NCBI GenBank assembly: GCA_012964435.1
Contig: DTTX01000057.1
Span: 1 to 64,000, forward strand
Length of the DNA stretch: 64,000 nt
Source: Mesonia sp.
GTDB lineage: Bacteria; Bacteroidota; Bacteroidia; Flavobacteriales; Flavobacteriaceae
Reading direction: 5' to 3'
The notes beneath the pieces are model-generated. The model did no database searches, had not been told where the DNA came from, and worked only from the letters and a program-made list of their open reading frames with translations. Of the stretch, positions 1 to 64,000 are shown one piece after another. Numbering within the stretch: position 1 is the first letter of the stretch; each line of letters begins with the position of its first letter. A program made the position numbers and the translations under genes.

Positions 1-93
1 AGCAAACTTATTTTTAATGTAATCGATTTCATTTTCAAACAAATCGCTTTGCTTTTTATTGAATTCTGATAGTTGATCAGTATTTATTTTCAT
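1..93 (-). CDS. 5' end of a truncated gene, possibly L-rhamnose isomerase
   Basis: An open frame of 31 codons runs leftward from an ATG at 93 and is still open at the window edge. The protein begins MKINTDQLSEF and ends YIKNKFA at base 1. It lies downstream of the aldolase/dehydrogenase gene on the same strand, where rhamnose clusters often carry the isomerase that makes L-rhamnulose. No catalytic residue is in view, so the function is inferred from position alone. Another rhamnose-pathway gene, such as a kinase or transporter, is equally possible. That it is a gene is moderately likely, because the frame starts with a clear ATG and is uninterrupted. Confidence 0.4.
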   Translation of the reverse strand, partial: MKINTDQLSEFNKKQSDLFENEIDYIKNKFA

Positions 94-125
94 CTTTATT
101 ATTTTAAGATTTTAGATCGCTTTGC

Positions 126-399
126 TTTTAGAACTTAGAGTTTAGATTTTATCTGTTCATTTTATCTTGATACAAAACGAACCAAAAAATCAAGGCTTAC
201 GAACACTTATCTAAATTTATCGTTCGATGCCTAAATTTCAGGAACTCGCTATCGCTTAAACCAGCCTGCCGGCTGGTAGGCAGCCTGAAATTTTACGGCA
301 TTTTCACTTCAAATTTTACGATAAGCTTTCGATAGGCCATTTTAAATCTTTCGTGTTTCTTGAATCAATTACACTTTATCTATTCTCTAAGTTCTAAAA
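126..399. repeat. Nested imperfect inverted repeat in a gene-free stretch
   Basis: The gene-free stretch 94-449 is dominated by a nested dyad centred near 270. The outer arms, 126-140 and 385-399, are a perfect 15-bp inverted repeat. Inner arms near 227-242 and 283-301 pair with small gaps (ATGCCTAAATTTCAGG against CCTGAAATTTTACGGCAT). The centre, 261-276, is a GC-rich hairpin (CCAGCC/GGCTGG). From about 381 to 447 the DNA is a string of short TCTAA-like units. I see no reading frame or promoter here. It resembles a decayed non-coding mobile repeat. Confidence 0.5.
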
Positions 400-449
400 T
401 CTATTTTCTAACATCTAGACTCTAACATCTAATTACTCATATCTAAACT

Positions 450-2546
450 TTATCTCACAAAAGCATTCGCCATACCACCATCAACATTAATGGTGTTTCC
501 GGTGCTTTTGTCCAAAACGCCTACACAGGCGAATACGCCATTAGCGATATCTTCTGGTAAGATAATTTCGTTTAGTAAGTTTCTTTTGGCGTAATGCGCA
601 GGAAGATCTTCAACTTTAATTCCGTAAGCTTTTGCGCGACCTTCAGCCCATTCACCTTCCCAAATCTTACTTCCAACAATAACTCCGTCCGGATTTACGG
701 TATTCACACGAATATGATCGCCACCTAATTCCGCAGCTAATAAACGCGTCATATGTTGTTGCGCTGCTTTTGCGGTTCCGTAGCCAACATTATTAGGGCC
801 AGAAACGAGTCCATTTTTACTGGCAATATTCACAATATCACCACCTAGACCTTGCTTGCGCATAATTTCAACGCCTTTTTGCGCCATCAAAAACTGACCT
901 TTCACCAATACATTTTGAAGCAGTTCCCAATCCTTCAACGAAGTATCAGGTAAAGATTTTGAAATTGCCAATCCTGCCGAATGCACCACGATATCTACAC
1001 CGCCAAAGGCAAGATTCGCTTCTTTGTAAGCCTTTTCTATCGACTCTTCTTTGGTTACATCGCAAAATGCAATCGCAGCTTCATCACGTTTATAAGTCGC
1101 TAAAGCTTCCTCTAAATTCTCATGACTAATATCGGTTAGCACTACGTTAGCACCTTCAGCAACCAACTTATCGGCAATAGCTTTTCCAATTCCGCCCGCA
1201 GCACCGGTTACGATCGCTACTTTACGCGAAAGTGGTTTTTCCGCAGGCATACGTTGTAATTTTGCCTCTTCTAATAACCAATATTCGATATCAAAAGCCT
1301 CTTGTCTTGGTAAGGAAGTGTATTCAGTAATCGCTTCAGCACCACGCATTACGTTGATCGCATTTACATAAAATTCACTTGCTACACGAGTGGTTTGTTT
1401 GTTCTTTGCAAAACTGAACATCCCAACACCCGGATAAATAATGATCACCGGATTAGGATCTCGCATCGCCGGGCTATTATCGTGTTTATGATTTTCGTAA
1501 TACTGGCGATATTCTTCTCGATATTGCTCAAAAGAAGGCTCTAATTTTTTCAGCGTAGCTTCGGTATCGGTTACATCATCTGATGGATCTAAAGTTAAGA
1601 TAAGCGGCTGAATTTTAGTCCGTAAAAAATGATCGGGACAGGAAGTTCCCATTGGCGCCAAACGCTCCAGATCATTACTATTAATATATTGTAAAACGGT
1701 CTCACTATCGGTAAAATGACCGATCATTTGATTTTCTGAAGAAGCCAGTCCGCGTAGTAACGGCATTAACTCGGCTGCCTTTTCTTTACGCTCTTCCGCA
1801 GGTAAAGATTCAATTTTTTGTCCGCCAAAAACTTCTCCGTTTTCTTTGATTTTCTTTTCAATATAATCTGAAGCCATTTCGATCACTTCCAGACTATTTA
1901 CGTAGCAATCGTAAGAAGTATCGCCCCAGGTAAATAAACCGTGGCTACCCAGTACGATTCCGCGAATTCCGGGATTTTCTTCCAAACATTTTTCTAGCTG
2001 AAGCCCTAAATCGAAACCAGGACGTTGCCAAGGCACCCAACCCATTGTATCGCCCCAAATTTCTTTGGTAACCTGTTCGCTATCTTTTGCAGCCGCAACC
2101 GCGATAAGCGCATCTGGGTGCAGGTGGTCTATATGTTTAAAAGGTAATAATCCGTGAAGCGGCGTATCGATGGAAGGCGCTTTACTATCCAGATCGTAAA
2201 TACAGTGATTAAAAAGTCCTACCATTCGGTCTTCATCTTCTAAACCACCGTAAACATTTTTAAGGTTTCTAAGGCGTTCAGTATATAAACCGGCAATTCC
2301 TTTACGAGTCAATGTACCAATATCGCCGCCAGAACCTTTAACCCACATTACTTCTACATCTTGGTTAGTAAGTGGATCTTTTTCGATGGTTTTACAGCTG
2401 GTATTTCCACCGCCATAATTAGTGATTCTAAGATCGGCACCTAATATATTTGATCGGTATAAAAACAAAGCTACCTGATCGTCACCTAATTCGGCAGCTT
2501 TAGCTTCATCCCAGAGATAGTCTACGTACTGAAAAGTTTTTTCCAT
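450..2546 (-). CDS. Bifunctional rhamnulose-1-phosphate aldolase / short-chain dehydrogenase
   Basis: Cytoplasmic two-domain enzyme of L-rhamnose breakdown. The N-terminal class II aldolase domain (about residues 25-240) cleaves L-rhamnulose 1-phosphate to dihydroxyacetone phosphate and L-lactaldehyde. The C-terminal short-chain dehydrogenase (about 440-698) then oxidises or reduces the lactaldehyde. Visible marks are the zinc-ligand regions HLHPD (H141, H143) and GSHG (H202), the nucleotide motif TGAAGGIG (447-454), catalytic Ser576 and YGTAK (Y589, K593). The 698-residue length fits the full fusion family (TIGR02632 type). It is divergent from the GntR regulator gene, and its promoter carries the shared locus motif, so it is probably induced by the same signal as the SusC/SusD and GH31 genes. 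The family is clear; the exact product of the dehydrogenase half is not. Confidence 0.93.
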   Translation of the reverse strand: MEKTFQYVDYLWDEAKAAELGDDQVALFLYRSNILGADLRITNYGGGNTSCKTIEKDPLTNQDVEVMWVKGSGGDIGTLTRKGIAGLYTERLRNLKNVYGGLEDEDRMVGLFNHCIYDLDSKAPSIDTPLHGLLPFKHIDHLHPDALIAVAAAKDSEQVTKEIWGDTMGWVPWQRPGFDLGLQLEKCLEENPGIRGIVLGSHGLFTWGDTSYDCYVNSLEVIEMASDYIEKKIKENGEVFGGQKIESLPAEERKEKAAELMPLLRGLASSENQMIGHFTDSETVLQYINSNDLERLAPMGTSCPDHFLRTKIQPLILTLDPSDDVTDTEATLKKLEPSFEQYREEYRQYYENHKHDNSPAMRDPNPVIIIYPGVGMFSFAKNKQTTRVASEFYVNAINVMRGAEAITEYTSLPRQEAFDIEYWLLEEAKLQRMPAEKPLSRKVAIVTGAAGGIGKAIADKLVAEGANVVLTDISHENLEEALATYKRDEAAIAFCDVTKEESIEKAYKEANLAFGGVDIVVHSAGLAISKSLPDTSLKDWELLQNVLVKGQFLMAQKGVEIMRKQGLGGDIVNIASKNGLVSGPNNVGYGTAKAAQQHMTRLLAAELGGDHIRVNTVNPDGVIVGSKIWEGEWAEGRAKAYGIKVEDLPAHYAKRNLLNEIILPEDIANGVFACVGVLDKSTGNTINVDGGMANAFVR

Positions 2547-2576
2547 TTTAATTTTATTGTTTCAATTAAAGCTTTT

Positions 2577-2621
2577 CAAATGTAGTTTTTAAGAAAAAGG
2601 CTTCCATCCTGTAGTGTACTG
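2577..2621 (-). promoter_or_regulatory. Promoter with shared locus motif, for the aldolase/dehydrogenase gene
   Basis: On the coding (minus) strand the motif CAGTACACTACAGGAT (2621-2606) is followed after exactly 21 bp by TACATTTG (2584-2577), a perfect Bacteroidota -7 element. The start codon is 30 bp further on. The same motif, orientation and 21-bp spacing recur in three other promoters of this locus. No TTTG box is seen at -33; the motif sits there instead. The site also lies 113 bp upstream of the divergent GntR gene. Activator binding is inferred. Confidence 0.75.
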
Positions 2622-2734
2622 CTGTTAAGTTTTGAAATAATAAATTCAATATAGAAATTAATCATATTAATTATTTACTTTTACTGAAAATTCGGTACTA
2701 AATTTACTAATTTTCTAAATAAGCCCTTTTTAAA

Positions 2735-3781
2735 ATGTCCCAGATTCTCAATATCGAAATTAATAGTCAGTCTCGTATTCCTAAATACAAGCAAATTGTC
2801 GACTCTGTGATTAACGATATTTCTAAAGGAAATCTACAGGTTGGCGAAAAAATACCTTCGATTAACGAATTGAGTGAATACCTTTTACTCTCTAGAGACA
2901 CTGTAGAAAAAGCTTACAAACTTTTAAAAGAGAAAAAAATAATTGTTTCGGTTAAAGGCAAAGGTTATTACACCGCCAAAACCGATCTAATTTCTAAAGT
3001 AAATGTTTTTTTCTTGGTGAATAAACCAAGTACTTATAAAATGATGATTTACAATTCTTTTGTAAATACCATTGGAGTAAACGGGCACGTAAACTTATTT
3101 ATCTACCATTGTGATGAAATATTATTTAAACGATCACTAGAAAGAAACATTGGCGCTTACGATTATTATGTAATTATGCCTCATTTTCGTGATGAAAACT
3201 CTAATCACGTGAGTTATACCGATGAAGTTTTAAAGTTGATGGAGCATATCCCAAAAGATCAACTTATTTTATTAGATAACACCAAACCTCATATTAAAGG
3301 AGATTATGGTTCGATCTATCAAGATTTTCAAAAAGATATTTATAATGCTTTACAAGAGGGAATAGAAAAAATAAAAAAGTACGATAAAATCATCTTAGTC
3401 TATCCTCGTAAATCGGTAAACCCTTATCCTCGCCGAATTCTTCACGGTTTTAAACAATTTTGCATCGAGAATGATTTTGATTTTGAAATCTTAGATGAAA
3501 TTTATGATGATATGGAATTGCAAAGCAAAGATGTTTATGTCACCATACAAGAGCGAGATCTTGTGAATTTGGTTCGACAAGTACGTGCTAAAAATCTAGA
3601 CTTAGGAAAAGATATTGGTATTATCTCTTACAATGAAACTCCGCTTAAAGAACTTTTAGGCATCACCGTGATTAGTACCGATTTTAAAGCTATGGGAGAA
3701 TCTGCTGCTTATATGGTATTAAAAAATAAAAAAGAGAAAGTAAAAAACGTATTTAAGTACATTGAACGTAATTCACTTTAA
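2735..3781 (+). CDS. GntR-family regulator with sugar-binding (PBP1-like) C-terminal domain
   Basis: Transcription factor with an N-terminal GntR winged helix (about residues 10-80, including GEKIPSINELSEYLLLSRDT, where the recognition helix follows) and a C-terminal domain of about 250 residues resembling the LacI/periplasmic-binding effector fold (IGIISYNETP, then TDFKAMGESAAYMVL near the end). This layout is typical of Bacteroidota sugar-responsive GntR regulators. It is divergent from the rhamnose aldolase gene and precedes the esterase operon by 75 bp, so it is the best local candidate for reading the shared promoter motif, with rhamnose or a catabolic intermediate as effector. The family is sure; the effector and the target sites are inferred. 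It reads from an ATG with no clear Shine-Dalgarno sequence, as is usual in this phylum. Confidence 0.9.
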   Translation: MSQILNIEINSQSRIPKYKQIVDSVINDISKGNLQVGEKIPSINELSEYLLLSRDTVEKAYKLLKEKKIIVSVKGKGYYTAKTDLISKVNVFFLVNKPSTYKMMIYNSFVNTIGVNGHVNLFIYHCDEILFKRSLERNIGAYDYYVIMPHFRDENSNHVSYTDEVLKLMEHIPKDQLILLDNTKPHIKGDYGSIYQDFQKDIYNALQEGIEKIKKYDKIILVYPRKSVNPYPRRILHGFKQFCIENDFDFEILDEIYDDMELQSKDVYVTIQERDLVNLVRQVRAKNLDLGKDIGIISYNETPLKELLGITVISTDFKAMGESAAYMVLKNKKEKVKNVFKYIERNSL

Positions 3782-3788
3782 GTTCAAT

Positions 3789-3833
3789 CATCACAGTACA
3801 GGATACCTAAGCATTTAAAGCCTTCTATCTTTA
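3789..3833 (+). promoter_or_regulatory. Promoter with shared locus motif, for the esterase/GH2 operon
   Basis: The motif CATCACAGTACAGGAT (3789-3804) is followed after exactly 21 bp by TATCTTTA (3826-3833), a near-consensus -7 element. The esterase ATG lies 24 bp downstream at 3857. It is the most divergent of the four motif copies (differences at its 5' end), but spacing and orientation are identical. It implies that the esterase operon has its own regulated promoter and does not depend on read-through from the GntR gene. Confidence 0.72.
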
Positions 3834-3856
3834 ATGCTGAATATTAAAATTCAGTT

Positions 3857-5389
3857 ATGAGATTACAGCAGAAGCACAGCTTCTTACTAGCTATAGGTTT
3901 ACTATTTCTCCAATTATCGGTTCAAGCACAACTAAAACTTCCCGCTTTGGTGGGTGATCATATGGTTTTGCAACAAGATACCGAGGTTAAGCTTTGGGGT
4001 TGGGCTTCTCCTTCTGAAGAAATCACCATTACCACCGATTGGCTACCAAAACCTATCACCATTTTTTCTGATGGATATGGAAATTGGAAAACCACGATTA
4101 AAACGCTAAAAGCCGATCACCAAAAACATCAAATCACTTTAGAAGGTAATAACAAAATAGAACTAAAAGACATTTTATTTGGTGAAGTTTGGTTATGCTC
4201 CGGACAATCGAACATGTTTTTTCCGGTAGGCAAACAAGAAAACACTTGGAAAACTGGCGTAATCAATTATCAGGAAGAAATAAAAAATGCTACGGAAAAT
4301 GAAATTCGTTTATTTACGGTGGGATTAGCAGCTTCTCAAACTCCAGAAAATGATGTTAAAGGTTATTGGCAAGTAACTTCACCAGAAAATGTTTACAATT
4401 TTTCTGGGATAGCGTATTTCTTCGGAAAAAATCTTTATAAAAATCTAAATGTCCCTATCGGACTTATTTCTTCATCTTGGGGAGGCACGCGCGCTGAAGC
4501 TTGGACTTCTCAAGAAGTTTTAGAAAACAACCCTGATTACCTTCCTATTTTAGAACGCTTTACCGAAAAACAAATTTCTTATTACAACAAATTACAACAC
4601 TATTATCAAGAGAAGAAAAAAAGTCAAGGAGATTCTACAAAATTAACTTTAGAGAAACCAAAATACGGCGAATTAAATAAAGATCCATACGTATTGTACA
4701 ATGCGATGTTACATCCATTAATTAATTATACCATCAAAGGAGTTACTTGGTACCAAGGCGAAAGTAATGCTCAACGCGCCTATCAATACCGAACATTATT
4801 TCCCGATATGATCCAGAATTGGCGAGAAGATTGGCAACAAGAAAATCTCCCTTTTTATTTTGTACAAATTGCTCCACATCACAGTCAAAATCCTGAAATT
4901 CGTGAAGCTCAACTTATGGCTTACCGTTTGGTAGATCATACCGGAATGGTGGTAACTACCGATATCGGGAATCCTAAAAATATTCATCCTGAAAATAAAC
5001 AAGAAGTAGGCCGCCGTTTAGCACTTTGGGCGCGTTCAAAAACCTATGGAGAAAAAAACATTGAATATTCAGGACCACTTTATAGAGACTTTAAAGTGAA
5101 AAGAAACAAGATTCAGATCTATCTTGATTTTGCTGAAAACGGATTGCAGAAAAAGGGAAAACAACTCACCCATTTTGAAATTGCCGGTGAAGATCAAAAA
5201 TTCTATCCTGCCCAAGCGAAAATAAAAGGGAATACGGTAATTGTTTCTTCTGCTGAAGTTAAAAAGCCGGTAGCAGTTCGCTTTGGTTGGAGTAAATCTC
5301 CTGAACCCAATTTATTCAATACTTCCGGATTACCTGCTTCGCCATTTCGCACCGATGATTGGCCGGGAGAAACCTATGAAAAGTTTTAA
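3857..5389 (+). CDS. Secreted sialate-O-acetylesterase-like (SASA) carbohydrate esterase
   Basis: Exported SGNH-type esterase that should remove O-acetyl groups from a glycan, here probably the acetylated polymer handled by this locus rather than sialic acid. A signal peptide (about 1-24, ending VQAQ) is followed by the SASA fold: GQSN at 116-119 with the nucleophile Ser118, SSSWGGTRAEAW at 205-216, WYQGESNA at 298-305, and Asp369/His377 in TTDIGNPKNIHPE. All blocks look intact, and 510 residues is within the family range. It is the first gene of an operon with the CE12 esterase (3 bp apart) and the GH2 enzyme, driven by the motif-bearing promoter just upstream. The family is confident; the substrate is inferred from neighbours. 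Confidence 0.88.
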   Translation: MRLQQKHSFLLAIGLLFLQLSVQAQLKLPALVGDHMVLQQDTEVKLWGWASPSEEITITTDWLPKPITIFSDGYGNWKTTIKTLKADHQKHQITLEGNNKIELKDILFGEVWLCSGQSNMFFPVGKQENTWKTGVINYQEEIKNATENEIRLFTVGLAASQTPENDVKGYWQVTSPENVYNFSGIAYFFGKNLYKNLNVPIGLISSSWGGTRAEAWTSQEVLENNPDYLPILERFTEKQISYYNKLQHYYQEKKKSQGDSTKLTLEKPKYGELNKDPYVLYNAMLHPLINYTIKGVTWYQGESNAQRAYQYRTLFPDMIQNWREDWQQENLPFYFVQIAPHHSQNPEIREAQLMAYRLVDHTGMVVTTDIGNPKNIHPENKQEVGRRLALWARSKTYGEKNIEYSGPLYRDFKVKRNKIQIYLDFAENGLQKKGKQLTHFEIAGEDQKFYPAQAKIKGNTVIVSSAEVKKPVAVRFGWSKSPEPNLFNTSGLPASPFRTDDWPGETYEKF

Positions 5390-5392
5390 AAG

Positions 5393-6664
5393 ATGAAAAA
5401 AATTCTTTTTATCACCTTATATTTCTGCTTTGGTTTGGGCGTATTTGCTCAACATTCACAGATCTATGAATTCGGAAAAAGTAAAAACATTTCAACTTCA
5501 ATAGAGTTTTCTGAAGATATTGGCTATGGTTTCGATTTTAATTCGGAATCTCAGGTAAAGTTCGAAAAACAAGGTTTTGTTGCCGATACCTCGGTTTATT
5601 TTTCAGTAAAAGTTCCGGAAGGAAATTATAAAATAGACGTGGTTTTGGGTGGCGAAAATGCTTCTGAAACAACCATAAAAGCCGAATCTCGAAGATTGAT
5701 GCTGGCGCAGGAAAAAGTCGATGCGCATCAGACCAAAACATTCAGTTTTAATGTGCATTTACATCATCAGGAAATCGCTAATACTTCAGAAAAAGTCAAT
5801 TTAAAACCACGAGAATTAAATGTTTTAGATTGGGATAAAAAATTAACATTAGAATTTCTTGGAAACCTGGCGGTTCAGCAAATAACAATTACTCCTGCAG
5901 ACCATTTAACGACAATATTTTTGGCGGGAGATTCTACGGTGACCAATCAGGATTTAGAGCCCTGGGCTTCCTGGGGACAATTTTTACCGCTGTATGTCAA
6001 TCAAGATGCAGTAGTTGCTAATTATGCGGCTTCCGGAGCTTCTCTATCATCGTTTAAAGCTCGAAAGCGATTTGAAAAAATCTTGTCTTTGCTAAAAAAA
6101 AATGATTATCTAATTATCGAATTTGGGCATAACGACGAGAAAATTAAAGGTGAAGGCAATGGCGCATACGGTTTGTACACTAAGCTTTTAACCGAATTTA
6201 TCGAAGCTGCCCGAGCCAAAGGATGTATTCCTATTTTGGCGACTCCAACGCAACGAAGAGCCTTTAAAGATGGAAAACTACAGCCTACTCACGGTGATTT
6301 TCCGGATGCAATGCGAAAGGTTGCTGAAGAAATGAAAGTTCCGCTAATCGATATTACCAAGGCGACCACCAAAATGTACGAAACTTGGGGAGATGAAATT
6401 TCCAGAAAAGCTTTTGTGCAATATCCCGCAAATACTTTCCCGGGACAAACCGAAAAATTAGAAGATAACACGCATATCAGCAATTTTGGAGCTAATGAGA
6501 TTTGCCTCGCATTTATGCAGGAAATTAAAGAGAAAAATGTGTCGCTTCAAGACTGTTTTAAAACCAATTTACCAGAATACGATCCTAAAAAACCTAATCA
6601 ACTTTCTAGCTGGACGGTTCCTAGAAGTCCGCGTTTTGAAAGCATAAAACCTTACGGAAATTAA
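5393..6664 (+). CDS. Secreted rhamnogalacturonan acetylesterase-like protein (CE12, SGNH fold)
   Basis: Predicted to deacetylate galacturonic acid residues of rhamnogalacturonan outside the cytoplasm. It has a signal peptide (1-20, ending FAQ), an N-terminal beta-rich region (about 21-165) that may be a carbohydrate-binding module, and a C-terminal SGNH hydrolase domain with GDSTV (179-183), GHND (245-248) and Asp358/His361 in EDNTH. The catalytic residues are complete. It starts 3 bp after the SASA esterase stop and ends 6 bp before the GH2 gene, so the three are surely co-transcribed. Two distinct esterases plus the double CE12 lipoprotein at 9805-11319 mean four esterase domains in this locus, which suggests a heavily acetylated substrate. 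Confidence 0.88.
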   Translation: MKKILFITLYFCFGLGVFAQHSQIYEFGKSKNISTSIEFSEDIGYGFDFNSESQVKFEKQGFVADTSVYFSVKVPEGNYKIDVVLGGENASETTIKAESRRLMLAQEKVDAHQTKTFSFNVHLHHQEIANTSEKVNLKPRELNVLDWDKKLTLEFLGNLAVQQITITPADHLTTIFLAGDSTVTNQDLEPWASWGQFLPLYVNQDAVVANYAASGASLSSFKARKRFEKILSLLKKNDYLIIEFGHNDEKIKGEGNGAYGLYTKLLTEFIEAARAKGCIPILATPTQRRAFKDGKLQPTHGDFPDAMRKVAEEMKVPLIDITKATTKMYETWGDEISRKAFVQYPANTFPGQTEKLEDNTHISNFGANEICLAFMQEIKEKNVSLQDCFKTNLPEYDPKKPNQLSSWTVPRSPRFESIKPYGN

Positions 6665-6670
6665 ACAACA

Positions 6671-9526
6671 ATGATCAAACTAAAACTTACTTTCTTTCTC
6701 TGCTGTTCTTCGTTTCTTCTGAAGATAAACGCTCAGGAAACTGAAAAAATAATGCTTTCAGGTCCCGATTTTGAGCATCAAAAAGAATGGGATTTTAAAG
6801 TGACCGACGGACAAAATTCAGGCGAATGGACTAAAATCGGAGTGCCGTCGCAATGGGAAACCGAAGGTTTTGGAACTTACACCTATGGGCGTTGGTACAA
6901 AGAATTGAATCAGGAAGAACCCAGCAAAGAAGAAGGTTTTTATAAATATGAATTTGAAGTTCCGCAGGAATATGAAGATCAACAAGTGATCATCAATTTT
7001 GGTGGTGCGATGACTGATACTGAAGTAAAAATCAACGGAAAACTGGCCGGCGAAAAACATCAGGGTGGTTTTTATGAATTCAGCTACGATATTTCAGATT
7101 TGATCAATGAGGACGAAAAAAATCTACTGGAAGTTCACGTTTGGAAACATTCAGAAAATCATAATGTAAATAGAGCGGAGCGTTATGCCGATTGGTGGTT
7201 GTTTGGCGGAATTTATCGCCCGGTTTGGCTAAGTATTTTACCAAAAACTAATATCAAACACGTAGCCATTGATGCAAAAGCAGACGGAAATTTGACGGCC
7301 GATTTAGAATTTGAAAATCTTACTAAAAATACAGAAATTGAAATTTCACTAATGGCAGATGGCGCTTCGTCTTCAAGCTTCAAAAAAATCACAAAAGAGC
7401 TCGATAAAAAAGCTGAAAAACAACGAATTTCAGTTCAGTTTGAAAATATTAATCCGTGGAATCCGGAAGAACCTAATTTGTATTGGGTACAATTCGATTT
7501 AAAGAAAAACGGAGAAGTTTTACATTCTATCAAAAAACGTATTGGATTCAGAACTTTAGAATTCAAAAAACGTGATGGTATTTACGTGAACGGCACCAAA
7601 ATAAAAATGAAAGGGATTAACCGCCATACTTTTTGGCCAGAATCTGGGCGAAGCACCAGCAAGCGCATCAGCTTGATGGATGTAAACCTCATCAAAGATA
7701 TGAATATGAATGCGGTACGTTTTCATTATCCGCCCGAAACACATTTTCTAGAAGTTTGTGATTCGTTAGGACTTTTTGTTTTAGATGAATTAGCTGGATG
7801 GCAGAATGGATATGACACCGAAACCGGACAAAAACTAGTGAAAGAAATGGTTGAGCGCGATGTGAATCATCCTTCAGTAATTATCTGGGATCAAGGAAAT
7901 GAAGGCGGCTGGAATTATGAATTGGATGACGATTTCGCAAAATACGATCCGCAAAACAGAATTGTAATTCATCCTTGGGCAGATTTCAACGGTTGGGATG
8001 CGCACCACTACCCTACTTTTCAAACGGGAGTGCACCGCTTTGGAAAAGGTGAAAATGTATTTTTTCCAACGGAAACCATGCACGGAACGTACGATAACGG
8101 AATCGGTTCCGGATTACGTGATTTTTGGGAACATTACAGTGAAAGTCCACTTTTTGCCGGTTTCTTTCTTTGGGTTTTTAGTGACGAAGCTGTCTTAAGA
8201 ACCGATTGGACAGGAGAACAAAAATATGATTCTAAAGGAAATTTAGCGCCCGACGGAGCTTTAGGACCTCACCGTGAAAAAGAAGGTAGTTTCTACGCTG
8301 TGAAAGAGGTTTGGGCGCCAATGCAGTTTCAACCTTTGCAAATTACACAGACTTTTAATGGTGAGTTCTTAGTTGAAAACACCTACTTATTCACCAATTT
8401 AAATGAGTGCAACATCACTTATAAAGTACAACAGGCGCCTAAGAATTTCTTGTATGTAAATGCTGAAGTACAAAACATTTATAAAGGAGATTTTGAAGTT
8501 TCAGACATTCAACCAGGTGAAACGCGTAAGTTGAAAATGCCTGTAAAAGACAATTTCTTTGAAGGTGATTGGGTTGAAATTACCGCTAACGACAAGCACG
8601 GAAGAGAAATTTATACCTGGACGTGGAAAATTCACCACGCAGATGAGTTTGCTGCAAAATTCATTCAAAAAAATAATGGAGAAAAAGCTAGCGCCACAGA
8701 CAATGGAACTTCAGTTGTTTTAAATGGCGAAAACGTAAGTGTAACGCTCGATAAAAAGACAGGTGAAATTACTAAAATCACCAACGCCAAAGGTGAAATG
8801 CCATTTGTAAACGGTCCTCGCCCCATTGGGATGCAAGCCGAAGTAGATAAAATTGAAATCAAAAACAACAAAGAAAATGCGGTAGCTACCGTTTTTTACA
8901 ATGGTGGAATCGATCATATCAAATGGACCATCACCAACGACGGAAGAATACATATGGAAGCGATTATGCTGAAAAACGCCGGCCGCAACAGTGGTTTTGA
9001 TGGTGCATTTTTCCAGGGAGAAATTAGCAAATTCGGACTTACTTTTGACTTCCCGGAAGAGATTGTTGAAGGTTTCAAATGGTTTGGAAAAGGTCCGTAC
9101 CGCGTTTGGAAAAACCGTTTGGACGGAGTAGAATACAACGTTTGGGACAAAGATTACAACAACACCATTACAGGTAAAAGTTTTGAAAATCTCATCTATC
9201 CAGAATTTAAAGGATACCACGCGAATTTCATTGCTGGAAAACTAGAAGCAAAAGACAAAACTTTTAGAATTTTCAGTGAATCAGATCAGTTATTCTTGCG
9301 CTTATTTACGCCAGACGAACCTAAAAATGTAGTCTCTAAAGCAAAAGCATATCCTAGTTTCCCTGAAGGAAATATTTCATTTATGTACGAAATTCCGGGA
9401 ATGCACGCTTTCAAACCGCTTTCACAACAAGGACCAAGCAGTCAGCCTACCAACATCCGAATCAAAAGTGGTGATGATGGTATTGCTATGAAATTATGGT
9501 TTGACTTTAGAGATTTTGAAGAGTAG
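6671..9526 (+). CDS. Glycoside hydrolase family 2 protein (beta-galactosidase type)
   Basis: Exported glycosidase of 951 residues with a signal peptide (about 1-21), a GH2 sugar-binding jelly-roll domain (about 50-200; YADWWLFGGIYRPVW is typical), an Ig-like domain, the TIM barrel (about 300-560) and beta-sandwich C-terminal domains. The acid/base is probably Glu411 in WDQGNEGGWN. Glu468 in FFPTETM is the best nucleophile candidate. GH2 covers beta-galactosidases, beta-glucuronidases and others, and I cannot fix the specificity. In a rhamnogalacturonan-type locus, removal of beta-linked galactose or uronic acid side groups is plausible. It is the last gene of the three-gene operon; the 278 bp after it hold repeats. 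Confidence 0.88.
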   Translation: MIKLKLTFFLCCSSFLLKINAQETEKIMLSGPDFEHQKEWDFKVTDGQNSGEWTKIGVPSQWETEGFGTYTYGRWYKELNQEEPSKEEGFYKYEFEVPQEYEDQQVIINFGGAMTDTEVKINGKLAGEKHQGGFYEFSYDISDLINEDEKNLLEVHVWKHSENHNVNRAERYADWWLFGGIYRPVWLSILPKTNIKHVAIDAKADGNLTADLEFENLTKNTEIEISLMADGASSSSFKKITKELDKKAEKQRISVQFENINPWNPEEPNLYWVQFDLKKNGEVLHSIKKRIGFRTLEFKKRDGIYVNGTKIKMKGINRHTFWPESGRSTSKRISLMDVNLIKDMNMNAVRFHYPPETHFLEVCDSLGLFVLDELAGWQNGYDTETGQKLVKEMVERDVNHPSVIIWDQGNEGGWNYELDDDFAKYDPQNRIVIHPWADFNGWDAHHYPTFQTGVHRFGKGENVFFPTETMHGTYDNGIGSGLRDFWEHYSESPLFAGFFLWVFSDEAVLRTDWTGEQKYDSKGNLAPDGALGPHREKEGSFYAVKEVWAPMQFQPLQITQTFNGEFLVENTYLFTNLNECNITYKVQQAPKNFLYVNAEVQNIYKGDFEVSDIQPGETRKLKMPVKDNFFEGDWVEITANDKHGREIYTWTWKIHHADEFAAKFIQKNNGEKASATDNGTSVVLNGENVSVTLDKKTGEITKITNAKGEMPFVNGPRPIGMQAEVDKIEIKNNKENAVATVFYNGGIDHIKWTITNDGRIHMEAIMLKNAGRNSGFDGAFFQGEISKFGLTFDFPEEIVEGFKWFGKGPYRVWKNRLDGVEYNVWDKDYNNTITGKSFENLIYPEFKGYHANFIAGKLEAKDKTFRIFSESDQLFLRLFTPDEPKNVVSKAKAYPSFPEGNISFMYEIPGMHAFKPLSQQGPSSQPTNIRIKSGDDGIAMKLWFDFRDFEE

Positions 9527-9558
9527 ATTTTAGTAGTGAGAAATTAAGAAACAAAATC

Positions 9559-9589
9559 GTCATCCTGGACTTGATCCGGGATCTCATCC
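9559..9589. repeat. Short intergenic repeat with internal dyad (GTCATCCTGG...GGGATCTCAT type)
   Basis: A 31-bp segment starting GTCATCCTGGACTTGATC and ending ATCTCATCC is a weak hairpin (ATCCTGGA/TCCGGGAT). This unit is a familiar intergenic repeat in flavobacteria. Related, more decayed forms lie near 11440 and 13439-13470. It is probably non-coding. Confidence 0.45.
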
Positions 9590-9694
9590 AAATAATAACG
9601 TTATCATATTTCGTATTAATCACGAGATGACAAAATGAAAAAATAAAAATAGTCTAGAGACAAAACTCTAGCATCTAAATAACATAAACCAACT

Positions 9695-9783
9695 GCGCAA
9701 GGGATGGCAGCGGCATCCTTTTTTTGCTTGAACAAGTGGCAAAAAAAGATACAGCGAACAGCCCGACCCCGACAGGGATGCGC
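9695..9783. repeat. Dispersed inverted-end repeat, copy A (short-loop form)
   Basis: About 89 bp with ends GCGCAAGGGATGGCAGCGGC and CCGACAGGGATGCGCC, and inner arms GGCATCCTTTTTTTGCTTG and AAAAAAAGATACAGCG. It matches copies at 50717-50828 and 62138-62239. This copy has almost no loop between the arms (AACAA inside CTTG/CAAG). It lies between the GH2 gene and the double esterase, 21 bp before the latter's ATG, so it could shape that gene's 5' leader. Confidence 0.7.
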
Positions 9784-9804
9784 CAAAAAAACATCAACTA
9801 AAAA

Positions 9805-11319
9805 ATGAAAACAACCAAGTTATTTGCTGTGTTATTACTTATGGCAAGCTTTGTGAGCTGCGAACAAAAACCAGAAGGCAAACCTACCGTTTACATCATC
9901 GGCGATTCTACTGTGAAAAATGGTAGCGGTAAAGGTGACGGCGGACTTTGGGGCTGGGGAGATTATATGGATCAGTTTCTAGATACCACCCAAGTCGATA
10001 TTGAAAACCACGCTTTAGGCGGCACTAGTAGCCGAACTTTCCAGAGTAAAGGTCTGTGGGAGCCGGTGAAAGACAGCCTGAAAAAAGGAGATTATGTGTT
10101 GTTGCAATTCGGACATAATGATAGTGGTGCGTTGAACGATGATTCTCGTGCGCGTGGTACTATTAAAGGAGTTGGAGAAGAAAGCGAAGAAATTGATAAT
10201 ATGCTTACCGGCGAACACGAAGTAGTACATTCTTACGGTTGGTATTTGCGTAAAGTGATCAAAGAAGCGAAAGAAAAAGGAGCAATTCCGGTAGTTATGT
10301 CGCCTATCCCTCGTAATGATTGGACGGACGGAAAATTGTCTAGAAACGATAAATCGTACGGTGGTTGGGCAAAACAAGTTGCAGAAGAAGAAGGTGTTAC
10401 CTTCATCAATTTGAATGAAAGAATGGTCAGCGCTTTGAATCCAATAGGAGAAGAAAAAGTAACTGGAACGTATTTTTACAAACGCGATCATACGCATACT
10501 TCGGCACGTGGAGCGCTGCTTTCGGCTAGTTTAATTTCGGAAGGTTTGGCAGCATCTGATAATGATTTGAAAACATATTTATTGAAAGATCCCAAAACGC
10601 ATTTGCCTGAAAAGAAAGATATTTTCTTAATTGGAGATTCTACTGTTGCCAGCAATAACGATACGATTGTGGGTTGGGGTGTTGTTTTCGAAAAATATTT
10701 CGATACTACCCGAGTTCGCATTCATAACAAAGCCAGAGGTGGTCGCAGTAGTCGTACCTATCGCGGTGAAGGCTTGTGGGACGAAGTGAAAGATTCCCTA
10801 AATGAAGGTGATTTTGTGTTGATGCAATTTGGTCACAACGATGGCGGACATATTGATACGCCAAAATATCGTGGTTCTATCCGCGGAATGGGAGATGAAA
10901 CGCAGGTAGTAGATTTTGGAAACGACAGCACAGAAGTAGTCCACACCTATGGTTGGTATATGAAAAAATACATTGAAGAAACCAAAGCCAAAGGCGCCAC
11001 TCCAATCGTATTGAGTATGGTTCCTAGAAATATTTGGCACGGAGATAAAGTAGAGCGCAATGATGACGATTATGCTGGTTTAGCAAAACAAGCCGCGGAA
11101 GAAATGGATGCCATTTTTGTGAATCTGAACGATGCTGTAGCCCACAAATATGAAGCTATGGGGAAAGATAAAGTGAAAGAGTATTTTCCTAAAGATCATA
11201 CGCACACCAACAAAGAAGGTGCAGAACTGAATACTTTAACGGTTGCTGAAAAATTAAAGCAAATTAGAAATTGCAATATCCGCGATTATATTTATTTGCC
11301 GGAAGAAGCGAAAGAATAA
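9805..11319 (+). CDS. Lipoprotein with two tandem CE12 (rhamnogalacturonan acetylesterase-like) domains
   Basis: A probable surface- or periplasm-anchored esterase made of two SGNH domains of the same family. The lipobox is SFVSC (Cys19). Domain 1 (about 28-260) has GDSTV at 33-37, GHND at 103-106 and Asp228/His231 in RDHTH. Domain 2 (about 270-495) has GDSTV at 277-281, GHND at 343-346 and Asp464/His467 in KDHTH. Both catalytic sets are complete, so the protein looks double-headed. The halves share many blocks (GG.SSRT, GLW..VKDSL), which points to internal duplication. It is separated from the GH2 operon by 278 bp of repeats and has no copy of the shared motif, so it is either read through or has an unrecognised promoter. 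Bases 11057-11086 are also found inside the broken sulfatase. Confidence 0.9.
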   Translation: MKTTKLFAVLLLMASFVSCEQKPEGKPTVYIIGDSTVKNGSGKGDGGLWGWGDYMDQFLDTTQVDIENHALGGTSSRTFQSKGLWEPVKDSLKKGDYVLLQFGHNDSGALNDDSRARGTIKGVGEESEEIDNMLTGEHEVVHSYGWYLRKVIKEAKEKGAIPVVMSPIPRNDWTDGKLSRNDKSYGGWAKQVAEEEGVTFINLNERMVSALNPIGEEKVTGTYFYKRDHTHTSARGALLSASLISEGLAASDNDLKTYLLKDPKTHLPEKKDIFLIGDSTVASNNDTIVGWGVVFEKYFDTTRVRIHNKARGGRSSRTYRGEGLWDEVKDSLNEGDFVLMQFGHNDGGHIDTPKYRGSIRGMGDETQVVDFGNDSTEVVHTYGWYMKKYIEETKAKGATPIVLSMVPRNIWHGDKVERNDDDYAGLAKQAAEEMDAIFVNLNDAVAHKYEAMGKDKVKEYFPKDHTHTNKEGAELNTLTVAEKLKQIRNCNIRDYIYLPEEAKE

Positions 11320-11353
11320 GCTAGATGCCCTTGATATTTATACTTAATGCGTC

Positions 11354-11471
11354 ACACTGAACTTGATTAACTACGTTGAATCTTCAATTTCAGTGTTTCA
11401 TTCTTATGGATTAACATACTTAATCACTAAATGAGATTCTGGTCTAAACCCGGAATCTCATTTAGTGATTA
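11354..11471. repeat. Palindromic repeats between converging genes
   Basis: Two dyads fill the gap between the double esterase (+) and rhaM (-). One is ACACTGAA (11354-11361) with TTCAGTGT (11389-11396). The other is a perfect 19-bp inverted repeat, 11421-11439 with 11453-11471, around a 13-base loop related to the CTGG...CCGG repeat units. The second overlaps the last 3 bases of rhaM, its stop codon. Because the genes converge here, it may act as a bidirectional transcript end, though it lacks a good T-tract. Confidence 0.6.
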
Positions 11472-11783
11472 CTTCATAAAAAAAACTTCTTTTAGAGGAA
11501 TAACAACCGGAGAGCTATCCGGATTAACTTCCATCAAATCTGCCATATATTTCCACCATTTTTTCATGATCGGATGCTTAGGTAATTCAGCTTCAGTAGA
11601 GTTTTCTTTCAGTTTTTGAATAGCAAAAAGACTTAAACTTTCTTCGTCTAAAAAAATATGGTAGTCAGAAATACCACTATCTTGAAGTAACTTTTTTAAT
11701 TCCGCCCAAATTTCATCGTGACGCTTTTTATATTCAGCCTCACAGCCGGGTTTTAATTTCATTTTAAACGCAACTGTTTTCAT
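11469..11783 (-). CDS. rhaM: L-rhamnose mutarotase
   Basis: Small cytoplasmic enzyme of 104 residues that interconverts alpha- and beta-L-rhamnose so that rhamnose isomerase gets the right anomer. The family pattern is complete: an N-terminal KMKLKPG strand, YKKRHDEIWAEL (with the catalytic-region His), the central SDYHIF strand, and the C-terminal HPIMKKWWKYMADLM block with the paired Trp. The length is exactly that of RhaM proteins. It is transcribed leftward, with the sulfatase remnant just upstream in the same direction, in a stretch thick with intergenic repeats. No copy of the shared promoter motif is seen upstream. It is good evidence that free rhamnose is a real product of the locus. 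Confidence 0.93.
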   Translation of the reverse strand: MKTVAFKMKLKPGCEAEYKKRHDEIWAELKKLLQDSGISDYHIFLDEESLSLFAIQKLKENSTEAELPKHPIMKKWWKYMADLMEVNPDSSPVVIPLKEVFFMK

Positions 11784-11820
11784 TTTAATAATTGATTAAA
11801 TAAGAAGATATTAAATGAGC

Positions 11821-11897
11821 ACTTCGACAAGCTCAGTGTGACAATTTTGTAGCAATTAGAATACCAATACTTACAAGGTTTTGAAAACCTTGCAGGA
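11821..11897. repeat. Two short intergenic repeats upstream of rhaM
   Basis: ACTTCGACAAGCTCAGTGTG (from 11821) is a well-known flavobacterial intergenic unit. Relatives of it occupy the loops of the large repeat at 50717 and 62138. It is followed by a hairpin, CAAGGTTTTGAAAACCTTG (11874-11892), another common intergenic palindrome. No gene is present here. Confidence 0.5.
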
Positions 11898-11907
11898 GAA
11901 ATCGAAT

Positions 11908-13334
11908 TTATTTTAAAGGCACGTTAACTTCATTTGCATCTCTATCAAATTGCTGTTGAATTGCTTTTTTCAAATTACTAGCAATCTCTTGATGCTCTGC
12001 GATCACATTCTTTTCTTCGGAAGGATCTTCTTCAATATTAAATAACTCAAACTCGGTTTCTTCATCGAGATGACGCGTTCTTACTAGCTTCCAAGGTTTT
12101 TGAATGAAGCTTTCTTGTTTATGCCCTCGAACGTAAATGTTATGATTTTCATTCGTTTTCTCTTTTAAAATTGAAGTCAAGCTCTCTCCTTCCACTTGTT
12201 CAGGAATTTCTACTGCTGCTAATTCTAAAAATGTAGGCATCACATCGGTTACCGAAATGTAATTCTGATTTTTTTCTGCTTCCATAAAATTATTCCAAGA
12301 AATAATGGCAGGAACACGAATGGCTCCTTCGTAATTACTGGTTTTATAATCACGTAAAGGCTTGTTACTTCCCAATTGATCGTTAGGACCATATTTACCA
12401 TCGTACTGCGTCGTGGGATTCCAGTTTTCTTGCGCTCCATTGTCACTCATAAATAGAACAATCGTGTTTTCTTTTAAGCCTAAGCTGTATAAATGTTGAA
12501 GCACTTGCCCAATCGCTTCATCTAAATGTGCCATAGCCGCTGCATAATCACGTCTAGACTTGTTTTCTATAAATCTGTATTTCTCTGTCCATTTTTCAGG
12601 TTCTTGTAACGGAATATGTGGAGCGCTATACGCTAACTGTAAAAAGAATTGTTGATTCTCCTTTTGCTCGCTTAACCATTTTACAACTTCTTGAGTAATT
12701 AAATCGGTAGCGTGACCTTCTTCTTCAATTAGTTTTCCTTGTCGATGCCAACTAGGATCTCCATTTTTATATTCGTGAGAATATTGATCGATCTGCCCGT
12801 GCAAAAATCCGTATGAATAATCAAAACCATAAGCTTCCGGGCCGCTTGCCGGTGTTAAACCTAAATGCCATTTTCCCATTAAAGCAGTTTGGTAATTTGC
12901 TTTTTTTAAAGCCTGCGGAAGTGTAATAATACTATCGGGAAGTGTTTTTTCGCTTCGACCGCTAATTGGCGCGACAATTCCCATTCGGCTAGCCGGCATT
13001 CCTGTGAGTAAACTTGCTCGGGAAGGAGAACAAGTTGGGTTTACATAAAAACGCTCGAGTCGTGTTCCAGATTTTGCGAGCTTGTCTAAGTTTGGAGTTT
13101 GTATTTCTGAATCGTGAAAGCTCATATCGTTCCATCCCGCGTCGTCTGCAATGATGACGATTATGCTGGTTTAGCAATAATGACAAGAAAATTAGGTTTC
13201 TTTACCTTTTGAATCGTAGAAGCATCTTTTTTTTCTACTGAAGTTTTCATTTCATTTTTACAAGAAAAGCAAGAAACTATCAAAAAGCTATAAAGTAAAA
13301 TACGAAACTGAAGATCTTTTTTTGAGTAGATCAT
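11908..13334 (-). pseudogene. Sulfatase (formylglycine type) broken by a 26-bp insertion
   Basis: The remnant encodes an arylsulfatase-like lipoprotein. Translation from the ATG at 13334 gives a lipoprotein signal (Cys22 or Cys25), then PNFLVIIA, then a foreign KPA and a TAA at 13161-13163. The other frame resumes with VIIADDAGWNDMSF and carries CSPSR, the formylglycine motif, NKSRRDYAAAMAHLDEAIG and a normal C-terminus to 11908. Removing bases 13151-13176 restores one continuous frame of 466 residues with the metal-binding ADD pair intact, so one event broke the gene. The ATG at 13125 could start the rest, but that product would lack the signal peptide and both metal-binding Asp residues. 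The gene lies downstream of GH31 on the same strand. Its original job was probably desulfation of the target polymer. An assembly error cannot be excluded. Confidence 0.85.
13148..13177 (+). repeat. 30-bp exact copy of part of the double-esterase gene, inside the sulfatase
   Basis: Bases 13148-13177 are identical to 11057-11086, where they encode RNDDDYAGLAK of the double CE12 esterase. Identity ends sharply on both sides. The sulfatase itself would have read GCAATAATGAC at this point and the esterase reads GCAATGATGAC, so the two share microhomology at the join. The net insertion is 26 bp (13151-13176). Both copies point the same way, 2,091 bp apart. Confidence 0.9.
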
Positions 13335-13438
13335 CTTTTAAGAATATTAGGTAATATTTAAATTTTATTATTTGTCAAACTTACTTTAATAGTAGTACTA
13401 CCGAATTTGGTTCGAAATCATCTCATATTTGATAAGCG

Positions 13439-13470
13439 GAATGAGATGCTGAATCAAGTTTAGCATGACG
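13439..13470. repeat. Decayed intergenic repeat between GH31 and the sulfatase remnant
   Basis: The 264-bp gap 13335-13598 holds GGAATGAGATGCTGAATCAA followed by GTTTAGCATGACG, a decayed member of the CTGAA...TTCAG intergenic repeat family, and further on TCTCGATACGGTTTTTTCTT, also repeat-like. I see no gene and no copy of the shared promoter motif here, so the sulfatase was probably read through from GH31. Confidence 0.4.
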
Positions 13471-13598
13471 CTGTTTTTCTTACTACACATTATTTCAATC
13501 TGCTTCTCGATACGGTTTTTTCTTCGCTACTACTCCCCTAAAATCATTCGAAGCAACAGCTTTACGGTTTTATACATTCAAATAAATACTTTAAAAGA

Positions 13599-15992
13599 TT
13601 ACTTTGAAAAATTAATGCTACTTTTCTTCTTAGAATTAGTTGAAATACTTACCGTTGAAACATCTTCTTTCTGTTGAATCTTTAGAGATTTTCCGTTTGA
13701 TTTTGCTGCGGAATAATTTCCGTGTAAACGGATTTCATAAGTTCTATCGTCTAGTTTGTATTTCCCTTCAGCAGGTTGAATTGTTACTTCAACTTGATCA
13801 TCTTCAGCATTCAATTCAATAATCGTTAACGCATACTTTCCTTTTTGATAATCTAAACTTTTACCATCATCATCATAAAGTGAGAACGAAGAATTTCCGT
13901 CAGGATAAATATCTAATGTAATGGTTTCAATTTCTTTTTCACCCACATACTGCACAACTTCTTGCGAAGGAATAATGGCTCCACCTTTAATAAAAATCGG
14001 CATTTCTTCAATCGGGCTAAGTACGTTTAAGTATTGTTTTCCTTCAAATTGTTCACCTGTCCAGTAATTGGTCCAATTTCCTTCCGGTAAATAAACAGTT
14101 CGTGTTTTTGCACCTTTAGTAGTTACCGGGCAAATCATCATACTTTCCCCAAATAAATACTGATCGGTAATTTCATAAACATTAGAGTCGTCTTGATAAT
14201 CTAATACCAAAGCGCGCATTAACGGCATCCCGGTTTGGTGATTTTCATAAGCGGTACTGTAGATATAAGGAATTAAACTATAACGTAAATCGTCGTATTG
14301 TTTAAAGATGCGTTGCGCTTCTTCTCCGTAATTCCAAGGTTCTTTATAATTAGGATGCTCCATCCCAAATAAATGGGATACCGGACTAAAGAAACCAAAT
14401 TGGCACCATCTAATATATAATTCCGGATCTGCGACGTGCTCGAAACCGCCCATATTATGGCTCCAATACCCCACGCCAGACATCCCGATGTTAAGTCCCG
14501 CTTTGATTACCGGCTCAAAATATTGCCATTCACTTGGCCAATCTCCTGCCCAAATAAACGGATAACGCTGAATACCGGCATAACCTTCACGCGTGTGATT
14601 CATCCCACGCATTTTATTATATTCCTGATATTTCTCGTAAGGAGCTTTTGCATAAGCTACCGGAAACACGTTGTGTAAAGAAGTAATTTTTTGCCCTCGA
14701 GGACCGGTTTTATTGCTCTCGTTGGCTTTTCTACCAAAAGCACTTCCTTCATCTGTTTTAAAGAACATAGCACCCTGCTCTGCCACGCGCATCGCACAGT
14801 TTTCCCACCACCAGTTTACAGCATCTTCATCGAAAAAGTTGACAAATTCACCTGAATTATTGGGTTCTGGATAAACGTAACCGGCTTCTCTTGCTTCATC
14901 TAACAAGCGTAATTTTTTACCATTATCAAAACGCGGACGAACGTGTAAACCTACCGCGTTTAAATTTAGCGCATATAAACTATCAAACATTTTTTCGGTA
15001 TCGTGAAAGGTTTCTCTCCACTCAAAAGTAGTGGCTCCGCTCCCTCCATTTTCACCAAACATTCTCCACGTAGAATCTAAGTGAAGTACATCAATAGGAA
15101 TTTGATATTGTCTAAATTTCTCGACTAAAGCCACCGGATAATTAGCCGAAGTTTCTTCTTCGTGTCCCCAGGTTCCTCCGCTATAAGTTCCGACGTGTAA
15201 TCCCATCGCAAATTTAGGAAGCATTGGTGATTTACCGGTGATGGAGGTGTAACCATCTAAGATTTTAGGAAAATTTGGTCCATAAATAAAATAGTAATCA
15301 AGTTCTTTATCTTCCGAAGAAAATGTATAAAATTTAGCATTCGATTTTCCCATATCCCAAGTAGAAGGGTAAGAAGTATGGTAGAAAATACCATAACCTT
15401 TAGTGCTCATAAAAAATGGTACCGGTGCATAATTAGCTTCTAAGACATTATATGCGCCGATAATATGAGGCTTTCCTAAACCGCGACCAACGTTTAAAGT
15501 TACTTCTTTACCGCGACGGTCTAGTACATCCATACGTTCGCCAAAACCGAAGAAATGCTCATCGGCTTGTAGTTTTTTGGTCGCGCCAAAAGTTTCTTTT
15601 GAAGACTCTTTTTTTGCAACAACATCGGCATTTAATAAGTTTCCTTTTTTATCGTAAATATGAATTTGAAACGGACTTTTATGAATTTCAACATTTAATT
15701 GATTGGTTTGAAAGCTTAATTTTTCGGAAGTTTCGTTTTGCTGAACTTCTACCTGATCCCAATTATAGTTAGAAACCATATAAGGTTCGTTTTCTCTAAA
15801 ATCTCCGTTCCAAGAGGTTCTAAACCGAACGATAGAAGAAGTACAGAATTCAACTTTCACATCGGCTTCTGAGGTTTTCAAATGAAAGGTATTGTTCTTT
15901 TCTTCTTTTAAGTTCTGAAAGTCACCCATTTGCTGAGCAAAAAAACTAAATGATAGAAAGAAGCTAAAAAGTGTGAGTCCTAATTTTTTCAA
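13599..15992 (-). CDS. Glycoside hydrolase family 31 protein (alpha-xylosidase/alpha-glucosidase type)
   Basis: Exported glycosidase of 797 residues. It has a signal peptide (about 1-20, ending FFAQ), an N-terminal beta-sandwich (HFFGFGER near 146), the GH31 barrel (about 260-590) and C-terminal beta domains. The nucleophile is probably Asp414 in FFKTDEGSAFG and the acid/base Asp484 in WAGDWPSEW. The KTD form of the nucleophile block resembles alpha-xylosidase-like members more than classic alpha-glucosidases with WxDMNE, but the specificity is not fixed by sequence reading. It has its own promoter with the shared locus motif, located just after the terminator of the SusC/SusD transcript. The ATG at 15992 directly precedes the signal peptide. 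Confidence 0.9.
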   Translation of the reverse strand: MKKLGLTLFSFFLSFSFFAQQMGDFQNLKEEKNNTFHLKTSEADVKVEFCTSSIVRFRTSWNGDFRENEPYMVSNYNWDQVEVQQNETSEKLSFQTNQLNVEIHKSPFQIHIYDKKGNLLNADVVAKKESSKETFGATKKLQADEHFFGFGERMDVLDRRGKEVTLNVGRGLGKPHIIGAYNVLEANYAPVPFFMSTKGYGIFYHTSYPSTWDMGKSNAKFYTFSSEDKELDYYFIYGPNFPKILDGYTSITGKSPMLPKFAMGLHVGTYSGGTWGHEEETSANYPVALVEKFRQYQIPIDVLHLDSTWRMFGENGGSGATTFEWRETFHDTEKMFDSLYALNLNAVGLHVRPRFDNGKKLRLLDEAREAGYVYPEPNNSGEFVNFFDEDAVNWWWENCAMRVAEQGAMFFKTDEGSAFGRKANESNKTGPRGQKITSLHNVFPVAYAKAPYEKYQEYNKMRGMNHTREGYAGIQRYPFIWAGDWPSEWQYFEPVIKAGLNIGMSGVGYWSHNMGGFEHVADPELYIRWCQFGFFSPVSHLFGMEHPNYKEPWNYGEEAQRIFKQYDDLRYSLIPYIYSTAYENHQTGMPLMRALVLDYQDDSNVYEITDQYLFGESMMICPVTTKGAKTRTVYLPEGNWTNYWTGEQFEGKQYLNVLSPIEEMPIFIKGGAIIPSQEVVQYVGEKEIETITLDIYPDGNSSFSLYDDDGKSLDYQKGKYALTIIELNAEDDQVEVTIQPAEGKYKLDDRTYEIRLHGNYSAAKSNGKSLKIQQKEDVSTVSISTNSKKKSSINFSK

Positions 15993-16021
15993 ACTTAAGT
16001 ATTTTAAAATTTCATGGTCTG

Positions 16022-16066
16022 TAAATATAGGTTTTGTAAGCGCTAGAGGTATCCTGCACTATACTG
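16022..16066 (-). promoter_or_regulatory. Promoter with shared locus motif, for the GH31 gene
   Basis: On the minus strand the motif CAGTATAGTGCAGGAT (16066-16051) is followed after exactly 21 bp by TATATTTA (16029-16022), a near-consensus -7 element, with the GH31 ATG 29 bp beyond. The motif directly abuts the T-rich end of the susD terminator, so GH31 seems to be insulated from susCD yet placed under the same control. Confidence 0.75.
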
Positions 16067-16070
16067 TTTA

Positions 16071-16108
16071 AAAAAGAAAAACCCTGTTTTCTTTTGAAAA
16101 CAGGGTTT
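16071..16108 (-). terminator. Terminator downstream of susD
   Basis: Perfect 13-bp stem (16079-16091 with 16096-16108, AACCCTGTTTTC type) with a 4-base loop, followed on the minus strand by TTTTCTTTTTT. It starts 36 bp after the susD stop and ends the susCD transcript. Confidence 0.85.
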
Positions 16109-16143
16109 GCATAATTCAAATAAAAACAAACACTTACTTTTTA

Positions 16144-17631
16144 TTAATTGTATCCCGGGTTTTGTTCGTAAAGGCCTTCTTTAACCGTCATTTGATCTGT
16201 AGGAACGGGATAGATAATTTGATTTTCATCCATTGTATTCATACGATCTTGAACATCTTCTTCTGGTACCCAACTATTAATGGTTTCTATTACTTTGCCG
16301 GTTCTTATTAAATCGTACCAACGCTTACTTTCACAAGCAAACTCTCTTCTTTTTTCTTCTAATAATATATCTATATCAACTGAAGCGATTGGAGCTAAAC
16401 CAGCCCTATCACGTATCATATTTACATCATTTAAGATATCTGCTTGGCTGCCGCTACCTCCCATAAGAATCGCTTCTGCTTTCATCATCAAAATATCGGT
16501 ATATCTTATTACAGGATAATTTAATCCCCAATCAAAACGGTCTTGACCTGCAAATTGTAAATCTATGTATTTAACATAAAAAGGCGATGGCAGATAATTT
16601 CCGTTTTCATCTGTATAACCCTCTAAGATATTAAACTCTTCTCTTACATCATCTTCGGAATAATCTTCTATTAAATCTGTAGAAACCTGCTTTCTATCTT
16701 CTCCGTTAGGAAAACCTGCTTGATTTACAGTTAAATATCCGTTCGGAACAGTTAATGATTGATATTCTCCTCCTGCTCCTAAACCACCTGATATGTACTG
16801 GATATCAAAAATAATTTCAGGATTTCCTTCATTTTCATAAGAGAAAATAGAAGCATAATCATCTACAAATCCGAATGGGCCGTTATTAATGATATCATTG
16901 AATTGTGAAAGAGCATCACTATATTCACCGCTATTTAAGCCAGGTCCTTCAATGCTGTAGGTAGGTCCCGATCGAGTTAAATAAACTAATCCTAGCATCG
17001 CCTTTGCAGACCAAGAGGTTGCTTTACCTTCTTGAGAACCCGGATAGGATTCTGGAAGTAAATTTATAGCATCTTGAAGATCTGATAGAATTAATTGATA
17101 TACATCTTCTACTGAACTTCTACCAAGATCTAAAGTTTCTACAGGAGTGTATACTCTATCCATCAAAGGGACTTTTCCATAAGTTCTAACTAAATCAAAA
17201 TAAAAGAAAGCTCTTAAGAATTTTGCCTCTCCTTCTATCCTAGAAAGCGTAGTCTCATCTGAAATAACATTCCCATTAAGTTGATCTAAAACTGTATTTG
17301 CTCTAAATACACCTACAAAATTATTATCCCAATTATCGCTAACTTGCTCGTTAGTTGCTAAAGTTAAATCAAAGTTATTAATTTGCTCGTAAGGCCTAAC
17401 ACCAGTTTGTGTAACTGCGTACATATTATCTGACCTTACCTCTGAAAGATAAAATTGCATATTAGGATAGATATCTAACGTACTATATATCCCATTGACA
17501 GCATTTTCAAAATCTTCCTCACTACTATAGAAATTATTGCTTCCAATTTCTGATATTGGTGTTTGTTCTAATTCACTACTACAGGAAATTAAGTAGAAAG
17601 ACAGAATTGTTAATATATATATTTTTCTCAT
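16144..17631 (-). CDS. SusD/RagB-family outer-membrane glycan-binding lipoprotein
   Basis: Surface lipoprotein that captures oligosaccharides and hands them to its SusC partner. The lipobox is LISC with Cys17, followed by the usual SusD start (ELEQTPISEIGSNNFYSSEEDFENA). The alpha-helical TPR-like core includes GEAKFLRAFFYFDLVRTYGK near residue 135, and the C-terminal block has LEEKRREFACESKRWYDLIR and the NPGYN ending. At 495 residues it is full length. It lies 22 bp after susC on the same strand and is closed by a terminator. The ligand is not readable from sequence; by context it is an oligosaccharide of the rhamnose-containing polymer. Confidence 0.95.
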   Translation of the reverse strand: MRKIYILTILSFYLISCSSELEQTPISEIGSNNFYSSEEDFENAVNGIYSTLDIYPNMQFYLSEVRSDNMYAVTQTGVRPYEQINNFDLTLATNEQVSDNWDNNFVGVFRANTVLDQLNGNVISDETTLSRIEGEAKFLRAFFYFDLVRTYGKVPLMDRVYTPVETLDLGRSSVEDVYQLILSDLQDAINLLPESYPGSQEGKATSWSAKAMLGLVYLTRSGPTYSIEGPGLNSGEYSDALSQFNDIINNGPFGFVDDYASIFSYENEGNPEIIFDIQYISGGLGAGGEYQSLTVPNGYLTVNQAGFPNGEDRKQVSTDLIEDYSEDDVREEFNILEGYTDENGNYLPSPFYVKYIDLQFAGQDRFDWGLNYPVIRYTDILMMKAEAILMGGSGSQADILNDVNMIRDRAGLAPIASVDIDILLEEKRREFACESKRWYDLIRTGKVIETINSWVPEEDVQDRMNTMDENQIIYPVPTDQMTVKEGLYEQNPGYN

Positions 17632-17653
17632 AATTATGAACTTATTATTTAGA

Positions 17654-20600
17654 TTAAAAAGTAAAATTAAAACCAGTTACAATAGATCTAGATAACGGAA
17701 ATGCTCCATAATCATCTCCATTATTATTTACTGCTTCAGGATTAAAACCACCAACATATTTATCTCCACCGAACCAATTTTCGAATGTTACATAAACTCT
17801 TATTTTTTTAAGCACATTGCTATTAAGCATATCTGAAGTTAAGTTATAACCCAATGTTATATTTCTTATTCTCCAATAATCGGAAGGATATCTCCAATTT
17901 GTATTTTTGATTCTACCAAAGTTAGAATTCGCTTTACCATCTTCTCCATTACCAGGATTTTCAGGTGATCTCCATCTATCTCGATGAGTTCCCAAAACAT
18001 TTTCATTAAAGCCCATACCGGTTCTGTCTATTGCACGACCGAATGTTGAATATATGTTACCTCCCCATTGCCCTTGAACAAGAACGGAGAGATCGAAGTT
18101 TTTATATTCAAATGAATTTGTAACCCCCCAAACGTATTTTGGGTTAGGTTGCCCTGACAAAACTCTATCATCCGGACTTATAATACCATCACCATTAGCA
18201 TCTACATATTTGGGGTCTCCTACAGTTTGATTCCCATAAAGCGCAGCACCGCTATCTATATCTTCTTGAGATAAAATGCCATCTTGTTGAACTAAATATA
18301 ATGTATACATAGGTTGACCAACTTGTAAGATATTGTGTTGAATATCGTAAGCACCACCTAATATAGGTGAATTATCTGGGCCTAATTTTTTTACTTCATT
18401 TTCGTTATGACTAAAGTTTACATTTGTAGTCCACTTAAAATCTCCGGTAAAGTTTCTGGTGGTCAATTCTAATTCCCATCCTCTATTTTCTACTTCTCCA
18501 ATGTTGGTTAATGCACTAGAAAATCCAGATGCAGTAGGTACAGGAACATTTAAAAGTAGATCACGATTAGTCTTTATATAATAATCTAAAGAAGTAAAAA
18601 TTCTGTTATTAAAAATACCTATATCTGCTCCAAAATTATAAGTCTCTGCTTCCTCCCAGCTTAAATTTGGATTTGCTGCGTTAATTGGCACTTGACCTGT
18701 AGCAAGGTTTCCATTGTAGGAATAATTTGAGAAACCAATTCTTGAAATTGCTGCATAATCATCTGATACTCCTCTATTACCAGCTAATCCCCAACTGGCT
18801 CTAAATTTAAGAGCATCAAAGAAATCTGAATCTCTCATAAAGTCTTCTTTTGCTATATTCCACCCTATAGAGGCCGAAGGGAACACCCCCCACTTTGTAT
18901 CTTGACCAAAATTTGACGATCCATCTCGACGGATACTTGCTGTAAATAAATATTTTTGATCATAATCATACTGCAATCTTCCAAAATAGGAAACTAATAC
19001 CTTTTTAGTTTCAAAAGTATATGAGCCACTCGCGCTTATATTATTAGCAGCATTTAGTGTAGTAATTAAATCTGAACCAAAACCATCTGCAGCAGAAATA
19101 CGTTGATTATCAAACTTAAAAGTACTATAAGAAAATCCTCCTAAAGCATTAAAATGATGTTTTTCGTTAAATGAAACATCATAATTTATTGTGTTTTCAT
19201 TTGCAAAATTTTGCCTTTGATAAGAGCTAAAATACCCCGAAGCCTGTCTACTTCTGCTCACAAACGATGGTTTAAAATATTTATATTTAGACTCTGCATT
19301 ATCTAAATTTAGAGTCGATTTAATTTTTAGATTATCTAAGATTTCATACTCTCCATAAATAGTGGCTAGAGTTCTATATATTTTTTCTTCCCCTATTGTA
19401 TTCTGAACTGCCGCTACAGGACTAACATTACTTCCACCCCAAGCATAAGGTGTATTATCACCTACATTCAGATTTAAACCATCTTCTGATAGTGGAGCAA
19501 CTGATACCGCCCGATGCAACTCTTGGTCTTTTCCTTCAACCCCAGGATTATTTGAAATAGTATATGATGGTGCTATATTCACTCCAATACTTAATTTATC
19601 GCTCGCTTTAATATCAACATTAGCTCTTGCGGAGTATCTTTTATAATCTAATCCTATCGCTACTCCTTCTTGATCTAAATGCTCGCCAGAAATGTAATAA
19701 TTCACATTTTCTGTACCTCCTCTTGCAGATAATTGGTAACTTTTTACCATTCCTGTTCGAAATAGCTCATCCTGCCAATCAATTGATTCTAAATTTCCAT
19801 AACCAGGTTCAAACCATCTTTCATCTTTAATGAAGTTTCTATCAAAACCTCCTAAAATAGCTTCTCTTTCTGCTGCTGTTTGGCCAGCAGTTCTATTAGG
19901 ACCAGAATTCACCCAATTATAATCAATCATCTCGCTAGCTCTTTCTATCCATTCTTCAGTATTTAAAACATCTAATTTTTTCACTGTTTTATTAATACCT
20001 ACATAAGTATTGAAATTTATTTGTGGTTTACCAGATCCGCCAGATTTAGTTTTGATTATTACAACACCGTTTGAAGCTCGCGAACCATAAATAGCTGCTG
20101 CTGCTGCATCTTTTAGTACCTGAATAGATTCTATATCATTCGGATTTAAGTTTGATAACGGATTACCTGTAGCAAAACCACCGCTACTACTCTGACTAGA
20201 TGGCTCTAAAGGAAAACCATCAATTACATATAGTGGTTGATTACTTCCTGAAATAGAACCGGTTCCACGAATCTGGACAGAAAATCCAGCACCAGGCAAA
20301 CCACTTGTTTGTTTAACTCTAACACCTGCCATCTGCCCTACAAGTGCCTGATCGACTTTAGTTAATGGGCGTTCATCTAAATTATCGGTTTCCATAGTTG
20401 CGATTGCTGTTGTTATATCTGATCGCTTTTGGTTACCATACCCAACTAATACAACCTCATCTAGCTCTGCGCTATCCGATTCCATCACAACATCAAAAGA
20501 ACTTTGTGCTCCAACCTTTTTTTCAATCGTTTTCGTTCCTACGTAAGAAAAGATTAGAACATCTCCCTCTTCAGCTTGAATTGAAAAATTACCGTCAAAA

Positions 20601-20770
20601 TCACTTTGAGTTCCTTGTGTAGTTCCTTTAATTAAAATATTTACGCCTGGCAACGGAACATTATTTTCATCTTGCACCGTTCCAGTTACAGTTTTTTCTT
20701 GAGCCTGCATCGAAAACGAAATGATCGAAAGCAAACAGCAAAAAATAGTTTTTTGTAGAATGTGTTTCAT
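17654..20770 (-). CDS. SusC/RagA-family TonB-linked outer-membrane transporter
   Basis: TonB-dependent beta-barrel of 1038 residues that imports oligosaccharides with SusD. A signal peptide (about 1-23, ending MQAQ) is followed by a carboxypeptidase-regulatory-like domain (about 25-105, VTGTVQDENNVPLPGVNI), a TonB box and plug (about 110-245, with GSRASNGVVIIKTK) and the barrel, ending in the aromatic FNFTF. All parts are present and no N-terminal secretin/STN domain is seen, so it should not signal through an anti-sigma factor itself. Control is more likely through the motif in its promoter. It is the first gene of the susC-susD transcript. Confidence 0.96.
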   Translation of the reverse strand: MKHILQKTIFCCLLSIISFSMQAQEKTVTGTVQDENNVPLPGVNILIKGTTQGTQSDFDGNFSIQAEEGDVLIFSYVGTKTIEKKVGAQSSFDVVMESDSAELDEVVLVGYGNQKRSDITTAIATMETDNLDERPLTKVDQALVGQMAGVRVKQTSGLPGAGFSVQIRGTGSISGSNQPLYVIDGFPLEPSSQSSSGGFATGNPLSNLNPNDIESIQVLKDAAAAAIYGSRASNGVVIIKTKSGGSGKPQINFNTYVGINKTVKKLDVLNTEEWIERASEMIDYNWVNSGPNRTAGQTAAEREAILGGFDRNFIKDERWFEPGYGNLESIDWQDELFRTGMVKSYQLSARGGTENVNYYISGEHLDQEGVAIGLDYKRYSARANVDIKASDKLSIGVNIAPSYTISNNPGVEGKDQELHRAVSVAPLSEDGLNLNVGDNTPYAWGGSNVSPVAAVQNTIGEEKIYRTLATIYGEYEILDNLKIKSTLNLDNAESKYKYFKPSFVSRSRQASGYFSSYQRQNFANENTINYDVSFNEKHHFNALGGFSYSTFKFDNQRISAADGFGSDLITTLNAANNISASGSYTFETKKVLVSYFGRLQYDYDQKYLFTASIRRDGSSNFGQDTKWGVFPSASIGWNIAKEDFMRDSDFFDALKFRASWGLAGNRGVSDDYAAISRIGFSNYSYNGNLATGQVPINAANPNLSWEEAETYNFGADIGIFNNRIFTSLDYYIKTNRDLLLNVPVPTASGFSSALTNIGEVENRGWELELTTRNFTGDFKWTTNVNFSHNENEVKKLGPDNSPILGGAYDIQHNILQVGQPMYTLYLVQQDGILSQEDIDSGAALYGNQTVGDPKYVDANGDGIISPDDRVLSGQPNPKYVWGVTNSFEYKNFDLSVLVQGQWGGNIYSTFGRAIDRTGMGFNENVLGTHRDRWRSPENPGNGEDGKANSNFGRIKNTNWRYPSDYWRIRNITLGYNLTSDMLNSNVLKKIRVYVTFENWFGGDKYVGGFNPEAVNNNGDDYGAFPLSRSIVTGFNFTF

Positions 20771-20810
20771 ATTGCTAATTTGATTAAGTTATTCACAATT
20801 ATTTAACACT

Positions 20811-20855
20811 CAAATATATTTTTATTAATGTTGTTTAGTGTCCTGTACTGTACTG
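20811..20855 (-). promoter_or_regulatory. Promoter with shared locus motif, for susC-susD
   Basis: On the minus strand the motif CAGTACAGTACAGGAC (20855-20840) is followed after exactly 21 bp by TATATTTG (20818-20811), a perfect Bacteroidota -7 element, with the susC ATG 40 bp beyond. This copy extends into a longer dyad (TATCCTG...CAGGACA, 20839-20862), which suggests a dimeric binder. The rest of 20863-21083 is AT-rich with no gene or other signal that I can see. Confidence 0.78.
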
Positions 20856-21083
20856 CAGGATAGTATTTATTTTAGAAAAATTTATTTTTAATAGTCTCTA
20901 ATTGACTATTTTACAGAAAATTAAATAATAATTTTTTTGAAAAATTTTAAAGAATCAGCCTAACAATAATATTAGATTATAAATTATACATACATAATTT
21001 TATGGATTTAAAATTTTACTAGCTACAAAAATAATATTCACTCATTTTTCAAGAGATTTTCTAAGATTTTTGTATTAGATGCA

Positions 21084-21113
21084 AAAAAACCACGCTAATT
21101 AGCGTGGTTTTTT
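21084..21113 (-). terminator. Terminator downstream of tRNA-Arg
   Basis: A perfect 30-bp palindrome (AAAAAACCACGCTAA and its complement) gives a strong hairpin with A and T flanks, one base beyond the tRNA 3' end. It can work in both directions but fits the leftward tRNA transcript. Confidence 0.9.
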
Positions 21114-21114
21114 G

Positions 21115-21188
21115 TGACCCCGGCAGGATTCAAACCTGCAACCCTCAGAGCCGAAATCTGATGCGCTATTCAGTTGCGCCACGGGGCC
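21115..21188 (-). tRNA. tRNA-Arg (anticodon UCG)
   Basis: On the minus strand a 74-nt cloverleaf can be folded. The acceptor stem is GGCCCCG/CGGGGTC, with one G-U pair, and discriminator A. The D stem is GCGC/GCGC, the anticodon stem TCAGA/TCTGA with loop TTTCGGC, and the T stem GCAGG/CCTGC with loop TTTGAAT. The loop centre TCG reads codon CGA, so it is arginine. CCA is not encoded. The D-loop has GA where GG is usual. Confidence 0.96.
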
Positions 21189-21213
21189 TTTATTTGTGTA
21201 AGCTAGATTTTGA

Positions 21214-21660
21214 TTAAGCTAATTTCTTTTTCACGACCATTGAGATGGTTTTCCCATCGGCCTTACCGGCCAATTCTTTAGAAGCTAAGCCCATCACTTT
21301 TCCCATATCTTTCATTCCTTCAGCTCCGGTCTGAGCGATGATCGCTTTTACTTTCGCTTCAATTTCAGCTTCGCTTAACTGCTCCGGTAAAAACTGAGCG
21401 ATCACTTCTGCTTGTTTTTCTTCCGGTTCTGCTAAATCTTCTCTATTCTGCTCTCTGTAAAGAATAGCGCTGTCTTTACGCTGCTTTACTAATTTCTGAA
21501 GGATTTTAATTTCTTCTTCTTCAGATAAATCTTGCTGACTATTTTCTGTCTTTGCTAATAAAATAGCACTTTTTACAGCTCTTAAAGCTTCTAAAGCTGC
21601 AGCATCTTTTGCCTTCATCGCAGCCTTCATTTGCGTCATCACGTCTTTTTCTAAACTCAT
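21214..21660 (-). CDS. GatB/YqeY domain protein
   Basis: Cytoplasmic protein of 148 residues made of the YqeY domain, which resembles the tRNA-binding tail of GatB. It starts MSLEKDVMTQMKAAMKAKD and has the typical LRAVKSAILLAKTE, EEEIKILQKLVKQRKDS and GMKDMGKVMGLASKE blocks. Its length is standard. The precise role is not established; binding of tRNA or a link to amidotransferase activity is the usual suggestion. It lies just downstream of ftsZ on the same strand but behind a strong terminator, so it probably has its own promoter. The tRNA-Arg gene follows 25 bp after its stop. Confidence 0.92.
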   Translation of the reverse strand: MSLEKDVMTQMKAAMKAKDAAALEALRAVKSAILLAKTENSQQDLSEEEEIKILQKLVKQRKDSAILYREQNREDLAEPEEKQAEVIAQFLPEQLSEAEIEAKVKAIIAQTGAEGMKDMGKVMGLASKELAGKADGKTISMVVKKKLA

Positions 21661-21702
21661 AAATAGAAAATTTTTAGTCTTGCGAAGATAATAATCTCCA
21701 CT

Positions 21703-21742
21703 AAAAAACCCGAAGTTTAGTTTTGTAAACTTCGGGTTTTTC
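21703..21742 (-). terminator. Terminator at the end of the division/cell-wall cluster
   Basis: Perfect 15-bp stem (21705-21719 with 21726-21740, AAAACCCGAAGTTTA) with a 6-base loop and a T-run on the minus strand. It lies 20 bp after the ftsZ stop and closes the dcw transcript. Confidence 0.9.
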
Positions 21743-21762
21743 TCTGTTTTTGTGTTTTAACC

Positions 21763-23799
21763 TTAATCTACGTTATCGTGTAAAAACGAATTATTGGTTC
21801 TTAACGTAATCTCATCATTACTATCGGTACCTAAACTGGTTCTAGAAATTTTATCGTTTGTAGCAGAACCTTCGTTATTTAGGTCTAATCCTGCTCTTTT
21901 ATAAGCTGGCTGCTTTTCAATTTCATCGATATTATTGTTGTTTCTGAACTTGTAGTTGAAGTTTTTCATTCTCGCTCTACGTTCTGCAGCTCTAGCAATT
22001 AAATCTTCTGAAATCGGATTCTCAAAAGGATCTATTTCTCCTGAAGCCGGTTGCTGCGGAGCTTGCTTTTCTTCCTGTTTTACTTCTCTACGTTCAACTT
22101 TAAACTCTTCTGCCTTAGGCTCGGGCTGAGTTGGTTTTTGAGCTTGCGGAGTCGATGTTGCTTGTGGTTTTGCGTTTTCGATACGCTCTTCCAACTCCAT
22201 ATAATCTTCTAAAGAATATCTTTTCTCTCCGTTAGCGTTTTGTTCAGCAGAGATTACTTCAATCCCACTATTCACTTCGATGTTTTTTACATCTTCTTCA
22301 ACTTCCTCTTCTTCTAGGCTGAAATAAACTTTATGCTCCGGCTCTTCTACTTCATTTTTTGTTGCTGAAGGAGTTTCTTCTATTTCCTCTTCAACTTTTT
22401 CTTCATTTAAAGGAAAATCGAACGTGAACATCGTTGGTTGCTCATCTTCTTCTGTCTGTGCTGAAATTTCTTCCGGCTCGTTTACTTCAATTTGATTCGC
22501 TTCTTGATCTGCATCGATAATTACGAAATCATCTTCGTTGTAACTGATGTCTTCATAAGAAACTTCAATATTCTTGATCAATTCTGAAGTTGGCACCAAG
22601 TTCATTTCATTTTTAGGCTCTTCTCTTTTTGGTGCTGGTTTTTCTTCAACTTCATCTTCTAGCGTATGAACTATTCTATTTTGTTCTGGCGCTTTTCTTT
22701 CTTGCGTAGCAGTTTGCCTCGGTGTGGTTTGACCAGGCGTTAAGTTATGAACAGCTTTTTGCTCGTCTTCTAAAGTGTGAATAATTTTTTTGGTTTCTGT
22801 ATTCACAATTACGTTTTGCTGTTCAAGATCGAAACCCGTGGCGATGATGGTTACCGAGATTGATTCTTCTAAACTTTCGTCGTCACCAACACCCATAATA
22901 ATATTGGCACTGTGTCCTGCTTCTCCTTGAATGTGATCGTTGATCTCACCAATTTCATCAATCGTAATTTCTTCTGAACCAGAAACGATTAACAGCAATA
23001 CGTTTTTAGCTCCGCTAATTTTATTATCGTTTAATAAGGGTGAATCTAGGGCTTTTGCAATTGCTTCTTGCGCTCTATTACTACCCGAAGCTGTTGCCGA
23101 TCCCATAATGGCCGTACCGCTATTGCTTAATACGGTTTTTGCATCACGCAAGTCAATATTTTGCGTGTAGTGATGCGTAATTACTTCTGCAATACCTCTA
23201 GAAGCTGTAGCCAGCACTTCATCAGCTTTCGAGAATCCTGCTTTAAAACCTAAATTACCATAAACGTCTCTTAACTTATTGTTGTTGATCACAATAAGAG
23301 AATCTACGTTTCTTCTTAACTTCTCGACTCCTAACTGCGCTTGTTCGTTACGCATTTTCCCTTCAAATTGAAAAGGAATCGTTACAATACCTACGGTTAG
23401 AATATCCATATCTTTGGCTTGCTTGGCGATGATCGGCGCAGCTCCTGTACCGGTACCACCACCCATTCCTGCGGTGATAAAAACCATTTTGGTGTTTTTA
23501 TCTAACAAGGTTTTTAGATCGTCGAAACTCTCTAAAGCAGCTTTTTCTCCAATTTCGGGATTTGCTCCTGCTCCTAAACCTTCAGTTAAGCTTACTCCTA
23601 ACTGAACTTTAATAGGCACCGGACTGTTCTCTAAGGCTTGCGCGTCTGTATTACAAACCACGAAATCTACCCCGTTTATTCCTTGGTGAAACATGTGGTT
23701 AATGGCGTTAGAACCACCACCACCTACTCCAATCACTTTGATCACATTGGATTGGTTTTTTGGTAAATCGAATGAAATGTCGAATTCTGTGCTGCTCAT
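21763..23799 (-). CDS. ftsZ: Cell division protein FtsZ
   Basis: Tubulin-like GTPase that forms the cytokinetic ring. The GTPase core (about 15-320) carries GGGGSNA (26-32) and the tubulin signature GGGTGTG (113-119), with the T7-loop region near residue 200. After the core comes a long acidic, Gln/Pro/Glu-rich linker (about 330-620). The extreme C-terminus ends NNSFLHDNVD. At 678 residues it is much longer than E. coli FtsZ (383), but a long linker is usual in Bacteroidota. It is the last gene of the dcw cluster, 48 bp after ftsA and followed by a terminator. Identity is certain. Confidence 0.98.
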   Translation of the reverse strand: MSSTEFDISFDLPKNQSNVIKVIGVGGGGSNAINHMFHQGINGVDFVVCNTDAQALENSPVPIKVQLGVSLTEGLGAGANPEIGEKAALESFDDLKTLLDKNTKMVFITAGMGGGTGTGAAPIIAKQAKDMDILTVGIVTIPFQFEGKMRNEQAQLGVEKLRRNVDSLIVINNNKLRDVYGNLGFKAGFSKADEVLATASRGIAEVITHHYTQNIDLRDAKTVLSNSGTAIMGSATASGSNRAQEAIAKALDSPLLNDNKISGAKNVLLLIVSGSEEITIDEIGEINDHIQGEAGHSANIIMGVGDDESLEESISVTIIATGFDLEQQNVIVNTETKKIIHTLEDEQKAVHNLTPGQTTPRQTATQERKAPEQNRIVHTLEDEVEEKPAPKREEPKNEMNLVPTSELIKNIEVSYEDISYNEDDFVIIDADQEANQIEVNEPEEISAQTEEDEQPTMFTFDFPLNEEKVEEEIEETPSATKNEVEEPEHKVYFSLEEEEVEEDVKNIEVNSGIEVISAEQNANGEKRYSLEDYMELEERIENAKPQATSTPQAQKPTQPEPKAEEFKVERREVKQEEKQAPQQPASGEIDPFENPISEDLIARAAERRARMKNFNYKFRNNNNIDEIEKQPAYKRAGLDLNNEGSATNDKISRTSLGTDSNDEITLRTNNSFLHDNVD

Positions 23800-23847
23800 A
23801 ATTCTATAATTTTCGGTTTTAATGTCTTGTTTTCTTTTTCTAGCTAT

Positions 23848-25263
23848 TTATTCTGCGTTGTCTAAAAAATCTTTAAAATCGTCGAACCACTTTTCAAAAA
23901 TGTTCTTGCGATGTTTTTTAGGCTTTTTATAGGTTTCTTCCTGTTCTTCTTCTTCAGGATCTTCTTCTGTTAATTCTTCGTTGATTGGTTGTTGCGGCTC
24001 TTCTAAGGGTTGCTCAACAAACTGTTCCGGTTGTGCTTCAACTTCTTGTTGTAATTGTTCTTCTGCAACGGCTGCGGCTTCTTCCTCTTCAACTCGTTTT
24101 TGATTTTTTTCTAAACTATTCAACACCAATCCTACAGCAGTTGCGTACATTGGGCTGGTCGTTTCTGGATCGCTATCGCCGGCTAAATGCTCGTTAGGAT
24201 AACCAATACGCGTATCCATACCGGTAATATATTCAACTAACTGCTTTAAATGCTTTAATTGCGCACCACCACCGGTAATCACGATCCCGGCAATTAATTT
24301 TTTCTTTTGCTCGTCGTGACCGTAATTTTTTATTTCTAAAAATACCTGTTCAATAATTTCAACCACTCTAAAGTGAATGATCTTCGAAAGGTTTTTAAGA
24401 GTAATTTCTTTAGGTTCTCTACCTCGAAGTCCAGGAATAGAAACAATCTCATTGTCTTTATTTTCTCCCGGCCAGGCTGAACCAAATTTCACTTTTAATA
24501 ATTCAGCTTGTTTTTCAATAATCGAGCAACCTTCTTTAATATCTTCTGTAATTACATTTCCGCCGAAAGGAATTACTGCCGTGTGGCGAATAATACCATC
24601 TTTAAAAATGGCTAAATCAGTTGTACCACCTCCTATATCGATTAATGCAACGCCAGCTTCTTTTTCTTCTTGACTTAATACTGCATTTGCTGAAGCTAAA
24701 GGTTCTAAAGTTACTCCAGATAATTCTAGCCCAGAACTTTTTACACAACGACCAATATTTCTGATCGATGAAATTTGCCCAACAACCACGTGAAAATTAG
24801 CTTCTAAACGACCGCCGTACATCCCGATAGGTTCTGTAATTTCAGCTTGACCGTCTACTTTATATTCTTGTGGTAATACGTGAATAATTTCTTCGCCCGG
24901 AAGCATCACTAATTTGTGTACTTGGTTGCATAACATATCGATATCACGTTCAGAAATAACTTCATCTGAATTTTCTCTGGTAATGTAATCGCTATGTTGT
25001 AAACTTCTAATATGTTGTCCGGCAATCCCAACTACAACTCCACTAATATCCATCCCAGAATTAGCTTCTGCTTCTTGAACTGCCTGTTGAATCGATTGAA
25101 TGGTCTGTGTAATGTTATTAACTACGCCTCTGTGAACTCCTAAACTTTTAGATTTCCCGATGCCGAGAATTTCCATTTTACCGTACTCGTTGTTACGGCC
25201 GATCATGGCTACAATTTTAGTGGTTCCAATATCAAGTCCTACTGCAATATCTTTATCTTTCAT
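23848..25263 (-). CDS. ftsA: Cell division protein FtsA
   Basis: Actin-like membrane tether for FtsZ. I place the start at the ATG at 25263 (MKDKDIAVGLDIGTTKIVAM), because the longer frame to 25308 overlaps ftsQ and adds a tail not seen in FtsA proteins. The phosphate-binding block GLDIGTTK is near the N-terminus, ALIDIGGGTTDLAIF is the second, and GIVITGGGAQLKHL the third. A Glu/Gln-rich segment precedes the basic C-terminal end (KKHRKNIFEKWFDDFKDFL), which looks like the amphipathic membrane-binding helix. It has 471 residues and starts 13 bp after the ftsQ stop. Confidence 0.96.
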   Translation of the reverse strand: MKDKDIAVGLDIGTTKIVAMIGRNNEYGKMEILGIGKSKSLGVHRGVVNNITQTIQSIQQAVQEAEANSGMDISGVVVGIAGQHIRSLQHSDYITRENSDEVISERDIDMLCNQVHKLVMLPGEEIIHVLPQEYKVDGQAEITEPIGMYGGRLEANFHVVVGQISSIRNIGRCVKSSGLELSGVTLEPLASANAVLSQEEKEAGVALIDIGGGTTDLAIFKDGIIRHTAVIPFGGNVITEDIKEGCSIIEKQAELLKVKFGSAWPGENKDNEIVSIPGLRGREPKEITLKNLSKIIHFRVVEIIEQVFLEIKNYGHDEQKKKLIAGIVITGGGAQLKHLKQLVEYITGMDTRIGYPNEHLAGDSDPETTSPMYATAVGLVLNSLEKNQKRVEEEEAAAVAEEQLQQEVEAQPEQFVEQPLEEPQQPINEELTEEDPEEEEQEETYKKPKKHRKNIFEKWFDDFKDFLDNAE

Positions 25264-25276
25264 AGTCAAAACAATG

Positions 25277-25993
25277 TCACTTTTTGGTACAAACAACCTG
25301 ATTATCAAATTGAAGACTTACACGACGGTAAGCATTCAGCTTTTTATCTTTCATCGCCTTTTTATAAAAGGCTTTAAAGTTTTTAATTTTCTGTTCTAAA
25401 TTCTCTATTTTACCTAATTCTACTTCAAAATCGAGCACTCGTAAACCCAGTTTATAATTCTCTTCTTTACCTTTTGAAATTGAGGTAATATGTTCTTTTA
25501 AAAATTTATCGTTTTCAATTTTGGTAAGTAAAGGGTAAACTTGAGGAATGTCTTTTTCTGTAATGCCTGTTACCAACGGTACGCGTGCCGAATAAATTTT
25601 AGACAAGGGCATTTTTTTACTTTGGGTATCTATGTAAAATGACTCTCTACCATACACTCTAGCCAATGGCTTTCGTTGAGTTATGTTTGCAATTAGCTTT
25701 TTATCTACCGTTAGAAACACATCTGCTTCTTTAATCATTTCGTGTGTATCTAAAGTATTTTCTAACGTATTCAAATCTATGATTTCTTTCCCTTCATTAT
25801 GAAGGGTGTCTGCATTTACTATCAACAACTTATTAACTGCATTTTCAGTCACATACAGGTTTTCACCATTGGTAAATTGAATTTTTACTTCGGTAATTTT
25901 TCTAGCAGCGTTTCTTCGAGAAGAAAAACTGTACAGAAATACGACCAAAGCCAATATTGCAAAAGCTTTTATGTAATTCCAATTAACTTTCAC
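25277..25993 (-). CDS. ftsQ: Cell division protein FtsQ
   Basis: Bitopic inner-membrane protein of the divisome. It has a short cytoplasmic N-terminus, one membrane segment (about 7-24, YIKAFAILALVVFLYSF), then a periplasmic region with the POTRA-like part and the conserved block (TQRKPLARVYG, FYIDTQSKKMPLS). It has 238 residues. The start codon is GTG at 25993, 11 bp inside the end of murC, which suggests translational coupling. The sequence is weakly conserved, as usual for FtsQ, so the call leans on position between murC and ftsA plus topology. Confidence 0.92.
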   Translation of the reverse strand: MKVNWNYIKAFAILALVVFLYSFSSRRNAARKITEVKIQFTNGENLYVTENAVNKLLIVNADTLHNEGKEIIDLNTLENTLDTHEMIKEADVFLTVDKKLIANITQRKPLARVYGRESFYIDTQSKKMPLSKIYSARVPLVTGITEKDIPQVYPLLTKIENDKFLKEHITSISKGKEENYKLGLRVLDFEVELGKIENLEQKIKNFKAFYKKAMKDKKLNAYRRVSLQFDNQVVCTKK

Positions 25994-27338
25994 GGTTTAA
26001 CGCAACTTTAATGGTTTCTACTTCATTTCCTATATCTCCGGCGCCCATCATCACAACAACTTCTGCTGAAGACGTGGTTATTTTTTCTCGTAAATCTTCT
26101 CGGGTAACGAGTTGTTTTTTATCGTTGGTGATCTTATTAAGTAATAATTCTGAATTTACGCCTGCGATCGGCTTTTCTCGAGCCGGATAAATTTCCATCA
26201 ACATCACTTCGTCAAACTTCGAAAGACTGTGTGCAAACTCATCGGCAAAATCTTTAGTTCTGCTGAATAAATGAGGCTGAAATACCGCTAACACTTTTTT
26301 ACCGGCATGCATTTCTCGAACGGCTTGATGCACCGCCAAAATTTCTTCCGGATGATGTGCGTAATCTTCAATTAGAACTTTTTCTTCTGTTTTTAAATGA
26401 TAGGTAAATCTTCTTTCTACACCTTTAAAACTGGCTAAAGCTTTCCCTAATTTTTCTCCTTCAACCCCAAACTTCACTCCAATGGAAAGCGCGGTTGCAG
26501 CATTCATTAAATTGTGTTTACCTGGTAAACTGAATTCGATTTGTTTGATTATTTCTTTCGGACTTACAAAATCGAAAATGTACGAGCCATTTTCAACTTT
26601 TACATTTTCTACCTGGTAATCGGCTTTTTCTTCAATCGCAATTGAATTCCCTTCCAGTTCTAATCCTTTTTTATAAAAGAAATTAGATTTATCGGTTACC
26701 TTTTCAGCAAAACTTAAGAAGGTTCTTTTCAATTCTTCAGCTTCACCATAAATATCTAAATGATCAGCATCCATCGACGTGATGGCAGCGATCGTTGGAT
26801 GTAAGTGCAAGAACGAACGATCGAACTCATCGGCTTCTACTACAACAGCTTCGTGCCCGTCGTTGATAAAATTGGTGTGATAATTTTCACTAATTCCGCC
26901 TAAAAAAGCGGTGAGCTTAACCCCGGATTGCTTCAAGATATGTGCTAAGATGGCAGTAGTTGTTGTTTTGCCGTGAGTGCCAGCTACTGCGAGTGTTGGA
27001 AAATCTTTTGTAATCATCCCAAGAACTTCCGCTCTTTTCTTAACTCCAAAACCTCTGTCCCTGAAATATTGAAATAATTGATTTTCCTCTGAAACAGCCG
27101 GAGTATAAACCACCAAAGTGTTTTCTTTATGGGTAAATGAAGAAGGAATTTCTTCTACACGATCGGTAAAAGTAATTTGCACGCCTTCTTCTTCTAACTT
27201 TTTTGTGATCTTGCTTGGTGTACGATCGTAACCGCCTACCTGCTTGTTTTGCTGCACAAAATACCTGGCCAAAGCGCTCATCCCGATACCGCCAACGCCG
27301 ATAAAATAAATATTTTGTATGTGGTTAAACAAGCTCAC
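25983..27338 (-). CDS. murC: UDP-N-acetylmuramate--L-alanine ligase
   Basis: Cytoplasmic Mur ligase that adds L-alanine to UDP-MurNAc using ATP. The N-terminal Rossmann block is IYFIGVGGIGMSALAR, the ATP loop is GTHGKTTTTAIL near residue 119, and the central and C-terminal domains follow (VEADEFDRSFL, EDYAHHPEEI, QPHLFSRTKDF). At 451 residues it is full length. It starts with GTG at 27338, sharing one base with the murG stop (TAGTG), so the two are translationally coupled, and its 3' end overlaps ftsQ by 11 bp. Confidence 0.97.
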   Translation of the reverse strand: MSLFNHIQNIYFIGVGGIGMSALARYFVQQNKQVGGYDRTPSKITKKLEEEGVQITFTDRVEEIPSSFTHKENTLVVYTPAVSEENQLFQYFRDRGFGVKKRAEVLGMITKDFPTLAVAGTHGKTTTTAILAHILKQSGVKLTAFLGGISENYHTNFINDGHEAVVVEADEFDRSFLHLHPTIAAITSMDADHLDIYGEAEELKRTFLSFAEKVTDKSNFFYKKGLELEGNSIAIEEKADYQVENVKVENGSYIFDFVSPKEIIKQIEFSLPGKHNLMNAATALSIGVKFGVEGEKLGKALASFKGVERRFTYHLKTEEKVLIEDYAHHPEEILAVHQAVREMHAGKKVLAVFQPHLFSRTKDFADEFAHSLSKFDEVMLMEIYPAREKPIAGVNSELLLNKITNDKKQLVTREDLREKITTSSAEVVVMMGAGDIGNEVETIKVALNRES

Positions 27339-28435
27339 TATTTTTTATGCTTTATTAATTTTTCAATCTCGTCTGCAATATCTTTTGTGGCATTTGGTTT
27401 GGCCAATTTCAAGATATTTGCACTTAATTTTTGCTGAAGCGCTTCTGAACTGATCAATGCTGAAAATTCTTGCTGAAATTTTTCTTCCAGTTCGGTTTCT
27501 TTCAACATTAAAGCCGCTTCTTCTTTTACCAAACTCATCGCATTTTTGGTTTGATGATCTTCTGCTACGTTTGGCGACGGGATAAATACGACCGGTTTTG
27601 CTACCATACACAACTCACTCACCGAACCGGCGCCGGCTCTTGAGATAATGATATCTGCCGCGCTGTAAGCTAAATCCATTCGGTCTAAAAATTCGTGTAC
27701 CTGAATGCTTGACGATTGGTATTTCTTATACTTTTCGAAATACAGCTTTCCGGTTTGCCAAACCAATTGTAAATTATTAGCTTCAAAATAATCTAGGTTG
27801 GCTTCAATTAACTCGTTTACGCGTCTTGCTCCTAAACTTCCGCCAATGACTAAAACCGTTTTTTTATTCGGAATTAATTTGAAGTAAGCTTCTGCTTCAT
27901 TCTCTTTATTTTGAATCTCGATAAGATCTTGTCGTACCGGATTTCCTGTAAATCTTATTTTTTCCTTCGGAAAGAATTTCTCCATTCCCGCATAGGCAAC
28001 GCAAATTTTATCGGCTTGATTGGCTAACCATTTATTGGTAATTCCCGCAAATGAATTTTGCTCCTGCAAAACGGTAGGAATATTTTTTTGGTTCGCTACT
28101 TTTAATAAAGGTCCGCTTGCAAAACCACCGGTACCAATTACTACATCAGGCTGAAAGTTCTTAATGATCTTTCTCGACTTGCGTAAACTGCTCAACAACT
28201 TAAACGGAAAAGCTAAGTTTTGTAGCGTTAATTTTCGTTGAATTCCGCTAATCCATAAACCTTCAATTTTGTATCCGGCTTTCGGCACTTTTTGCATTTC
28301 CATACGGTCTTGCGCGCCGACAAACAAAAATTCAGCATCGGGATGACGACGTTTTAATTCATCGGCAATGGCAACCGCCGGATAAATATGTCCGCCAGTT
28401 CCTCCTCCAGATAGTATGAATTTTAATTTGCTCAT
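27338..28435 (-). CDS. murG: UDP-GlcNAc--lipid I N-acetylglucosaminyltransferase
   Basis: Peripheral inner-membrane glycosyltransferase (GT28) that converts lipid I to lipid II. The N-terminal glycine loop [18 protein letters not shown] and the central [11 protein letters not shown] are typical. The C-terminal UDP-GlcNAc site appears as [11 protein letters not shown] and [14 protein letters not shown]. It has 365 residues, the usual length. The ATG overlaps the ftsW stop as ATGA. It is placed in the normal order ftsW-murG-murC. Confidence 0.97.
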
Positions 28436-29670
28436 ATTGCTTCGCTCAAAATTTCTAACGGGTTATCGTTATCGTCTTCTATCGAGCTTAATTCTTCTTC
28501 TTGTTTTTTAATTTCTTCTCGCTTCGCCGCCACACTCTGCACAATACCTAAGGCCAAACACGTCATCCAAATCGATGAACCACCGCTACTAATTAACGGA
28601 AGCGTTTGCCCGGTTACCGGAAATAATTCTACCGCAACTGCCATATTGATCAATGCCTGAAAAATAATTGGCAAACCAACAGCCACGACGACTAACTTCC
28701 CAAAAATAGTTGGCGCCTTGGTTGAAATAACGACAAGCCTGAATAATATAAACAGGTAGGCCAGCATCACTCCAAAAGCTCCCAACAACCCCATTTCTTC
28801 AACAATAATGGCATAAATAAAATCGGAAGAAGATTGTGGTAAAAAATTACGCTGAATACTTTTACCTACTCCTGCTCCCGCTAAACCGCCTCTAGCGATC
28901 GCTATTTTTGCTTTTTCAATTTGATAATCGGCTTCAGTATCTTCATCATTCGCAAAATTCTCTACACGACTAATCCACGTATCTACCCTGTTCGGGAAAA
29001 CACCAGGAAAAGCTTTCGCCGACAAAACAAAAATGGAAAGGAACAATATTCCTGATCCTAAAATTATTCCGATATACTTTAAAGGATAACCACCGAGAAA
29101 AACCAGTGTCATGACCATTAAAAATATGATCGCCGTTGTCGAAAAATTGGCCGGCAAAATTAGCATTAAAATTACACCTACGGGCAACCAAAGCGGTAAA
29201 ATTGTCTCTTTGAACGTAACTTTTTTCTCGTGTATCTTCGATAAATAGCGCGCTACGTAAATCATTAAGATCACCGATGCCAAGGTTGAAGTTTGGAACG
29301 TCTTGTTAATGATAGGAATAGTGATCCAACGGCTCGCATTTGCACCACCAATTGTCGTACCTTGAGCCAAAGTGTAAATAAGCAAACCAACGATCACCGG
29401 AATCATTAAAATAGACAAACCTTTAAAATAATGATAAGGAATGCGATGAATTGCATAAATAATAACAAAGCCCAAAAACAGGTGTACAAAATGCGTGATC
29501 AGGTATTTAAAAGTACCGCCATCGCCATACAAATAAGCTAAATTACTACTTGCGCTATACACCGGAATAAATGAAAATATTGCCAAAAGCGCAGCAACTG
29601 CCCAAATGGCTTTATCTCCCTTTAAATAGGAAAATACATTGTTAGATGATATGTGATCTTTTAATGCCAC
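28432..29670 (-). CDS. ftsW: Peptidoglycan glycosyltransferase FtsW (SEDS family)
   Basis: Polytopic inner-membrane polymerase that works with the transpeptidase FtsI at the septum. About ten hydrophobic segments are visible across 412 residues. Key SEDS blocks are GGANASRWI near the first third, [21 protein letters not shown], and [16 protein letters not shown] in the last third. The C-terminus is a short acidic cytoplasmic tail. The start codon is GTG at 29670, 7 bp after the murD stop. Confidence 0.96.
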
Positions 29671-29677
29671 TAATTTT

Positions 29678-31012
29678 CTATAAGTTTCTTACGTTATCTT
29701 TAAATTGTCTTCCGCGGTCTTCGTAATTCTGAAATAGATCGAAACTCGCACAAGCCGGAGAAAGTAAAACGGTATCGCCGGGATTTCCTAAATGGTAAGC
29801 CAATTGCACCGCTTCTTTCATCGATTGTGTTTCTACTAAATTTTCTACACAATTACTAAATACTTCTTTAATGCGTGCATTATCGACTCCTAAACAAATG
29901 ATTGCTTTTACTTTTTCGTTCACTAAAGGCAATAATTCTTCATATTTATTTCCTTTATCGACACCTCCAACAATCCAGATCGTTTCTGCAGAAACACTTT
30001 CTAACGCGTAATAAGTAGCGTTGATATTCGTTGCTTTAGAATCGTTAATGTACTGCACGTTATTGATCTTCAACACTTTTTCTAAACGATGTTCAACTCC
30101 TTGAAAACTCCCCATACTTTCACGAATGGTTTGCTTTCTAATTTTTAAAAGTTGTGCTACTGTTGATGCAGCCATGGCATTTTTCGTGTTATGCTCACCC
30201 TTCAATGCTAGATCTTCTCTTGCCATAATAAACTCGTTGTCTTCTATTTTTACTATAATATTTTGTTCATCTGCGTACGCGCCTTCTTTTACTTTTTGCT
30301 GAAAAGTTAGCGGCAGCTTTTTTGCTTTTATTTCAAATTTCTCTATCCACTCTGCGATAGTAGGATTATCGGCATCGTAAATAAAATAATCCTCCTCGGT
30401 TTGATTTTTTGTAATGCTGAATTTAGAAGCGATATAATTTTCATACTTATAATCATATCGATCTAAATGATCGGGCGTGATGTTGGTTAAAACTGCAATG
30501 TGTGGCCTAAAAGTTTCAATTCCGTCTAATTGAAAACTGCTTAATTCTAACACATAATTTTCAACTTCATCTTTCAGCACTTCTTTAGCGAAACTGTCGC
30601 CAATATTACCGGCCAGACTCACGTTTAAACCTCCGTTTTTCAGCACATAGTCTGTCCAGGTTGCGGTGGTGGTTTTACCATTACTTCCGGTGATGCCAAT
30701 AATGTTGGCGTTGGTAAATGCCGAAGCAAATTCAATTTCAGAAATCACCGGAATCCCTTTTTGAAAAAGCTTTTGCACCATTTCTACTTTTTCTGGTATT
30801 CCCGGACTTTTCATCACCACATCGGCGTTAAGAATCAAAGCTTCGGTGTGCTGTTCTTCTTCCCAATCGATCTCATTATTTACAAGAACTTCTTTATATT
30901 TTTCGGCTATTTTCCCTTTGTCTGAAACAAAAACTTCATAGCCTTTTGCTTTTCCTAATAATGCGGTTCCTACTCCGCTCTCGCCACCACCAAGAATTAC
31001 TAAGCGCTTCAA
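29678..31012 (-). CDS. murD: UDP-N-acetylmuramoylalanine--D-glutamate ligase
   Basis: Cytoplasmic Mur ligase adding D-glutamate to UDP-MurNAc-L-Ala. It shows the N-terminal LVILGGGESGVGTAL block, the ATP loop GITGSNGKTTTATW near residue 108, the NITPDHLDRY block, and the C-terminal INDSKATN and LSPACASFDLFQNYEDRG motifs characteristic of MurD. It has 444 residues. The start codon is TTG at 31012, one base after the mraY stop, with no better start nearby. Confidence 0.97.
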   Translation of the reverse strand: MKRLVILGGGESGVGTALLGKAKGYEVFVSDKGKIAEKYKEVLVNNEIDWEEEQHTEALILNADVVMKSPGIPEKVEMVQKLFQKGIPVISEIEFASAFTNANIIGITGSNGKTTTATWTDYVLKNGGLNVSLAGNIGDSFAKEVLKDEVENYVLELSSFQLDGIETFRPHIAVLTNITPDHLDRYDYKYENYIASKFSITKNQTEEDYFIYDADNPTIAEWIEKFEIKAKKLPLTFQQKVKEGAYADEQNIIVKIEDNEFIMAREDLALKGEHNTKNAMAASTVAQLLKIRKQTIRESMGSFQGVEHRLEKVLKINNVQYINDSKATNINATYYALESVSAETIWIVGGVDKGNKYEELLPLVNEKVKAIICLGVDNARIKEVFSNCVENLVETQSMKEAVQLAYHLGNPGDTVLLSPACASFDLFQNYEDRGRQFKDNVRNL

Positions 31013-31013
31013 T

Positions 31014-32243
31014 TTATCTTAGTTTTAAGGTTACAATCGTAATCACTGCTAACAGGATCCCGATAATCCAAAAACGGACAACAATTTTACTTTCGTGCTG
31101 ACCTTTTTTCTGGTAATGGTGATGTAATGGCGACATCAAGAAAATTCTTCTTCCTTCGCCAAATTTTTTCCGAGTATATTTAAACCAACTCACCTGCATG
31201 ACTACCGATAGATTTTCGATCAAGAAAATTCCGCAGAGAATCGGGATTAATAATTCTTTTCTAGTTGCAATTGCTAAAACCGCGATGATCCCGCCAATGG
31301 TTAAACTTCCGGTATCGCCCATAAAAACTTGCGCCGGAAAGGTATTGTACCATAAAAAACCAACCAATGCTCCGGCAAATGCAGCGATATAAACCGTCAT
31401 TTCACCAGAATTAGGGATATTCATTACATTGAGGTAATCTGAGAAAATAATGTTTCCCGAAACCCATGCAAAGAGCCCGAGCGTGAGTACAATTATTGCT
31501 GATGTACCTGCCGCAAGACCATCGATACCATCGGTTAAATTGGCTCCGTTAGAAACGGCTGTCACAATAAAAATTACGATCGGAATGAAAATGATCCACG
31601 CATATTTTGCATAATCTGCATCGATCCAAGTGATTAAGCTTGAATAATCAAACTCATTATTCTTAACAAATGGAATAGTCGTTTTTAAAGACTTCTTTTC
31701 ACGCTCAAAATTTGTTGATTGTGCATCGGTAATTTCTTCTTTTACCACATCGGTTCTTACTTGCTCTTTTACAGTAATATCGGGATGAAAGTACATTGTA
31801 GCTCCTACAATAACTCCTAAACCAACTTGACCGATCACTTTAAACTTCCCTTGTAAACCTTCTTTATTCTTTTTAAAGGTTTTGATGTAATCGTCGATAA
31901 AACCAATCACTCCCATCCAAATGGTCGTGATAATTAACAACCAAACATATACGTTATCTAGTTTTGCGAGCAATAACACCGGAATTAGCGTAGCCAAAAT
32001 AATGATCACACCTCCCATAGTTGGAGTTCCTGCTTTTTCGGTTTGGCCTTGCAAACCTAGATCACGAACACTTTCCCCGACTTGTTTTCTTTGCAGGTAA
32101 TTAATAATTCTTTTTCCGAAGATGGTAGAAATCAATAGAGACAAAATAATTGCCAACGCAGCACGAAACGAGATAAACTGAAAGATCTGCGCGCCCGGCA
32201 ACTCGTATTGTTCTTCTAAAAAATGAAATAAGTAATATAACAT
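31014..32243 (-). CDS. mraY: Phospho-N-acetylmuramoyl-pentapeptide transferase
   Basis: Inner-membrane enzyme that loads phospho-MurNAc-pentapeptide onto undecaprenyl phosphate, forming lipid I. About ten membrane segments are present. Conserved blocks are [40 protein letters not shown] and the HHHYQKKG near the C-terminus. At 409 residues it is longer than the E. coli enzyme (360), because of an extra hydrophilic loop at about 160-200 ([20 protein letters not shown]), a common form in Bacteroidota. It follows murE by 16 bp. Confidence 0.97.
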
Positions 32244-32259
32244 TGTATATGTTTTGCTT

Positions 32260-33723
32260 TTATTTCTCTAATTGACTTAATAATTCTTTTACAATCTTCA
32301 TATCATCAAAATCTGATCGAACACCATTTACCTCTTGGTAAGTTTCGTGACCTTTACCTGCGATTAAAATAATATCGTTAGGTTCTGCCATTACGCAAGC
32401 CGTTTTTATCGCTTGCTTGCGATTAGTCACCGCAACCACTTTCTTTACGTTTTGTGGCTCAACACCGGCTTCTACCTCTTCTATAATTTGATCGGGATCT
32501 TCGGTTCTCGGGTTATCGCTCGTCAATACCACTTTGGTACTTAACTCTGACGCAATATGTCCCATTTTTGGGCGCTTTGTTTTATCGCGATCGCCACCAC
32601 AACCTACTACGGTAATCAATTCTTCATTCTTTGTACGAATCACGTTGATGGTTTCTAATACGTTTTTCAACGCATCGGGCGTATGTGCGTAATCTACAAT
32701 TGCGGTGATCTTTTTATCGGAAACGAAATACTGAAATCTTCCACTTACCGCCGTTAGATCACTTATTAACTGAAGGTTCTCTAATTCTGCTAAACCTAAC
32801 AAATCTGCAGTACCATAAATAGCTGCGAAATTGTATGCGTTAAAATTACCCACCAATTTACTCCAGATCTCATTTCCGTTTAACTTCAGCAATAAACCGC
32901 CAAAACTATTTTCGAGGATTTGCGCTTTATAATCGGTCATGGTTTTTAAACCATAGGTATATTTTTTCGCTTTGGTATTCTGAAGCATGATCGTTCCGTT
33001 TTTATCGTCTGCATTGGTTAATGCAAACGCATCTTTCGGTAATTCATCAAAAAATCGCTTTTTCACATCTCGATATTCCGCAAAACTGTTGTGATAATCT
33101 AAATGATCGTGCGATAGATTGGTGAAAATTCCGCCAGCGAATGTTAATCCGCTAGTGCGATGCTGATCGATTCCGTGAGAACTTACTTCCATAAAACAAA
33201 ACTCCACTCCGGCATCGTTCATTTCAGCTAAATATTTATTGATAGTGATTGAATCTGGTGTAGTTAGTTTTGTGCCGTATTCTTTTTCACCTACTTTAAT
33301 TGCTACGGTTGAAATTAAACCAACTTTGAAACCAGCTTTTGAAAACAACTGATACAATAAGGTTGAAATCGTTGTTTTACCATTAGTTCCTGTAACGCCA
33401 ACCAGCTTTAAGTTTTCTGAAGGATTTCCGTAGAAATTACTCGCGATCAATGCCAGCGCCATTTTCGTATCTTCAACCTGAACATAAGTAATCCCGCTAA
33501 TTTGGGTTTCTGGTAATTCTTCACAAACAATTGCTAAAGCTCCTTGATTTTCAGCTTGACGAATAAATTGATGTCCGTCTGACAAAGCGCCACGAATCGC
33601 AACAAACACATCATTTAACTGAATTTGTCGAGAATCGAAATGCAAGTTATTGATCGCAACACAGGTACCGCCGATTACTTTTTCAATAGAAACTTTATAT
33701 AATATGTCTTTTAACTGAATCAA
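32260..33723 (-). CDS. murE: UDP-N-acetylmuramoyl-L-alanyl-D-glutamate ligase MurE
   Basis: Cytoplasmic Mur ligase that adds the third amino acid of the stem peptide. The ATP loop [15 protein letters not shown] is near residue 110, followed by [36 protein letters not shown] and [10 protein letters not shown]. The DNPR motif is the signature for meso-diaminopimelate rather than lysine, so the enzyme should be the DAP-adding type. It has 487 residues. The start codon is TTG at 33723, overlapping the ftsI stop (TTGA). Confidence 0.97.
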
Positions 33724-35687
33724 ATTGATGAAATTAAAATTTGCTGATTGGGTTTTACTTTTTCTCCCTTTTGAATGGATTGCTTTTTGATCTTACCAGA
33801 ACCATTAAGTTTTACCTGCAAACCTAAGTTCTCTAAAATCGCCACCGCATCCATCGCGGGAAGCCCTTTTACATCTGGAACGATAGTTTTATATTTTTGA
33901 GAAACCGCAAAGTATTTCTCGAAGTCTTTATTTACTTCATTATTTATCGCCTCCTGCTGATCGATTTGATCTACGTTTGGCGTATCGGTATAAATTTTTT
34001 GAGCGATGGTTTTAAAAACCGGACCGGCCACAATATTCCCGTAATAACCAATACTTCGATCAGGTTTACTGATCACGACAATGCAGGAATATTCAGGATT
34101 TTCTGCCGGAAAATAACCTGCAAACGAAGCGATATATTCTGAACCACCTTTCCCGGCACCGTAACCTGTTAAACAAGTTCCTGTTTTACCGGCCATCGAA
34201 AAGTTTTCATTATAAATATTGGTTGCCGTACCGCGTTTTACGGTTTGCCTCATCATCTCGCGAACCTTTCCTGCAGTTTCTTTTGAACACACCGAATTCT
34301 GAATAACCGGCTCGTTATAATCGTAAATGATCTTATCGCGGTCGCGTACTTCTTTGATCAATCTAGGCTTGATCATCACGCCATCGTTTGCAATAGCATT
34401 ATAAAAGGCTAAAGTTTGTAAAGGCGTAATGGAAACTCCGTAACCAAAAGACATCCACGGCAGCGTTGTCCCATACCAATTACTATCGTCCGGATGCGGA
34501 ATTTTAGGAGAGCCTTCTCCTTTAATTTCTAAACCAATTTTTCGGTTTAACCCCATATAATCTAAACGGTTTACAAAAGCTTCAGGTTTGTCTTTATAGC
34601 CTTCATAAATAAATTTTGAAAAAGCAGTGTTTGAAGAAACTTCGAATGCACGCGCTACCGAAATCTCGCCGTAACCTCCACGATGAGAATCACGAACTAC
34701 GCGATCGTAATATTTTACTGTTCCGTCTTCGGTATCGACCACATCTGCTGTATCCACCACTTTATCTTCTAAAGCGGCGACCATTGCCATTAATTTGAAT
34801 GTACTGCCGGGTTCGTGCGACTCCCAAACTGCGTAATTTCTTTTTTCATAATATTTACCATCATCGGTACGACCTAAGTTGGCCATCGCCTTAATTTCTC
34901 CGGTTTTAGTTTCCATCACCACTACGGTTCCGTGATCTGCTTGAAAACGTTCTAACTGAGAAAGCAATGCGTGATGCGCAATATCTTGAATATTAATATC
35001 GATGGTTGAAATGACATCCAAGCCATCTTTTGGTTCACGTTCATTTTCATCACTAATCGGTTTCCATTGTCCTTGAGCAATTTTTTGCTTTAACCGATGA
35101 CCATCTTTTCCTTTTAAATATTCATCGTAAGCACCTTCTAAACCGGCCTGACCGTGACCTACTGTTCGCTCGCCGATCTTCCCTAATGGGCGTTGTCTTA
35201 CCGTACGTTGTTCTGAAATAAAACCTCCTTTATAAGCTCCTAAGCGAAACATCGGGAATTCTTTAATTTTCACGTATTGTGAATATCCAACACCTCTCGC
35301 CACTAAGAAATAACGATTTTTGTTGGCGCGCGCTCTTCGTAAAACATTTACATAATACGACTCGGGCTTACCTAACATTTTTGAAAGCTCTTTCGCTAAT
35401 GGATTTAAGTATGCGTCGAAATTTTCCTGAGAAACAGTTAACGCATCAAAACGAATATCATACTCAGGCACCGAAGTCGCTAAAAGATTTCCTTCAGCAT
35501 CATATAAATTACCACGATTCGCAGGGATCGTAAAGTTTTTATAAACACGCTTATCTGAAAGCTCTTTGTATTTTTCACCTTCAGCAATCTGAATATTCAC
35601 CAACTTAAACGCGATCGCAAAGGCAAATAGCAAAATACCGCCGGCGATAATGTAAAGTCTATATAATATGTGTTTTTCTGTTGCCAA
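33720..35687 (-). CDS. ftsI: Septal penicillin-binding transpeptidase with C-terminal PASTA domain
   Basis: Class B penicillin-binding protein that cross-links septal peptidoglycan. One N-terminal membrane segment (about 9-30) is followed by the dimerisation domain with NRGNLYDAEGNLLA and the transpeptidase domain. The three catalytic motifs are present: STFK (295-298), SSN (351-353) and KTGT (501-504). A single PASTA domain (about 600-655, VPDVKGLPAMDAVAILENLG) ends the protein, as in SpoVD-like members and many Bacteroidota. It has 655 residues. The start codon is TTG at 35687, 3 bp after ftsL. Confidence 0.96.
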   Translation of the reverse strand: MATEKHILYRLYIIAGGILLFAFAIAFKLVNIQIAEGEKYKELSDKRVYKNFTIPANRGNLYDAEGNLLATSVPEYDIRFDALTVSQENFDAYLNPLAKELSKMLGKPESYYVNVLRRARANKNRYFLVARGVGYSQYVKIKEFPMFRLGAYKGGFISEQRTVRQRPLGKIGERTVGHGQAGLEGAYDEYLKGKDGHRLKQKIAQGQWKPISDENEREPKDGLDVISTIDINIQDIAHHALLSQLERFQADHGTVVVMETKTGEIKAMANLGRTDDGKYYEKRNYAVWESHEPGSTFKLMAMVAALEDKVVDTADVVDTEDGTVKYYDRVVRDSHRGGYGEISVARAFEVSSNTAFSKFIYEGYKDKPEAFVNRLDYMGLNRKIGLEIKGEGSPKIPHPDDSNWYGTTLPWMSFGYGVSITPLQTLAFYNAIANDGVMIKPRLIKEVRDRDKIIYDYNEPVIQNSVCSKETAGKVREMMRQTVKRGTATNIYNENFSMAGKTGTCLTGYGAGKGGSEYIASFAGYFPAENPEYSCIVVISKPDRSIGYYGNIVAGPVFKTIAQKIYTDTPNVDQIDQQEAINNEVNKDFEKYFAVSQKYKTIVPDVKGLPAMDAVAILENLGLQVKLNGSGKIKKQSIQKGEKVKPNQQILISSI

Positions 35688-35690
35688 GAA

Positions 35691-36008
35691 TTACTTCTTA
35701 TTTAAGATGACTATTTTTTGTGGTGGATTTTTAGACAAACCCAAACCGGTACCTTCTAATTTTTTTAAAATGGTCGATTCCATTTTTAGCTGCATAAGAT
35801 TTTTTTCTAAATCGACATGCTCACTTCTTAATTCTCTTACTTCTTTATTTAACTTTGCAATCTCGTGTACTTTTCGCTCAGCACTATGCGAACAAGCGAT
35901 CATTACAATTGCTAAAGCGGTACAAAAAAGAATAAAACTCCAGTTTTTAAGCGCATCGTCGCTTATTAAAAACTTCCCTTTTAAAAAATCGTAGATACTG
36001 TTTTTCAT
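35691..36008 (-). CDS. ftsL: FtsL-like cell division protein
   Basis: Small bitopic membrane protein of 105 residues. A cytoplasmic stretch (about 1-24) is followed by one membrane segment (about 25-42, WSFILFCTALAIVMIACS) and a periplasmic coiled coil rich in heptads (about 48-85, AKLNKEVRELRSEHVDLEKN). Size, topology and position between rsmH and ftsI are those of FtsL, although the sequence itself is poorly conserved across phyla. It should form the FtsQLB-type complex with FtsQ. The start ATG is 3 bp after the rsmH stop. Confidence 0.9.
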   Translation of the reverse strand: MKNSIYDFLKGKFLISDDALKNWSFILFCTALAIVMIACSHSAERKVHEIAKLNKEVRELRSEHVDLEKNLMQLKMESTILKKLEGTGLGLSKNPPQKIVILNKK

Positions 36009-36011
36009 TAC

Positions 36012-36917
36012 CTAAATTTTTTCTCCTACTCGAAGTTTTGCACTTCTCGCTCTGTTATTCTGTTGAATTTCTTCTTTTGTAGGAACTACTAATTTTCCCA
36101 CTTTTTTAAACGGAACTTCTACTCTACCAAACACATCTTTTTCCGGTTCACCTTCAAAAAGTCCGTTTCTTATATATCTTTTTACCAAACGATCTTCTAA
36201 CGAATGGTACGAGATCAAACTAATGCGACCGCCTTTCTCTAAAACTTGCTCGGTTTGTTTTAAAAACTCTTTCAACACCTCAATCTCCTGATTCACTTCA
36301 ATACGAATCGCTTGATAGATTTGCGCTAGAATTTTAAACTCCCGATGTTTAAAAAGATGCGGCATTAATAATTCTTTTAACTGATCTCCGGTTTCAATAG
36401 GATTCACGCTTCTCTCTTCAACAATTACTCTTGCCAGCTTCGGTGCATTTTTCAATTCACCATATTGATAAAAAACCGAACGCAATTTTTCTTCAGTATA
36501 CTCATTAATCACTTCGTAAGCGCTCAACTTACTGGTTTGATCCATTCGCATATCTAAACGCGAATCGTAGCGAGTTGAAAAACCACGTTCTGCCACATCG
36601 AATTGATGAGAAGAAACTCCAAAATCTCCTAAAACCCCATCTACAGTTTTGTGACCGTAAAATCTTAAGAACTGACGTAGAAACCGAAAATTTTCAGGAA
36701 TTAACGTGAAGCGCTCATCGTCGATCACATTTTGTTTTGCATCGGGATCTTGATCGAAAGCCAATAATCTTCCGTTTTCGCCAAGACGACTCAAAATTTC
36801 TCGAGAATGACCACCGCCGCCAAACGTCACATCTACATAAACGCCATCGGGTTTAATATTTAAACCATCTACAGTTTCTTTTAACAATACCGGATTATGA
36901 TATTCCAAGTTCTTCAT
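36012..36917 (-). CDS. rsmH: 16S rRNA (cytosine1402-N4)-methyltransferase RsmH (MraW)
   Basis: SAM-dependent methyltransferase acting on C1402 in the decoding centre of 16S rRNA. It starts with the family hallmark YHNPVLLKETVDGL, has the SAM motif DVTFGGGGHSREIL, then GVLGDFGVSSHQFD, RMDQT, and the C-terminal ISYHSLEDRLVKRYIR. At 301 residues it is full length. It overlaps mraZ by 23 bp, a common arrangement at the head of dcw clusters. Confidence 0.97.
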   Translation of the reverse strand: MKNLEYHNPVLLKETVDGLNIKPDGVYVDVTFGGGGHSREILSRLGENGRLLAFDQDPDAKQNVIDDERFTLIPENFRFLRQFLRFYGHKTVDGVLGDFGVSSHQFDVAERGFSTRYDSRLDMRMDQTSKLSAYEVINEYTEEKLRSVFYQYGELKNAPKLARVIVEERSVNPIETGDQLKELLMPHLFKHREFKILAQIYQAIRIEVNQEIEVLKEFLKQTEQVLEKGGRISLISYHSLEDRLVKRYIRNGLFEGEPEKDVFGRVEVPFKKVGKLVVPTKEEIQQNNRARSAKLRVGEKI

Positions 36918-37365
36918 CGAGTCCTCCCATTACTTCTTCCGCTAGATCTGCAAAGTCGTCTGTTGCATCTTCAATAGCAGCTTCATATTTATTCTTATCC
37001 CAAATTTCTACGATATTCACCGCAGAAGACAGGACAATTTCTTTAGATAATTCAGCAAAATTCAAAAGGTCTTTTGGTACGAGAAGACGCCCATTTGCAT
37101 CCACCTCAACCATTTTAACCCCAGCGGTAAACCTTCTAATAAAGTCGTTGTTTTTCTTTTTGAAGCGGTTAAGCGAGTTTACTTTCTTCATTAAAGCATT
37201 CCACTCGCTCATCGGGTATAACTCTATACAAGGCTGAAACACAGAACGCTTCAAAACAAAACCATCTTCTAACATTGGCAGAAGTTGTGATTTTAGTTTC
37301 GAAGGCACCATTAATCGACCTTTCGCATCGATCTTACATTCGTATGAGCCTATTAAATTTACCAC
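36895..37365 (-). CDS. mraZ: Transcriptional regulator MraZ
   Basis: DNA-binding regulator of the dcw cluster, with two AbrB-like SpoVT/MraZ repeats: IGSYECKIDAKGRLMVPSKL near the start, and VEVDANGRLLVPKDLL in the second half. I place the start at the GTG at 37365 (MVNLIGSYE). The frame can be extended to an ATG at 37416, but that adds a tail unlike MraZ and would run over the repeats described next. From the GTG the protein has 156 residues, normal for the family. It is the first gene of the cluster and probably autoregulated. Confidence 0.93.
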   Translation of the reverse strand: MVNLIGSYECKIDAKGRLMVPSKLKSQLLPMLEDGFVLKRSVFQPCIELYPMSEWNALMKKVNSLNRFKKKNNDFIRRFTAGVKMVEVDANGRLLVPKDLLNFAELSKEIVLSSAVNIVEIWDKNKYEAAIEDATDDFADLAEEVMGGLDEELGIS

Positions 37366-37400
37366 GCTAAGAATTCTTAGTTCAAATATATTGAAAATAT

Positions 37401-37430
37401 TACCACTTTTTACCACATTTTACCACATTG
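37401..37430 (-). promoter_or_regulatory. Probable MraZ operator: three 10-bp direct repeats
   Basis: Three consecutive 10-mers of the form TACCAC(A/T)TTT, ending in TACCACATTG, fill 37401-37430. On the coding strand they read GTGGTA in an AAA(A/T)RTGG context with a strict 10-bp period. MraZ proteins are known to bind short direct repeats with 10-bp spacing upstream of mraZ (TGGG boxes in E. coli, AAAGTG boxes in mollicutes). The array lies 36-65 bp before the GTG start. Confidence 0.75.
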
Positions 37431-37503
37431 TTGATAAGTTTTAAATCCTTAACTGTATTCAACTCTTAAAAACCCTTACAAATACTGATAATTAGCGATT
37501 TAC

Positions 37504-37524
37504 AAAAAGTGGAGATAAGTGGTA
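37504..37524 (+). promoter_or_regulatory. Second, inverted pair of GTGG repeats
   Basis: AAAAGTGGAG followed by ATAAGTGGTA gives two more AAGTGG units at 10-bp spacing, on the opposite strand and 74 bp from the triple array. Their 10-bp period matches the mraZ array, so this could be a weaker MraZ site that loops to it or controls the divergent hydrolase gene. This is inference from pattern only. Confidence 0.45.
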
Positions 37525-37648
37525 AGAATTTTCTAAAAGAATGCCTTTATCTTGTGAATAAAAAAGCTTTTGGTGTTGATAACAGATTATTTATTCATTC
37601 TTAAACAATAATCTCTATATTTGCGTTTGCTAACCGCAATTCTTATTG

Positions 37649-38413
37649 ATGAAAGAAGAAATTAAATCGGAAGGAAAGTTTAATTATATTGAAAAAGGAG
37701 AAGGCACTCCAATAATTATCCTACATGGTTTAATGGGAGGTTTAAGTAACTTTGACGGTGTAGCACAATTTTTTCCGGAGAACGGTTACAAAGTTGTGAT
37801 TCCTGAACTTCCACTATATTCCATGCCGCTGCTTAAAACCAGTGTGAGCAACTTTGCAAAATATATTAAGGAGTTTATTGACTTTAAAAATTATTCTGAA
37901 GTAATTTTATTAGGAAACTCTTTAGGAGGTCACATCGCATTGTTGACCACCAAGTTATATCCTCAAAAAATTAAAGGCTTAGTAATTACCGGAAGCTCCG
38001 GACTTTATGAAAGCGCTATGGGCGAAAGTTACCCTAAACGCGGTGATTACGATTACATTAAAAAGAAAGCTGAAAATGTTTTTTACGATCCTGCGGTAGC
38101 TACAAAAGAGATCGTAGATGATGTTTTTGAAACGGTAAACGATCGTAATAAATTGGTAAAAACTTTAGCCATTGCCAAAAGCGCTATTAGACATAATATG
38201 GCGAAAGACTTACCAAAAATGCAGACTGAAACTTGTATTATTTGGGGAAAACAAGACAATGTTACTCCGCCGGAAGTAGCCGAAGATTTTAATAAACTTC
38301 TCCCTAATTCTGAATTATACTGGATTGACAAATGCGGCCACGCTGCCATGATGGAACATCCAGATGAGTTTAACCAATTGCTTAACCATTGGTTAAAAGA
38401 AAAGCAATTATAA
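37649..38413 (+). CDS. Alpha/beta-fold hydrolase
   Basis: Cytoplasmic hydrolase of 254 residues. The oxyanion block is IILHGLMGG (about 24-32), the nucleophile elbow is GNSLGG with the catalytic Ser near residue 92, the acid region is IIWGKQDNVTPPEVAEDF, and the catalytic His is in CGHAAMMEHPDEF. No signal peptide is present. The ATG at 37649 is preferred over the TTG one codon upstream. The gene is divergent from mraZ and 3 bp upstream of yihA, with which it is surely co-transcribed. Its substrate is unknown; membership in the esterase/C-C hydrolase superfamily is clear. Confidence 0.88.
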   Translation: MKEEIKSEGKFNYIEKGEGTPIIILHGLMGGLSNFDGVAQFFPENGYKVVIPELPLYSMPLLKTSVSNFAKYIKEFIDFKNYSEVILLGNSLGGHIALLTTKLYPQKIKGLVITGSSGLYESAMGESYPKRGDYDYIKKKAENVFYDPAVATKEIVDDVFETVNDRNKLVKTLAIAKSAIRHNMAKDLPKMQTETCIIWGKQDNVTPPEVAEDFNKLLPNSELYWIDKCGHAAMMEHPDEFNQLLNHWLKEKQL

Positions 38414-38416
38414 GCC

Positions 38417-39013
38417 ATGGATATTAAATCTGCCAAATTTGTAATTAGCAACAGTGACGTTAAAAAATGTCCTGAAAGCAATTTACCGGAATATGCTTTT
38501 ATAGGAAGAAGTAATGTTGGTAAGTCTTCGCTGATCAATATGTTAACGAAGCGAAAAAGCTTAGCTAAAACATCGGGCAGACCAGGAAAAACGCAACTTA
38601 TTAATCATTTTCTCATTAACCAAGAATGGCATTTGGTAGATTTACCGGGTTATGGTTATGCACGCGTAAGCAAAAAAGAGAAAAAGACTTTTCAGAAATT
38701 TATTACAGATTATTTTAAGAACAGAAAACAACTGGTTTCTGCTTTTATTTTAGTCGATTCTCGCCACGAACCACAAAAAATAGATCTTGAATTTATGCAA
38801 TGGTTGGGCGAGCATATGATTCCGTTTGCGATTATTTTCACGAAAGCTGATAAATTAAAGCCGAATGCTTTAGAGCGTAATATTGAAGATTACCAAAAGA
38901 AGCTTTTAGAAACTTGGGCAAGTGTACCACCTTATTTTGTTACTTCTTCTTCTAAAGAAATTGGTCGAGACGAGCTTCTAAATTATATTGAAGAGATCAA
39001 TAATTCGCTGTAA
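38417..39013 (+). CDS. yihA: Ribosome biogenesis GTP-binding protein YihA/YsxC (EngB)
   Basis: Small GTPase needed for assembly of the 50S subunit. The G1 loop is [14 protein letters not shown] (about 30-43), the G2/G3 region has [14 protein letters not shown] and [14 protein letters not shown]4 is FTKADKL and G5 is [13 protein letters not shown]. It has 198 residues, the usual length. It is the second gene of the two-gene operon with the alpha/beta hydrolase, converging on the gldB-gldC operon with only 12 bp between the stops. Confidence 0.96.
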
Positions 39014-39025
39014 AAATTCTTCCGC

Positions 39026-39385
39026 TTAAACTCTAGATTTCAATAAATTAATTAGCTCTTTTGTAGTAGTGAGTTTATTCAATTCTTCCGAAGAAATAAG
39101 CACTTCTAAATTCCCTTGATTTTCGATTAGAAGAATCGGAAATTTAAATTTGTATCCAAATTTTGAAGCATATTGTTTTTGAAATTCATCTTTATGGAGA
39201 AACTCTAATTCATGCGAAGATGCTTTTCTAAAATTTCTCCATAATCGATGTTCTGTAAATGTGTTATGGGTAAGTTTACACAAATTACACGTATAAGTGC
39301 TTGGGCGTAAAAGTTTATGCGCTACATCTAATAAAGTGTTTGCTTTACCAGAATTTGCATTATAAACCATTACGAGTTTTGCCAT
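39026..39385 (-). CDS. Unrecognised 119-residue protein with a CxxC motif
   Basis: I do not recognise a named family. The protein starts AKLVMVYNANSG, has CNLC at about residues 34-37 followed by a basic helix, and later KFPILLIENQGNLEVLISSEEL. A CxxC near the N-terminus, an isoleucine-proline strand in the second half and a final helix would suit a thioredoxin-like fold, but no signal peptide is present and the match is only by eye. Its ATG overlaps the gldC stop by one base (TAATG), so it is translated with gldC and gldB as the third gene of their operon. A link to gliding or the T9SS is thus possible but not shown. Confidence 0.8.
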   Translation of the reverse strand: MAKLVMVYNANSGKANTLLDVAHKLLRPSTYTCNLCKLTHNTFTEHRLWRNFRKASSHELEFLHKDEFQKQYASKFGYKFKFPILLIENQGNLEVLISSEELNKLTTTKELINLLKSRV

Positions 39386-39720
39386 TACTCTTTTTTCAGT
39401 TCTAATTTATCTGCAAAATAATCGCAGAAATCTTTCATGGTTTCCATCATTTTTTCATCTTCGGTAGCGCGGTAAAACGTATCACTCATAGCCACTAAAG
39501 TTTGATGAAAGAACACCTTCATCTCATCGACCGGCATATCTTTGGTCCATAGATCGATACGCAAAGTTTCTTGCTGCTTGCTATCCCAAAGTGAAAGTAA
39601 CATTGCTTTTGCTTCTTCATTATTAATACCGCCGTCTTGCGCGCTCCAGTTTAAATTTTCAGGCACATTATTTTCGTCGACCTCAACTTGTATTTTTATT
39701 TCAGACTTTTTATTTGACAT
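39385..39720 (-). CDS. gldC: Gliding motility protein GldC
   Basis: Cytoplasmic or membrane-peripheral protein of 111 residues, required for efficient gliding in flavobacteria. It begins SEIKIQVEVDENNVPENLNWSAQ and contains LLSLWDSKQQETLRIDLWTKDMPVDEMK, the typical GldC core, and ends with an acidic helix. It starts 2 bp after gldB, as in other flavobacteria. GldC has no enzymatic motif; it is thought to stabilise GldB. Confidence 0.93.
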   Translation of the reverse strand: MSNKKSEIKIQVEVDENNVPENLNWSAQDGGINNEEAKAMLLSLWDSKQQETLRIDLWTKDMPVDEMKVFFHQTLVAMSDTFYRATEDEKMMETMKDFCDYFADKLELKKE

Positions 39721-39722
39721 GC

Positions 39723-40688
39723 TTATGGTTTTCTAGGTTTGTAATTTGATTTTTTAAATAATTCTTCCGCATCGGTTTGCAGCAATTCTGACAACGAAAC
39801 ATCCGGATTTTTCTCTGCAAACTGTCGTACAATTTGCCAACCCATATATTGTCCCAATTGTGGCGGACTTTCGTTATCTAACTGCAATCTAAATTTTGAA
39901 AAAGGCGCTAAATTAATAAATCTTCGCTGCAATTCACTATCGGTATCGTAAAGAACTTCGTGCTCTATAAAATATCGCCAAATTTGCTCTTCGTTAGTTA
40001 ATGCCCATTCCATTTCTTTTTCAGTATAACCCATTCGTTGCGCTTCAGAAAAATTAGGAATTAAGCGATCTTTCAGATATAATAATTTACCGTAATAAAC
40101 CATTGCCGCCAAGAAGGTTCTGCCTTGTGGTTGCGGTACAAATTGCTCGGCATAAGCAGTTGCCATATCGGGAACAATTTGTTCTTTACGAAAGTTTTTC
40201 TTTAAATATTCTTGTAAACCAATGTAAAACTTGTGCTCTTCACCCAAATAGGTATCTAATGAAACCAACACCACGCTATCTGCCACGATCACCTTATTGC
40301 GATAATCGACTTCTGAAGTAACCGTAATTACCTTAGGTACTTGAAACTGCGGAAAATAATATTTTAAATGCTGAAAAAGACTTTCTATTTCTTCCTCTTG
40401 CTCAAACTTCGGAAAGGCTTTTACAGTTTCCCGATTTAATTCTTGCTGAATCGTATCGTTCATCATATCCACCCAAACAGAATCGGAATATTGCTTAGGG
40501 AATAAAAGCGGATATTCTTTTTTTAACTGCGGAAGATCTTCCGGCGTAGCTTCAGCAAAAACTTTATCGAAACGATCGATTTTCACCTCTACCGGAATTT
40601 TAGAGATTTCTTCTTCAACTGCGCTTTCATTATTACAACTTATCAGTAAGCCAATTGCGAGAAATAGAAATGCTATTTTTTTAATCAT
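39723..40688 (-). CDS. gldB: Gliding motility lipoprotein GldB
   Basis: Essential lipoprotein of flavobacterial gliding. The signal ends at LLISC (Cys18), followed by an acidic spacer and the conserved KIDRFDKVFAEATPEDLPQLKKEYP segment. Further blocks are YLGEEHKFYIGLQEYLKK, MATAYAEQFVPQPQGRTFLAAMVYYGKLLYL and MGYTEKEMEWALTNEEQIWRYF, all typical of GldB, which has a distant zincin-like look (HK..FY). It has 321 residues. It is divergent from nadE, and its operon continues with gldC and the CxxC protein. The presence of gldB/gldC fits the T9SS cargo at 47610-49532. Confidence 0.94.
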   Translation of the reverse strand: MIKKIAFLFLAIGLLISCNNESAVEEEISKIPVEVKIDRFDKVFAEATPEDLPQLKKEYPLLFPKQYSDSVWVDMMNDTIQQELNRETVKAFPKFEQEEEIESLFQHLKYYFPQFQVPKVITVTSEVDYRNKVIVADSVVLVSLDTYLGEEHKFYIGLQEYLKKNFRKEQIVPDMATAYAEQFVPQPQGRTFLAAMVYYGKLLYLKDRLIPNFSEAQRMGYTEKEMEWALTNEEQIWRYFIEHEVLYDTDSELQRRFINLAPFSKFRLQLDNESPPQLGQYMGWQIVRQFAEKNPDVSLSELLQTDAEELFKKSNYKPRKP

Positions 40689-40791
40689 ACTCCTGTTCTT
40701 ATGATTGCTTTAACGCCCGTAAACGTTTATAATTATACTTAAAAGCTTATTTTTGTAGCAAAGGTAATTTATAAACTTAAAATAGTAGTCC

Positions 40792-41580
40792 ATGCAAACT
40801 CAAAAAGTAGTAGATCATATTGTTCACTGGTTAAAAGATTATGCTGAAAAAGCCAATGTAAAAGGTTTTGTGATTGGTATTAGCGGCGGAATTGACTCTG
40901 CAGTAACCTCTACGCTTTGTGCAAAAACAGGATTAAAAGTTAAGTGTTTAGAAATGCCTATTCACCAAGCAGAAAACCAAGTAAGTCGAGCTTTACGCCA
41001 TATTGATTGGTTAAAAGAAAACTTTGATGATGTTGAATTACAACAAGTAAATCTTACTCCGGTTTTTGATAGTTTATTAGCCTCTTTACCGAAAGTTGAA
41101 AATGAAGAAGAACGTTTTATGTCGTTAGCCAATACTCGTGCCAGATTACGTATGACGTCACTTTATTATTTTGCTGCTTTAGAAAGTTTGCTAGTTGCCG
41201 GAACCGGAAATAAAGTAGAAGATTTTGGTGTAGGTTTTTATACAAAATACGGCGACGGCGGAGTAGATTTGAGTCCGATCGCAGATCTATTAAAAACAGA
41301 AGTTTATGAAATCGCTGAGCATTTAGGTATTCACGAAGAAATTTTAACCGCAGCGCCAACCGATGGTTTATGGGGTGATGATCGTACCGATGAAGACCAG
41401 ATCGGAGCAACTTACCCAGAATTAGAATGGGCGATGCATATGGATGATCTTGGTAAAACAGCCGATAATTTTGAAGGTCGAAAATTAGAAGTTTTCAAAA
41501 TCTACAAAAAACTAAACACCGCTAACCAACATAAAATGCAACCTATACCGGTTTGTGAAATTCCGTTGAATTTGAAGTAA
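40792..41580 (+). CDS. nadE: Ammonia-dependent NAD+ synthetase
   Basis: Cytoplasmic ligase that amidates nicotinic acid adenine dinucleotide to NAD+. The ATP pyrophosphatase P-loop GISGGIDSA is at about residues 29-37. VAGTGNKVEDFGVGFYTKYGDGGVDLSPI and AAPTDGLWGDDRTDEDQIGATY are the family blocks. At 262 residues it lacks the N-terminal glutaminase (nitrilase) domain, so it should use free ammonia. It is divergent from gldB across a 103-bp gap that has a TATTTTTG box at 40748-40755, 36 bp before the ATG, which may be its -7 element. Confidence 0.96.
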   Translation: MQTQKVVDHIVHWLKDYAEKANVKGFVIGISGGIDSAVTSTLCAKTGLKVKCLEMPIHQAENQVSRALRHIDWLKENFDDVELQQVNLTPVFDSLLASLPKVENEEERFMSLANTRARLRMTSLYYFAALESLLVAGTGNKVEDFGVGFYTKYGDGGVDLSPIADLLKTEVYEIAEHLGIHEEILTAAPTDGLWGDDRTDEDQIGATYPELEWAMHMDDLGKTADNFEGRKLEVFKIYKKLNTANQHKMQPIPVCEIPLNLK

Positions 41581-41703
41581 AGATTTTTTATTCAACTTGA
41601 ATATTTGGTTAAATTAAACAGAATGAGATTTTGGGTTGACGCTTCGAAGAGGTTATCGTGACCATTGGAGATGATGAGAACAGAAGTTATTTCAACTAAA
41701 AAA

Positions 41704-43665
41704 TCACAGGACTCGTTTAATACGTTCAGCAATATTCATCTCTAATTTTTTGTACTCAATCACTTGTTCTAAGATTTCTTGGTGATGTTCTGCAATATCT
41801 TTTTTAGCGTCTTGCATTAACTCAGCCACCTTTTGTTTCACTAAGTGTAAACGTAAATTTAGAATGGTGTCGTTTACTTCGCGAGCTTCAAGTTTTGTTC
41901 TGGGTTGCACAAAAATATCCTGATCTTCCCATCGGTGAAGTACATTTTTTTCTTCAGCCATTAAAATGGAAGTAATATCTGAAGCCTGCTCCGGTGAAAG
42001 CTGATTAATAAAAGTTTCAACCTTTAAATCTTCTTTGGTATTGAATTCATAAATAATTTGCTCGTATAATAAACGGAAACTTTCGTTAGTAAATTCAATC
42101 TCGTCTTCTTGAAGATCTAGAAAGATCTTTTCGTAAACTTTAGCTTCCTGTTTTTCTAATTCGAGCTCTAGATTTCCATCGCGATCTTCTTTGTATACGT
42201 ATTCTTCAAATTCATCTGCAACCTTCCCGTAACGAAGTAACAAACTAATAATGTTACGTTCTAACTCGAATTGACGATCTACTTTTGGGCGAACTTCTTT
42301 GGGTTGCTTAATAACCTCGAAATTCTTTTTTTGTGTTGAAGTTTTTCGACCGCTATCTTTATTATTTTTTGCGTTAAGTTGCGCTAATGTACTGTAGAGG
42401 ACGTCTTCTGAAACATCCATAATTCGAGTACATTCTTTCAAGTAAATCTCTTGCTGAATTTGGTCGGGTATTTTTGCAATACTATTGACCATATCTCGAA
42501 TTACTTCAGCTTTTTTAATAGGATCACCTTGCGCTTGATCAACCAAAAGCGACGCCTTAAAACTGATGAAATCTTTAGAATTTTGCTGAAGATAAGCTTC
42601 GATATCTTCTTTGGTATTTGCTTTAGCAAAACTATCGGGATCTTCACCTTCCGGGAACGCACAAACTTTCACATTCATTCCCTGTTCTAAGATCAAATCT
42701 ATACCGCGTAACGAAGCTCGAAGCCCGGCAGCATCACCATCAAAAAGTACTGTAATGTTTTTAGTGAGTCGATTAATTAACCGAATTTGTTCGGGCGTTA
42801 ACGCCGTTCCGGAAGAAGCCACCACATTTTCGATCCCGGCTTGATGCATTTGGATCACATCGGTATAACCTTCTACCAAATAACAATTATCTTCTTTCGC
42901 TATGCTTTGTTTGGCGTAATAAATACCGTAAAGCACTTTACTTTTATGGTAAATATCACTCTCGGGCGAGTTTAAATATTTAGCAGCTTTTTTCTCGTTG
43001 GTTAAAATTCGACCTCCAAAACCAAGCGTTCTTCCTGACATCGAGTGAATAGGGAACATTACCCTGCCTTTAAATCGGTCAAATTTCTTTTGTTCTTTAA
43101 CGATCGTAAGCCCGGTTTTTTCTAAAAACTCTAATTGATACCCTTGCTTTAAAGCTTCTTCTGTAAAAGCATCCCAAATATCGGGAGAATAACCTAAATC
43201 GAATTTCTCTATGGTTTCGTTGGTAAAACCGCGTTCTTTAAAGTAGCTTAAACCAATGGCTTTGCCTTGTTCGGTTTTTAGTAGTTTTTTCTGAAAAAAT
43301 TTATTGGCAAATTCTGAAACCAAGTACATACTTTCGCGCTCATCGGCAAGTTGCTTTTGCTCGTCGGTTTGCTCGGTTTCTTCAATTTCGATTCCGTATT
43401 TTTTGGCGAGGTATTTTATAGCTTCCGGATAGTTAAAATGTTCGTGTTCCATAATGAAAGCCACGACATTGCCACCTTTTCCGCTAGAGAAATCTTTCCA
43501 GATCTGTTTTACCGGGCTCACCATAAAACTCGGTGTACGCTCATCGGTAAACGGACTTAAGCCTTTGTAGTTAGAACCCGATTTTTTTAACTGCACAAAA
43601 TCGCCAATCACCTCTTCTACCCGAGCGGCATCAAACACTTGATCTATGGTCGATTTTTTAATCAT
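41704..43665 (-). CDS. dnaG: DNA primase without the zinc ligands
   Basis: Synthesises RNA primers at the replication fork. The N-terminal domain aligns with the CHC2 zinc domain (YKGLSPFTDERTPSF, KQIWKDFSSGKGGNVVAF), but each expected ligand is replaced: Ser37, Thr40, Asp58 and Ser61 stand where E. coli has Cys40, His43, Cys61 and Cys64. The catalytic core (TGLTIVKEQKKFDRFKGRVMFPI) and the Toprim domain (LVEGYTDVI, LFDGDAAG) are intact, and a C-terminal helicase-interaction region (about 450-653) is present, so the protein is complete and surely active. It has 653 residues. The gene converges on nadE. Similar loss is known to me from other flavobacterial primases, but I cannot check its extent. 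Confidence 0.95.
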   Translation of the reverse strand: MIKKSTIDQVFDAARVEEVIGDFVQLKKSGSNYKGLSPFTDERTPSFMVSPVKQIWKDFSSGKGGNVVAFIMEHEHFNYPEAIKYLAKKYGIEIEETEQTDEQKQLADERESMYLVSEFANKFFQKKLLKTEQGKAIGLSYFKERGFTNETIEKFDLGYSPDIWDAFTEEALKQGYQLEFLEKTGLTIVKEQKKFDRFKGRVMFPIHSMSGRTLGFGGRILTNEKKAAKYLNSPESDIYHKSKVLYGIYYAKQSIAKEDNCYLVEGYTDVIQMHQAGIENVVASSGTALTPEQIRLINRLTKNITVLFDGDAAGLRASLRGIDLILEQGMNVKVCAFPEGEDPDSFAKANTKEDIEAYLQQNSKDFISFKASLLVDQAQGDPIKKAEVIRDMVNSIAKIPDQIQQEIYLKECTRIMDVSEDVLYSTLAQLNAKNNKDSGRKTSTQKKNFEVIKQPKEVRPKVDRQFELERNIISLLLRYGKVADEFEEYVYKEDRDGNLELELEKQEAKVYEKIFLDLQEDEIEFTNESFRLLYEQIIYEFNTKEDLKVETFINQLSPEQASDITSILMAEEKNVLHRWEDQDIFVQPRTKLEAREVNDTILNLRLHLVKQKVAELMQDAKKDIAEHHQEILEQVIEYKKLEMNIAERIKRVL

Positions 43666-43715
43666 TTCAGCTTAAAATCTTGGAAAGTTTCAATTTGCAA
43701 AAGTACTAAAATATA

Positions 43716-43748
43716 AAAAAGGGTAAACAACTTTGGCTTACCCTTTTT
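43716..43748 (-). terminator. Terminator of the ECF/outer-membrane protein operon
   Basis: An 11-bp stem, AAAAAGGGTAA (43716-43726) with TTACCCTTTTT (43738-43748), and an 11-base loop, with T-runs on the minus strand, 25 bp after the stop at 43774. Confidence 0.8.
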
Positions 43749-43773
43749 CTTCTAATTCAAAATGAAACAAATT

Positions 43774-44838
43774 TTACAATACTAATCTTACTCCTACAGC
43801 CACATTGTGTTGCTCTACCGGATTATCTTTAAACAGTGTATTTAAATCGTATCTTGCATAAAGCGTCCAATCTCCATAACCTACATATCCACTTAAACCG
43901 TAAATAAATTTTTCGATATTATAATCTTCATCGATCTTAGCTTTGGTGTTTTCTCCATCTTTCTTATACTTTAACTTTTGAGAAGAGCCTAGATTTAATC
44001 CGGCATAACCTCCTAAACCAACTTTAAAATGATCTACATCGTAATAAGCCTCTTTAGATCCGTATTTAATAGTTGATTTACCAAACTCGAAATGTAAAGG
44101 AAGTACCAAATTACCGAAATTTAACTTCGCCTTTTTTAGATCGTACTCGTATTCTTCTAAAATGGTTTGATCGCCATCTTCTACAAAATACATATTGTCT
44201 TTCGCTTTTAAACCGTTAGAATGAACGCTAAAACCGTAGTTAAACCTTAACGAACCAGCTTGATTTAACATCGTTTGCCACCCGAAGCCAATTTCAAAAA
44301 AACGGCTTCCGCCAAGTTTGTAAGGAGAATCACTTAACGAAACATTGTCGATCAAAGCGTGATTAAAGCCAAACGCCACGTAAGTATTACTTGTAGTTCT
44401 TTCTGGAATAGAATCGTAATCTTCGACATCTTCTATTTTTTCATCATATTTTAAAAAGCCTAAAGAAGTATAATATGCATCTATTTTTTTCTCCTCTTTA
44501 CCTTCTACCGTTTCTGCATTACGCTCTAAAAGCGCAATATTTTCATCGATAATATTCTTTTGGTTTTGAATATTTAAGGCTCTTTTTTCTGCCGCCGATT
44601 TTTTTAATTCAGCCGCTTCTGTAGCGGTGATTTCGTTATTTTCTAATTGCTCATTAATTTTTTGAACTTCTTCTCGAAGTTTATCTTTTTCGATTTTTTC
44701 AATTTTATTTTTCTGTTTTTGTAACTCTTCGATCTTTAACTCAATGTTGTTTTTCACTTCAATGTTAATTTGCGCTTGAGATTGATAACCGACTGCAGCA
44801 GCGATAAATAAGGCTAGACTAATAATAATTGTTTTCAT
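43774..44838 (-). CDS. Secreted protein with coiled coil and predicted outer-membrane beta-barrel
   Basis: Not a named family that I recognise. A signal peptide (about 1-23, ending SQAQ) is followed by a charged coiled-coil segment (about 25-125, KIEELQKQKNKIEKIEKDKL and similar) and then a beta-rich region of about 220 residues with alternating hydrophobic strands (FFEIGFGWQTML, LRFNYGFSVHS, GLGGYAGLNLG, YGLSGYVGYGDWTLYARYDL, HNVAVGVRLVL). It ends in Val-Leu without a terminal Phe. The pattern suggests an outer-membrane barrel with a periplasmic coil. It is the last gene of the group with the ECF sigma factor and its probable anti-sigma, so it is a candidate target or sensor of that system. 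Confidence 0.75.
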   Translation of the reverse strand: MKTIIISLALFIAAAVGYQSQAQINIEVKNNIELKIEELQKQKNKIEKIEKDKLREEVQKINEQLENNEITATEAAELKKSAAEKRALNIQNQKNIIDENIALLERNAETVEGKEEKKIDAYYTSLGFLKYDEKIEDVEDYDSIPERTTSNTYVAFGFNHALIDNVSLSDSPYKLGGSRFFEIGFGWQTMLNQAGSLRFNYGFSVHSNGLKAKDNMYFVEDGDQTILEEYEYDLKKAKLNFGNLVLPLHFEFGKSTIKYGSKEAYYDVDHFKVGLGGYAGLNLGSSQKLKYKKDGENTKAKIDEDYNIEKFIYGLSGYVGYGDWTLYARYDLNTLFKDNPVEQHNVAVGVRLVL

Positions 44839-44931
44839 GATTTTTGTTGATTTTAGACACTTCGCTTCTACCCTTCCCTTTTTAGAAGGGAAGAAACTTA
44901 GTGGATTGATGAATGATTGATTTTGATTAAT

Positions 44932-45687
44932 TTATTCGATAACAGAATTTTTTACCCTGTGAAAACCGCTTTCTAAAGCGTAAAAAACTTTTTCTTTGAA
45001 GCTCTGCTTGTCTTCTACCTCTATATTCTCTAACAGATTTTGCGCGCTTACTCTGTTATAAGAAGTATTGAAGTTTCTAATTTTCACTTTTTGTTGAGCT
45101 TCTTGTAAAAGTCGGTCTGTTTCAGATTCTGCTGAAAGATTTTCCGCTTGGGCTAACTGTTTTTCTGAAGTATAATTTTCTAGAGGAAACACTTCCGGTA
45201 AAATTGTTTGAGGTTGAATTTTAGTTTCTTCAATAGATTTCAAAGGTTTTACTTTTGCTTTTTCGGTTTTAATTTCTGAACGATCTACACTTGCAAGAAC
45301 CGGCTTTTCAATTTCTATTTCAGGTTGAGTTTTATTTTCTGTTTGAGTGATGGAAATCTTTTCAACAGCATTTAATTCTTCATTTTTATTGATTTCTTGT
45401 AAATTTTCTTCAGCTTCCACTTCAACTAAATTATTTTTTGGCGCTTCAATAGTATTTTGATTCACCACATTTACCGGTTCTACTTGTTGCTGATTAAAAA
45501 AGAAAGATGTAATTAAAATACCGCCTAAAAAACTTGCTGCGATCCCTAACCACCAATATTTTTTGGTCGATTTTTCTTCTTTCACCTCTAACTCTGCAGC
45601 CAATTGATCCCAAGCTCTTGCTGAAGGCTCGATTTTTCGCGCTTCTAACTGCTGCTTAATTTTTTTATCAAAATTATCTACCGCCAT
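44932..45687 (-). CDS. Probable anti-sigma factor, single membrane segment
   Basis: A 251-residue protein with a short cytoplasmic N-terminus (about 1-41, FDKKIKQQLEARKIEPSARA), one membrane segment (about 44-65, WWLGIAASFLGGILITSFFF) and a long, acidic, low-complexity periplasmic part rich in Glu, Lys and Gln. No enzyme motif is seen and no anti-sigma zinc motif. Its start overlaps the ECF sigma gene by 14 bp, the usual arrangement for a sigma/anti-sigma pair, and the N-terminal helix is of the right size to bind the sigma factor. The function is inferred from this position; the family is not certain. Confidence 0.7.
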   Translation of the reverse strand: MAVDNFDKKIKQQLEARKIEPSARAWDQLAAELEVKEEKSTKKYWWLGIAASFLGGILITSFFFNQQQVEPVNVVNQNTIEAPKNNLVEVEAEENLQEINKNEELNAVEKISITQTENKTQPEIEIEKPVLASVDRSEIKTEKAKVKPLKSIEETKIQPQTILPEVFPLENYTSEKQLAQAENLSAESETDRLLQEAQQKVKIRNFNTSYNRVSAQNLLENIEVEDKQSFKEKVFYALESGFHRVKNSVIE

Positions 45688-46240
45688 GATTCTCTTTTCT
45701 ACGAGGTTCTACTTTTTGTTGTAACAACTTTCTGGCTTTAGAAAGTTGCGATTTAGAGGTTCCTTCAGAAATATTCAACATTTTTGCAATTTCCTGATGC
45801 TTGTAACCTTCTACTGCGTAAAGCATAAATACTGCTTTATAACCTTCGGGTAATTCGTCTATTTTTTGCTGAAGAAAATCTACTTCTTCTACCGAGCCAA
45901 AACTGTTTTCTGAGGCTAATGCTGAATCATTTTCAAATTCTTCTGAAAACTGAACTTTCTTCTGACTTCGCAAAAAATCGATGGCTTCTCTCACCATAAT
46001 TCTACGTATCCAACCTTCAAAACTACCTTCTGCTTTGTAGCTTGAAAGATTAACGAATACTTTCATAAATCCTTTAAGCATTACATCTTCTGCAAATTGC
46101 AGATCTTTTACATACATTCTGCAAACGCTCAACATCTTTGGCGAATAAGTTTCGTACAAACTCTTTTGAGCTTTACGATCTTTTTTCATCGCCTTTTTAA
46201 TAAGACGTTTTTCGTTTTGATGTAACTGAATTACTTTCAC
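45674..46240 (-). CDS. ECF-type RNA polymerase sigma factor
   Basis: Sigma-70 family factor of 188 residues. Region 2 (about 20-92) includes SPKMLSVCRMYVKDLQFAEDVMLKGFMKVF and GWIRRIMVREAIDFLR. Region 4 (about 118-180) has DELPEGYKAVFMLYAVEGYKHQEIAKMLNISEGTSKSQLSKARKLLQQ. Region 3 is absent, as in ECF factors. The start is GTG at 46240. It overlaps the probable anti-sigma gene and heads an operon with an outer-membrane protein, so it probably responds to envelope conditions. The 291 bp upstream of it hold no gene that I can see; its own promoter should lie there. Confidence 0.93.
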   Translation of the reverse strand: MKVIQLHQNEKRLIKKAMKKDRKAQKSLYETYSPKMLSVCRMYVKDLQFAEDVMLKGFMKVFVNLSSYKAEGSFEGWIRRIMVREAIDFLRSQKKVQFSEEFENDSALASENSFGSVEEVDFLQQKIDELPEGYKAVFMLYAVEGYKHQEIAKMLNISEGTSKSQLSKARKLLQQKVEPRRKENHGGR

Positions 46241-46531
46241 AATTAATCTCTAAAGACTTTCTATTTACATAGACGAAAGTAAACTAAAAAAGGTTGCCTG
46301 AGTTTGTACTTTTTTTGAAATAATTTCAAAAACTATTAATTATCAGCGTTTTAAGAATAAAAATAATTTTAAAAAATCTCTTACCTCGAATATTATTAAA
46401 GGGAAATTTGAATTCACAAACTTTAAGCATCATAGATTTTACAAGAATTGTTGTAGCTAGTAAGTTTTTGGGTAAGGGTAATAAATAAGTGATGATTCTG
46501 AATGAATTTCAGGACGGTATAATTGAAAGAT

Positions 46532-47509
46532 TTATTTCTTACGATCAATTACATAAGTCATCATCAACTCCAAAGAAGCTTTATATGGAGAATCGGGATA
46601 ATGCTGAATAAGGTCGAATGCTTCTTGCTGAAAGCTCTTCATTTTGTTTTCTGCATAAGACAAGCCGCCGGCATCTTTTACAAATTGAATGACTTCTTTG
46701 ACTCTTTTCTTGTCTTTATTATGATTTTTAACCGAATTGATAAGCCACCTTTTATCTTTTTCTGAAGAATTGTTAAGTGCATAAATTAACGGCAAAGTCA
46801 TTTTTTGCTCCTTAATATCGATCCCTGTTGGTTTTCCGATTTTCTCTTCGCCATAATCGAACAAATCATCTTTAATCTGAAAAGCCATCCCAATAAGCTC
46901 TCCAAATTTGCGCATTCTTTCTACGTGTTCTGAATCTGGTTTTACCGATGCAGCCCCCAAACTACAGCAAGCCGCAATTAAGGTTGCCGTTTTTTGCCGA
47001 ATGATTTCATAATAAATTTCTTCTGTAATATCGAGTTTACGGGCTTTTTCAATCTGTAATAATTCGCCTTCGCTCATTTCTCGAACCGCGACAGAGATGA
47101 TCTTCAGTAAATCAAAATCGTTATTATCTATAGAAAGTAAAAGTCCTTTAGATAATAGGTAATCCCCAACAAGAACAGCAATTTTATTTTTCCAAAGCGC
47201 ATTGATCGAGAAAAAACCTCGACGACGGTTAGAATCATCGACCACATCGTCGTGTACCAAAGTTGCCGTATGAATTAGCTCAATTACCGATGCGCCGCGA
47301 TATGTACGATCGTTCACTTCACCATCGCTCACCATTTTAGAAACCAAAAACACGAACATAGGTCGCATTTGTTTTCCTTTACGATTCACTACATAATGAG
47401 TTATACGATTGAGTAAAGCCACTTTAGAAGACATCGAGAGCAAGAACTTTTTTTCGAAAAGTTCCATCTCATAATTAATGGGGGCTTTTATTTGTGCGAT
47501 GGGTTTCAC
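46532..47509 (-). CDS. Polyprenyl (probably octaprenyl-type) diphosphate synthase
   Basis: Trans-isoprenyl diphosphate synthase that builds the polyprenyl tail of menaquinone. The two aspartate-rich motifs are HDDVVDDSNRRRG (near residue 85) and QIKDDLFDYG (near 215), with GDYLLSKG and the KTA block between them. The residues before the first motif (VIELIHTATL) carry no bulky aromatic at the position that limits chain length, which suits a long product. It has 325 residues. It starts with GTG at 47509 and is divergent from the T9SS-tailed gene at 47610. Family confident; product length inferred. Confidence 0.93.
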   Translation of the reverse strand: MKPIAQIKAPINYEMELFEKKFLLSMSSKVALLNRITHYVVNRKGKQMRPMFVFLVSKMVSDGEVNDRTYRGASVIELIHTATLVHDDVVDDSNRRRGFFSINALWKNKIAVLVGDYLLSKGLLLSIDNNDFDLLKIISVAVREMSEGELLQIEKARKLDITEEIYYEIIRQKTATLIAACCSLGAASVKPDSEHVERMRKFGELIGMAFQIKDDLFDYGEEKIGKPTGIDIKEQKMTLPLIYALNNSSEKDKRWLINSVKNHNKDKKRVKEVIQFVKDAGGLSYAENKMKSFQQEAFDLIQHYPDSPYKASLELMMTYVIDRKK

Positions 47510-47609
47510 TGATAGAGCAAATATAAATAAAGTGTTTAATTTAAAATATTAGTGCTTTCAATTTATTTTTTTATTATTTTTATAGGATTAATCTAAAAAT
47601 GAGTCTTCT

Positions 47610-48491
47610 ATGAAAAGAACATTACTTTATTTTATTTTATTTATTTTTTCTGTAAGTATACAAGCACAAGTATTCTCAGAAAATTTTGACGGAGAAACTT
47701 TAGATGCTACAACTTTCTCTAATTGGAGCTCTTTAGATGAAGACGGTGACGATGAGTTTTGGGAGGTTTTTAATGCAGATGCAAATTTAGTTGATCTAGA
47801 TGATGATGGCACCAATGATGTCCAAATGAATTGGAACTTATCTGGACTTGCAGCAGACTCTGACTCTTGGGAAGGAGGTTCTGCGCTAACTCCAGATAAT
47901 TATCTAATTACAAGTAACCCAATAGACCTTACAAATGTTACAGGAACTACCATAAGCTATACTGTGGGTACTTACCAAACTAACCCGAATTTTATAGGAG
48001 ATCAATATTCTGTATATTTAACTACTTCTAATGATCTTGCAGAAATAGCTAATGCTACACCAATTACCACTAGACAATTAAGTGATGATTTTACAGCAGC
48101 TGCTCCAGATGGTTCAGAATCTTATGCAGATATTACGTTAGACGCTTCTGCTTATGATGGTCAAATCGTGTATTTAACATTCAGACATTATAACTCTACA
48201 GATCAAAATTCGGTTTTACTTGATAATATTGTTGTTGATGGAGTTTTAGGAGTTGAAGATAAATTGTTTAATAATTTTAGTTATTATGCAAATCAAAATT
48301 ATTTAGAACTTTCTGCTTCTTCACCAATAAATGAAATTAAAATTTATAGTATTTTAGGTAATGAGATCAAAAAAGTTAATTCAAATTCTCTAACTGAATC
48401 TGTAAATATTACAGAACTTGCTTCCGGAATTTACTTAGCTCAAATCAATATTAGAAATCAATCGAAGACATTTAAATTTCTTAAAAAATAA
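47610..48491 (+). CDS. Secreted protein with choice-of-anchor-like domain and T9SS type A sorting tail
   Basis: Exported by Sec and then by the type IX system. The signal peptide (about 1-20, SIQAQ) is followed by a jelly-roll domain of the choice-of-anchor J kind (FSENFDGETLDATTFSNW, DNYLITSNPIDLT, YLTFRHYNSTDQNSVLLDNIVVDG), about residues 22-210. The C-terminal sorting domain (about 225-293) has IYSILGNEIKKV, ELASGIYLAQI and the terminal KTFKFLKK. No catalytic motif is visible; adhesion or glycan binding is possible. It is followed by a terminator and then by a second T9SS-tailed gene. Confidence 0.87.
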   Translation: MKRTLLYFILFIFSVSIQAQVFSENFDGETLDATTFSNWSSLDEDGDDEFWEVFNADANLVDLDDDGTNDVQMNWNLSGLAADSDSWEGGSALTPDNYLITSNPIDLTNVTGTTISYTVGTYQTNPNFIGDQYSVYLTTSNDLAEIANATPITTRQLSDDFTAAAPDGSESYADITLDASAYDGQIVYLTFRHYNSTDQNSVLLDNIVVDGVLGVEDKLFNNFSYYANQNYLELSASSPINEIKIYSILGNEIKKVNSNSLTESVNITELASGIYLAQINIRNQSKTFKFLKK

Positions 48492-48513
48492 AATTGGACG
48501 CTAAAAATGATAA

Positions 48514-48542
48514 GTCGAATTATAATTTATTCGGCTTTTTTT
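48514..48542 (+). terminator. Terminator between the two T9SS-tailed genes
   Basis: A 7-bp stem, GTCGAAT (48514-48520) with ATTCGGC (48529-48535), and an 8-base loop are followed by TTTTTTT. It separates the two genes into different transcripts. Confidence 0.75.
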
Positions 48543-48602
48543 ATTTGTTCATTTAACATTTTTATATATATTTAACCTTAAATAAACCCTAAATATTAAA
48601 TT

Positions 48603-49532
48603 ATGAAAAAAATTACTTTAACTCTTACAGCCTTATTAGCTGTTTTTACAATGAATTCTCAAATTACAAATATTTCTTTTGAAACTTCAGAAGGTTTTAC
48701 AGAAGGAACTTTAGATTCTCAAAATGAATGGGGAACTAGTGATGTGGTTGCAGATCAATTCTTTGTTAGTGATAATTATGCTACCGACGGGTCTTTATCG
48801 TTATACGGTGAACACTCAAATGAGCAATATGATAACGGTCAAGGTCAAGCGGCATTAATTGGAGCGTTTAGTCCTAATTATACAATTACATCAAGTTTAT
48901 TTTCAATTTCGATGGATGTATATGTTACTACACCTGTCACGGAAAATAATGGTTCAGATATTCATTTAGGGGCACAATCATCTGGAGAAGAATTTTTAAC
49001 TTCTAGAGTTGTGTTTGATTTCCAATCTAATATAAAAGTAATTGATGATGCATCTGGATCTCCAGCATATGAAAATATTGGAACTTACGAATTTGACACT
49101 TGGTATAATGTTGAAGTTATTTATGATTTTGATAATGGAACTATAGAATATTATCTTGATGACACTTTAGCTTATACAGGTAATGTTTGGACAAGTGCTA
49201 CGACTGTAGACCAATTAACATTTTTATTTGACAACTATGAAAGTAGCTTTTACGTTGATAATGTAGTTATTAATGATGGTAACCTTTCAACAAGATCTTT
49301 TGAAACAATTGCTTTTGACCATTACTTAGATAACAACTCTACACTGGTTTTATCTTCAGATAATGTTTTATCTGGTGTTAAATTATACAGCATCTTAGGT
49401 CAAGAAGTTTTAGCTCAAGAATTAAATGCTACAAACGGAAGACTTGATATTAGCTCATTTAACGCTGGAGTTTATTTAGCTCAAGTACAAATTGAAGGAC
49501 AAACTAAAACTTTCAAATTCATCAAGAAATAA
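48603..49532 (+). CDS. Secreted protein with LamG-like domain and T9SS type A sorting tail
   Basis: A signal peptide (about 1-19) is followed by a beta-sandwich (about 22-215) with features of a concanavalin/LamG-like fold (FSISMDVYVTT, VFDFQSNIKVIDD, WYNVEVIYDFDNGTIEYYLDDTLAY, SSFYVDNVVIND) and a C-terminal sorting domain (about 240-309, LYSILGQEVLAQ, FNAGVYLAQV, KTFKFIKK). No active-site residues are recognised. The tail is closely similar to that of the preceding gene, but the body is a different beta domain. It has 309 residues and ends at a strong bidirectional terminator. Confidence 0.86.
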   Translation: MKKITLTLTALLAVFTMNSQITNISFETSEGFTEGTLDSQNEWGTSDVVADQFFVSDNYATDGSLSLYGEHSNEQYDNGQGQAALIGAFSPNYTITSSLFSISMDVYVTTPVTENNGSDIHLGAQSSGEEFLTSRVVFDFQSNIKVIDDASGSPAYENIGTYEFDTWYNVEVIYDFDNGTIEYYLDDTLAYTGNVWTSATTVDQLTFLFDNYESSFYVDNVVINDGNLSTRSFETIAFDHYLDNNSTLVLSSDNVLSGVKLYSILGQEVLAQELNATNGRLDISSFNAGVYLAQVQIEGQTKTFKFIKK

Positions 49533-49550
49533 TTATTCTTGATTAAGCAT

Positions 49551-49585
49551 AAAAAATCCTGAATCTTTCGATTCGGGATTTTTTT
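49551..49585. terminator. Bidirectional terminator between converging genes
   Basis: AAAAAATCCTGAATC (49551-49565) pairs with GATTCGGGATTTTTTT (49570-49585) over a 4-base loop, with an A-run on one side and a T-run on the other. It serves the T9SS gene on the plus strand and rlmN on the minus strand. Confidence 0.85.
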
Positions 49586-49608
49586 ATATCTGATTTTTAA
49601 TCTTAGGC

Positions 49609-50661
49609 TTAATTTGTTTCTGAAGATTTATTTGCTAATTGTCCGCAAGCGGCATCGATATCTCTTCCTCGCGACCTTCTTACGGTAACGGTAAATCCTG
49701 CTTTTTCTAAATGATGTTGGTAACGATCGGTAACACTTGCTGAGGCTTGCTGAAACTCGCCATCATCAATTGGGTTATATTCAATGATATTTACTTTACA
49801 TGGAATAATCTTACAGAACTCCACCAAAGCATCGATATCTTTTTGTTGATCGTTAATTCCTTTCCAAATTAAATATTCGTAAGTAACTCTTCGTTTTGTT
49901 TTCTCGTACCAATATTCCAAAGACTCAGCTAAATCTTTTAGAGGAAAAGTCGCATTGAAAGGCATAATCTGCGTTCTTGTTTCATCGATAGCCGCGTGCA
50001 AAGAAACTGCTAAATTGAATTTCACCTCATCATCGGCTAATTTCTTGATCATTTTCGGTACTCCGGAAGTAGAAACTGTAATTCGCTTAGGCGACATCCC
50101 TAAACCTTCTGGAGAGGTAATCATCTCGATAGATTTGAGCACATTTTTATAGTTCATCAAGGGTTCTCCCATTCCCATAAAAACAATATTCGAAAGTGGC
50201 ATATTATTGTATAACCTACTTTCGTTGTCGATGGCAACTACTTGATCGTAAATTTCATCTGGGTTTAAGTTTCGCATGCGTTTTAAACGCGCCGTTGCAC
50301 AAAACTTACAATCTAAACTACATCCTACTTGTGAAGATACACAAGCGGTGGTTCTTGAATAGGTCGGAATCAAAACTGACTCAACCGTAAAACCATCGTG
50401 TAGTTTTACCGCATTTTTAATCGTCCCATCATTACTGCGCTGCATTTGATCGACCTTGATATGATTGATCACAAAATTATCGTCGAGCATTTGACGGGTT
50501 TGCTTCGAGATATTAGTCATATCTTCAAAACTGTGAGCGCCTTTGCTCCACAGCCATTCGTAAACTTGTGTTCCTCGAAAGGATTTATCGCCTACGGAAA
50601 CAAAAAATTCTCGTAGTTGCTCTTTACTTAATGCGCGTATGTCTCTTTTCTTTTCTTTCAC
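49609..50661 (-). CDS. rlmN: 23S rRNA (adenine2503-C2)-methyltransferase / tRNA methyltransferase RlmN
   Basis: Radical-SAM methyltransferase acting on A2503 of 23S rRNA and A37 of some tRNAs. The cluster-binding motif is CSLDCKFC near residue 114, preceded by TACVSSQVG, and the protein ends with VRRSRGRDIDAACGQLA, whose Cys is the methyl-carrying second cysteine. YEWLWSKGAHSFEDMTNISK is the N-terminal family block. It has 350 residues. The start is GTG at 50661. It lies downstream of queA on the same strand but behind a terminator and repeat copy B, so it is probably transcribed on its own. Confidence 0.97.
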   Translation of the reverse strand: MKEKKRDIRALSKEQLREFFVSVGDKSFRGTQVYEWLWSKGAHSFEDMTNISKQTRQMLDDNFVINHIKVDQMQRSNDGTIKNAVKLHDGFTVESVLIPTYSRTTACVSSQVGCSLDCKFCATARLKRMRNLNPDEIYDQVVAIDNESRLYNNMPLSNIVFMGMGEPLMNYKNVLKSIEMITSPEGLGMSPKRITVSTSGVPKMIKKLADDEVKFNLAVSLHAAIDETRTQIMPFNATFPLKDLAESLEYWYEKTKRRVTYEYLIWKGINDQQKDIDALVEFCKIIPCKVNIIEYNPIDDGEFQQASASVTDRYQHHLEKAGFTVTVRRSRGRDIDAACGQLANKSSETN

Positions 50662-50716
50662 GTTACAAAGGTATAAAACTAAACGGAGTTGTTTAGTGTT
50701 ATTCTTAGGTCTTCAT

Positions 50717-50828
50717 GCGTTAGGGATGGAAGCGGCATCCTTTTTTGCTTGATCAAAGACTTCTCGACTCCGCTCGAAGTGACAAGCAAAAAAGATATAG
50801 CGTACAGCCCGACCCGCAGGGTAACGCC
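50717..50828. repeat. Dispersed inverted-end repeat, copy B (long-loop form)
   Basis: About 112 bp with ends GCGTTAGGGATGGAAGCGGC and GACCCGCAGGGTAACGC, and inner arms GCATCCTTTTTTGCTTG and CAAGCAAAAAAGATATAGCG. The loop (about 50752-50782) holds TTCTCGACTCCGCTCGAAGT, a member of another intergenic repeat family. It lies between queA and rlmN, in the same orientation as copy A. Confidence 0.75.
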
Positions 50829-50843
50829 CAAAATATTATTTAC

Positions 50844-50873
50844 AAAAAAGGCTACACAAAATTGCGCAGCCTT
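50844..50873 (-). terminator. Terminator of queA
   Basis: On the minus strand AAGGCTGCGCAA and GTGTAGCCTT form an interrupted stem with a short T-rich loop, followed by TTTT, 25 bp after the queA stop. Confidence 0.65.
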
Positions 50874-50897
50874 CGTTGATTTGTTTCTCTATGAAAA

Positions 50898-51947
50898 TTA
50901 GATGATCAACATCGCATCTCCATAAGAATAGAATTTATATTCTTCTTTGATCGCTTCTTCGTAAGCACGCTTCATTAAATCGTGACCCGCAAAGGCAGAA
51001 ACCATCATTAATAAGGTCGATTTTGGCGTATGGAAATTGGTGATCATACAGTTGGCGATACTAAAATCGTATGGAGGAAAGATGAATTTGTTGGTCCACC
51101 CTCTAAACTCATTTAAACGACCGTTTGATGAAACTGAACTTTCTAAAGCACGCATTACCGTGGTACCTACTGCGCAGATCTTTCTTCTATTCTCGATCGC
51201 ATTATTGATCACTTGTGTTGAATCTTCTGTAATTTCTGCTTCTTCACTATCCATTTTATGTTTAGAAAGATCTTCTACTTCAACCGGATTAAAGGTTCCT
51301 AAACCGATGTGTAAAGTCACTTCGGCTAAATCTACACCTTTAATTTCTAAACGTTTTAATAAGTGTTTTGAGAAGTGTAAACCTGCCGTTGGTGCAGCTA
51401 CAGCTCCTTCATTTTTAGCATAAATGGTTTGGTAACGATCGGCATCTTCCGGCTCAACTTCTCTTTTGATGTATTTTGGAAGTGGAGTTTCACCAAGTTC
51501 ATTTAATTTCTTTCTAAACTCTTCGTAAGAACCGTCATAAAGAAAACGTAAAGTTCTTCCTCTAGAAGTCGTATTATCGATCACTTCTGCTACTAAACTT
51601 TCATCATCACCAAAATAAAGCTTATTACCAATACGAATTTTTCTTGCAGGATCTACCAACACATCCCAAAGGCGCGTTTCTGAATTTAATTCTCTTAATA
51701 GAAATACTTCGATTCTAGCTCCTGTTTTCTCTTTATTACCAAAAAGACGCGCAGGAAAAACCTTAGTATTATTAAGAACCATCACATCTTCCGGCTCAAA
51801 ATAATCGATTAGGTCTTTAAATTTTTTATGTTCTATTGTATTTTCTTTACGGTTTAAAACCATTAATCGCGCTTCATCACGATCTTCTGAAGGATATTCT
51901 GCTAATAGTTTTTTTGGCAGTTCGAAATCGAACTGTGAAAGTTTCAT
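50898..51947 (-). CDS. queA: S-adenosylmethionine:tRNA ribosyltransferase-isomerase
   Basis: Makes epoxyqueuosine in the wobble position of tRNA by moving the ribosyl part of SAM. I place the start at the ATG at 51947 ([19 protein letters not shown]), because the family always begins this way; the frame to 52016 adds an unrelated tail. Blocks seen are [48 protein letters not shown] and [16 protein letters not shown]. It has 349 residues. It lies 113 bp after aroA on the same strand. Confidence 0.96.
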
Positions 51948-52060
51948 TCCCATACTAAAATTTTTAGAAGCGCAAATATACAACCTCAACATAGGGGTTG
52001 TCAAGTAAATGAGCAATTATTTAAGAAATAGATTTTTGAGGCTGAAGTTTTTAAAGGATT

Positions 52061-53287
52061 TTATACTTCTTTTTGCTGAATATGGAAGTGATTCATCGCT
52101 TGCCAAAAGTCCGGAAATGATTTTGAAACCACTCCGGCATCTTCAATTTTTAAAGTTGTTTTTAAAGCTAATGGAGCAAATGCCATCGCCATACGATGAT
52201 CGTTATACGTGGCTATAGAGACATTTTCCTTTAAATTTACACAAGGGTAAAGTTTTAGGCTATCGTTAGTAATATCTACGCGAGCACCGAATTTCGACAT
52301 CTCGTCGTGTAAGGCAACTAACCGATCGGTTTCTTTGATTTTTAACGTATGTAATCCGGTAAGTTCGCAACCAATCCCTAAGCCTAAACAAGTGACTGCA
52401 ATGGTTTGCGCTAAGTCTGGAGATGAAACCAAATCTGCTTTGTAGACTTGAGGTAATTTAATTGATTGCTCTTTTTTAAGCTGAATTGAATTTTCTGAAA
52501 AAGTTGTGTTCACCCCTAAGCTTTTATACAATTCAACTAAAGAAGAATCTCCTTGAAGACTTTCTTTTTTATAATTGCTAATTGTAATATCTGCGGAATC
52601 GCTTAAAGCGATCAAACTATAAAAGTAAGAGGCAGAACTCCAATCTGATTCTACCACGAATTTCTTTGGCTGCTGCAGTTGAAAAGGTTCTATTTTAATA
52701 TTATTATTCTCGAAAGAAGCAATTACACCAAGATCTTTCAGCAATGAAAGCGTCATTAAAATATAAGGAGTTGAAGTCACATTGCCTTCAAGCTTAATCT
52801 CTAATCCGTTTTCTAAAGATGGCGCCATTAACATTAAGGCAGAAATATATTGACTACTAACATTTGCTGCTAAGCTTACATTAGATTTGGTAATTTTTTT
52901 TCCGTGGATTAATAATGGCGGATAGCCTTCTTCTTTTTGGTATTCGATTTCGGCACCTAGACTTTTTAACGCATCAACTAATAATTTAATTGGGCGTTCT
53001 TGCATTCTTTTGCTACCGGTAAGAATGGTTTTTCGTCCTTCTTGAATTGAAAAATAGGCCGTAGAAAAACGCATTGCCGTGCCGGCGTGATGAATATCGA
53101 TCTCTTCTTCTGAAGAATTTAAAGCTTTCTGCAAAACTTCTGTATCGTCACTATTGGATAGATTTTCAATTTCTATCTGCGGAAACAAAGCTTGTAAAAT
53201 AAGTAAACGGTTTGCTTCACTTTTTGAGCCGGTTACTTGCCAATTTCCTTTAAGGTTTTTATGTGTTGCAACTAATTCGAGGGTCAT
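52061..53287 (-). CDS. aroA: 3-phosphoshikimate 1-carboxyvinyltransferase (EPSP synthase)
   Basis: Sixth step of the shikimate pathway, joining shikimate 3-phosphate and phosphoenolpyruvate. Blocks seen are GSKSEANRLLILQALF near the N-terminus, HAGTAMRFSTAYFS, GSKRMQERPIKLLVDALKSLGA, VSSQYISALMLMAP, ESDWSSASYFYSLIAL, LKIKETDRLVAL and YNDHRMAMAFAPLAL. It has 408 residues, slightly short of the 427 of E. coli and usual for Bacteroidota. The ATG overlaps the stop of the upstream small membrane protein gene by 4 bp. Aromatic pathway genes also occur at 61-64 kb but are not contiguous with this one. Confidence 0.96.
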   Translation of the reverse strand: MTLELVATHKNLKGNWQVTGSKSEANRLLILQALFPQIEIENLSNSDDTEVLQKALNSSEEEIDIHHAGTAMRFSTAYFSIQEGRKTILTGSKRMQERPIKLLVDALKSLGAEIEYQKEEGYPPLLIHGKKITKSNVSLAANVSSQYISALMLMAPSLENGLEIKLEGNVTSTPYILMTLSLLKDLGVIASFENNNIKIEPFQLQQPKKFVVESDWSSASYFYSLIALSDSADITISNYKKESLQGDSSLVELYKSLGVNTTFSENSIQLKKEQSIKLPQVYKADLVSSPDLAQTIAVTCLGLGIGCELTGLHTLKIKETDRLVALHDEMSKFGARVDITNDSLKLYPCVNLKENVSIATYNDHRMAMAFAPLALKTTLKIEDAGVVSKSFPDFWQAMNHFHIQQKEV

Positions 53288-53547
53288 TGTTTTGCTTTTT
53301 CTCTTTTCAGTTTTCCTCTAAATTGAAGAAATGTTACGATAAAACCATAGATAAAACCACCAATAATATTAGCGATAAGAAATCTGATAAGCATTTTACC
53401 TTCTAATTTTTCAGCAATAAATTCATCGAAATTAAATCCGAAAGAAAATAATAGATCGATCGCGTTATAAATAAGCATAAAAGCAAAACCAAGAATAATT
53501 ACCGATTTCCAAAAACCCTTAACCGCAACAACTTCTTTAAAACTCAT
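53284..53547 (-). CDS. Small membrane protein, two predicted transmembrane segments
   Basis: An 87-residue protein not recognised beyond its topology. Hydrophobic segments lie at about 13-34 (SVIILGFAFMLIYNAIDLLF) and 52-72 (LIRFLIANIIGGFIYGFIVTF), followed by a basic tail (RGKLKREKAKQ). No motif suggests an enzyme. It is sandwiched between the MazG-like gene (1-bp overlap) and aroA (4-bp overlap), so translation is coupled. Many flavobacteria have a similar small membrane gene here, so it is probably real. Confidence 0.8.
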   Translation of the reverse strand: MSFKEVVAVKGFWKSVIILGFAFMLIYNAIDLLFSFGFNFDEFIAEKLEGKMLIRFLIANIIGGFIYGFIVTFLQFRGKLKREKAKQ

Positions 53548-53873
53548 TATTTTAGTTTTTCGTTTTGATGATGACGATCGTGATCTCTTTTGGTTTTTAG
53601 ATCTAATTTTTTATCGAAAGCCTCTTGCAAATCGATCCCGGTTTGATTAGCCAAACACAAAACCACAAAAACAACATCGGCTAATTCTTCACCTAAATCT
53701 TTAGCTTTATCGTTTTCTTTTTCACTTTGTTCACCATAACGACGAGCAATGATCCTGGCAACTTCGCCTACTTCTTCGGTAAGTTGTGCCATATTGGTGA
53801 GCTCGTTAAAATAGCGAACGCCGTGTTCTTGAATCCAGTTATCTACAGCTTTTTGAGCGTCTTGAATGTTCAT
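53547..53873 (-). CDS. MazG-like nucleotide pyrophosphohydrolase
   Basis: All-alpha NTP pyrophosphatase of 108 residues. The metal site is formed by EEVGEVARIIARRYGEQSE (EEVGE at about 30-34) and LGEELADVVFVVLCLANQTG (EELADV at about 62-67), the paired ExxE/ExxD pattern of the MazG/iMazG group. It is expected to hydrolyse non-canonical or excess nucleoside triphosphates. It begins 1 bp after the stop of the DUF3857 gene and overlaps the next gene by 1 bp. Confidence 0.92.
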   Translation of the reverse strand: MNIQDAQKAVDNWIQEHGVRYFNELTNMAQLTEEVGEVARIIARRYGEQSEKENDKAKDLGEELADVVFVVLCLANQTGIDLQEAFDKKLDLKTKRDHDRHHQNEKLK

Positions 53874-55832
53874 TTATTTAATTTTTGTAAGTACGATCTG
53901 TTCTGATTCTTTTTTAATCTTTTCATTAAAAAATTGTTTTAAGAATTGATAATCTTCAGGTAAGATCCTACTTTTATACATATCTAAATCTACGGCTAAT
54001 CTAATGAACTTTCCATTACCTGAAACAACATATTTGTACATTCCTGAATTTTCTCCAAACTGCAATTTCATAGGTTCTGGTAATGAAGTGATCTCGTAAT
54101 TGTTTGGGATTTTAAGATTAATTACATATTTATCTGAGAAAGAATATACAAAATCTACAGGGAAATTACGCTCTTCTAATTTAAACGGATTTTCGTCTTC
54201 GATAAAGAACATGAATGGTTTTAAGAAAATTTTATCTCCGATTTTATCTACTGCCTTTTCATACTCATAAGAGAATATTTCTGTAACAGCTCCATCATTT
54301 TCAGCATTTTCTACTTTATAATCATTTATAAGAGCATTATCTAATGATGATTCTTTATCTCTCAAATAATCTTCTTCAGATTGAGAGAAGTATTTTTTTC
54401 TAAATAAATAAGAGTAATGATTATCTTTTTGGGTTTTAACTTTTCCTTTAATTACTCCATCTTCTGTTAGTGTTGCGCTCACGAGATTGACTAGAGTACT
54501 TGTCTCAGGCTCTTTTAGATCTATCAACCTCCAAAGTTTATTAGGAGTGTCTACCATAACCCCATTAAAATTATAATCTCGAATAGGCAGCACATTAAAC
54601 TCACTGTATTTATCTGTAGCATCTAATAAGTACTCATTATCATTTATCATTAATCTACCGATAACATAATTAAGTCTATCTACCGTTGGAAAAACAGGTT
54701 TTAAATTATCACGCGTACTTATAACAATAGGACTTGCATCAAAACCTGCATAACGCAGCATAGCAACTAAACTCAAATTTATATCTGCAGCATTACCTGA
54801 CTTCTCTTTATAAGTTTGACGAATACCATTATCAAAATATTTACCTTTTTCATCATTCCATTTTAAATTTTGCTTTGCATGATTAAAAATATCCTTGGCA
54901 AGCTCTATTGAATTTTTACTATCTGCATTTGCAATTAGTTGATCTATATCATCTTCAAAAATATTAGTTTTCTCTATCTCATCTTCATAATCATCACTAT
55001 ATCCAATAGTTTTAGCAACATCTCCCCAACTTTTTGAGTAATTTTTAAGATTTCCATATCTATCTTTAGTAGACATTAATTCGAATAGAATACCTCCACG
55101 ATAGTTCTCAATATTATCTACAAAACTTTCATCTTTTAATGCTGGTATATCCTCAGCACTATAAGAATAAATATTTGCCATAGAACCCAATCGCTGATCC
55201 ATTTTTGTTTCTAAGGAATATTTTATATCTACACTCCCTTTTGGTATTCTCTTAAAAATGAAATCTTCTGGAGTGGCTATTGTTGCTGTAATTTTTTCAG
55301 CAGGAATATCAAACTGAAATTCAAACTCTTCAATATTAAAAAAATAAGGAGAGCGCTTTTTGTAATAAATATCTATTACAGTTCCTTTTTTTATTTTAGG
55401 TAAGGTAAAACTTGTTTTCTCGTACTTAGTTGAAAGTTCTTTTTCAAAAATTTGACTTCGATCTAATTTAGTTTCTTCAACCTGACCATTAATCAGATTA
55501 TAAGAATAAGCTTTAATTTTTGAAACACTTTCTCTCTCACCATCAACATAAAGATAAATCTCTTCTGTTGCATATTCTAAATCTTCCGGACGATTATTAT
55601 AAAATTTAATTCGCTTTCTAACTTCGGTAATAATATCTATAGATGTGAAAGTGACATCGTAATATACATTCTTATCATAAAATAAAATCTCTGCTCCTGT
55701 AGTACTATCTATCTCACTATATTGTTTTTCTAGTTCTTCTTTAGAAACTTCTCGTAATTTATAGTCTTGTGCATAAACACTTAAAGTGATTAGACTTATA
55801 ATAATTACAGATATATATTTTTTTAAATTCAT
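53874..55832 (-). CDS. DUF3857 / transglutaminase-like protein, catalytic residues lost
   Basis: Secreted protein of 652 residues. A signal peptide (about 1-22) is followed by a DUF3857-type beta domain (about 40-245) and a transglutaminase-like domain (about 290-410), then a C-terminal beta domain. In the active-site block the catalytic Cys is Ala348 (KSGNAADINLS) and the His position is Tyr389 (LNYVI), while the Asp is kept (Asp404, LLDATD), so it is probably inactive and may act as a binding or partner protein. It is directly downstream of the similar gene at 55835 (2-bp gap), where the triad is complete. The substrate is unknown. Confidence 0.85.
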   Translation of the reverse strand: MNLKKYISVIIISLITLSVYAQDYKLREVSKEELEKQYSEIDSTTGAEILFYDKNVYYDVTFTSIDIITEVRKRIKFYNNRPEDLEYATEEIYLYVDGERESVSKIKAYSYNLINGQVEETKLDRSQIFEKELSTKYEKTSFTLPKIKKGTVIDIYYKKRSPYFFNIEEFEFQFDIPAEKITATIATPEDFIFKRIPKGSVDIKYSLETKMDQRLGSMANIYSYSAEDIPALKDESFVDNIENYRGGILFELMSTKDRYGNLKNYSKSWGDVAKTIGYSDDYEDEIEKTNIFEDDIDQLIANADSKNSIELAKDIFNHAKQNLKWNDEKGKYFDNGIRQTYKEKSGNAADINLSLVAMLRYAGFDASPIVISTRDNLKPVFPTVDRLNYVIGRLMINDNEYLLDATDKYSEFNVLPIRDYNFNGVMVDTPNKLWRLIDLKEPETSTLVNLVSATLTEDGVIKGKVKTQKDNHYSYLFRKKYFSQSEEDYLRDKESSLDNALINDYKVENAENDGAVTEIFSYEYEKAVDKIGDKIFLKPFMFFIEDENPFKLEERNFPVDFVYSFSDKYVINLKIPNNYEITSLPEPMKLQFGENSGMYKYVVSGNGKFIRLAVDLDMYKSRILPEDYQFLKQFFNEKIKKESEQIVLTKIK

Positions 55833-55834
55833 CT

Positions 55835-57742
55835 TTAATTTTGTTTAGCTATAAATGATATTTTTTTTCCTTCTGAATTAGATACGCTATTTCTAAATTC
55901 TCGATATGCTGAATATTTCTCTTTTGGATAAACACCATCTTTCAAAAGGATATCTTTTTTATAAATAATCATATTATCCACAACCTCTAACGACATTTTA
56001 TAAGTACCAAATTCTGAAGAGATCTCTTCATCATCAGGCAATGCTTCTACTTGGTAACCCTCCGGTATGCTAATCTCTATTTCATCTTGATCCCAATATC
56101 CTCTAGAAATTCTAAATGGAGTTTTTCTAGTTCTGTAACGTTGAGGAACATGTTTATTGGGACTAATTGGGTTAATAGAAATGAATAATCTCTCACCAGA
56201 GGTTGTAACGTAATTATCTCCTTTTAATTGAAAATTCTCAGTAAATTCAATTTTATCTTTATCATTAGCTAGCTGATGCGAAACGATAGTTAAGTTATCT
56301 ATGTAAGACCAATAAGCCTTATCTCTTTTTTTAAGATCATCTGGTGAATATTGTTCTAAATATCTACGATTATCGTATTGAGTTCCTTTGGTTGTTATAA
56401 CTCCTTCAACATTAATTTCGCCGCTCTCGTTAAAGTTAATTTTAGCTTTAGTATATTGATAATTATCTTCATTTAAGTAGGCAGGAGTTTTAACGATCTC
56501 GCCGCCATCTGGTTTCATGACAAATACATCTCTATCATCGGTAAAATCTCCCAAAAAACCAAAAGGGTTTGTTTGACTAGTACAATCGATCCAGCTATAA
56601 CTATCTTGATTTGGTATTGCAAGAATTGCGTGATTACCTTGTGCTAAACTTGCAAAATCACTCTCAAAATTCACTTTAGAATTACCAGCCTCGACGTGAA
56701 CATAATAGGCATCTACTCCCACTGCTTCAAGTAAAGCTTTTGTGTAATTTGAAAGTCCTTTACAATCGCCATATTTTACTTCATCTACTTCACTTGCCAA
56801 GATAGGCTGGAAACCACCAATACCTACTTGTACGCTTATATATCGAGTATTATTTTGAACATATTCATAGACTAATTTAGCTTTTTCCAGAGGGCTATCG
56901 ATTCCTGCGGTAAGTTTCTTCATTTTACTAATAGTTGCGGGCGACAACTCTGTTCTTTCTAATAAAATTTCGTTGCTAAACCATTTACCTAAAGAAGACC
57001 AATCACCAATTTCTTCAGCTTTATAGCCCGATAAGTTGAAATTTCTTGGAACAGAAAGAACGCTTGGAGTTACCTCATTTAAGGGCAGGTGAAGATCTTC
57101 AACCGGTATCGCTTCGACGTCTTGCACACTATAGGTAATACTTTCAGCCATTTCTTGTTTTTTTACTTTAAAATCCTGAAAGTTTTTTTCCTTTATATTT
57201 ATTGGCATTTTAGTTTTATCATATAGAATTTTAAAACTAGAATTCTGTACAAAAACATCATAGGAAGGTATAAAATGGTGTGTTGGAATAAATGCAGTAT
57301 TACTTGTTTTATATTCTTTTGTAAATGCTACTGTATAAGGATAACTTGTTGGTTTATAATCGAAATATTTAATTCTAGAATCTGAGTACAAAGTAGAACC
57401 ATCGACAGCGCTTCTATCGGTAAAATCTTTTTCTTTAATTTTCTTTATTATCTCACCATTAGCATTATACACAATGAGTTCTAAATTTTTAATTTTTATA
57501 TCATTGTCATAACCTGCTATACAAAATGCTGCTTCGTCGCCTTTTTCATTTAACACTGTCACTAATGTATATTTGTTTACAGTCATAGAGGTACTATTTT
57601 CAAGCTCTATACGAGTAGTATAGTTTCTTATAACAGCATCTGCATTTCTAAAGTCTTCAACAGCAATTGGCTCGACAGATTTTTGAGCTTGGGATGTAAA
57701 AATGGTCATCCAAAGTATGGATGTAACTAATATTTTATTCAT
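55835..57742 (-). CDS. DUF3857 / transglutaminase-like protein, catalytic triad intact
   Basis: Secreted protein of 635 residues with a signal peptide (about 1-19, SQAQ), a DUF3857 beta domain (about 40-245), a transglutaminase-like domain (about 275-390) and a C-terminal beta domain. The cysteine-protease-like triad is seen as Cys327 in YGDCKGL, His371 in GNHAIL and Asp386 in SWIDCT. Such proteins are common in Bacteroidota envelopes, where they may cleave or cross-link peptides. It heads a run of genes that goes on through the inactive paralogue, the MazG-like gene, the small membrane gene and aroA with almost no gaps. Confidence 0.86.
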   Translation of the reverse strand: MNKILVTSILWMTIFTSQAQKSVEPIAVEDFRNADAVIRNYTTRIELENSTSMTVNKYTLVTVLNEKGDEAAFCIAGYDNDIKIKNLELIVYNANGEIIKKIKEKDFTDRSAVDGSTLYSDSRIKYFDYKPTSYPYTVAFTKEYKTSNTAFIPTHHFIPSYDVFVQNSSFKILYDKTKMPINIKEKNFQDFKVKKQEMAESITYSVQDVEAIPVEDLHLPLNEVTPSVLSVPRNFNLSGYKAEEIGDWSSLGKWFSNEILLERTELSPATISKMKKLTAGIDSPLEKAKLVYEYVQNNTRYISVQVGIGGFQPILASEVDEVKYGDCKGLSNYTKALLEAVGVDAYYVHVEAGNSKVNFESDFASLAQGNHAILAIPNQDSYSWIDCTSQTNPFGFLGDFTDDRDVFVMKPDGGEIVKTPAYLNEDNYQYTKAKINFNESGEINVEGVITTKGTQYDNRRYLEQYSPDDLKKRDKAYWSYIDNLTIVSHQLANDKDKIEFTENFQLKGDNYVTTSGERLFISINPISPNKHVPQRYRTRKTPFRISRGYWDQDEIEISIPEGYQVEALPDDEEISSEFGTYKMSLEVVDNMIIYKKDILLKDGVYPKEKYSAYREFRNSVSNSEGKKISFIAKQN

Positions 57743-57793
57743 ATAAGCAATTTCTTAAAGAGGTGTTAAAAATAGAAAAATCTAAAGAACTAC

Positions 57794-58246
57794 CTATACT
57801 TTTTCTTTAGAATCTATAATTATCGTTACCGGGCCGTCGTTAAGGAGACTTACTTTCATATCGGCTCCAAATTCTCCGGTTCCTACTTCTTTTTCAAATT
57901 GCTTTTCAAACTCTTTGATAAACGCTTCGTAAAAAGGAATAGCTACTTCAGGTTTGGCTGCTTTTATAAAACTTGGTCGATTGCCTTTTTTTGTGCTCGC
58001 GTGAAGGGTAAACTGACTTATAATTAATGCTTCGCCATTAATATCTTTCAACGATAAATTCATTTTATCATCTTCATCACCGAAAATTCGCATATTGATA
58101 ATTTTTCGACAAAGCCATTCGATGTCTTCCTGAGTATCTTCAGCTTCAATCCCAACCAGAATCAAAAATCCTTTTTTGATGGAAGATTTTACTTTTTTAT
58201 CTATCGTTACGCTTGCTTCACTTACGCGCTGCAATACCACTCTCAT
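57794..58246 (-). CDS. dtd: D-aminoacyl-tRNA deacylase
   Basis: Hydrolyses D-aminoacyl-tRNAs (and Gly-tRNA-Ala) to keep D-amino acids out of proteins. It starts MRVVLQRVSEASVTI, and has the two catalytic motifs SQFTLHAS (the usual form is SQFTL.AD) and NDGPVTI, plus GNRPSFIKAAKP and GEFGADMKVSL. It has 150 residues, the usual length. It lies 5 bp downstream of rsgA and is probably co-transcribed with it. Confidence 0.96.
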   Translation of the reverse strand: MRVVLQRVSEASVTIDKKVKSSIKKGFLILVGIEAEDTQEDIEWLCRKIINMRIFGDEDDKMNLSLKDINGEALIISQFTLHASTKKGNRPSFIKAAKPEVAIPFYEAFIKEFEKQFEKEVGTGEFGADMKVSLLNDGPVTIIIDSKEKV

Positions 58247-58251
58247 AATTT

Positions 58252-59199
58252 CTATTCTTTATAAATATCTACTCGGTAATGCTCGTCTTCACCTTCTAAC
58301 ATTTGTAAATAAGATTTATATCGTGACCAAGAAATTTCATCTTCATCTAAAGCTTCTTTAATGGCACATTTTGGTTCTTCAACGTGTAAACAATTATTAA
58401 ATTTACATTCACTCTTACGCTCAAAAAATTCAGGGAAATAATCGCCTAATTCTTCTTTTTCAATTTCTACGATTCCGAAACCTTTAATTCCCGGAGTGTC
58501 GATAATTCTGGCGTTAAAAGATAGATCGAACATTTCAGCAAATGTAGTGGTGTGTTGCCCTTGTAAATGTTGTTCTGATATTTCTGAAGTTTTCAATTCT
58601 AAACTTGGTTCTAATCGATTAATCAAAGTCGATTTTCCTACTCCGCTATGTCCTGAAAACAGTGAGGTATTATCAATCATCAATTCTTTTACCTTATCGA
58701 TATTTTTACCTGATTTTGCTGAAATAGGAATACACGTATAACCAATTTCTCTATACATTGCCATTAAATACAGGATCTCGTCTTTTTCTTCTTGAGAATA
58801 GGCATCTACTTTATTAAAAAGCAAAACCGCTTTAATCCCGTAAGCTTCTGCCGTTACCAAAAAACGATCGATAAACGTGGTGAAGGTTGGCGGATTATTT
58901 AGGGTTACCAATAAAAACGCCACATCAATATTGGCCGCAATAATATGGGTTTGCTTAGAAAGATTGACCGATTTTCTAATGATGTAATTTTCACGCTCTT
59001 CAATATGTTTGATCACGCCAATTACCTCATCAATATTCTCTTCCAGATCAAATTCTACGTAATCTCCTACCGCTACCGGATTGGTGTTTTTAATTCCTTT
59101 TATTCTGAATTTACCTTTAATGCGGCAATTGTAAAACTTACCATCTTCGGCTTTAACGGTGTACCAACTTCCGGTCGATTTGTAGACGATTCCTTTCAT
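58252..59199 (-). CDS. rsgA: Small ribosomal subunit biogenesis GTPase RsgA
   Basis: Circularly permuted GTPase that helps the last steps of 30S assembly. The start at 59199 (MKGIVYKSTGSWYTV) is chosen because the OB-fold domain begins there; the frame to 59235 adds an unlikely hydrophobic tail. The motifs come in permuted order: NKVD (G4), then ISAKSG (G5), GHSGVGKSTLIN (G1), and DTPGIKGFG (G3). A zinc-binding tail follows (CKFNNCLHVEEPKC). It has 315 residues and is followed by dtd. The N-terminal OB domain binds rRNA. Confidence 0.96.
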   Translation of the reverse strand: MKGIVYKSTGSWYTVKAEDGKFYNCRIKGKFRIKGIKNTNPVAVGDYVEFDLEENIDEVIGVIKHIEERENYIIRKSVNLSKQTHIIAANIDVAFLLVTLNNPPTFTTFIDRFLVTAEAYGIKAVLLFNKVDAYSQEEKDEILYLMAMYREIGYTCIPISAKSGKNIDKVKELMIDNTSLFSGHSGVGKSTLINRLEPSLELKTSEISEQHLQGQHTTTFAEMFDLSFNARIIDTPGIKGFGIVEIEKEELGDYFPEFFERKSECKFNNCLHVEEPKCAIKEALDEDEISWSRYKSYLQMLEGEDEHYRVDIYKE

Positions 59200-59235
59200 A
59201 ATACAAAAATGAACAATCCTTAGAATATTCAGCAA

Positions 59236-59266
59236 AAAAAAGACTGCTTTTTTGAGCAGTCTTTTT
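59236..59266 (-). terminator. Terminator of the secreted protein gene at 59285-60934
   Basis: A 12-bp stem, AAAAAGACTGCT (59236-59247) with AGCAGTCTTTTT (59255-59266), and T-runs on the minus strand, 18 bp after that gene's stop. It separates it from rsgA. Confidence 0.85.
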
Positions 59267-59284
59267 CATCAATTATCAAAACAA

Positions 59285-60934
59285 TTAGTTAATGAACATT
59301 CTACCCAATTTATCTTTAGATTTTCTTGATGAATAAATAATATATTCATTCGTATTTTTTCTTAAATAAACTCCTGGTCTTAAAACCAATTGATGCTTCT
59401 CAAAATCTTCTTGATCTATTCTTTCTACATCTCCATTTTCACTGTATACAAATGCAGAAGGTATTGCTTTATTGTAATTACCCATAGAACGAATATCATC
59501 AATATTCTTAACTCCTATATTTTTTTTATGATCGTTAAAGAGAACTGTTAACTTATGATCTTTATAAATAGGGATAGCACTTAAATACTCTGGTCCTTTT
59601 CCTAAATTGGCAATAGGAATCATTAGACCACCCCCAATAACTAAAGGACCATCTAAATAACCTCCCCAAAAACCAATCGCTAAAGTAGTAAAGCTTGCCG
59701 CTTGTTGCTTAGGAAGTACATTTGACCAAGCAACTGTACCGTCTTGATTGATAGATGTAATAATAATTTCGTTATGTGTATAGGTTATAGACTGCATACG
59801 CATAGGACCAAATCCAGTTTCTCCTCCTAATGTAACGGTATGAAATTCTGAAAGTAATATAAATCCTCCATCTTCTTTTTCAATAATTGAATGCGTTCGA
59901 TAATATGGTTTTACATCTTTATCTTTTTTTGCTCTTCGCTCACCAATTAATTTAACCTTAGTATTGTAATCAAAATCATTAAAGCTAATATTATCAACAC
60001 TATTTGTTTCTGAATTTACTACTACAGAATAAACTCCCCTTAATTTTTTTAAAGCCCTACCACTTTTTCTAACATTTGAGAAAAAACCAACAATATTTAC
60101 TTTACCATCTGCAGTAGAAAAAACCTCTCCATTAATTACTTCTTTATCCTCAAAATTAATATCGATAACCTCTTTTCGATAGTTATTGTTTGCTTTGAAA
60201 GCGTGTAATTGAAATTTCTCTATGTTCTTTTTTTCTTTTTTATCTCTGTAACTTTCATTTATCGCAAGAAAAATATCGCCGTAAACATTAACATCATAAT
60301 CAGATATTTCAAACTCTAAATCCCATCGATCTTCATAAGGTACTTTTTCTAAATGACTAGCCACCGTATTAAGTTGATCATCAAATAATTTGATCTCGTA
60401 TTGAATTTGTTCTTCTTTAGCAAATAATGCGGCGTGCATTACTAATAATCTGTCTTTTTGAGGAGAGCTTTTCATGTAAAAACCCCCTCTTTCTCGTTTC
60501 TTCGTTACTTGTGTATCAAATAATTTTACTTGATTTTCTGAAACACTTCCATCTTTACTAACTTCATATCCAAATAAATGGTAAACATCTTCTTTGTTAT
60601 CGAACATACTCCCAATAACATAAATTCTATCTCCTATGTTTACAATATTTTCAAATTCGATATCTTTTCTTAAATGTTCTGGTAATTCAATTTCTTTCGT
60701 GTTTAAGTGACTCATATCACCAGAGGAAAAAGTCTTTACATAAAAATTCTTCCCTTTCGTTGCTAACGTATAAATTACGTCATCTAGCTCTGCTGCAATT
60801 TTTACAATTTTTTCTTTGTCTTCTTCAATTTCACTCCCGTGAGTTATCGAAACATTTCCAACAGTTACATCTTGGGCATTTGTAACTATAAATGACGCCA
60901 TAAATAGCGCCAATAGTGTAATTTTTTTAATCAT
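59285..60934 (-). CDS. Secreted protein of unknown function
   Basis: I do not recognise a family. A signal peptide (about 1-20, VTNAQ) is followed by 529 residues rich in beta strands, with repeated runs such as DRIYVIGSMF, GKVNIVGFFSNV, DIFLAINESYRDKKEKK and GGFILLSEFHTV. The spacing hints at a beta-propeller or other repeating blade fold, but I cannot define blades exactly. No catalytic motif, lipobox or T9SS tail is visible, so it is expected in the periplasm. It has its own terminator and lies between rsgA and the DAHP synthase gene. It is read from the ATG at 60934. Confidence 0.72.
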   Translation of the reverse strand: MIKKITLLALFMASFIVTNAQDVTVGNVSITHGSEIEEDKEKIVKIAAELDDVIYTLATKGKNFYVKTFSSGDMSHLNTKEIELPEHLRKDIEFENIVNIGDRIYVIGSMFDNKEDVYHLFGYEVSKDGSVSENQVKLFDTQVTKKRERGGFYMKSSPQKDRLLVMHAALFAKEEQIQYEIKLFDDQLNTVASHLEKVPYEDRWDLEFEISDYDVNVYGDIFLAINESYRDKKEKKNIEKFQLHAFKANNNYRKEVIDINFEDKEVINGEVFSTADGKVNIVGFFSNVRKSGRALKKLRGVYSVVVNSETNSVDNISFNDFDYNTKVKLIGERRAKKDKDVKPYYRTHSIIEKEDGGFILLSEFHTVTLGGETGFGPMRMQSITYTHNEIIITSINQDGTVAWSNVLPKQQAASFTTLAIGFWGGYLDGPLVIGGGLMIPIANLGKGPEYLSAIPIYKDHKLTVLFNDHKKNIGVKNIDDIRSMGNYNKAIPSAFVYSENGDVERIDQEDFEKHQLVLRPGVYLRKNTNEYIIYSSRKSKDKLGRMFIN

Positions 60935-60953
60935 GAGTTTTTTGTTAAATGAA

Positions 60954-60981
60954 AAAATCAGGTAAAAAACTACCTGATTTT
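60954..60981 (-). terminator. Terminator of the DAHP synthase-chorismate mutase gene
   Basis: A perfect 11-bp stem, AAAATCAGGTA (60954-60964) with TACCTGATTTT (60971-60981), a 6-base loop and a T-run on the minus strand, 36 bp after the stop at 61018. Confidence 0.8.
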
Positions 60982-61017
60982 AACAAACCTATAACATTTA
61001 AGTATATAATCAAAAAA

Positions 61018-62100
61018 TTACTCACTTAAAATTTTCTCTTGGTGATTGATTGATTCTTGGTGAATGGCTTTAAAGATCTTCAGAATAAATTCTTCGCTCA
61101 AGTTATGCTCTTTCCCGTCTAAGATCATCTTTCCTAAAATCTCATTCCAACGGGTAGATTGCAAGATCGCAACGTTTTTCTCTTTTTTTACTCCGCCAAT
61201 TTCATCAACAACTTTCATTCGTTTACCCAGAACGTCTAATAATTGATTATCGATCACATCAATTTTAGCACGTAACGAAGCTAGCTTTTCTTGAAAATCT
61301 TGACTTTGAGAAACTTCTTTTCTAATCTTTAAGTCTTTCGTCATTTGATCTAAAGCTTGCGGAGTAATTTGCTGTTTAGCGTCACTCCACGCATTATCGG
61401 GATCGTAATGCGTTTCAACCATAATACCGTCGTAGTTAAGATCTAAAGCAGTCTGACATAAATCGGTAATAATATCTCTTCTTCCCGCAATGTGTGACGG
61501 ATCTAAAATTAACGGCAAGTCCGGAAACTTGGTTTGCAGATCGATCGCAATTTGCCATTCAGGATTGTTTCTGTATTTCGATTTTTCGTAGGTTGAAAAT
61601 CCTCGGTGAATCACGCCTAAATTCTTTACATCTTGTTTGTAAAAACGCTCTACCGCTCCTAACCATAACGCCAAATCTGGATTCACCGGATTTTTAATGA
61701 GAACCGTTTTATCGGTTCCTTTCAAAGCTTCAGCAATCTCCTGAATAATAAATGGCGAAACCGTCGTTCTCGCTCCTATCCATAAAATATCTACATCGTG
61801 CTTCAAGGCTAAATCGACGTGAATTGGGTTCGCTACTTCGGTGGTCGTTAATAAACCTGTTTCTTCTTTCGCTTTTTGCAACCACTTTAAACCTAAAGCG
61901 CCAACGCCTTCAAAATTTCCCGGGCGTGTTCTTGGCTTCCAAATTCCGGCGCGCAACACGCTGGTATCTGTTTCTTTTAATTGGTGTGCGATCTTTAAAA
62001 CCTGCTCTTCTGTCTCGGCGCTGCAAGGTCCCGCAATCACTAACGGATGATCTAAATTAAATTTATCTAACCAAGTTCTTAATTCTTTTTTATTTTCCAT
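61018..62100 (-). CDS. Bifunctional DAHP synthase / chorismate mutase (type II)
   Basis: Fusion of the first shikimate-pathway enzyme with chorismate mutase. The N-terminal DAHP synthase domain (about 1-255) has PLVIAGPCSAE, LRAGIWKPRTRPG, LWIGARTTVSPF and ILDPSHIAGRRD. The C-terminal AroQ-type mutase (about 265-355) has LRAKIDVIDNQLLDVLGKRMKVV, KKEKN and WNEILGKM. It has 360 residues, the usual length for the Bacteroidota form. The fusion allows feedback control through prephenate or chorismate binding. It is the last gene of a leftward group with the prephenate dehydrogenase and an aminotransferase, though repeat copy C separates it from them. Confidence 0.95.
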   Translation of the reverse strand: MENKKELRTWLDKFNLDHPLVIAGPCSAETEEQVLKIAHQLKETDTSVLRAGIWKPRTRPGNFEGVGALGLKWLQKAKEETGLLTTTEVANPIHVDLALKHDVDILWIGARTTVSPFIIQEIAEALKGTDKTVLIKNPVNPDLALWLGAVERFYKQDVKNLGVIHRGFSTYEKSKYRNNPEWQIAIDLQTKFPDLPLILDPSHIAGRRDIITDLCQTALDLNYDGIMVETHYDPDNAWSDAKQQITPQALDQMTKDLKIRKEVSQSQDFQEKLASLRAKIDVIDNQLLDVLGKRMKVVDEIGGVKKEKNVAILQSTRWNEILGKMILDGKEHNLSEEFILKIFKAIHQESINHQEKILSE

Positions 62101-62137
62101 AGGTGTTTGTTTTCTGTGTTTTGTAAAATTTATATTT

Positions 62138-62239
62138 GGCGTTTCCCTATCGGGTCGGGCTATTCGCTATATCTTTTTTGTTGTCATGCTGAGATTGTCG
62201 AAGCACAACAAAAAAGGATGCCGCTACTATCCCTAACGC
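62138..62239. repeat. Dispersed inverted-end repeat, copy C (long-loop form, inverted)
   Basis: About 102 bp with ends GGCGTTTCCCTATCGGGTCG and ACTATCCCTAACGC, and inner arms CTATATCTTTTTTGTTGT and CAACAAAAAAGGATGCCGCT. It is the reverse complement of copies A and B. The loop (about 62182-62206) reads CATGCTGAGATTGTCGAAGC, again a second repeat family. It fills the gap between tyrA and the DAHP synthase gene. Confidence 0.75.
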
Positions 62240-62255
62240 AACATATTTTCTTTAG

Positions 62256-63104
62256 TTAATTTATTCCGTTTAAAACATTTTTAATATGGTTGGTATTGGC
62301 CATTTCTTCGTATAATTTTTCAAAATCATCTTGCTCCATCAAGTTTTTAAATTCATTCAAATTCTGAATATATTCCGTTAACGTCTCCAACACATTTTCT
62401 TTATTCTGTTTAAATATTGGTGACCACATTGCCGGTGAACTTTTTGCCAAACGTACCGTTGAGGCAAATCCGCTGCCTGCCAAGTCAAAAATATCTTTTT
62501 CGTTTTTCTCTTTTTCTAACACGGTTTTCCCCAACATAAACGAACTAATGTGAGAAAGGTGAGAAACATACGCAATATGTTTATCGTGAGATTTCGGGTC
62601 CATATACCGAATTCGCATTCCCAAGCGCTGAAAAATCTCAAAAGCAATTTCCTGCAACTTGAAAGCGGTTTTTTCAACTTCACAAACGATCATCGTTTTA
62701 TTTCTGTATAAATTGGGTATCGCCGCTTCCGGACCCGAAAACTCGGTTCCCGCAATAGGATGCGCCGCTAAATAATTTCTTCGCTTCGGGTGATCTTTTA
62801 CCGACTCACAAATTTTTTCTTTGGTAGAACCGGTATCGAGCACCAACGTATTTACACTCACGTGATCCAAAACTTGAGCAAGCACTTGTATACTCACATC
62901 TACCGGAACCGATACGATCACCACCTCTGCATCCTGCAAATCTTTCAACTCGCCAATTGAGTCGATTAGCTGTAAATTTTTCGCTTTTTGGGCGTTATTT
63001 TCATTTTTATCGATGCCGATAACTTCAACTTTTTCAAAAGCAGCTTTTATATCTAATGCCATCGAACCGCCAATTAAACCTATTCCTACTACTGCTATTT
63101 TCAT
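62256..63104 (-). CDS. tyrA: Prephenate dehydrogenase
   Basis: Cytoplasmic NAD(P)-dependent enzyme of tyrosine synthesis that oxidatively decarboxylates prephenate to 4-hydroxyphenylpyruvate. The Rossmann motif GIGLIGGS is at about 7-14, with an acidic residue ending the second strand (GIDKN). Family blocks are DTGSTKEKI, AAHPIAGTEFSGPEAA, HDKHIAYVSHLSHISSF and LAGSGFASTVRLAKSSPAMW. It has 282 residues and no ACT domain. The ATG overlaps the aminotransferase stop by 4 bp. Confidence 0.95.
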   Translation of the reverse strand: MKIAVVGIGLIGGSMALDIKAAFEKVEVIGIDKNENNAQKAKNLQLIDSIGELKDLQDAEVVIVSVPVDVSIQVLAQVLDHVSVNTLVLDTGSTKEKICESVKDHPKRRNYLAAHPIAGTEFSGPEAAIPNLYRNKTMIVCEVEKTAFKLQEIAFEIFQRLGMRIRYMDPKSHDKHIAYVSHLSHISSFMLGKTVLEKEKNEKDIFDLAGSGFASTVRLAKSSPAMWSPIFKQNKENVLETLTEYIQNLNEFKNLMEQDDFEKLYEEMANTNHIKNVLNGIN

Positions 63105-64000
63105 GCTTCTACTCTTTTTATGGCTTTTTCGATCGTGGCTTCATCTACACAAAGGGAAAACCGAATGTAACCTTCGCCGGCGCTACCAAACACGGTTCCC
63201 GGTGCGGCAAACAAATGATGCTTTTGCAAAATATGTTCTGAAAATTCTTCTGAAGTTTTAAATGTATCAGGGATTTTTGCCCAAACGAACATCCCTACTA
63301 AATCACGATCTTCTAACTGGCAATCCAGTTTTTCTGCTAATTCGATAATTTTTGTTCTTCGGTTTTTATATAAAAAATCTAAGTTTTTAAACCAATCATC
63401 ATTTTCTTTCAATGCCAGCGCAGCGCCTAACTGAAGAGGCAAAAACATTCCGCTATCCATATTACTTTTTACCTTTAAAATATGCTGTAAGTTTTCTTGG
63501 CTTCCTAAAACCGCTCCCACTCGCCAACCGGCCATATTAAAAGTTTTACTCACCGAATTGAGTTCTAATCCTACTTCTTTAGCTCCGGGATATGCCAATA
63601 AACTCTCCGGATTGTCATTCAGAATAAAACTATACGGGTTATCATTGATCAACAAAATATTGTGCTTTTTGGCAAATGCGATTGCGTCATGAAAAAGATA
63701 CTGACTCGCTTTTACGCCCGTCGGCATATGCGGGTAATTGAGCCACATCATTTTCACTTTGCTTAAATCTTGCTTTTCTAACTCGTGAAAGTTTGGTTGC
63801 CATTCCTGTTCTTCTTTCAACTCATAAAAAATCGGCTTTGCGCCCACCAATTTAGTCACCGAAGTATACGTAGGATAACCCGGATTCGGAATAAGCACCT
63901 CATCGCCTTCATTTAAAAACGCCATCGAAATATGCATAATCCCTTCTTTGCTTCCTAGTAAGGGTAAAATCTCTGTTGCCGGATTTACTTCTACCTGAAA
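63101..64000 (-). CDS. Class I/II aminotransferase, cut by the right window edge
   Basis: PLP-dependent aminotransferase. The reading frame has no stop up to base 64000, so the N-terminus lies beyond the window and the internal ATG at 63937 is not the start. Visible motifs are LPLLGSKEGI, NPGYPTY, NYPHMPTG, the NDNPYSF block, and SVSKTFNMAGWRVG with the PLP-binding lysine. The C-terminal LVGMFVWAKIP and the arginine block YIRFSLC are complete. It overlaps tyrA by 4 bp and is probably the aromatic or aspartate aminotransferase of the same pathway, as in other flavobacteria. Confidence 0.93.
   Translation of the reverse strand, partial: FQVEVNPATEILPLLGSKEGIMHISMAFLNEGDEVLIPNPGYPTYTSVTKLVGAKPIFYELKEEQEWQPNFHELEKQDLSKVKMMWLNYPHMPTGVKASQYLFHDAIAFAKKHNILLINDNPYSFILNDNPESLLAYPGAKEVGLELNSVSKTFNMAGWRVGAVLGSQENLQHILKVKSNMDSGMFLPLQLGAALALKENDDWFKNLDFLYKNRRTKIIELAEKLDCQLEDRDLVGMFVWAKIPDTFKTSEEFSEHILQKHHLFAAPGTVFGSAGEGYIRFSLCVDEATIEKAIKRVEA

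Follow-up and report, generated by a model that had tools for sequence, protein, structure and literature searches.

AraR of Bacillus subtilis has the same domain plan as the regulator encoded at the flavobacterial rhamnose locus described here, a GntR DNA-binding domain joined to a LacI-like sensor. The two DNA-binding domains are related (phmmer of the wHTH against AraR 4egy, 9-80 to 16-87, equal length, E 1.3e-07), and the operators of both are built on GTAC, the AraR consensus being given in PMC4218819 as At(T/A)tGTaCGTAcaa(A/T)T. AraR, however, is an arabinose-released repressor that acts on palindromes, whereas at our locus an 18-bp direct repeat occupies a fixed promoter position in a predicted rhamnose regulon. 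Direct repeats are also frequent among the GabR/MocR activators described in PMC5320631, which share the GntR-type wHTH, but these combine an aminotransferase-like sensor with repeats spaced by two or three helical turns, in contrast to the LacI-like sensor and 10-bp pitch found here. The rhamnose-responsive rha activators presented in PMC12858550 and PMC3870299, RhaS/RhaR of Enterobacteria and RhaR of Bacteroides thetaiotaomicron, belong to the AraC family and are unrelated to our GntR protein; the same sources place a RhaS half-site at the -35 region, and PMC3870299 reports a 21-bp periodicity for AraC-type repeats in Bacteroides, Bacillales and Enterococcus. According to PMC3878776, where the Bacteroides rhamnose regulator is likewise the AraC-type RhaR, Bacteroides also has a GntR-family regulator of a deoxy-sugar pathway, FucR (BT1272); this Bacteroidota protein serves fucose and a single operon rather than rhamnose and several promoters. 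Among the matches listed in open-licence PubMed Central, we found no description of the regulon proposed below.

The window, by which we mean the whole analysed stretch of 64,000 nucleotides from a Mesonia sp. draft genome, carries four promoters with a shared upstream element in a locus for rhamnose and polysaccharide use (Table 1). Taken as a whole, these data are best explained by a rhamnose regulon in which the GntR protein binds tandem repeats and activates transcription in a class-II-like manner, a reading to which we assign a probability of roughly 0.75. The regulator combines an N-terminal GntR wHTH (Pfam 5.7e-13, 48.8 bits, cut-off 27) with a C-terminal Peripla_BP_3 sugar-binding domain (1e-06, 29.4 bits, cut-off 26.5), and its nearest named relatives are from Mesonia and Salegentibacter; a laboratory flavobacterium, Galbibacter orientalis DSM 19592, also encodes it.

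Table 1. Genes, predicted operators and -7 boxes of the rhamnose/polysaccharide locus, in window coordinates
Feature	Position	Strand	Remarks
rhaEW, bifunctional rhamnulose-1-phosphate aldolase / dehydrogenase	450..2546	-	TIGR02632, 955 bits, cut-off 568
-7 box TACATTTG, rhaEW promoter	2577..2584	-	
Operator 1, CAGTACAC-TA-CAGGATGG	2604..2621	-	5' of rhaEW
GntR-type regulator, LacI-like sensor domain	2735..3781	+	GntR + Peripla_BP_3; proposed binder
Operator 2, CATCACAG-TA-CAGGATAC	3789..3806	+	5' of esterase/GH2 genes
-7 box TATCTTTA, esterase promoter	3826..3833	+	
SASA carbohydrate esterase	3857..5389	+	first gene past operator 2
GDSL esterase	5393..6664	+	putatively rhamnogalacturonan-acetylesterase-like
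GH2 beta-galactosidase-like protein	6671..9526	+	
rhaM, L-rhamnose mutarotase	11469..11783	-	same locus
GH31 glycosidase	13599..15992	-	first gene past operator 3
-7 box TATATTTA, GH31 promoter	16022..16029	-	
Operator 3, CAGTATAG-TG-CAGGATAC	16049..16066	-	5' of GH31
SusD-like lipoprotein	16144..17631	-	
SusC-like TonB-dependent transporter	17654..20770	-	1038 aa; first gene past operator 4
-7 box TATATTTG, susC promoter	20811..20818	-	
Operator 4, CAGTACAG-TA-CAGGACAC	20838..20855	-	5' of susC/susD

The four promoters had been picked out in a sequence-only reading, which described a 16-bp motif lying exactly 21 bp upstream of a -7 box, and we re-found the sites, their coordinates, strands and distance as given there: at 4 of 4 sites the 16-mer precedes a TAnnTTT[AG] box by exactly 21 bp. 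When up to three mismatches are allowed, the 16-mer CAGTACAGTACAGGAT matches the window four times, at just these sites, against an expectation of 0.13, and in 100 shuffles the count never rose to four, in agreement with the earlier statement that a chance origin is very unlikely. The full pattern proposed in that reading matches three times (0.00 expected), the fourth site, CATCACAGTACAGGAT, being matched by a wider pattern only. A scan of the organism's own genome, also suggested there, was run with CAKNAYASTRCAGGAY at up to one mismatch and returned the four boxed window sites with no mismatch and two others with one mismatch, both without a box at 21 bp; none of the patterns tried revealed a further boxed site in this draft assembly (3.05 Mb, 94 contigs, 90.5% complete), from which some sites may be missing. 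The gene rhaM showed no site of its own in the window scan with the 16-mer at up to three mismatches.

While the sites themselves held, the length of the motif had to be revised. The conserved unit spans 18 bp and is better read as a tandem of two 8-bp direct repeats with a pitch of 10 bp, or one helical turn, CAGTAYAS-TA-CAGGATRS, than as a 16-mer. Across 197 boxed sites from related genomes, the proximal half, CAGGATRS, is nearly invariant and the distal half, CAGTAYAS, is looser; the pattern by which these sites were collected fixes several bases, so that the conservation of those bases is given by construction, but the same letters are conserved at up to three mismatches in the window and 80 related loci, free of this constraint. 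In an analysis of internal symmetry over the 197 sites, the mean excess was 0.394 for a direct repeat of period 10, 0.312 for period 5 and 0.307 for the best palindrome. The direct repeat has a direction and therefore fits the one-sided placement of the element ahead of the box. A palindromic operator, centred on GTACAGTAC, was considered and judged less likely, as it scores below the 10-bp repeat; the difference is moderate, and the clear repeats found in genome G319 and in clade B of the regulators (see below) were decisive.

Conservation at orthologous loci, a further check proposed from the sequence alone, turned out to be extensive. In 80 loci fetched by their GntR relatives (67-97% identity), the site is present in 73 and a boxed site in 65. 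With up to three mismatches allowed, the window and these loci contain 127 occurrences of the consensus, compared to 10 of the reversed pattern, and a strict box follows at exactly 21 bp in 82 cases and at none of the other spacings from 17 to 25. RhaEW is the next gene after a site of this kind in 56 of the 80 loci, TA..TTT lying 21 bp away in 54 of these, and such RhaEW-preceding sites extend to Chryseobacterium and Epilithonimonas. From the genome collections used, which overlap one another, we compiled 217 sites with distinct 50-nt contexts, dropping those less than 50 nt from a locus end; 197 of them have TA..[TA]T at 21 bp, while other spacings from 12 to 30 yield 0-19 each. The strict form, TA..TTT[AG], occurs 116 times at 21 bp and no more than once at each of the other spacings between 5 and 44, and on the opposite strand upstream, strict boxes show nothing like this peak, with no single distance shared by more than 8 of 217. 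Several of the 20 non-boxed sites show near-boxes at 21 bp, for example TATACTTG.

The first genes past the boxed sites fall into 40 clusters, indicating that the spacing is not explained by shared descent of one promoter. The RhaEW and SASA clusters were known already, and representatives of 30 of the 40 were scanned, with 8 lying outside the scan. Targets among the 30 include GH78, GH106, RhaT, RhaM, a sulfatase-GH78 fusion, GH88, GH3, GH2, GH31 and GH43, as well as an ulvan-lyase-type beta-trefoil protein, a GDSL esterase, a TonB-dependent transporter, an MFS transporter, an ECF sigma factor, two DUF4861 proteins and another GntR; for some targets, namely FBPase, PhyH, a cytochrome c domain and DUF5722, no relation is obvious, and two representatives have no family. 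The set comprises genes of rhamnose catabolism, transport and rhamnosidases, as would be expected of an L-rhamnose regulon. The sequence-only reading had predicted a regulon of the rhamnose/polysaccharide locus and named, as the outcome that would speak against it, a frequency of hits near rhamnose or pectin genes that does not exceed the frequency elsewhere; the target kinds point the other way, by their nature rather than by an enrichment statistic. Together with the conservation and the co-occurrence with GntR, they support assigning the four sites, as operators, to a single L-rhamnose / rhamnose-polysaccharide regulon.

That GntR is present in 80 of 80 loci proves nothing alone, and the sites in these loci by themselves show no association between motif and GntR, since the loci were chosen by GntR. 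In a sample of 249 genomes spread evenly over the family (235 genera), the 18-bp pattern at up to one mismatch occurs in 62 genomes and the reversed control in 12. A GntR of at least 52% identity is present in 54 of the 249 and RhaEW in 62; the threshold was chosen after the list had been seen, the next matches reaching at most 46%, and the two top matches below it are additional copies from genomes that had entered the count. The motif is found in 52 of the 54 genomes with GntR and, with one match each, in 10 of the 195 without. Within the RhaEW genomes, the contrast is 52/54 against 0/8 (Fisher 1.3e-8, uncorrected for kinship). Inspection of the two misses, G191 and G210, showed a weaker site ahead of RhaEW in each, followed at 21 bp by a box-like sequence. 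For the ten lone matches, a box was absent in the 4 of 4 genomes read; nine of the ten carry one mismatch among the matches listed, the tenth being G199. A class-wide sample of 198 genomes contains GntR at E 1e-80 in 8, the pattern in 27 and the control pattern in 5. Here, the pattern occurs in 5 of the 8 GntR genomes and, with one or two matches, in 22 of the 190 others, where ten genomes examined had no box at 21 bp; the remaining three GntR genomes (G384, G378 and G469) have no pattern match, nor a boxed site in the stretches fetched. Those three misses, and the excess of 22/190 over the control's 5/198, weigh against the reading favoured here. As to other candidates, no regulator was found in the ten Pfam-scanned clusters (two without a family) of the 28 most widespread ORF clusters listed for the 80 loci.

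The regulator's recognition helix and the letters of the half-site change together. Glu58 is present in 118 of 119 group A proteins (at least 50% identity), whose genomes carry CAGGAT. Of the eight RhaEW genomes without a close GntR, one, G244, holds a RhaEW fragment only, and the other seven encode a divergent GntR of 41-45% identity, six of which are in the clade B alignment. In four clade B proteins, Val replaces Glu58 (SRDTVEKAY becoming SRDTIVRAY or SRDTVVKAY), and in three of these four genomes the sites at 21 bp are of the CAGAAC/T type (5 sites), with none found for the fourth, L181; the two clade B proteins retaining Glu58 are paired with CAGGAT and CAGGAA at 21 bp. In the seventh genome, G062, the stretches read contained no such site, and neither it nor G164 has one directly before RhaEW. 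Over the clade B loci, TACAGAAC precedes TA..[TA]T four times at 21 bp and four times in total at the other spacings from 12 to 30. A distant relative from another family (49-50% identity), which has Glu58, presents a clear direct repeat, CAGGATAC-TA-CAGGATAG, upstream of a RhaEW that is 62% identical. Arg54 and Glu58 would lie opposite Arg41 and Arg45 of AraR, provided that the 4egy construct has a 20-residue tag; both AraR residues are named in the recognition helix in PMC4218819. More distant GntR relatives, group C, have a similar tandem operator with half-site CTAGTAGG ahead of an ORF that matches their own in size, the distance from the ACTAGT start to the box being 38 in 7 of 11 and 29, 35, 36 or 39 in the others. 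A description of the group C operators as variably spaced was dropped, as 7 of 11 are in one register.

Co-occurrence and the matching change of helix and half-site lend weight to the earlier suggestion that GntR is the natural candidate binder, and we regard the GntR/Peripla_BP_3 regulator, divergent from rhaEW, as the likely binder of the operators. The published bacterial rhamnose regulators covered in PMC3870299 are of AraC, DeoR and LacI type, and a regulator of such a type encoded elsewhere might co-occur with the rha locus and leave GntR a bystander. We consider this improbable: among genomes with RhaEW the motif tracks the GntR clade, and the half-site changes along with the GntR recognition helix.

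Classical class II activators sit at -41.5. If the sigma-A box TAnnTTTG is placed at -12 to -5, the register of PMC9723704 rather than one of transcript starts at this locus, the 18-mer extends from about -49 to -32, ending 19 bp ahead of the -7 box, and the 16-mer is centred at -41.5, in a register fixed by the 21 bp of the 197 out of 217 sites. Its constancy to the base pair across 40 target clusters favours activation, which we hold to be highly probable, given GntR as the binder; the sequence-only reading had allowed for an activator and a repressor alike. Most GntR proteins, however, are repressors, which counts against an activator, as does the fact that the DNA-binding domain of a repressor, AraR, is a weak relative of that of our protein. 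The same regulon with the same binder could thus work by repression, the mode described for AraR in PMC4218819, with an operator that covers the -33 position, CAGGATRS doubling as a poor -33 element and rhamnose releasing the protein; the fixed 21 bp would then mirror the sigma factor's own -33/-7 spacing, and the tandem operators of group C, placed ahead of an ORF of the regulators' size at the distances given above, are in keeping with such a mode. We nevertheless judge repression unlikely in view of the register, which does not shift by a base pair over the 40 clusters. A TTG ending 17-21 nt before the box is found in 1 of 197 motif promoters compared to 10 of 73 other -7 boxes from the same loci, which also speaks against repression, but this contrast is weak since the motif occupies the place and fixes some of the bases and TTG reaches 5 at an unrelated distance in the 73 boxes.

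Bacteroidota polysaccharide loci often use ECF sigma factors, and one of the boxed sites in a relative lies ahead of an ECF sigma gene, so that the motif might be the -35 element of an alternative sigma factor, an option the sequence-only reading had kept. This is very improbable indeed, because the downstream box is an ordinary sigma-A -7 element of the TAnnTTTG form (PMC9723704), where an ECF promoter would have a -10 unlike that of sigma-A, and an 18-bp tandem repeat is too long for a -35 element.

For class-II-like activation by GntR, we propose that the regulator would bind the 18-bp repeat as a dimer whose two wHTH domains face the same way, and that L-rhamnose or a close product bound to it may constitute the inducing state. 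The operator would stand in for the -33 element, and rhamnose-bound GntR would recruit sigma-A RNA polymerase to otherwise weak promoters, so that rhaEW, the esterase/GH2 genes, GH31 and susCD would be switched on together. This predicts a master regulator of the use of rhamnose and rhamnose polymers in flavobacteria, key degraders of seaweed and plant polymers, and an activator built from a usually repressing type of protein, in which a helix residue sets the operator letters. The search pattern is specific enough to pick out regulon targets in a genome, and rhamnose-inducible expression is a possible use. More tentatively, and at somewhat less than even odds, a flavobacterial GntR/LacI-type subfamily may consist of dedicated activators of one design, with a tandem repeat of 8-bp halves at 10-bp pitch in a fixed register replacing the -33 element and half-site letters that differ by member: CAGGAT with Glu58, CAGAAC with Val58 and CTAGTAGG in group C, where 7 of the 11 promoters counted share this register. 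If true, the specificity of rhamnose and other sugar regulons could be read as a code, in a phylum for which few activator mechanisms are known.

Besides the SASA, GH2, GH31, SusD and rhaM genes, the locus contains two GDSL esterases and a sulfatase; its SusC label derives from the sequence-only reading and from a relative whose SusC-type first gene has Plug and CarbopepD_reg_2 domains. In the related locus L036, the genes that come after rhaEW are a TIM-barrel isomerase-like gene, presumably rhaI, an FGGY kinase and an FMN-dependent dehydrogenase, clusters that are present in 59, 59 and 55 of the 80 loci, respectively. In our genome, the isomerase-like copy is truncated by the end of a different contig, suggesting that the window probably starts where the assembly breaks within the rha cluster. 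Operator 3 lies directly past a terminator-like hairpin, spotted by eye.

Upstream of a gene for an extracytoplasmic function (ECF) sigma factor in one relative, we find CAGCACAGTACAGGAT sites, and such sites also precede genes of similar size in three others (187, 200 and 187 aa in L234, L242 and L264). Together, these placements suggest a regulatory cascade.

In group C, the distant relatives of the GntR regulator with about 34-40% identity, predicted tandem operators of the ACTAGTAGGKACTAGTAGG type lie upstream of a GntR-size ORF (loci L209-L228), and 7 of the 11 counted share the operator-to-box register of the rhamnose sites. In genomes G200, G169, G107, G190 and G082, the GntR gene occurs in two adjacent copies near rhaEW, with 53-61% identity to the query.

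Within the window, a terminator-like hairpin, read by eye, immediately precedes operator 3 in the gap between susD and GH31; a tRNA-like sequence followed by a second such hairpin, likewise read by eye, lies upstream of the susC promoter. The first 450 positions are the start of the contig, and an isomerase-like gene (putative rhaI) is truncated at the end of C1, a different contig of the same draft genome.

Coordinates of features in the window and in relatives' loci
Feature	Location	Strand
Terminator-like hairpin, AAACCCTGTTTTC...GAAAACAGGGTTTTT	window 16067-16105	-
tRNA-like sequence, then terminator-like hairpin	window 21110-21195	-
Contig start	window 1-450	
ECF sigma factor gene with upstream CAGCACAGTACAGGAT sites	L258:1929-2489	
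Group C tandem operator (predicted), example	L213:6307
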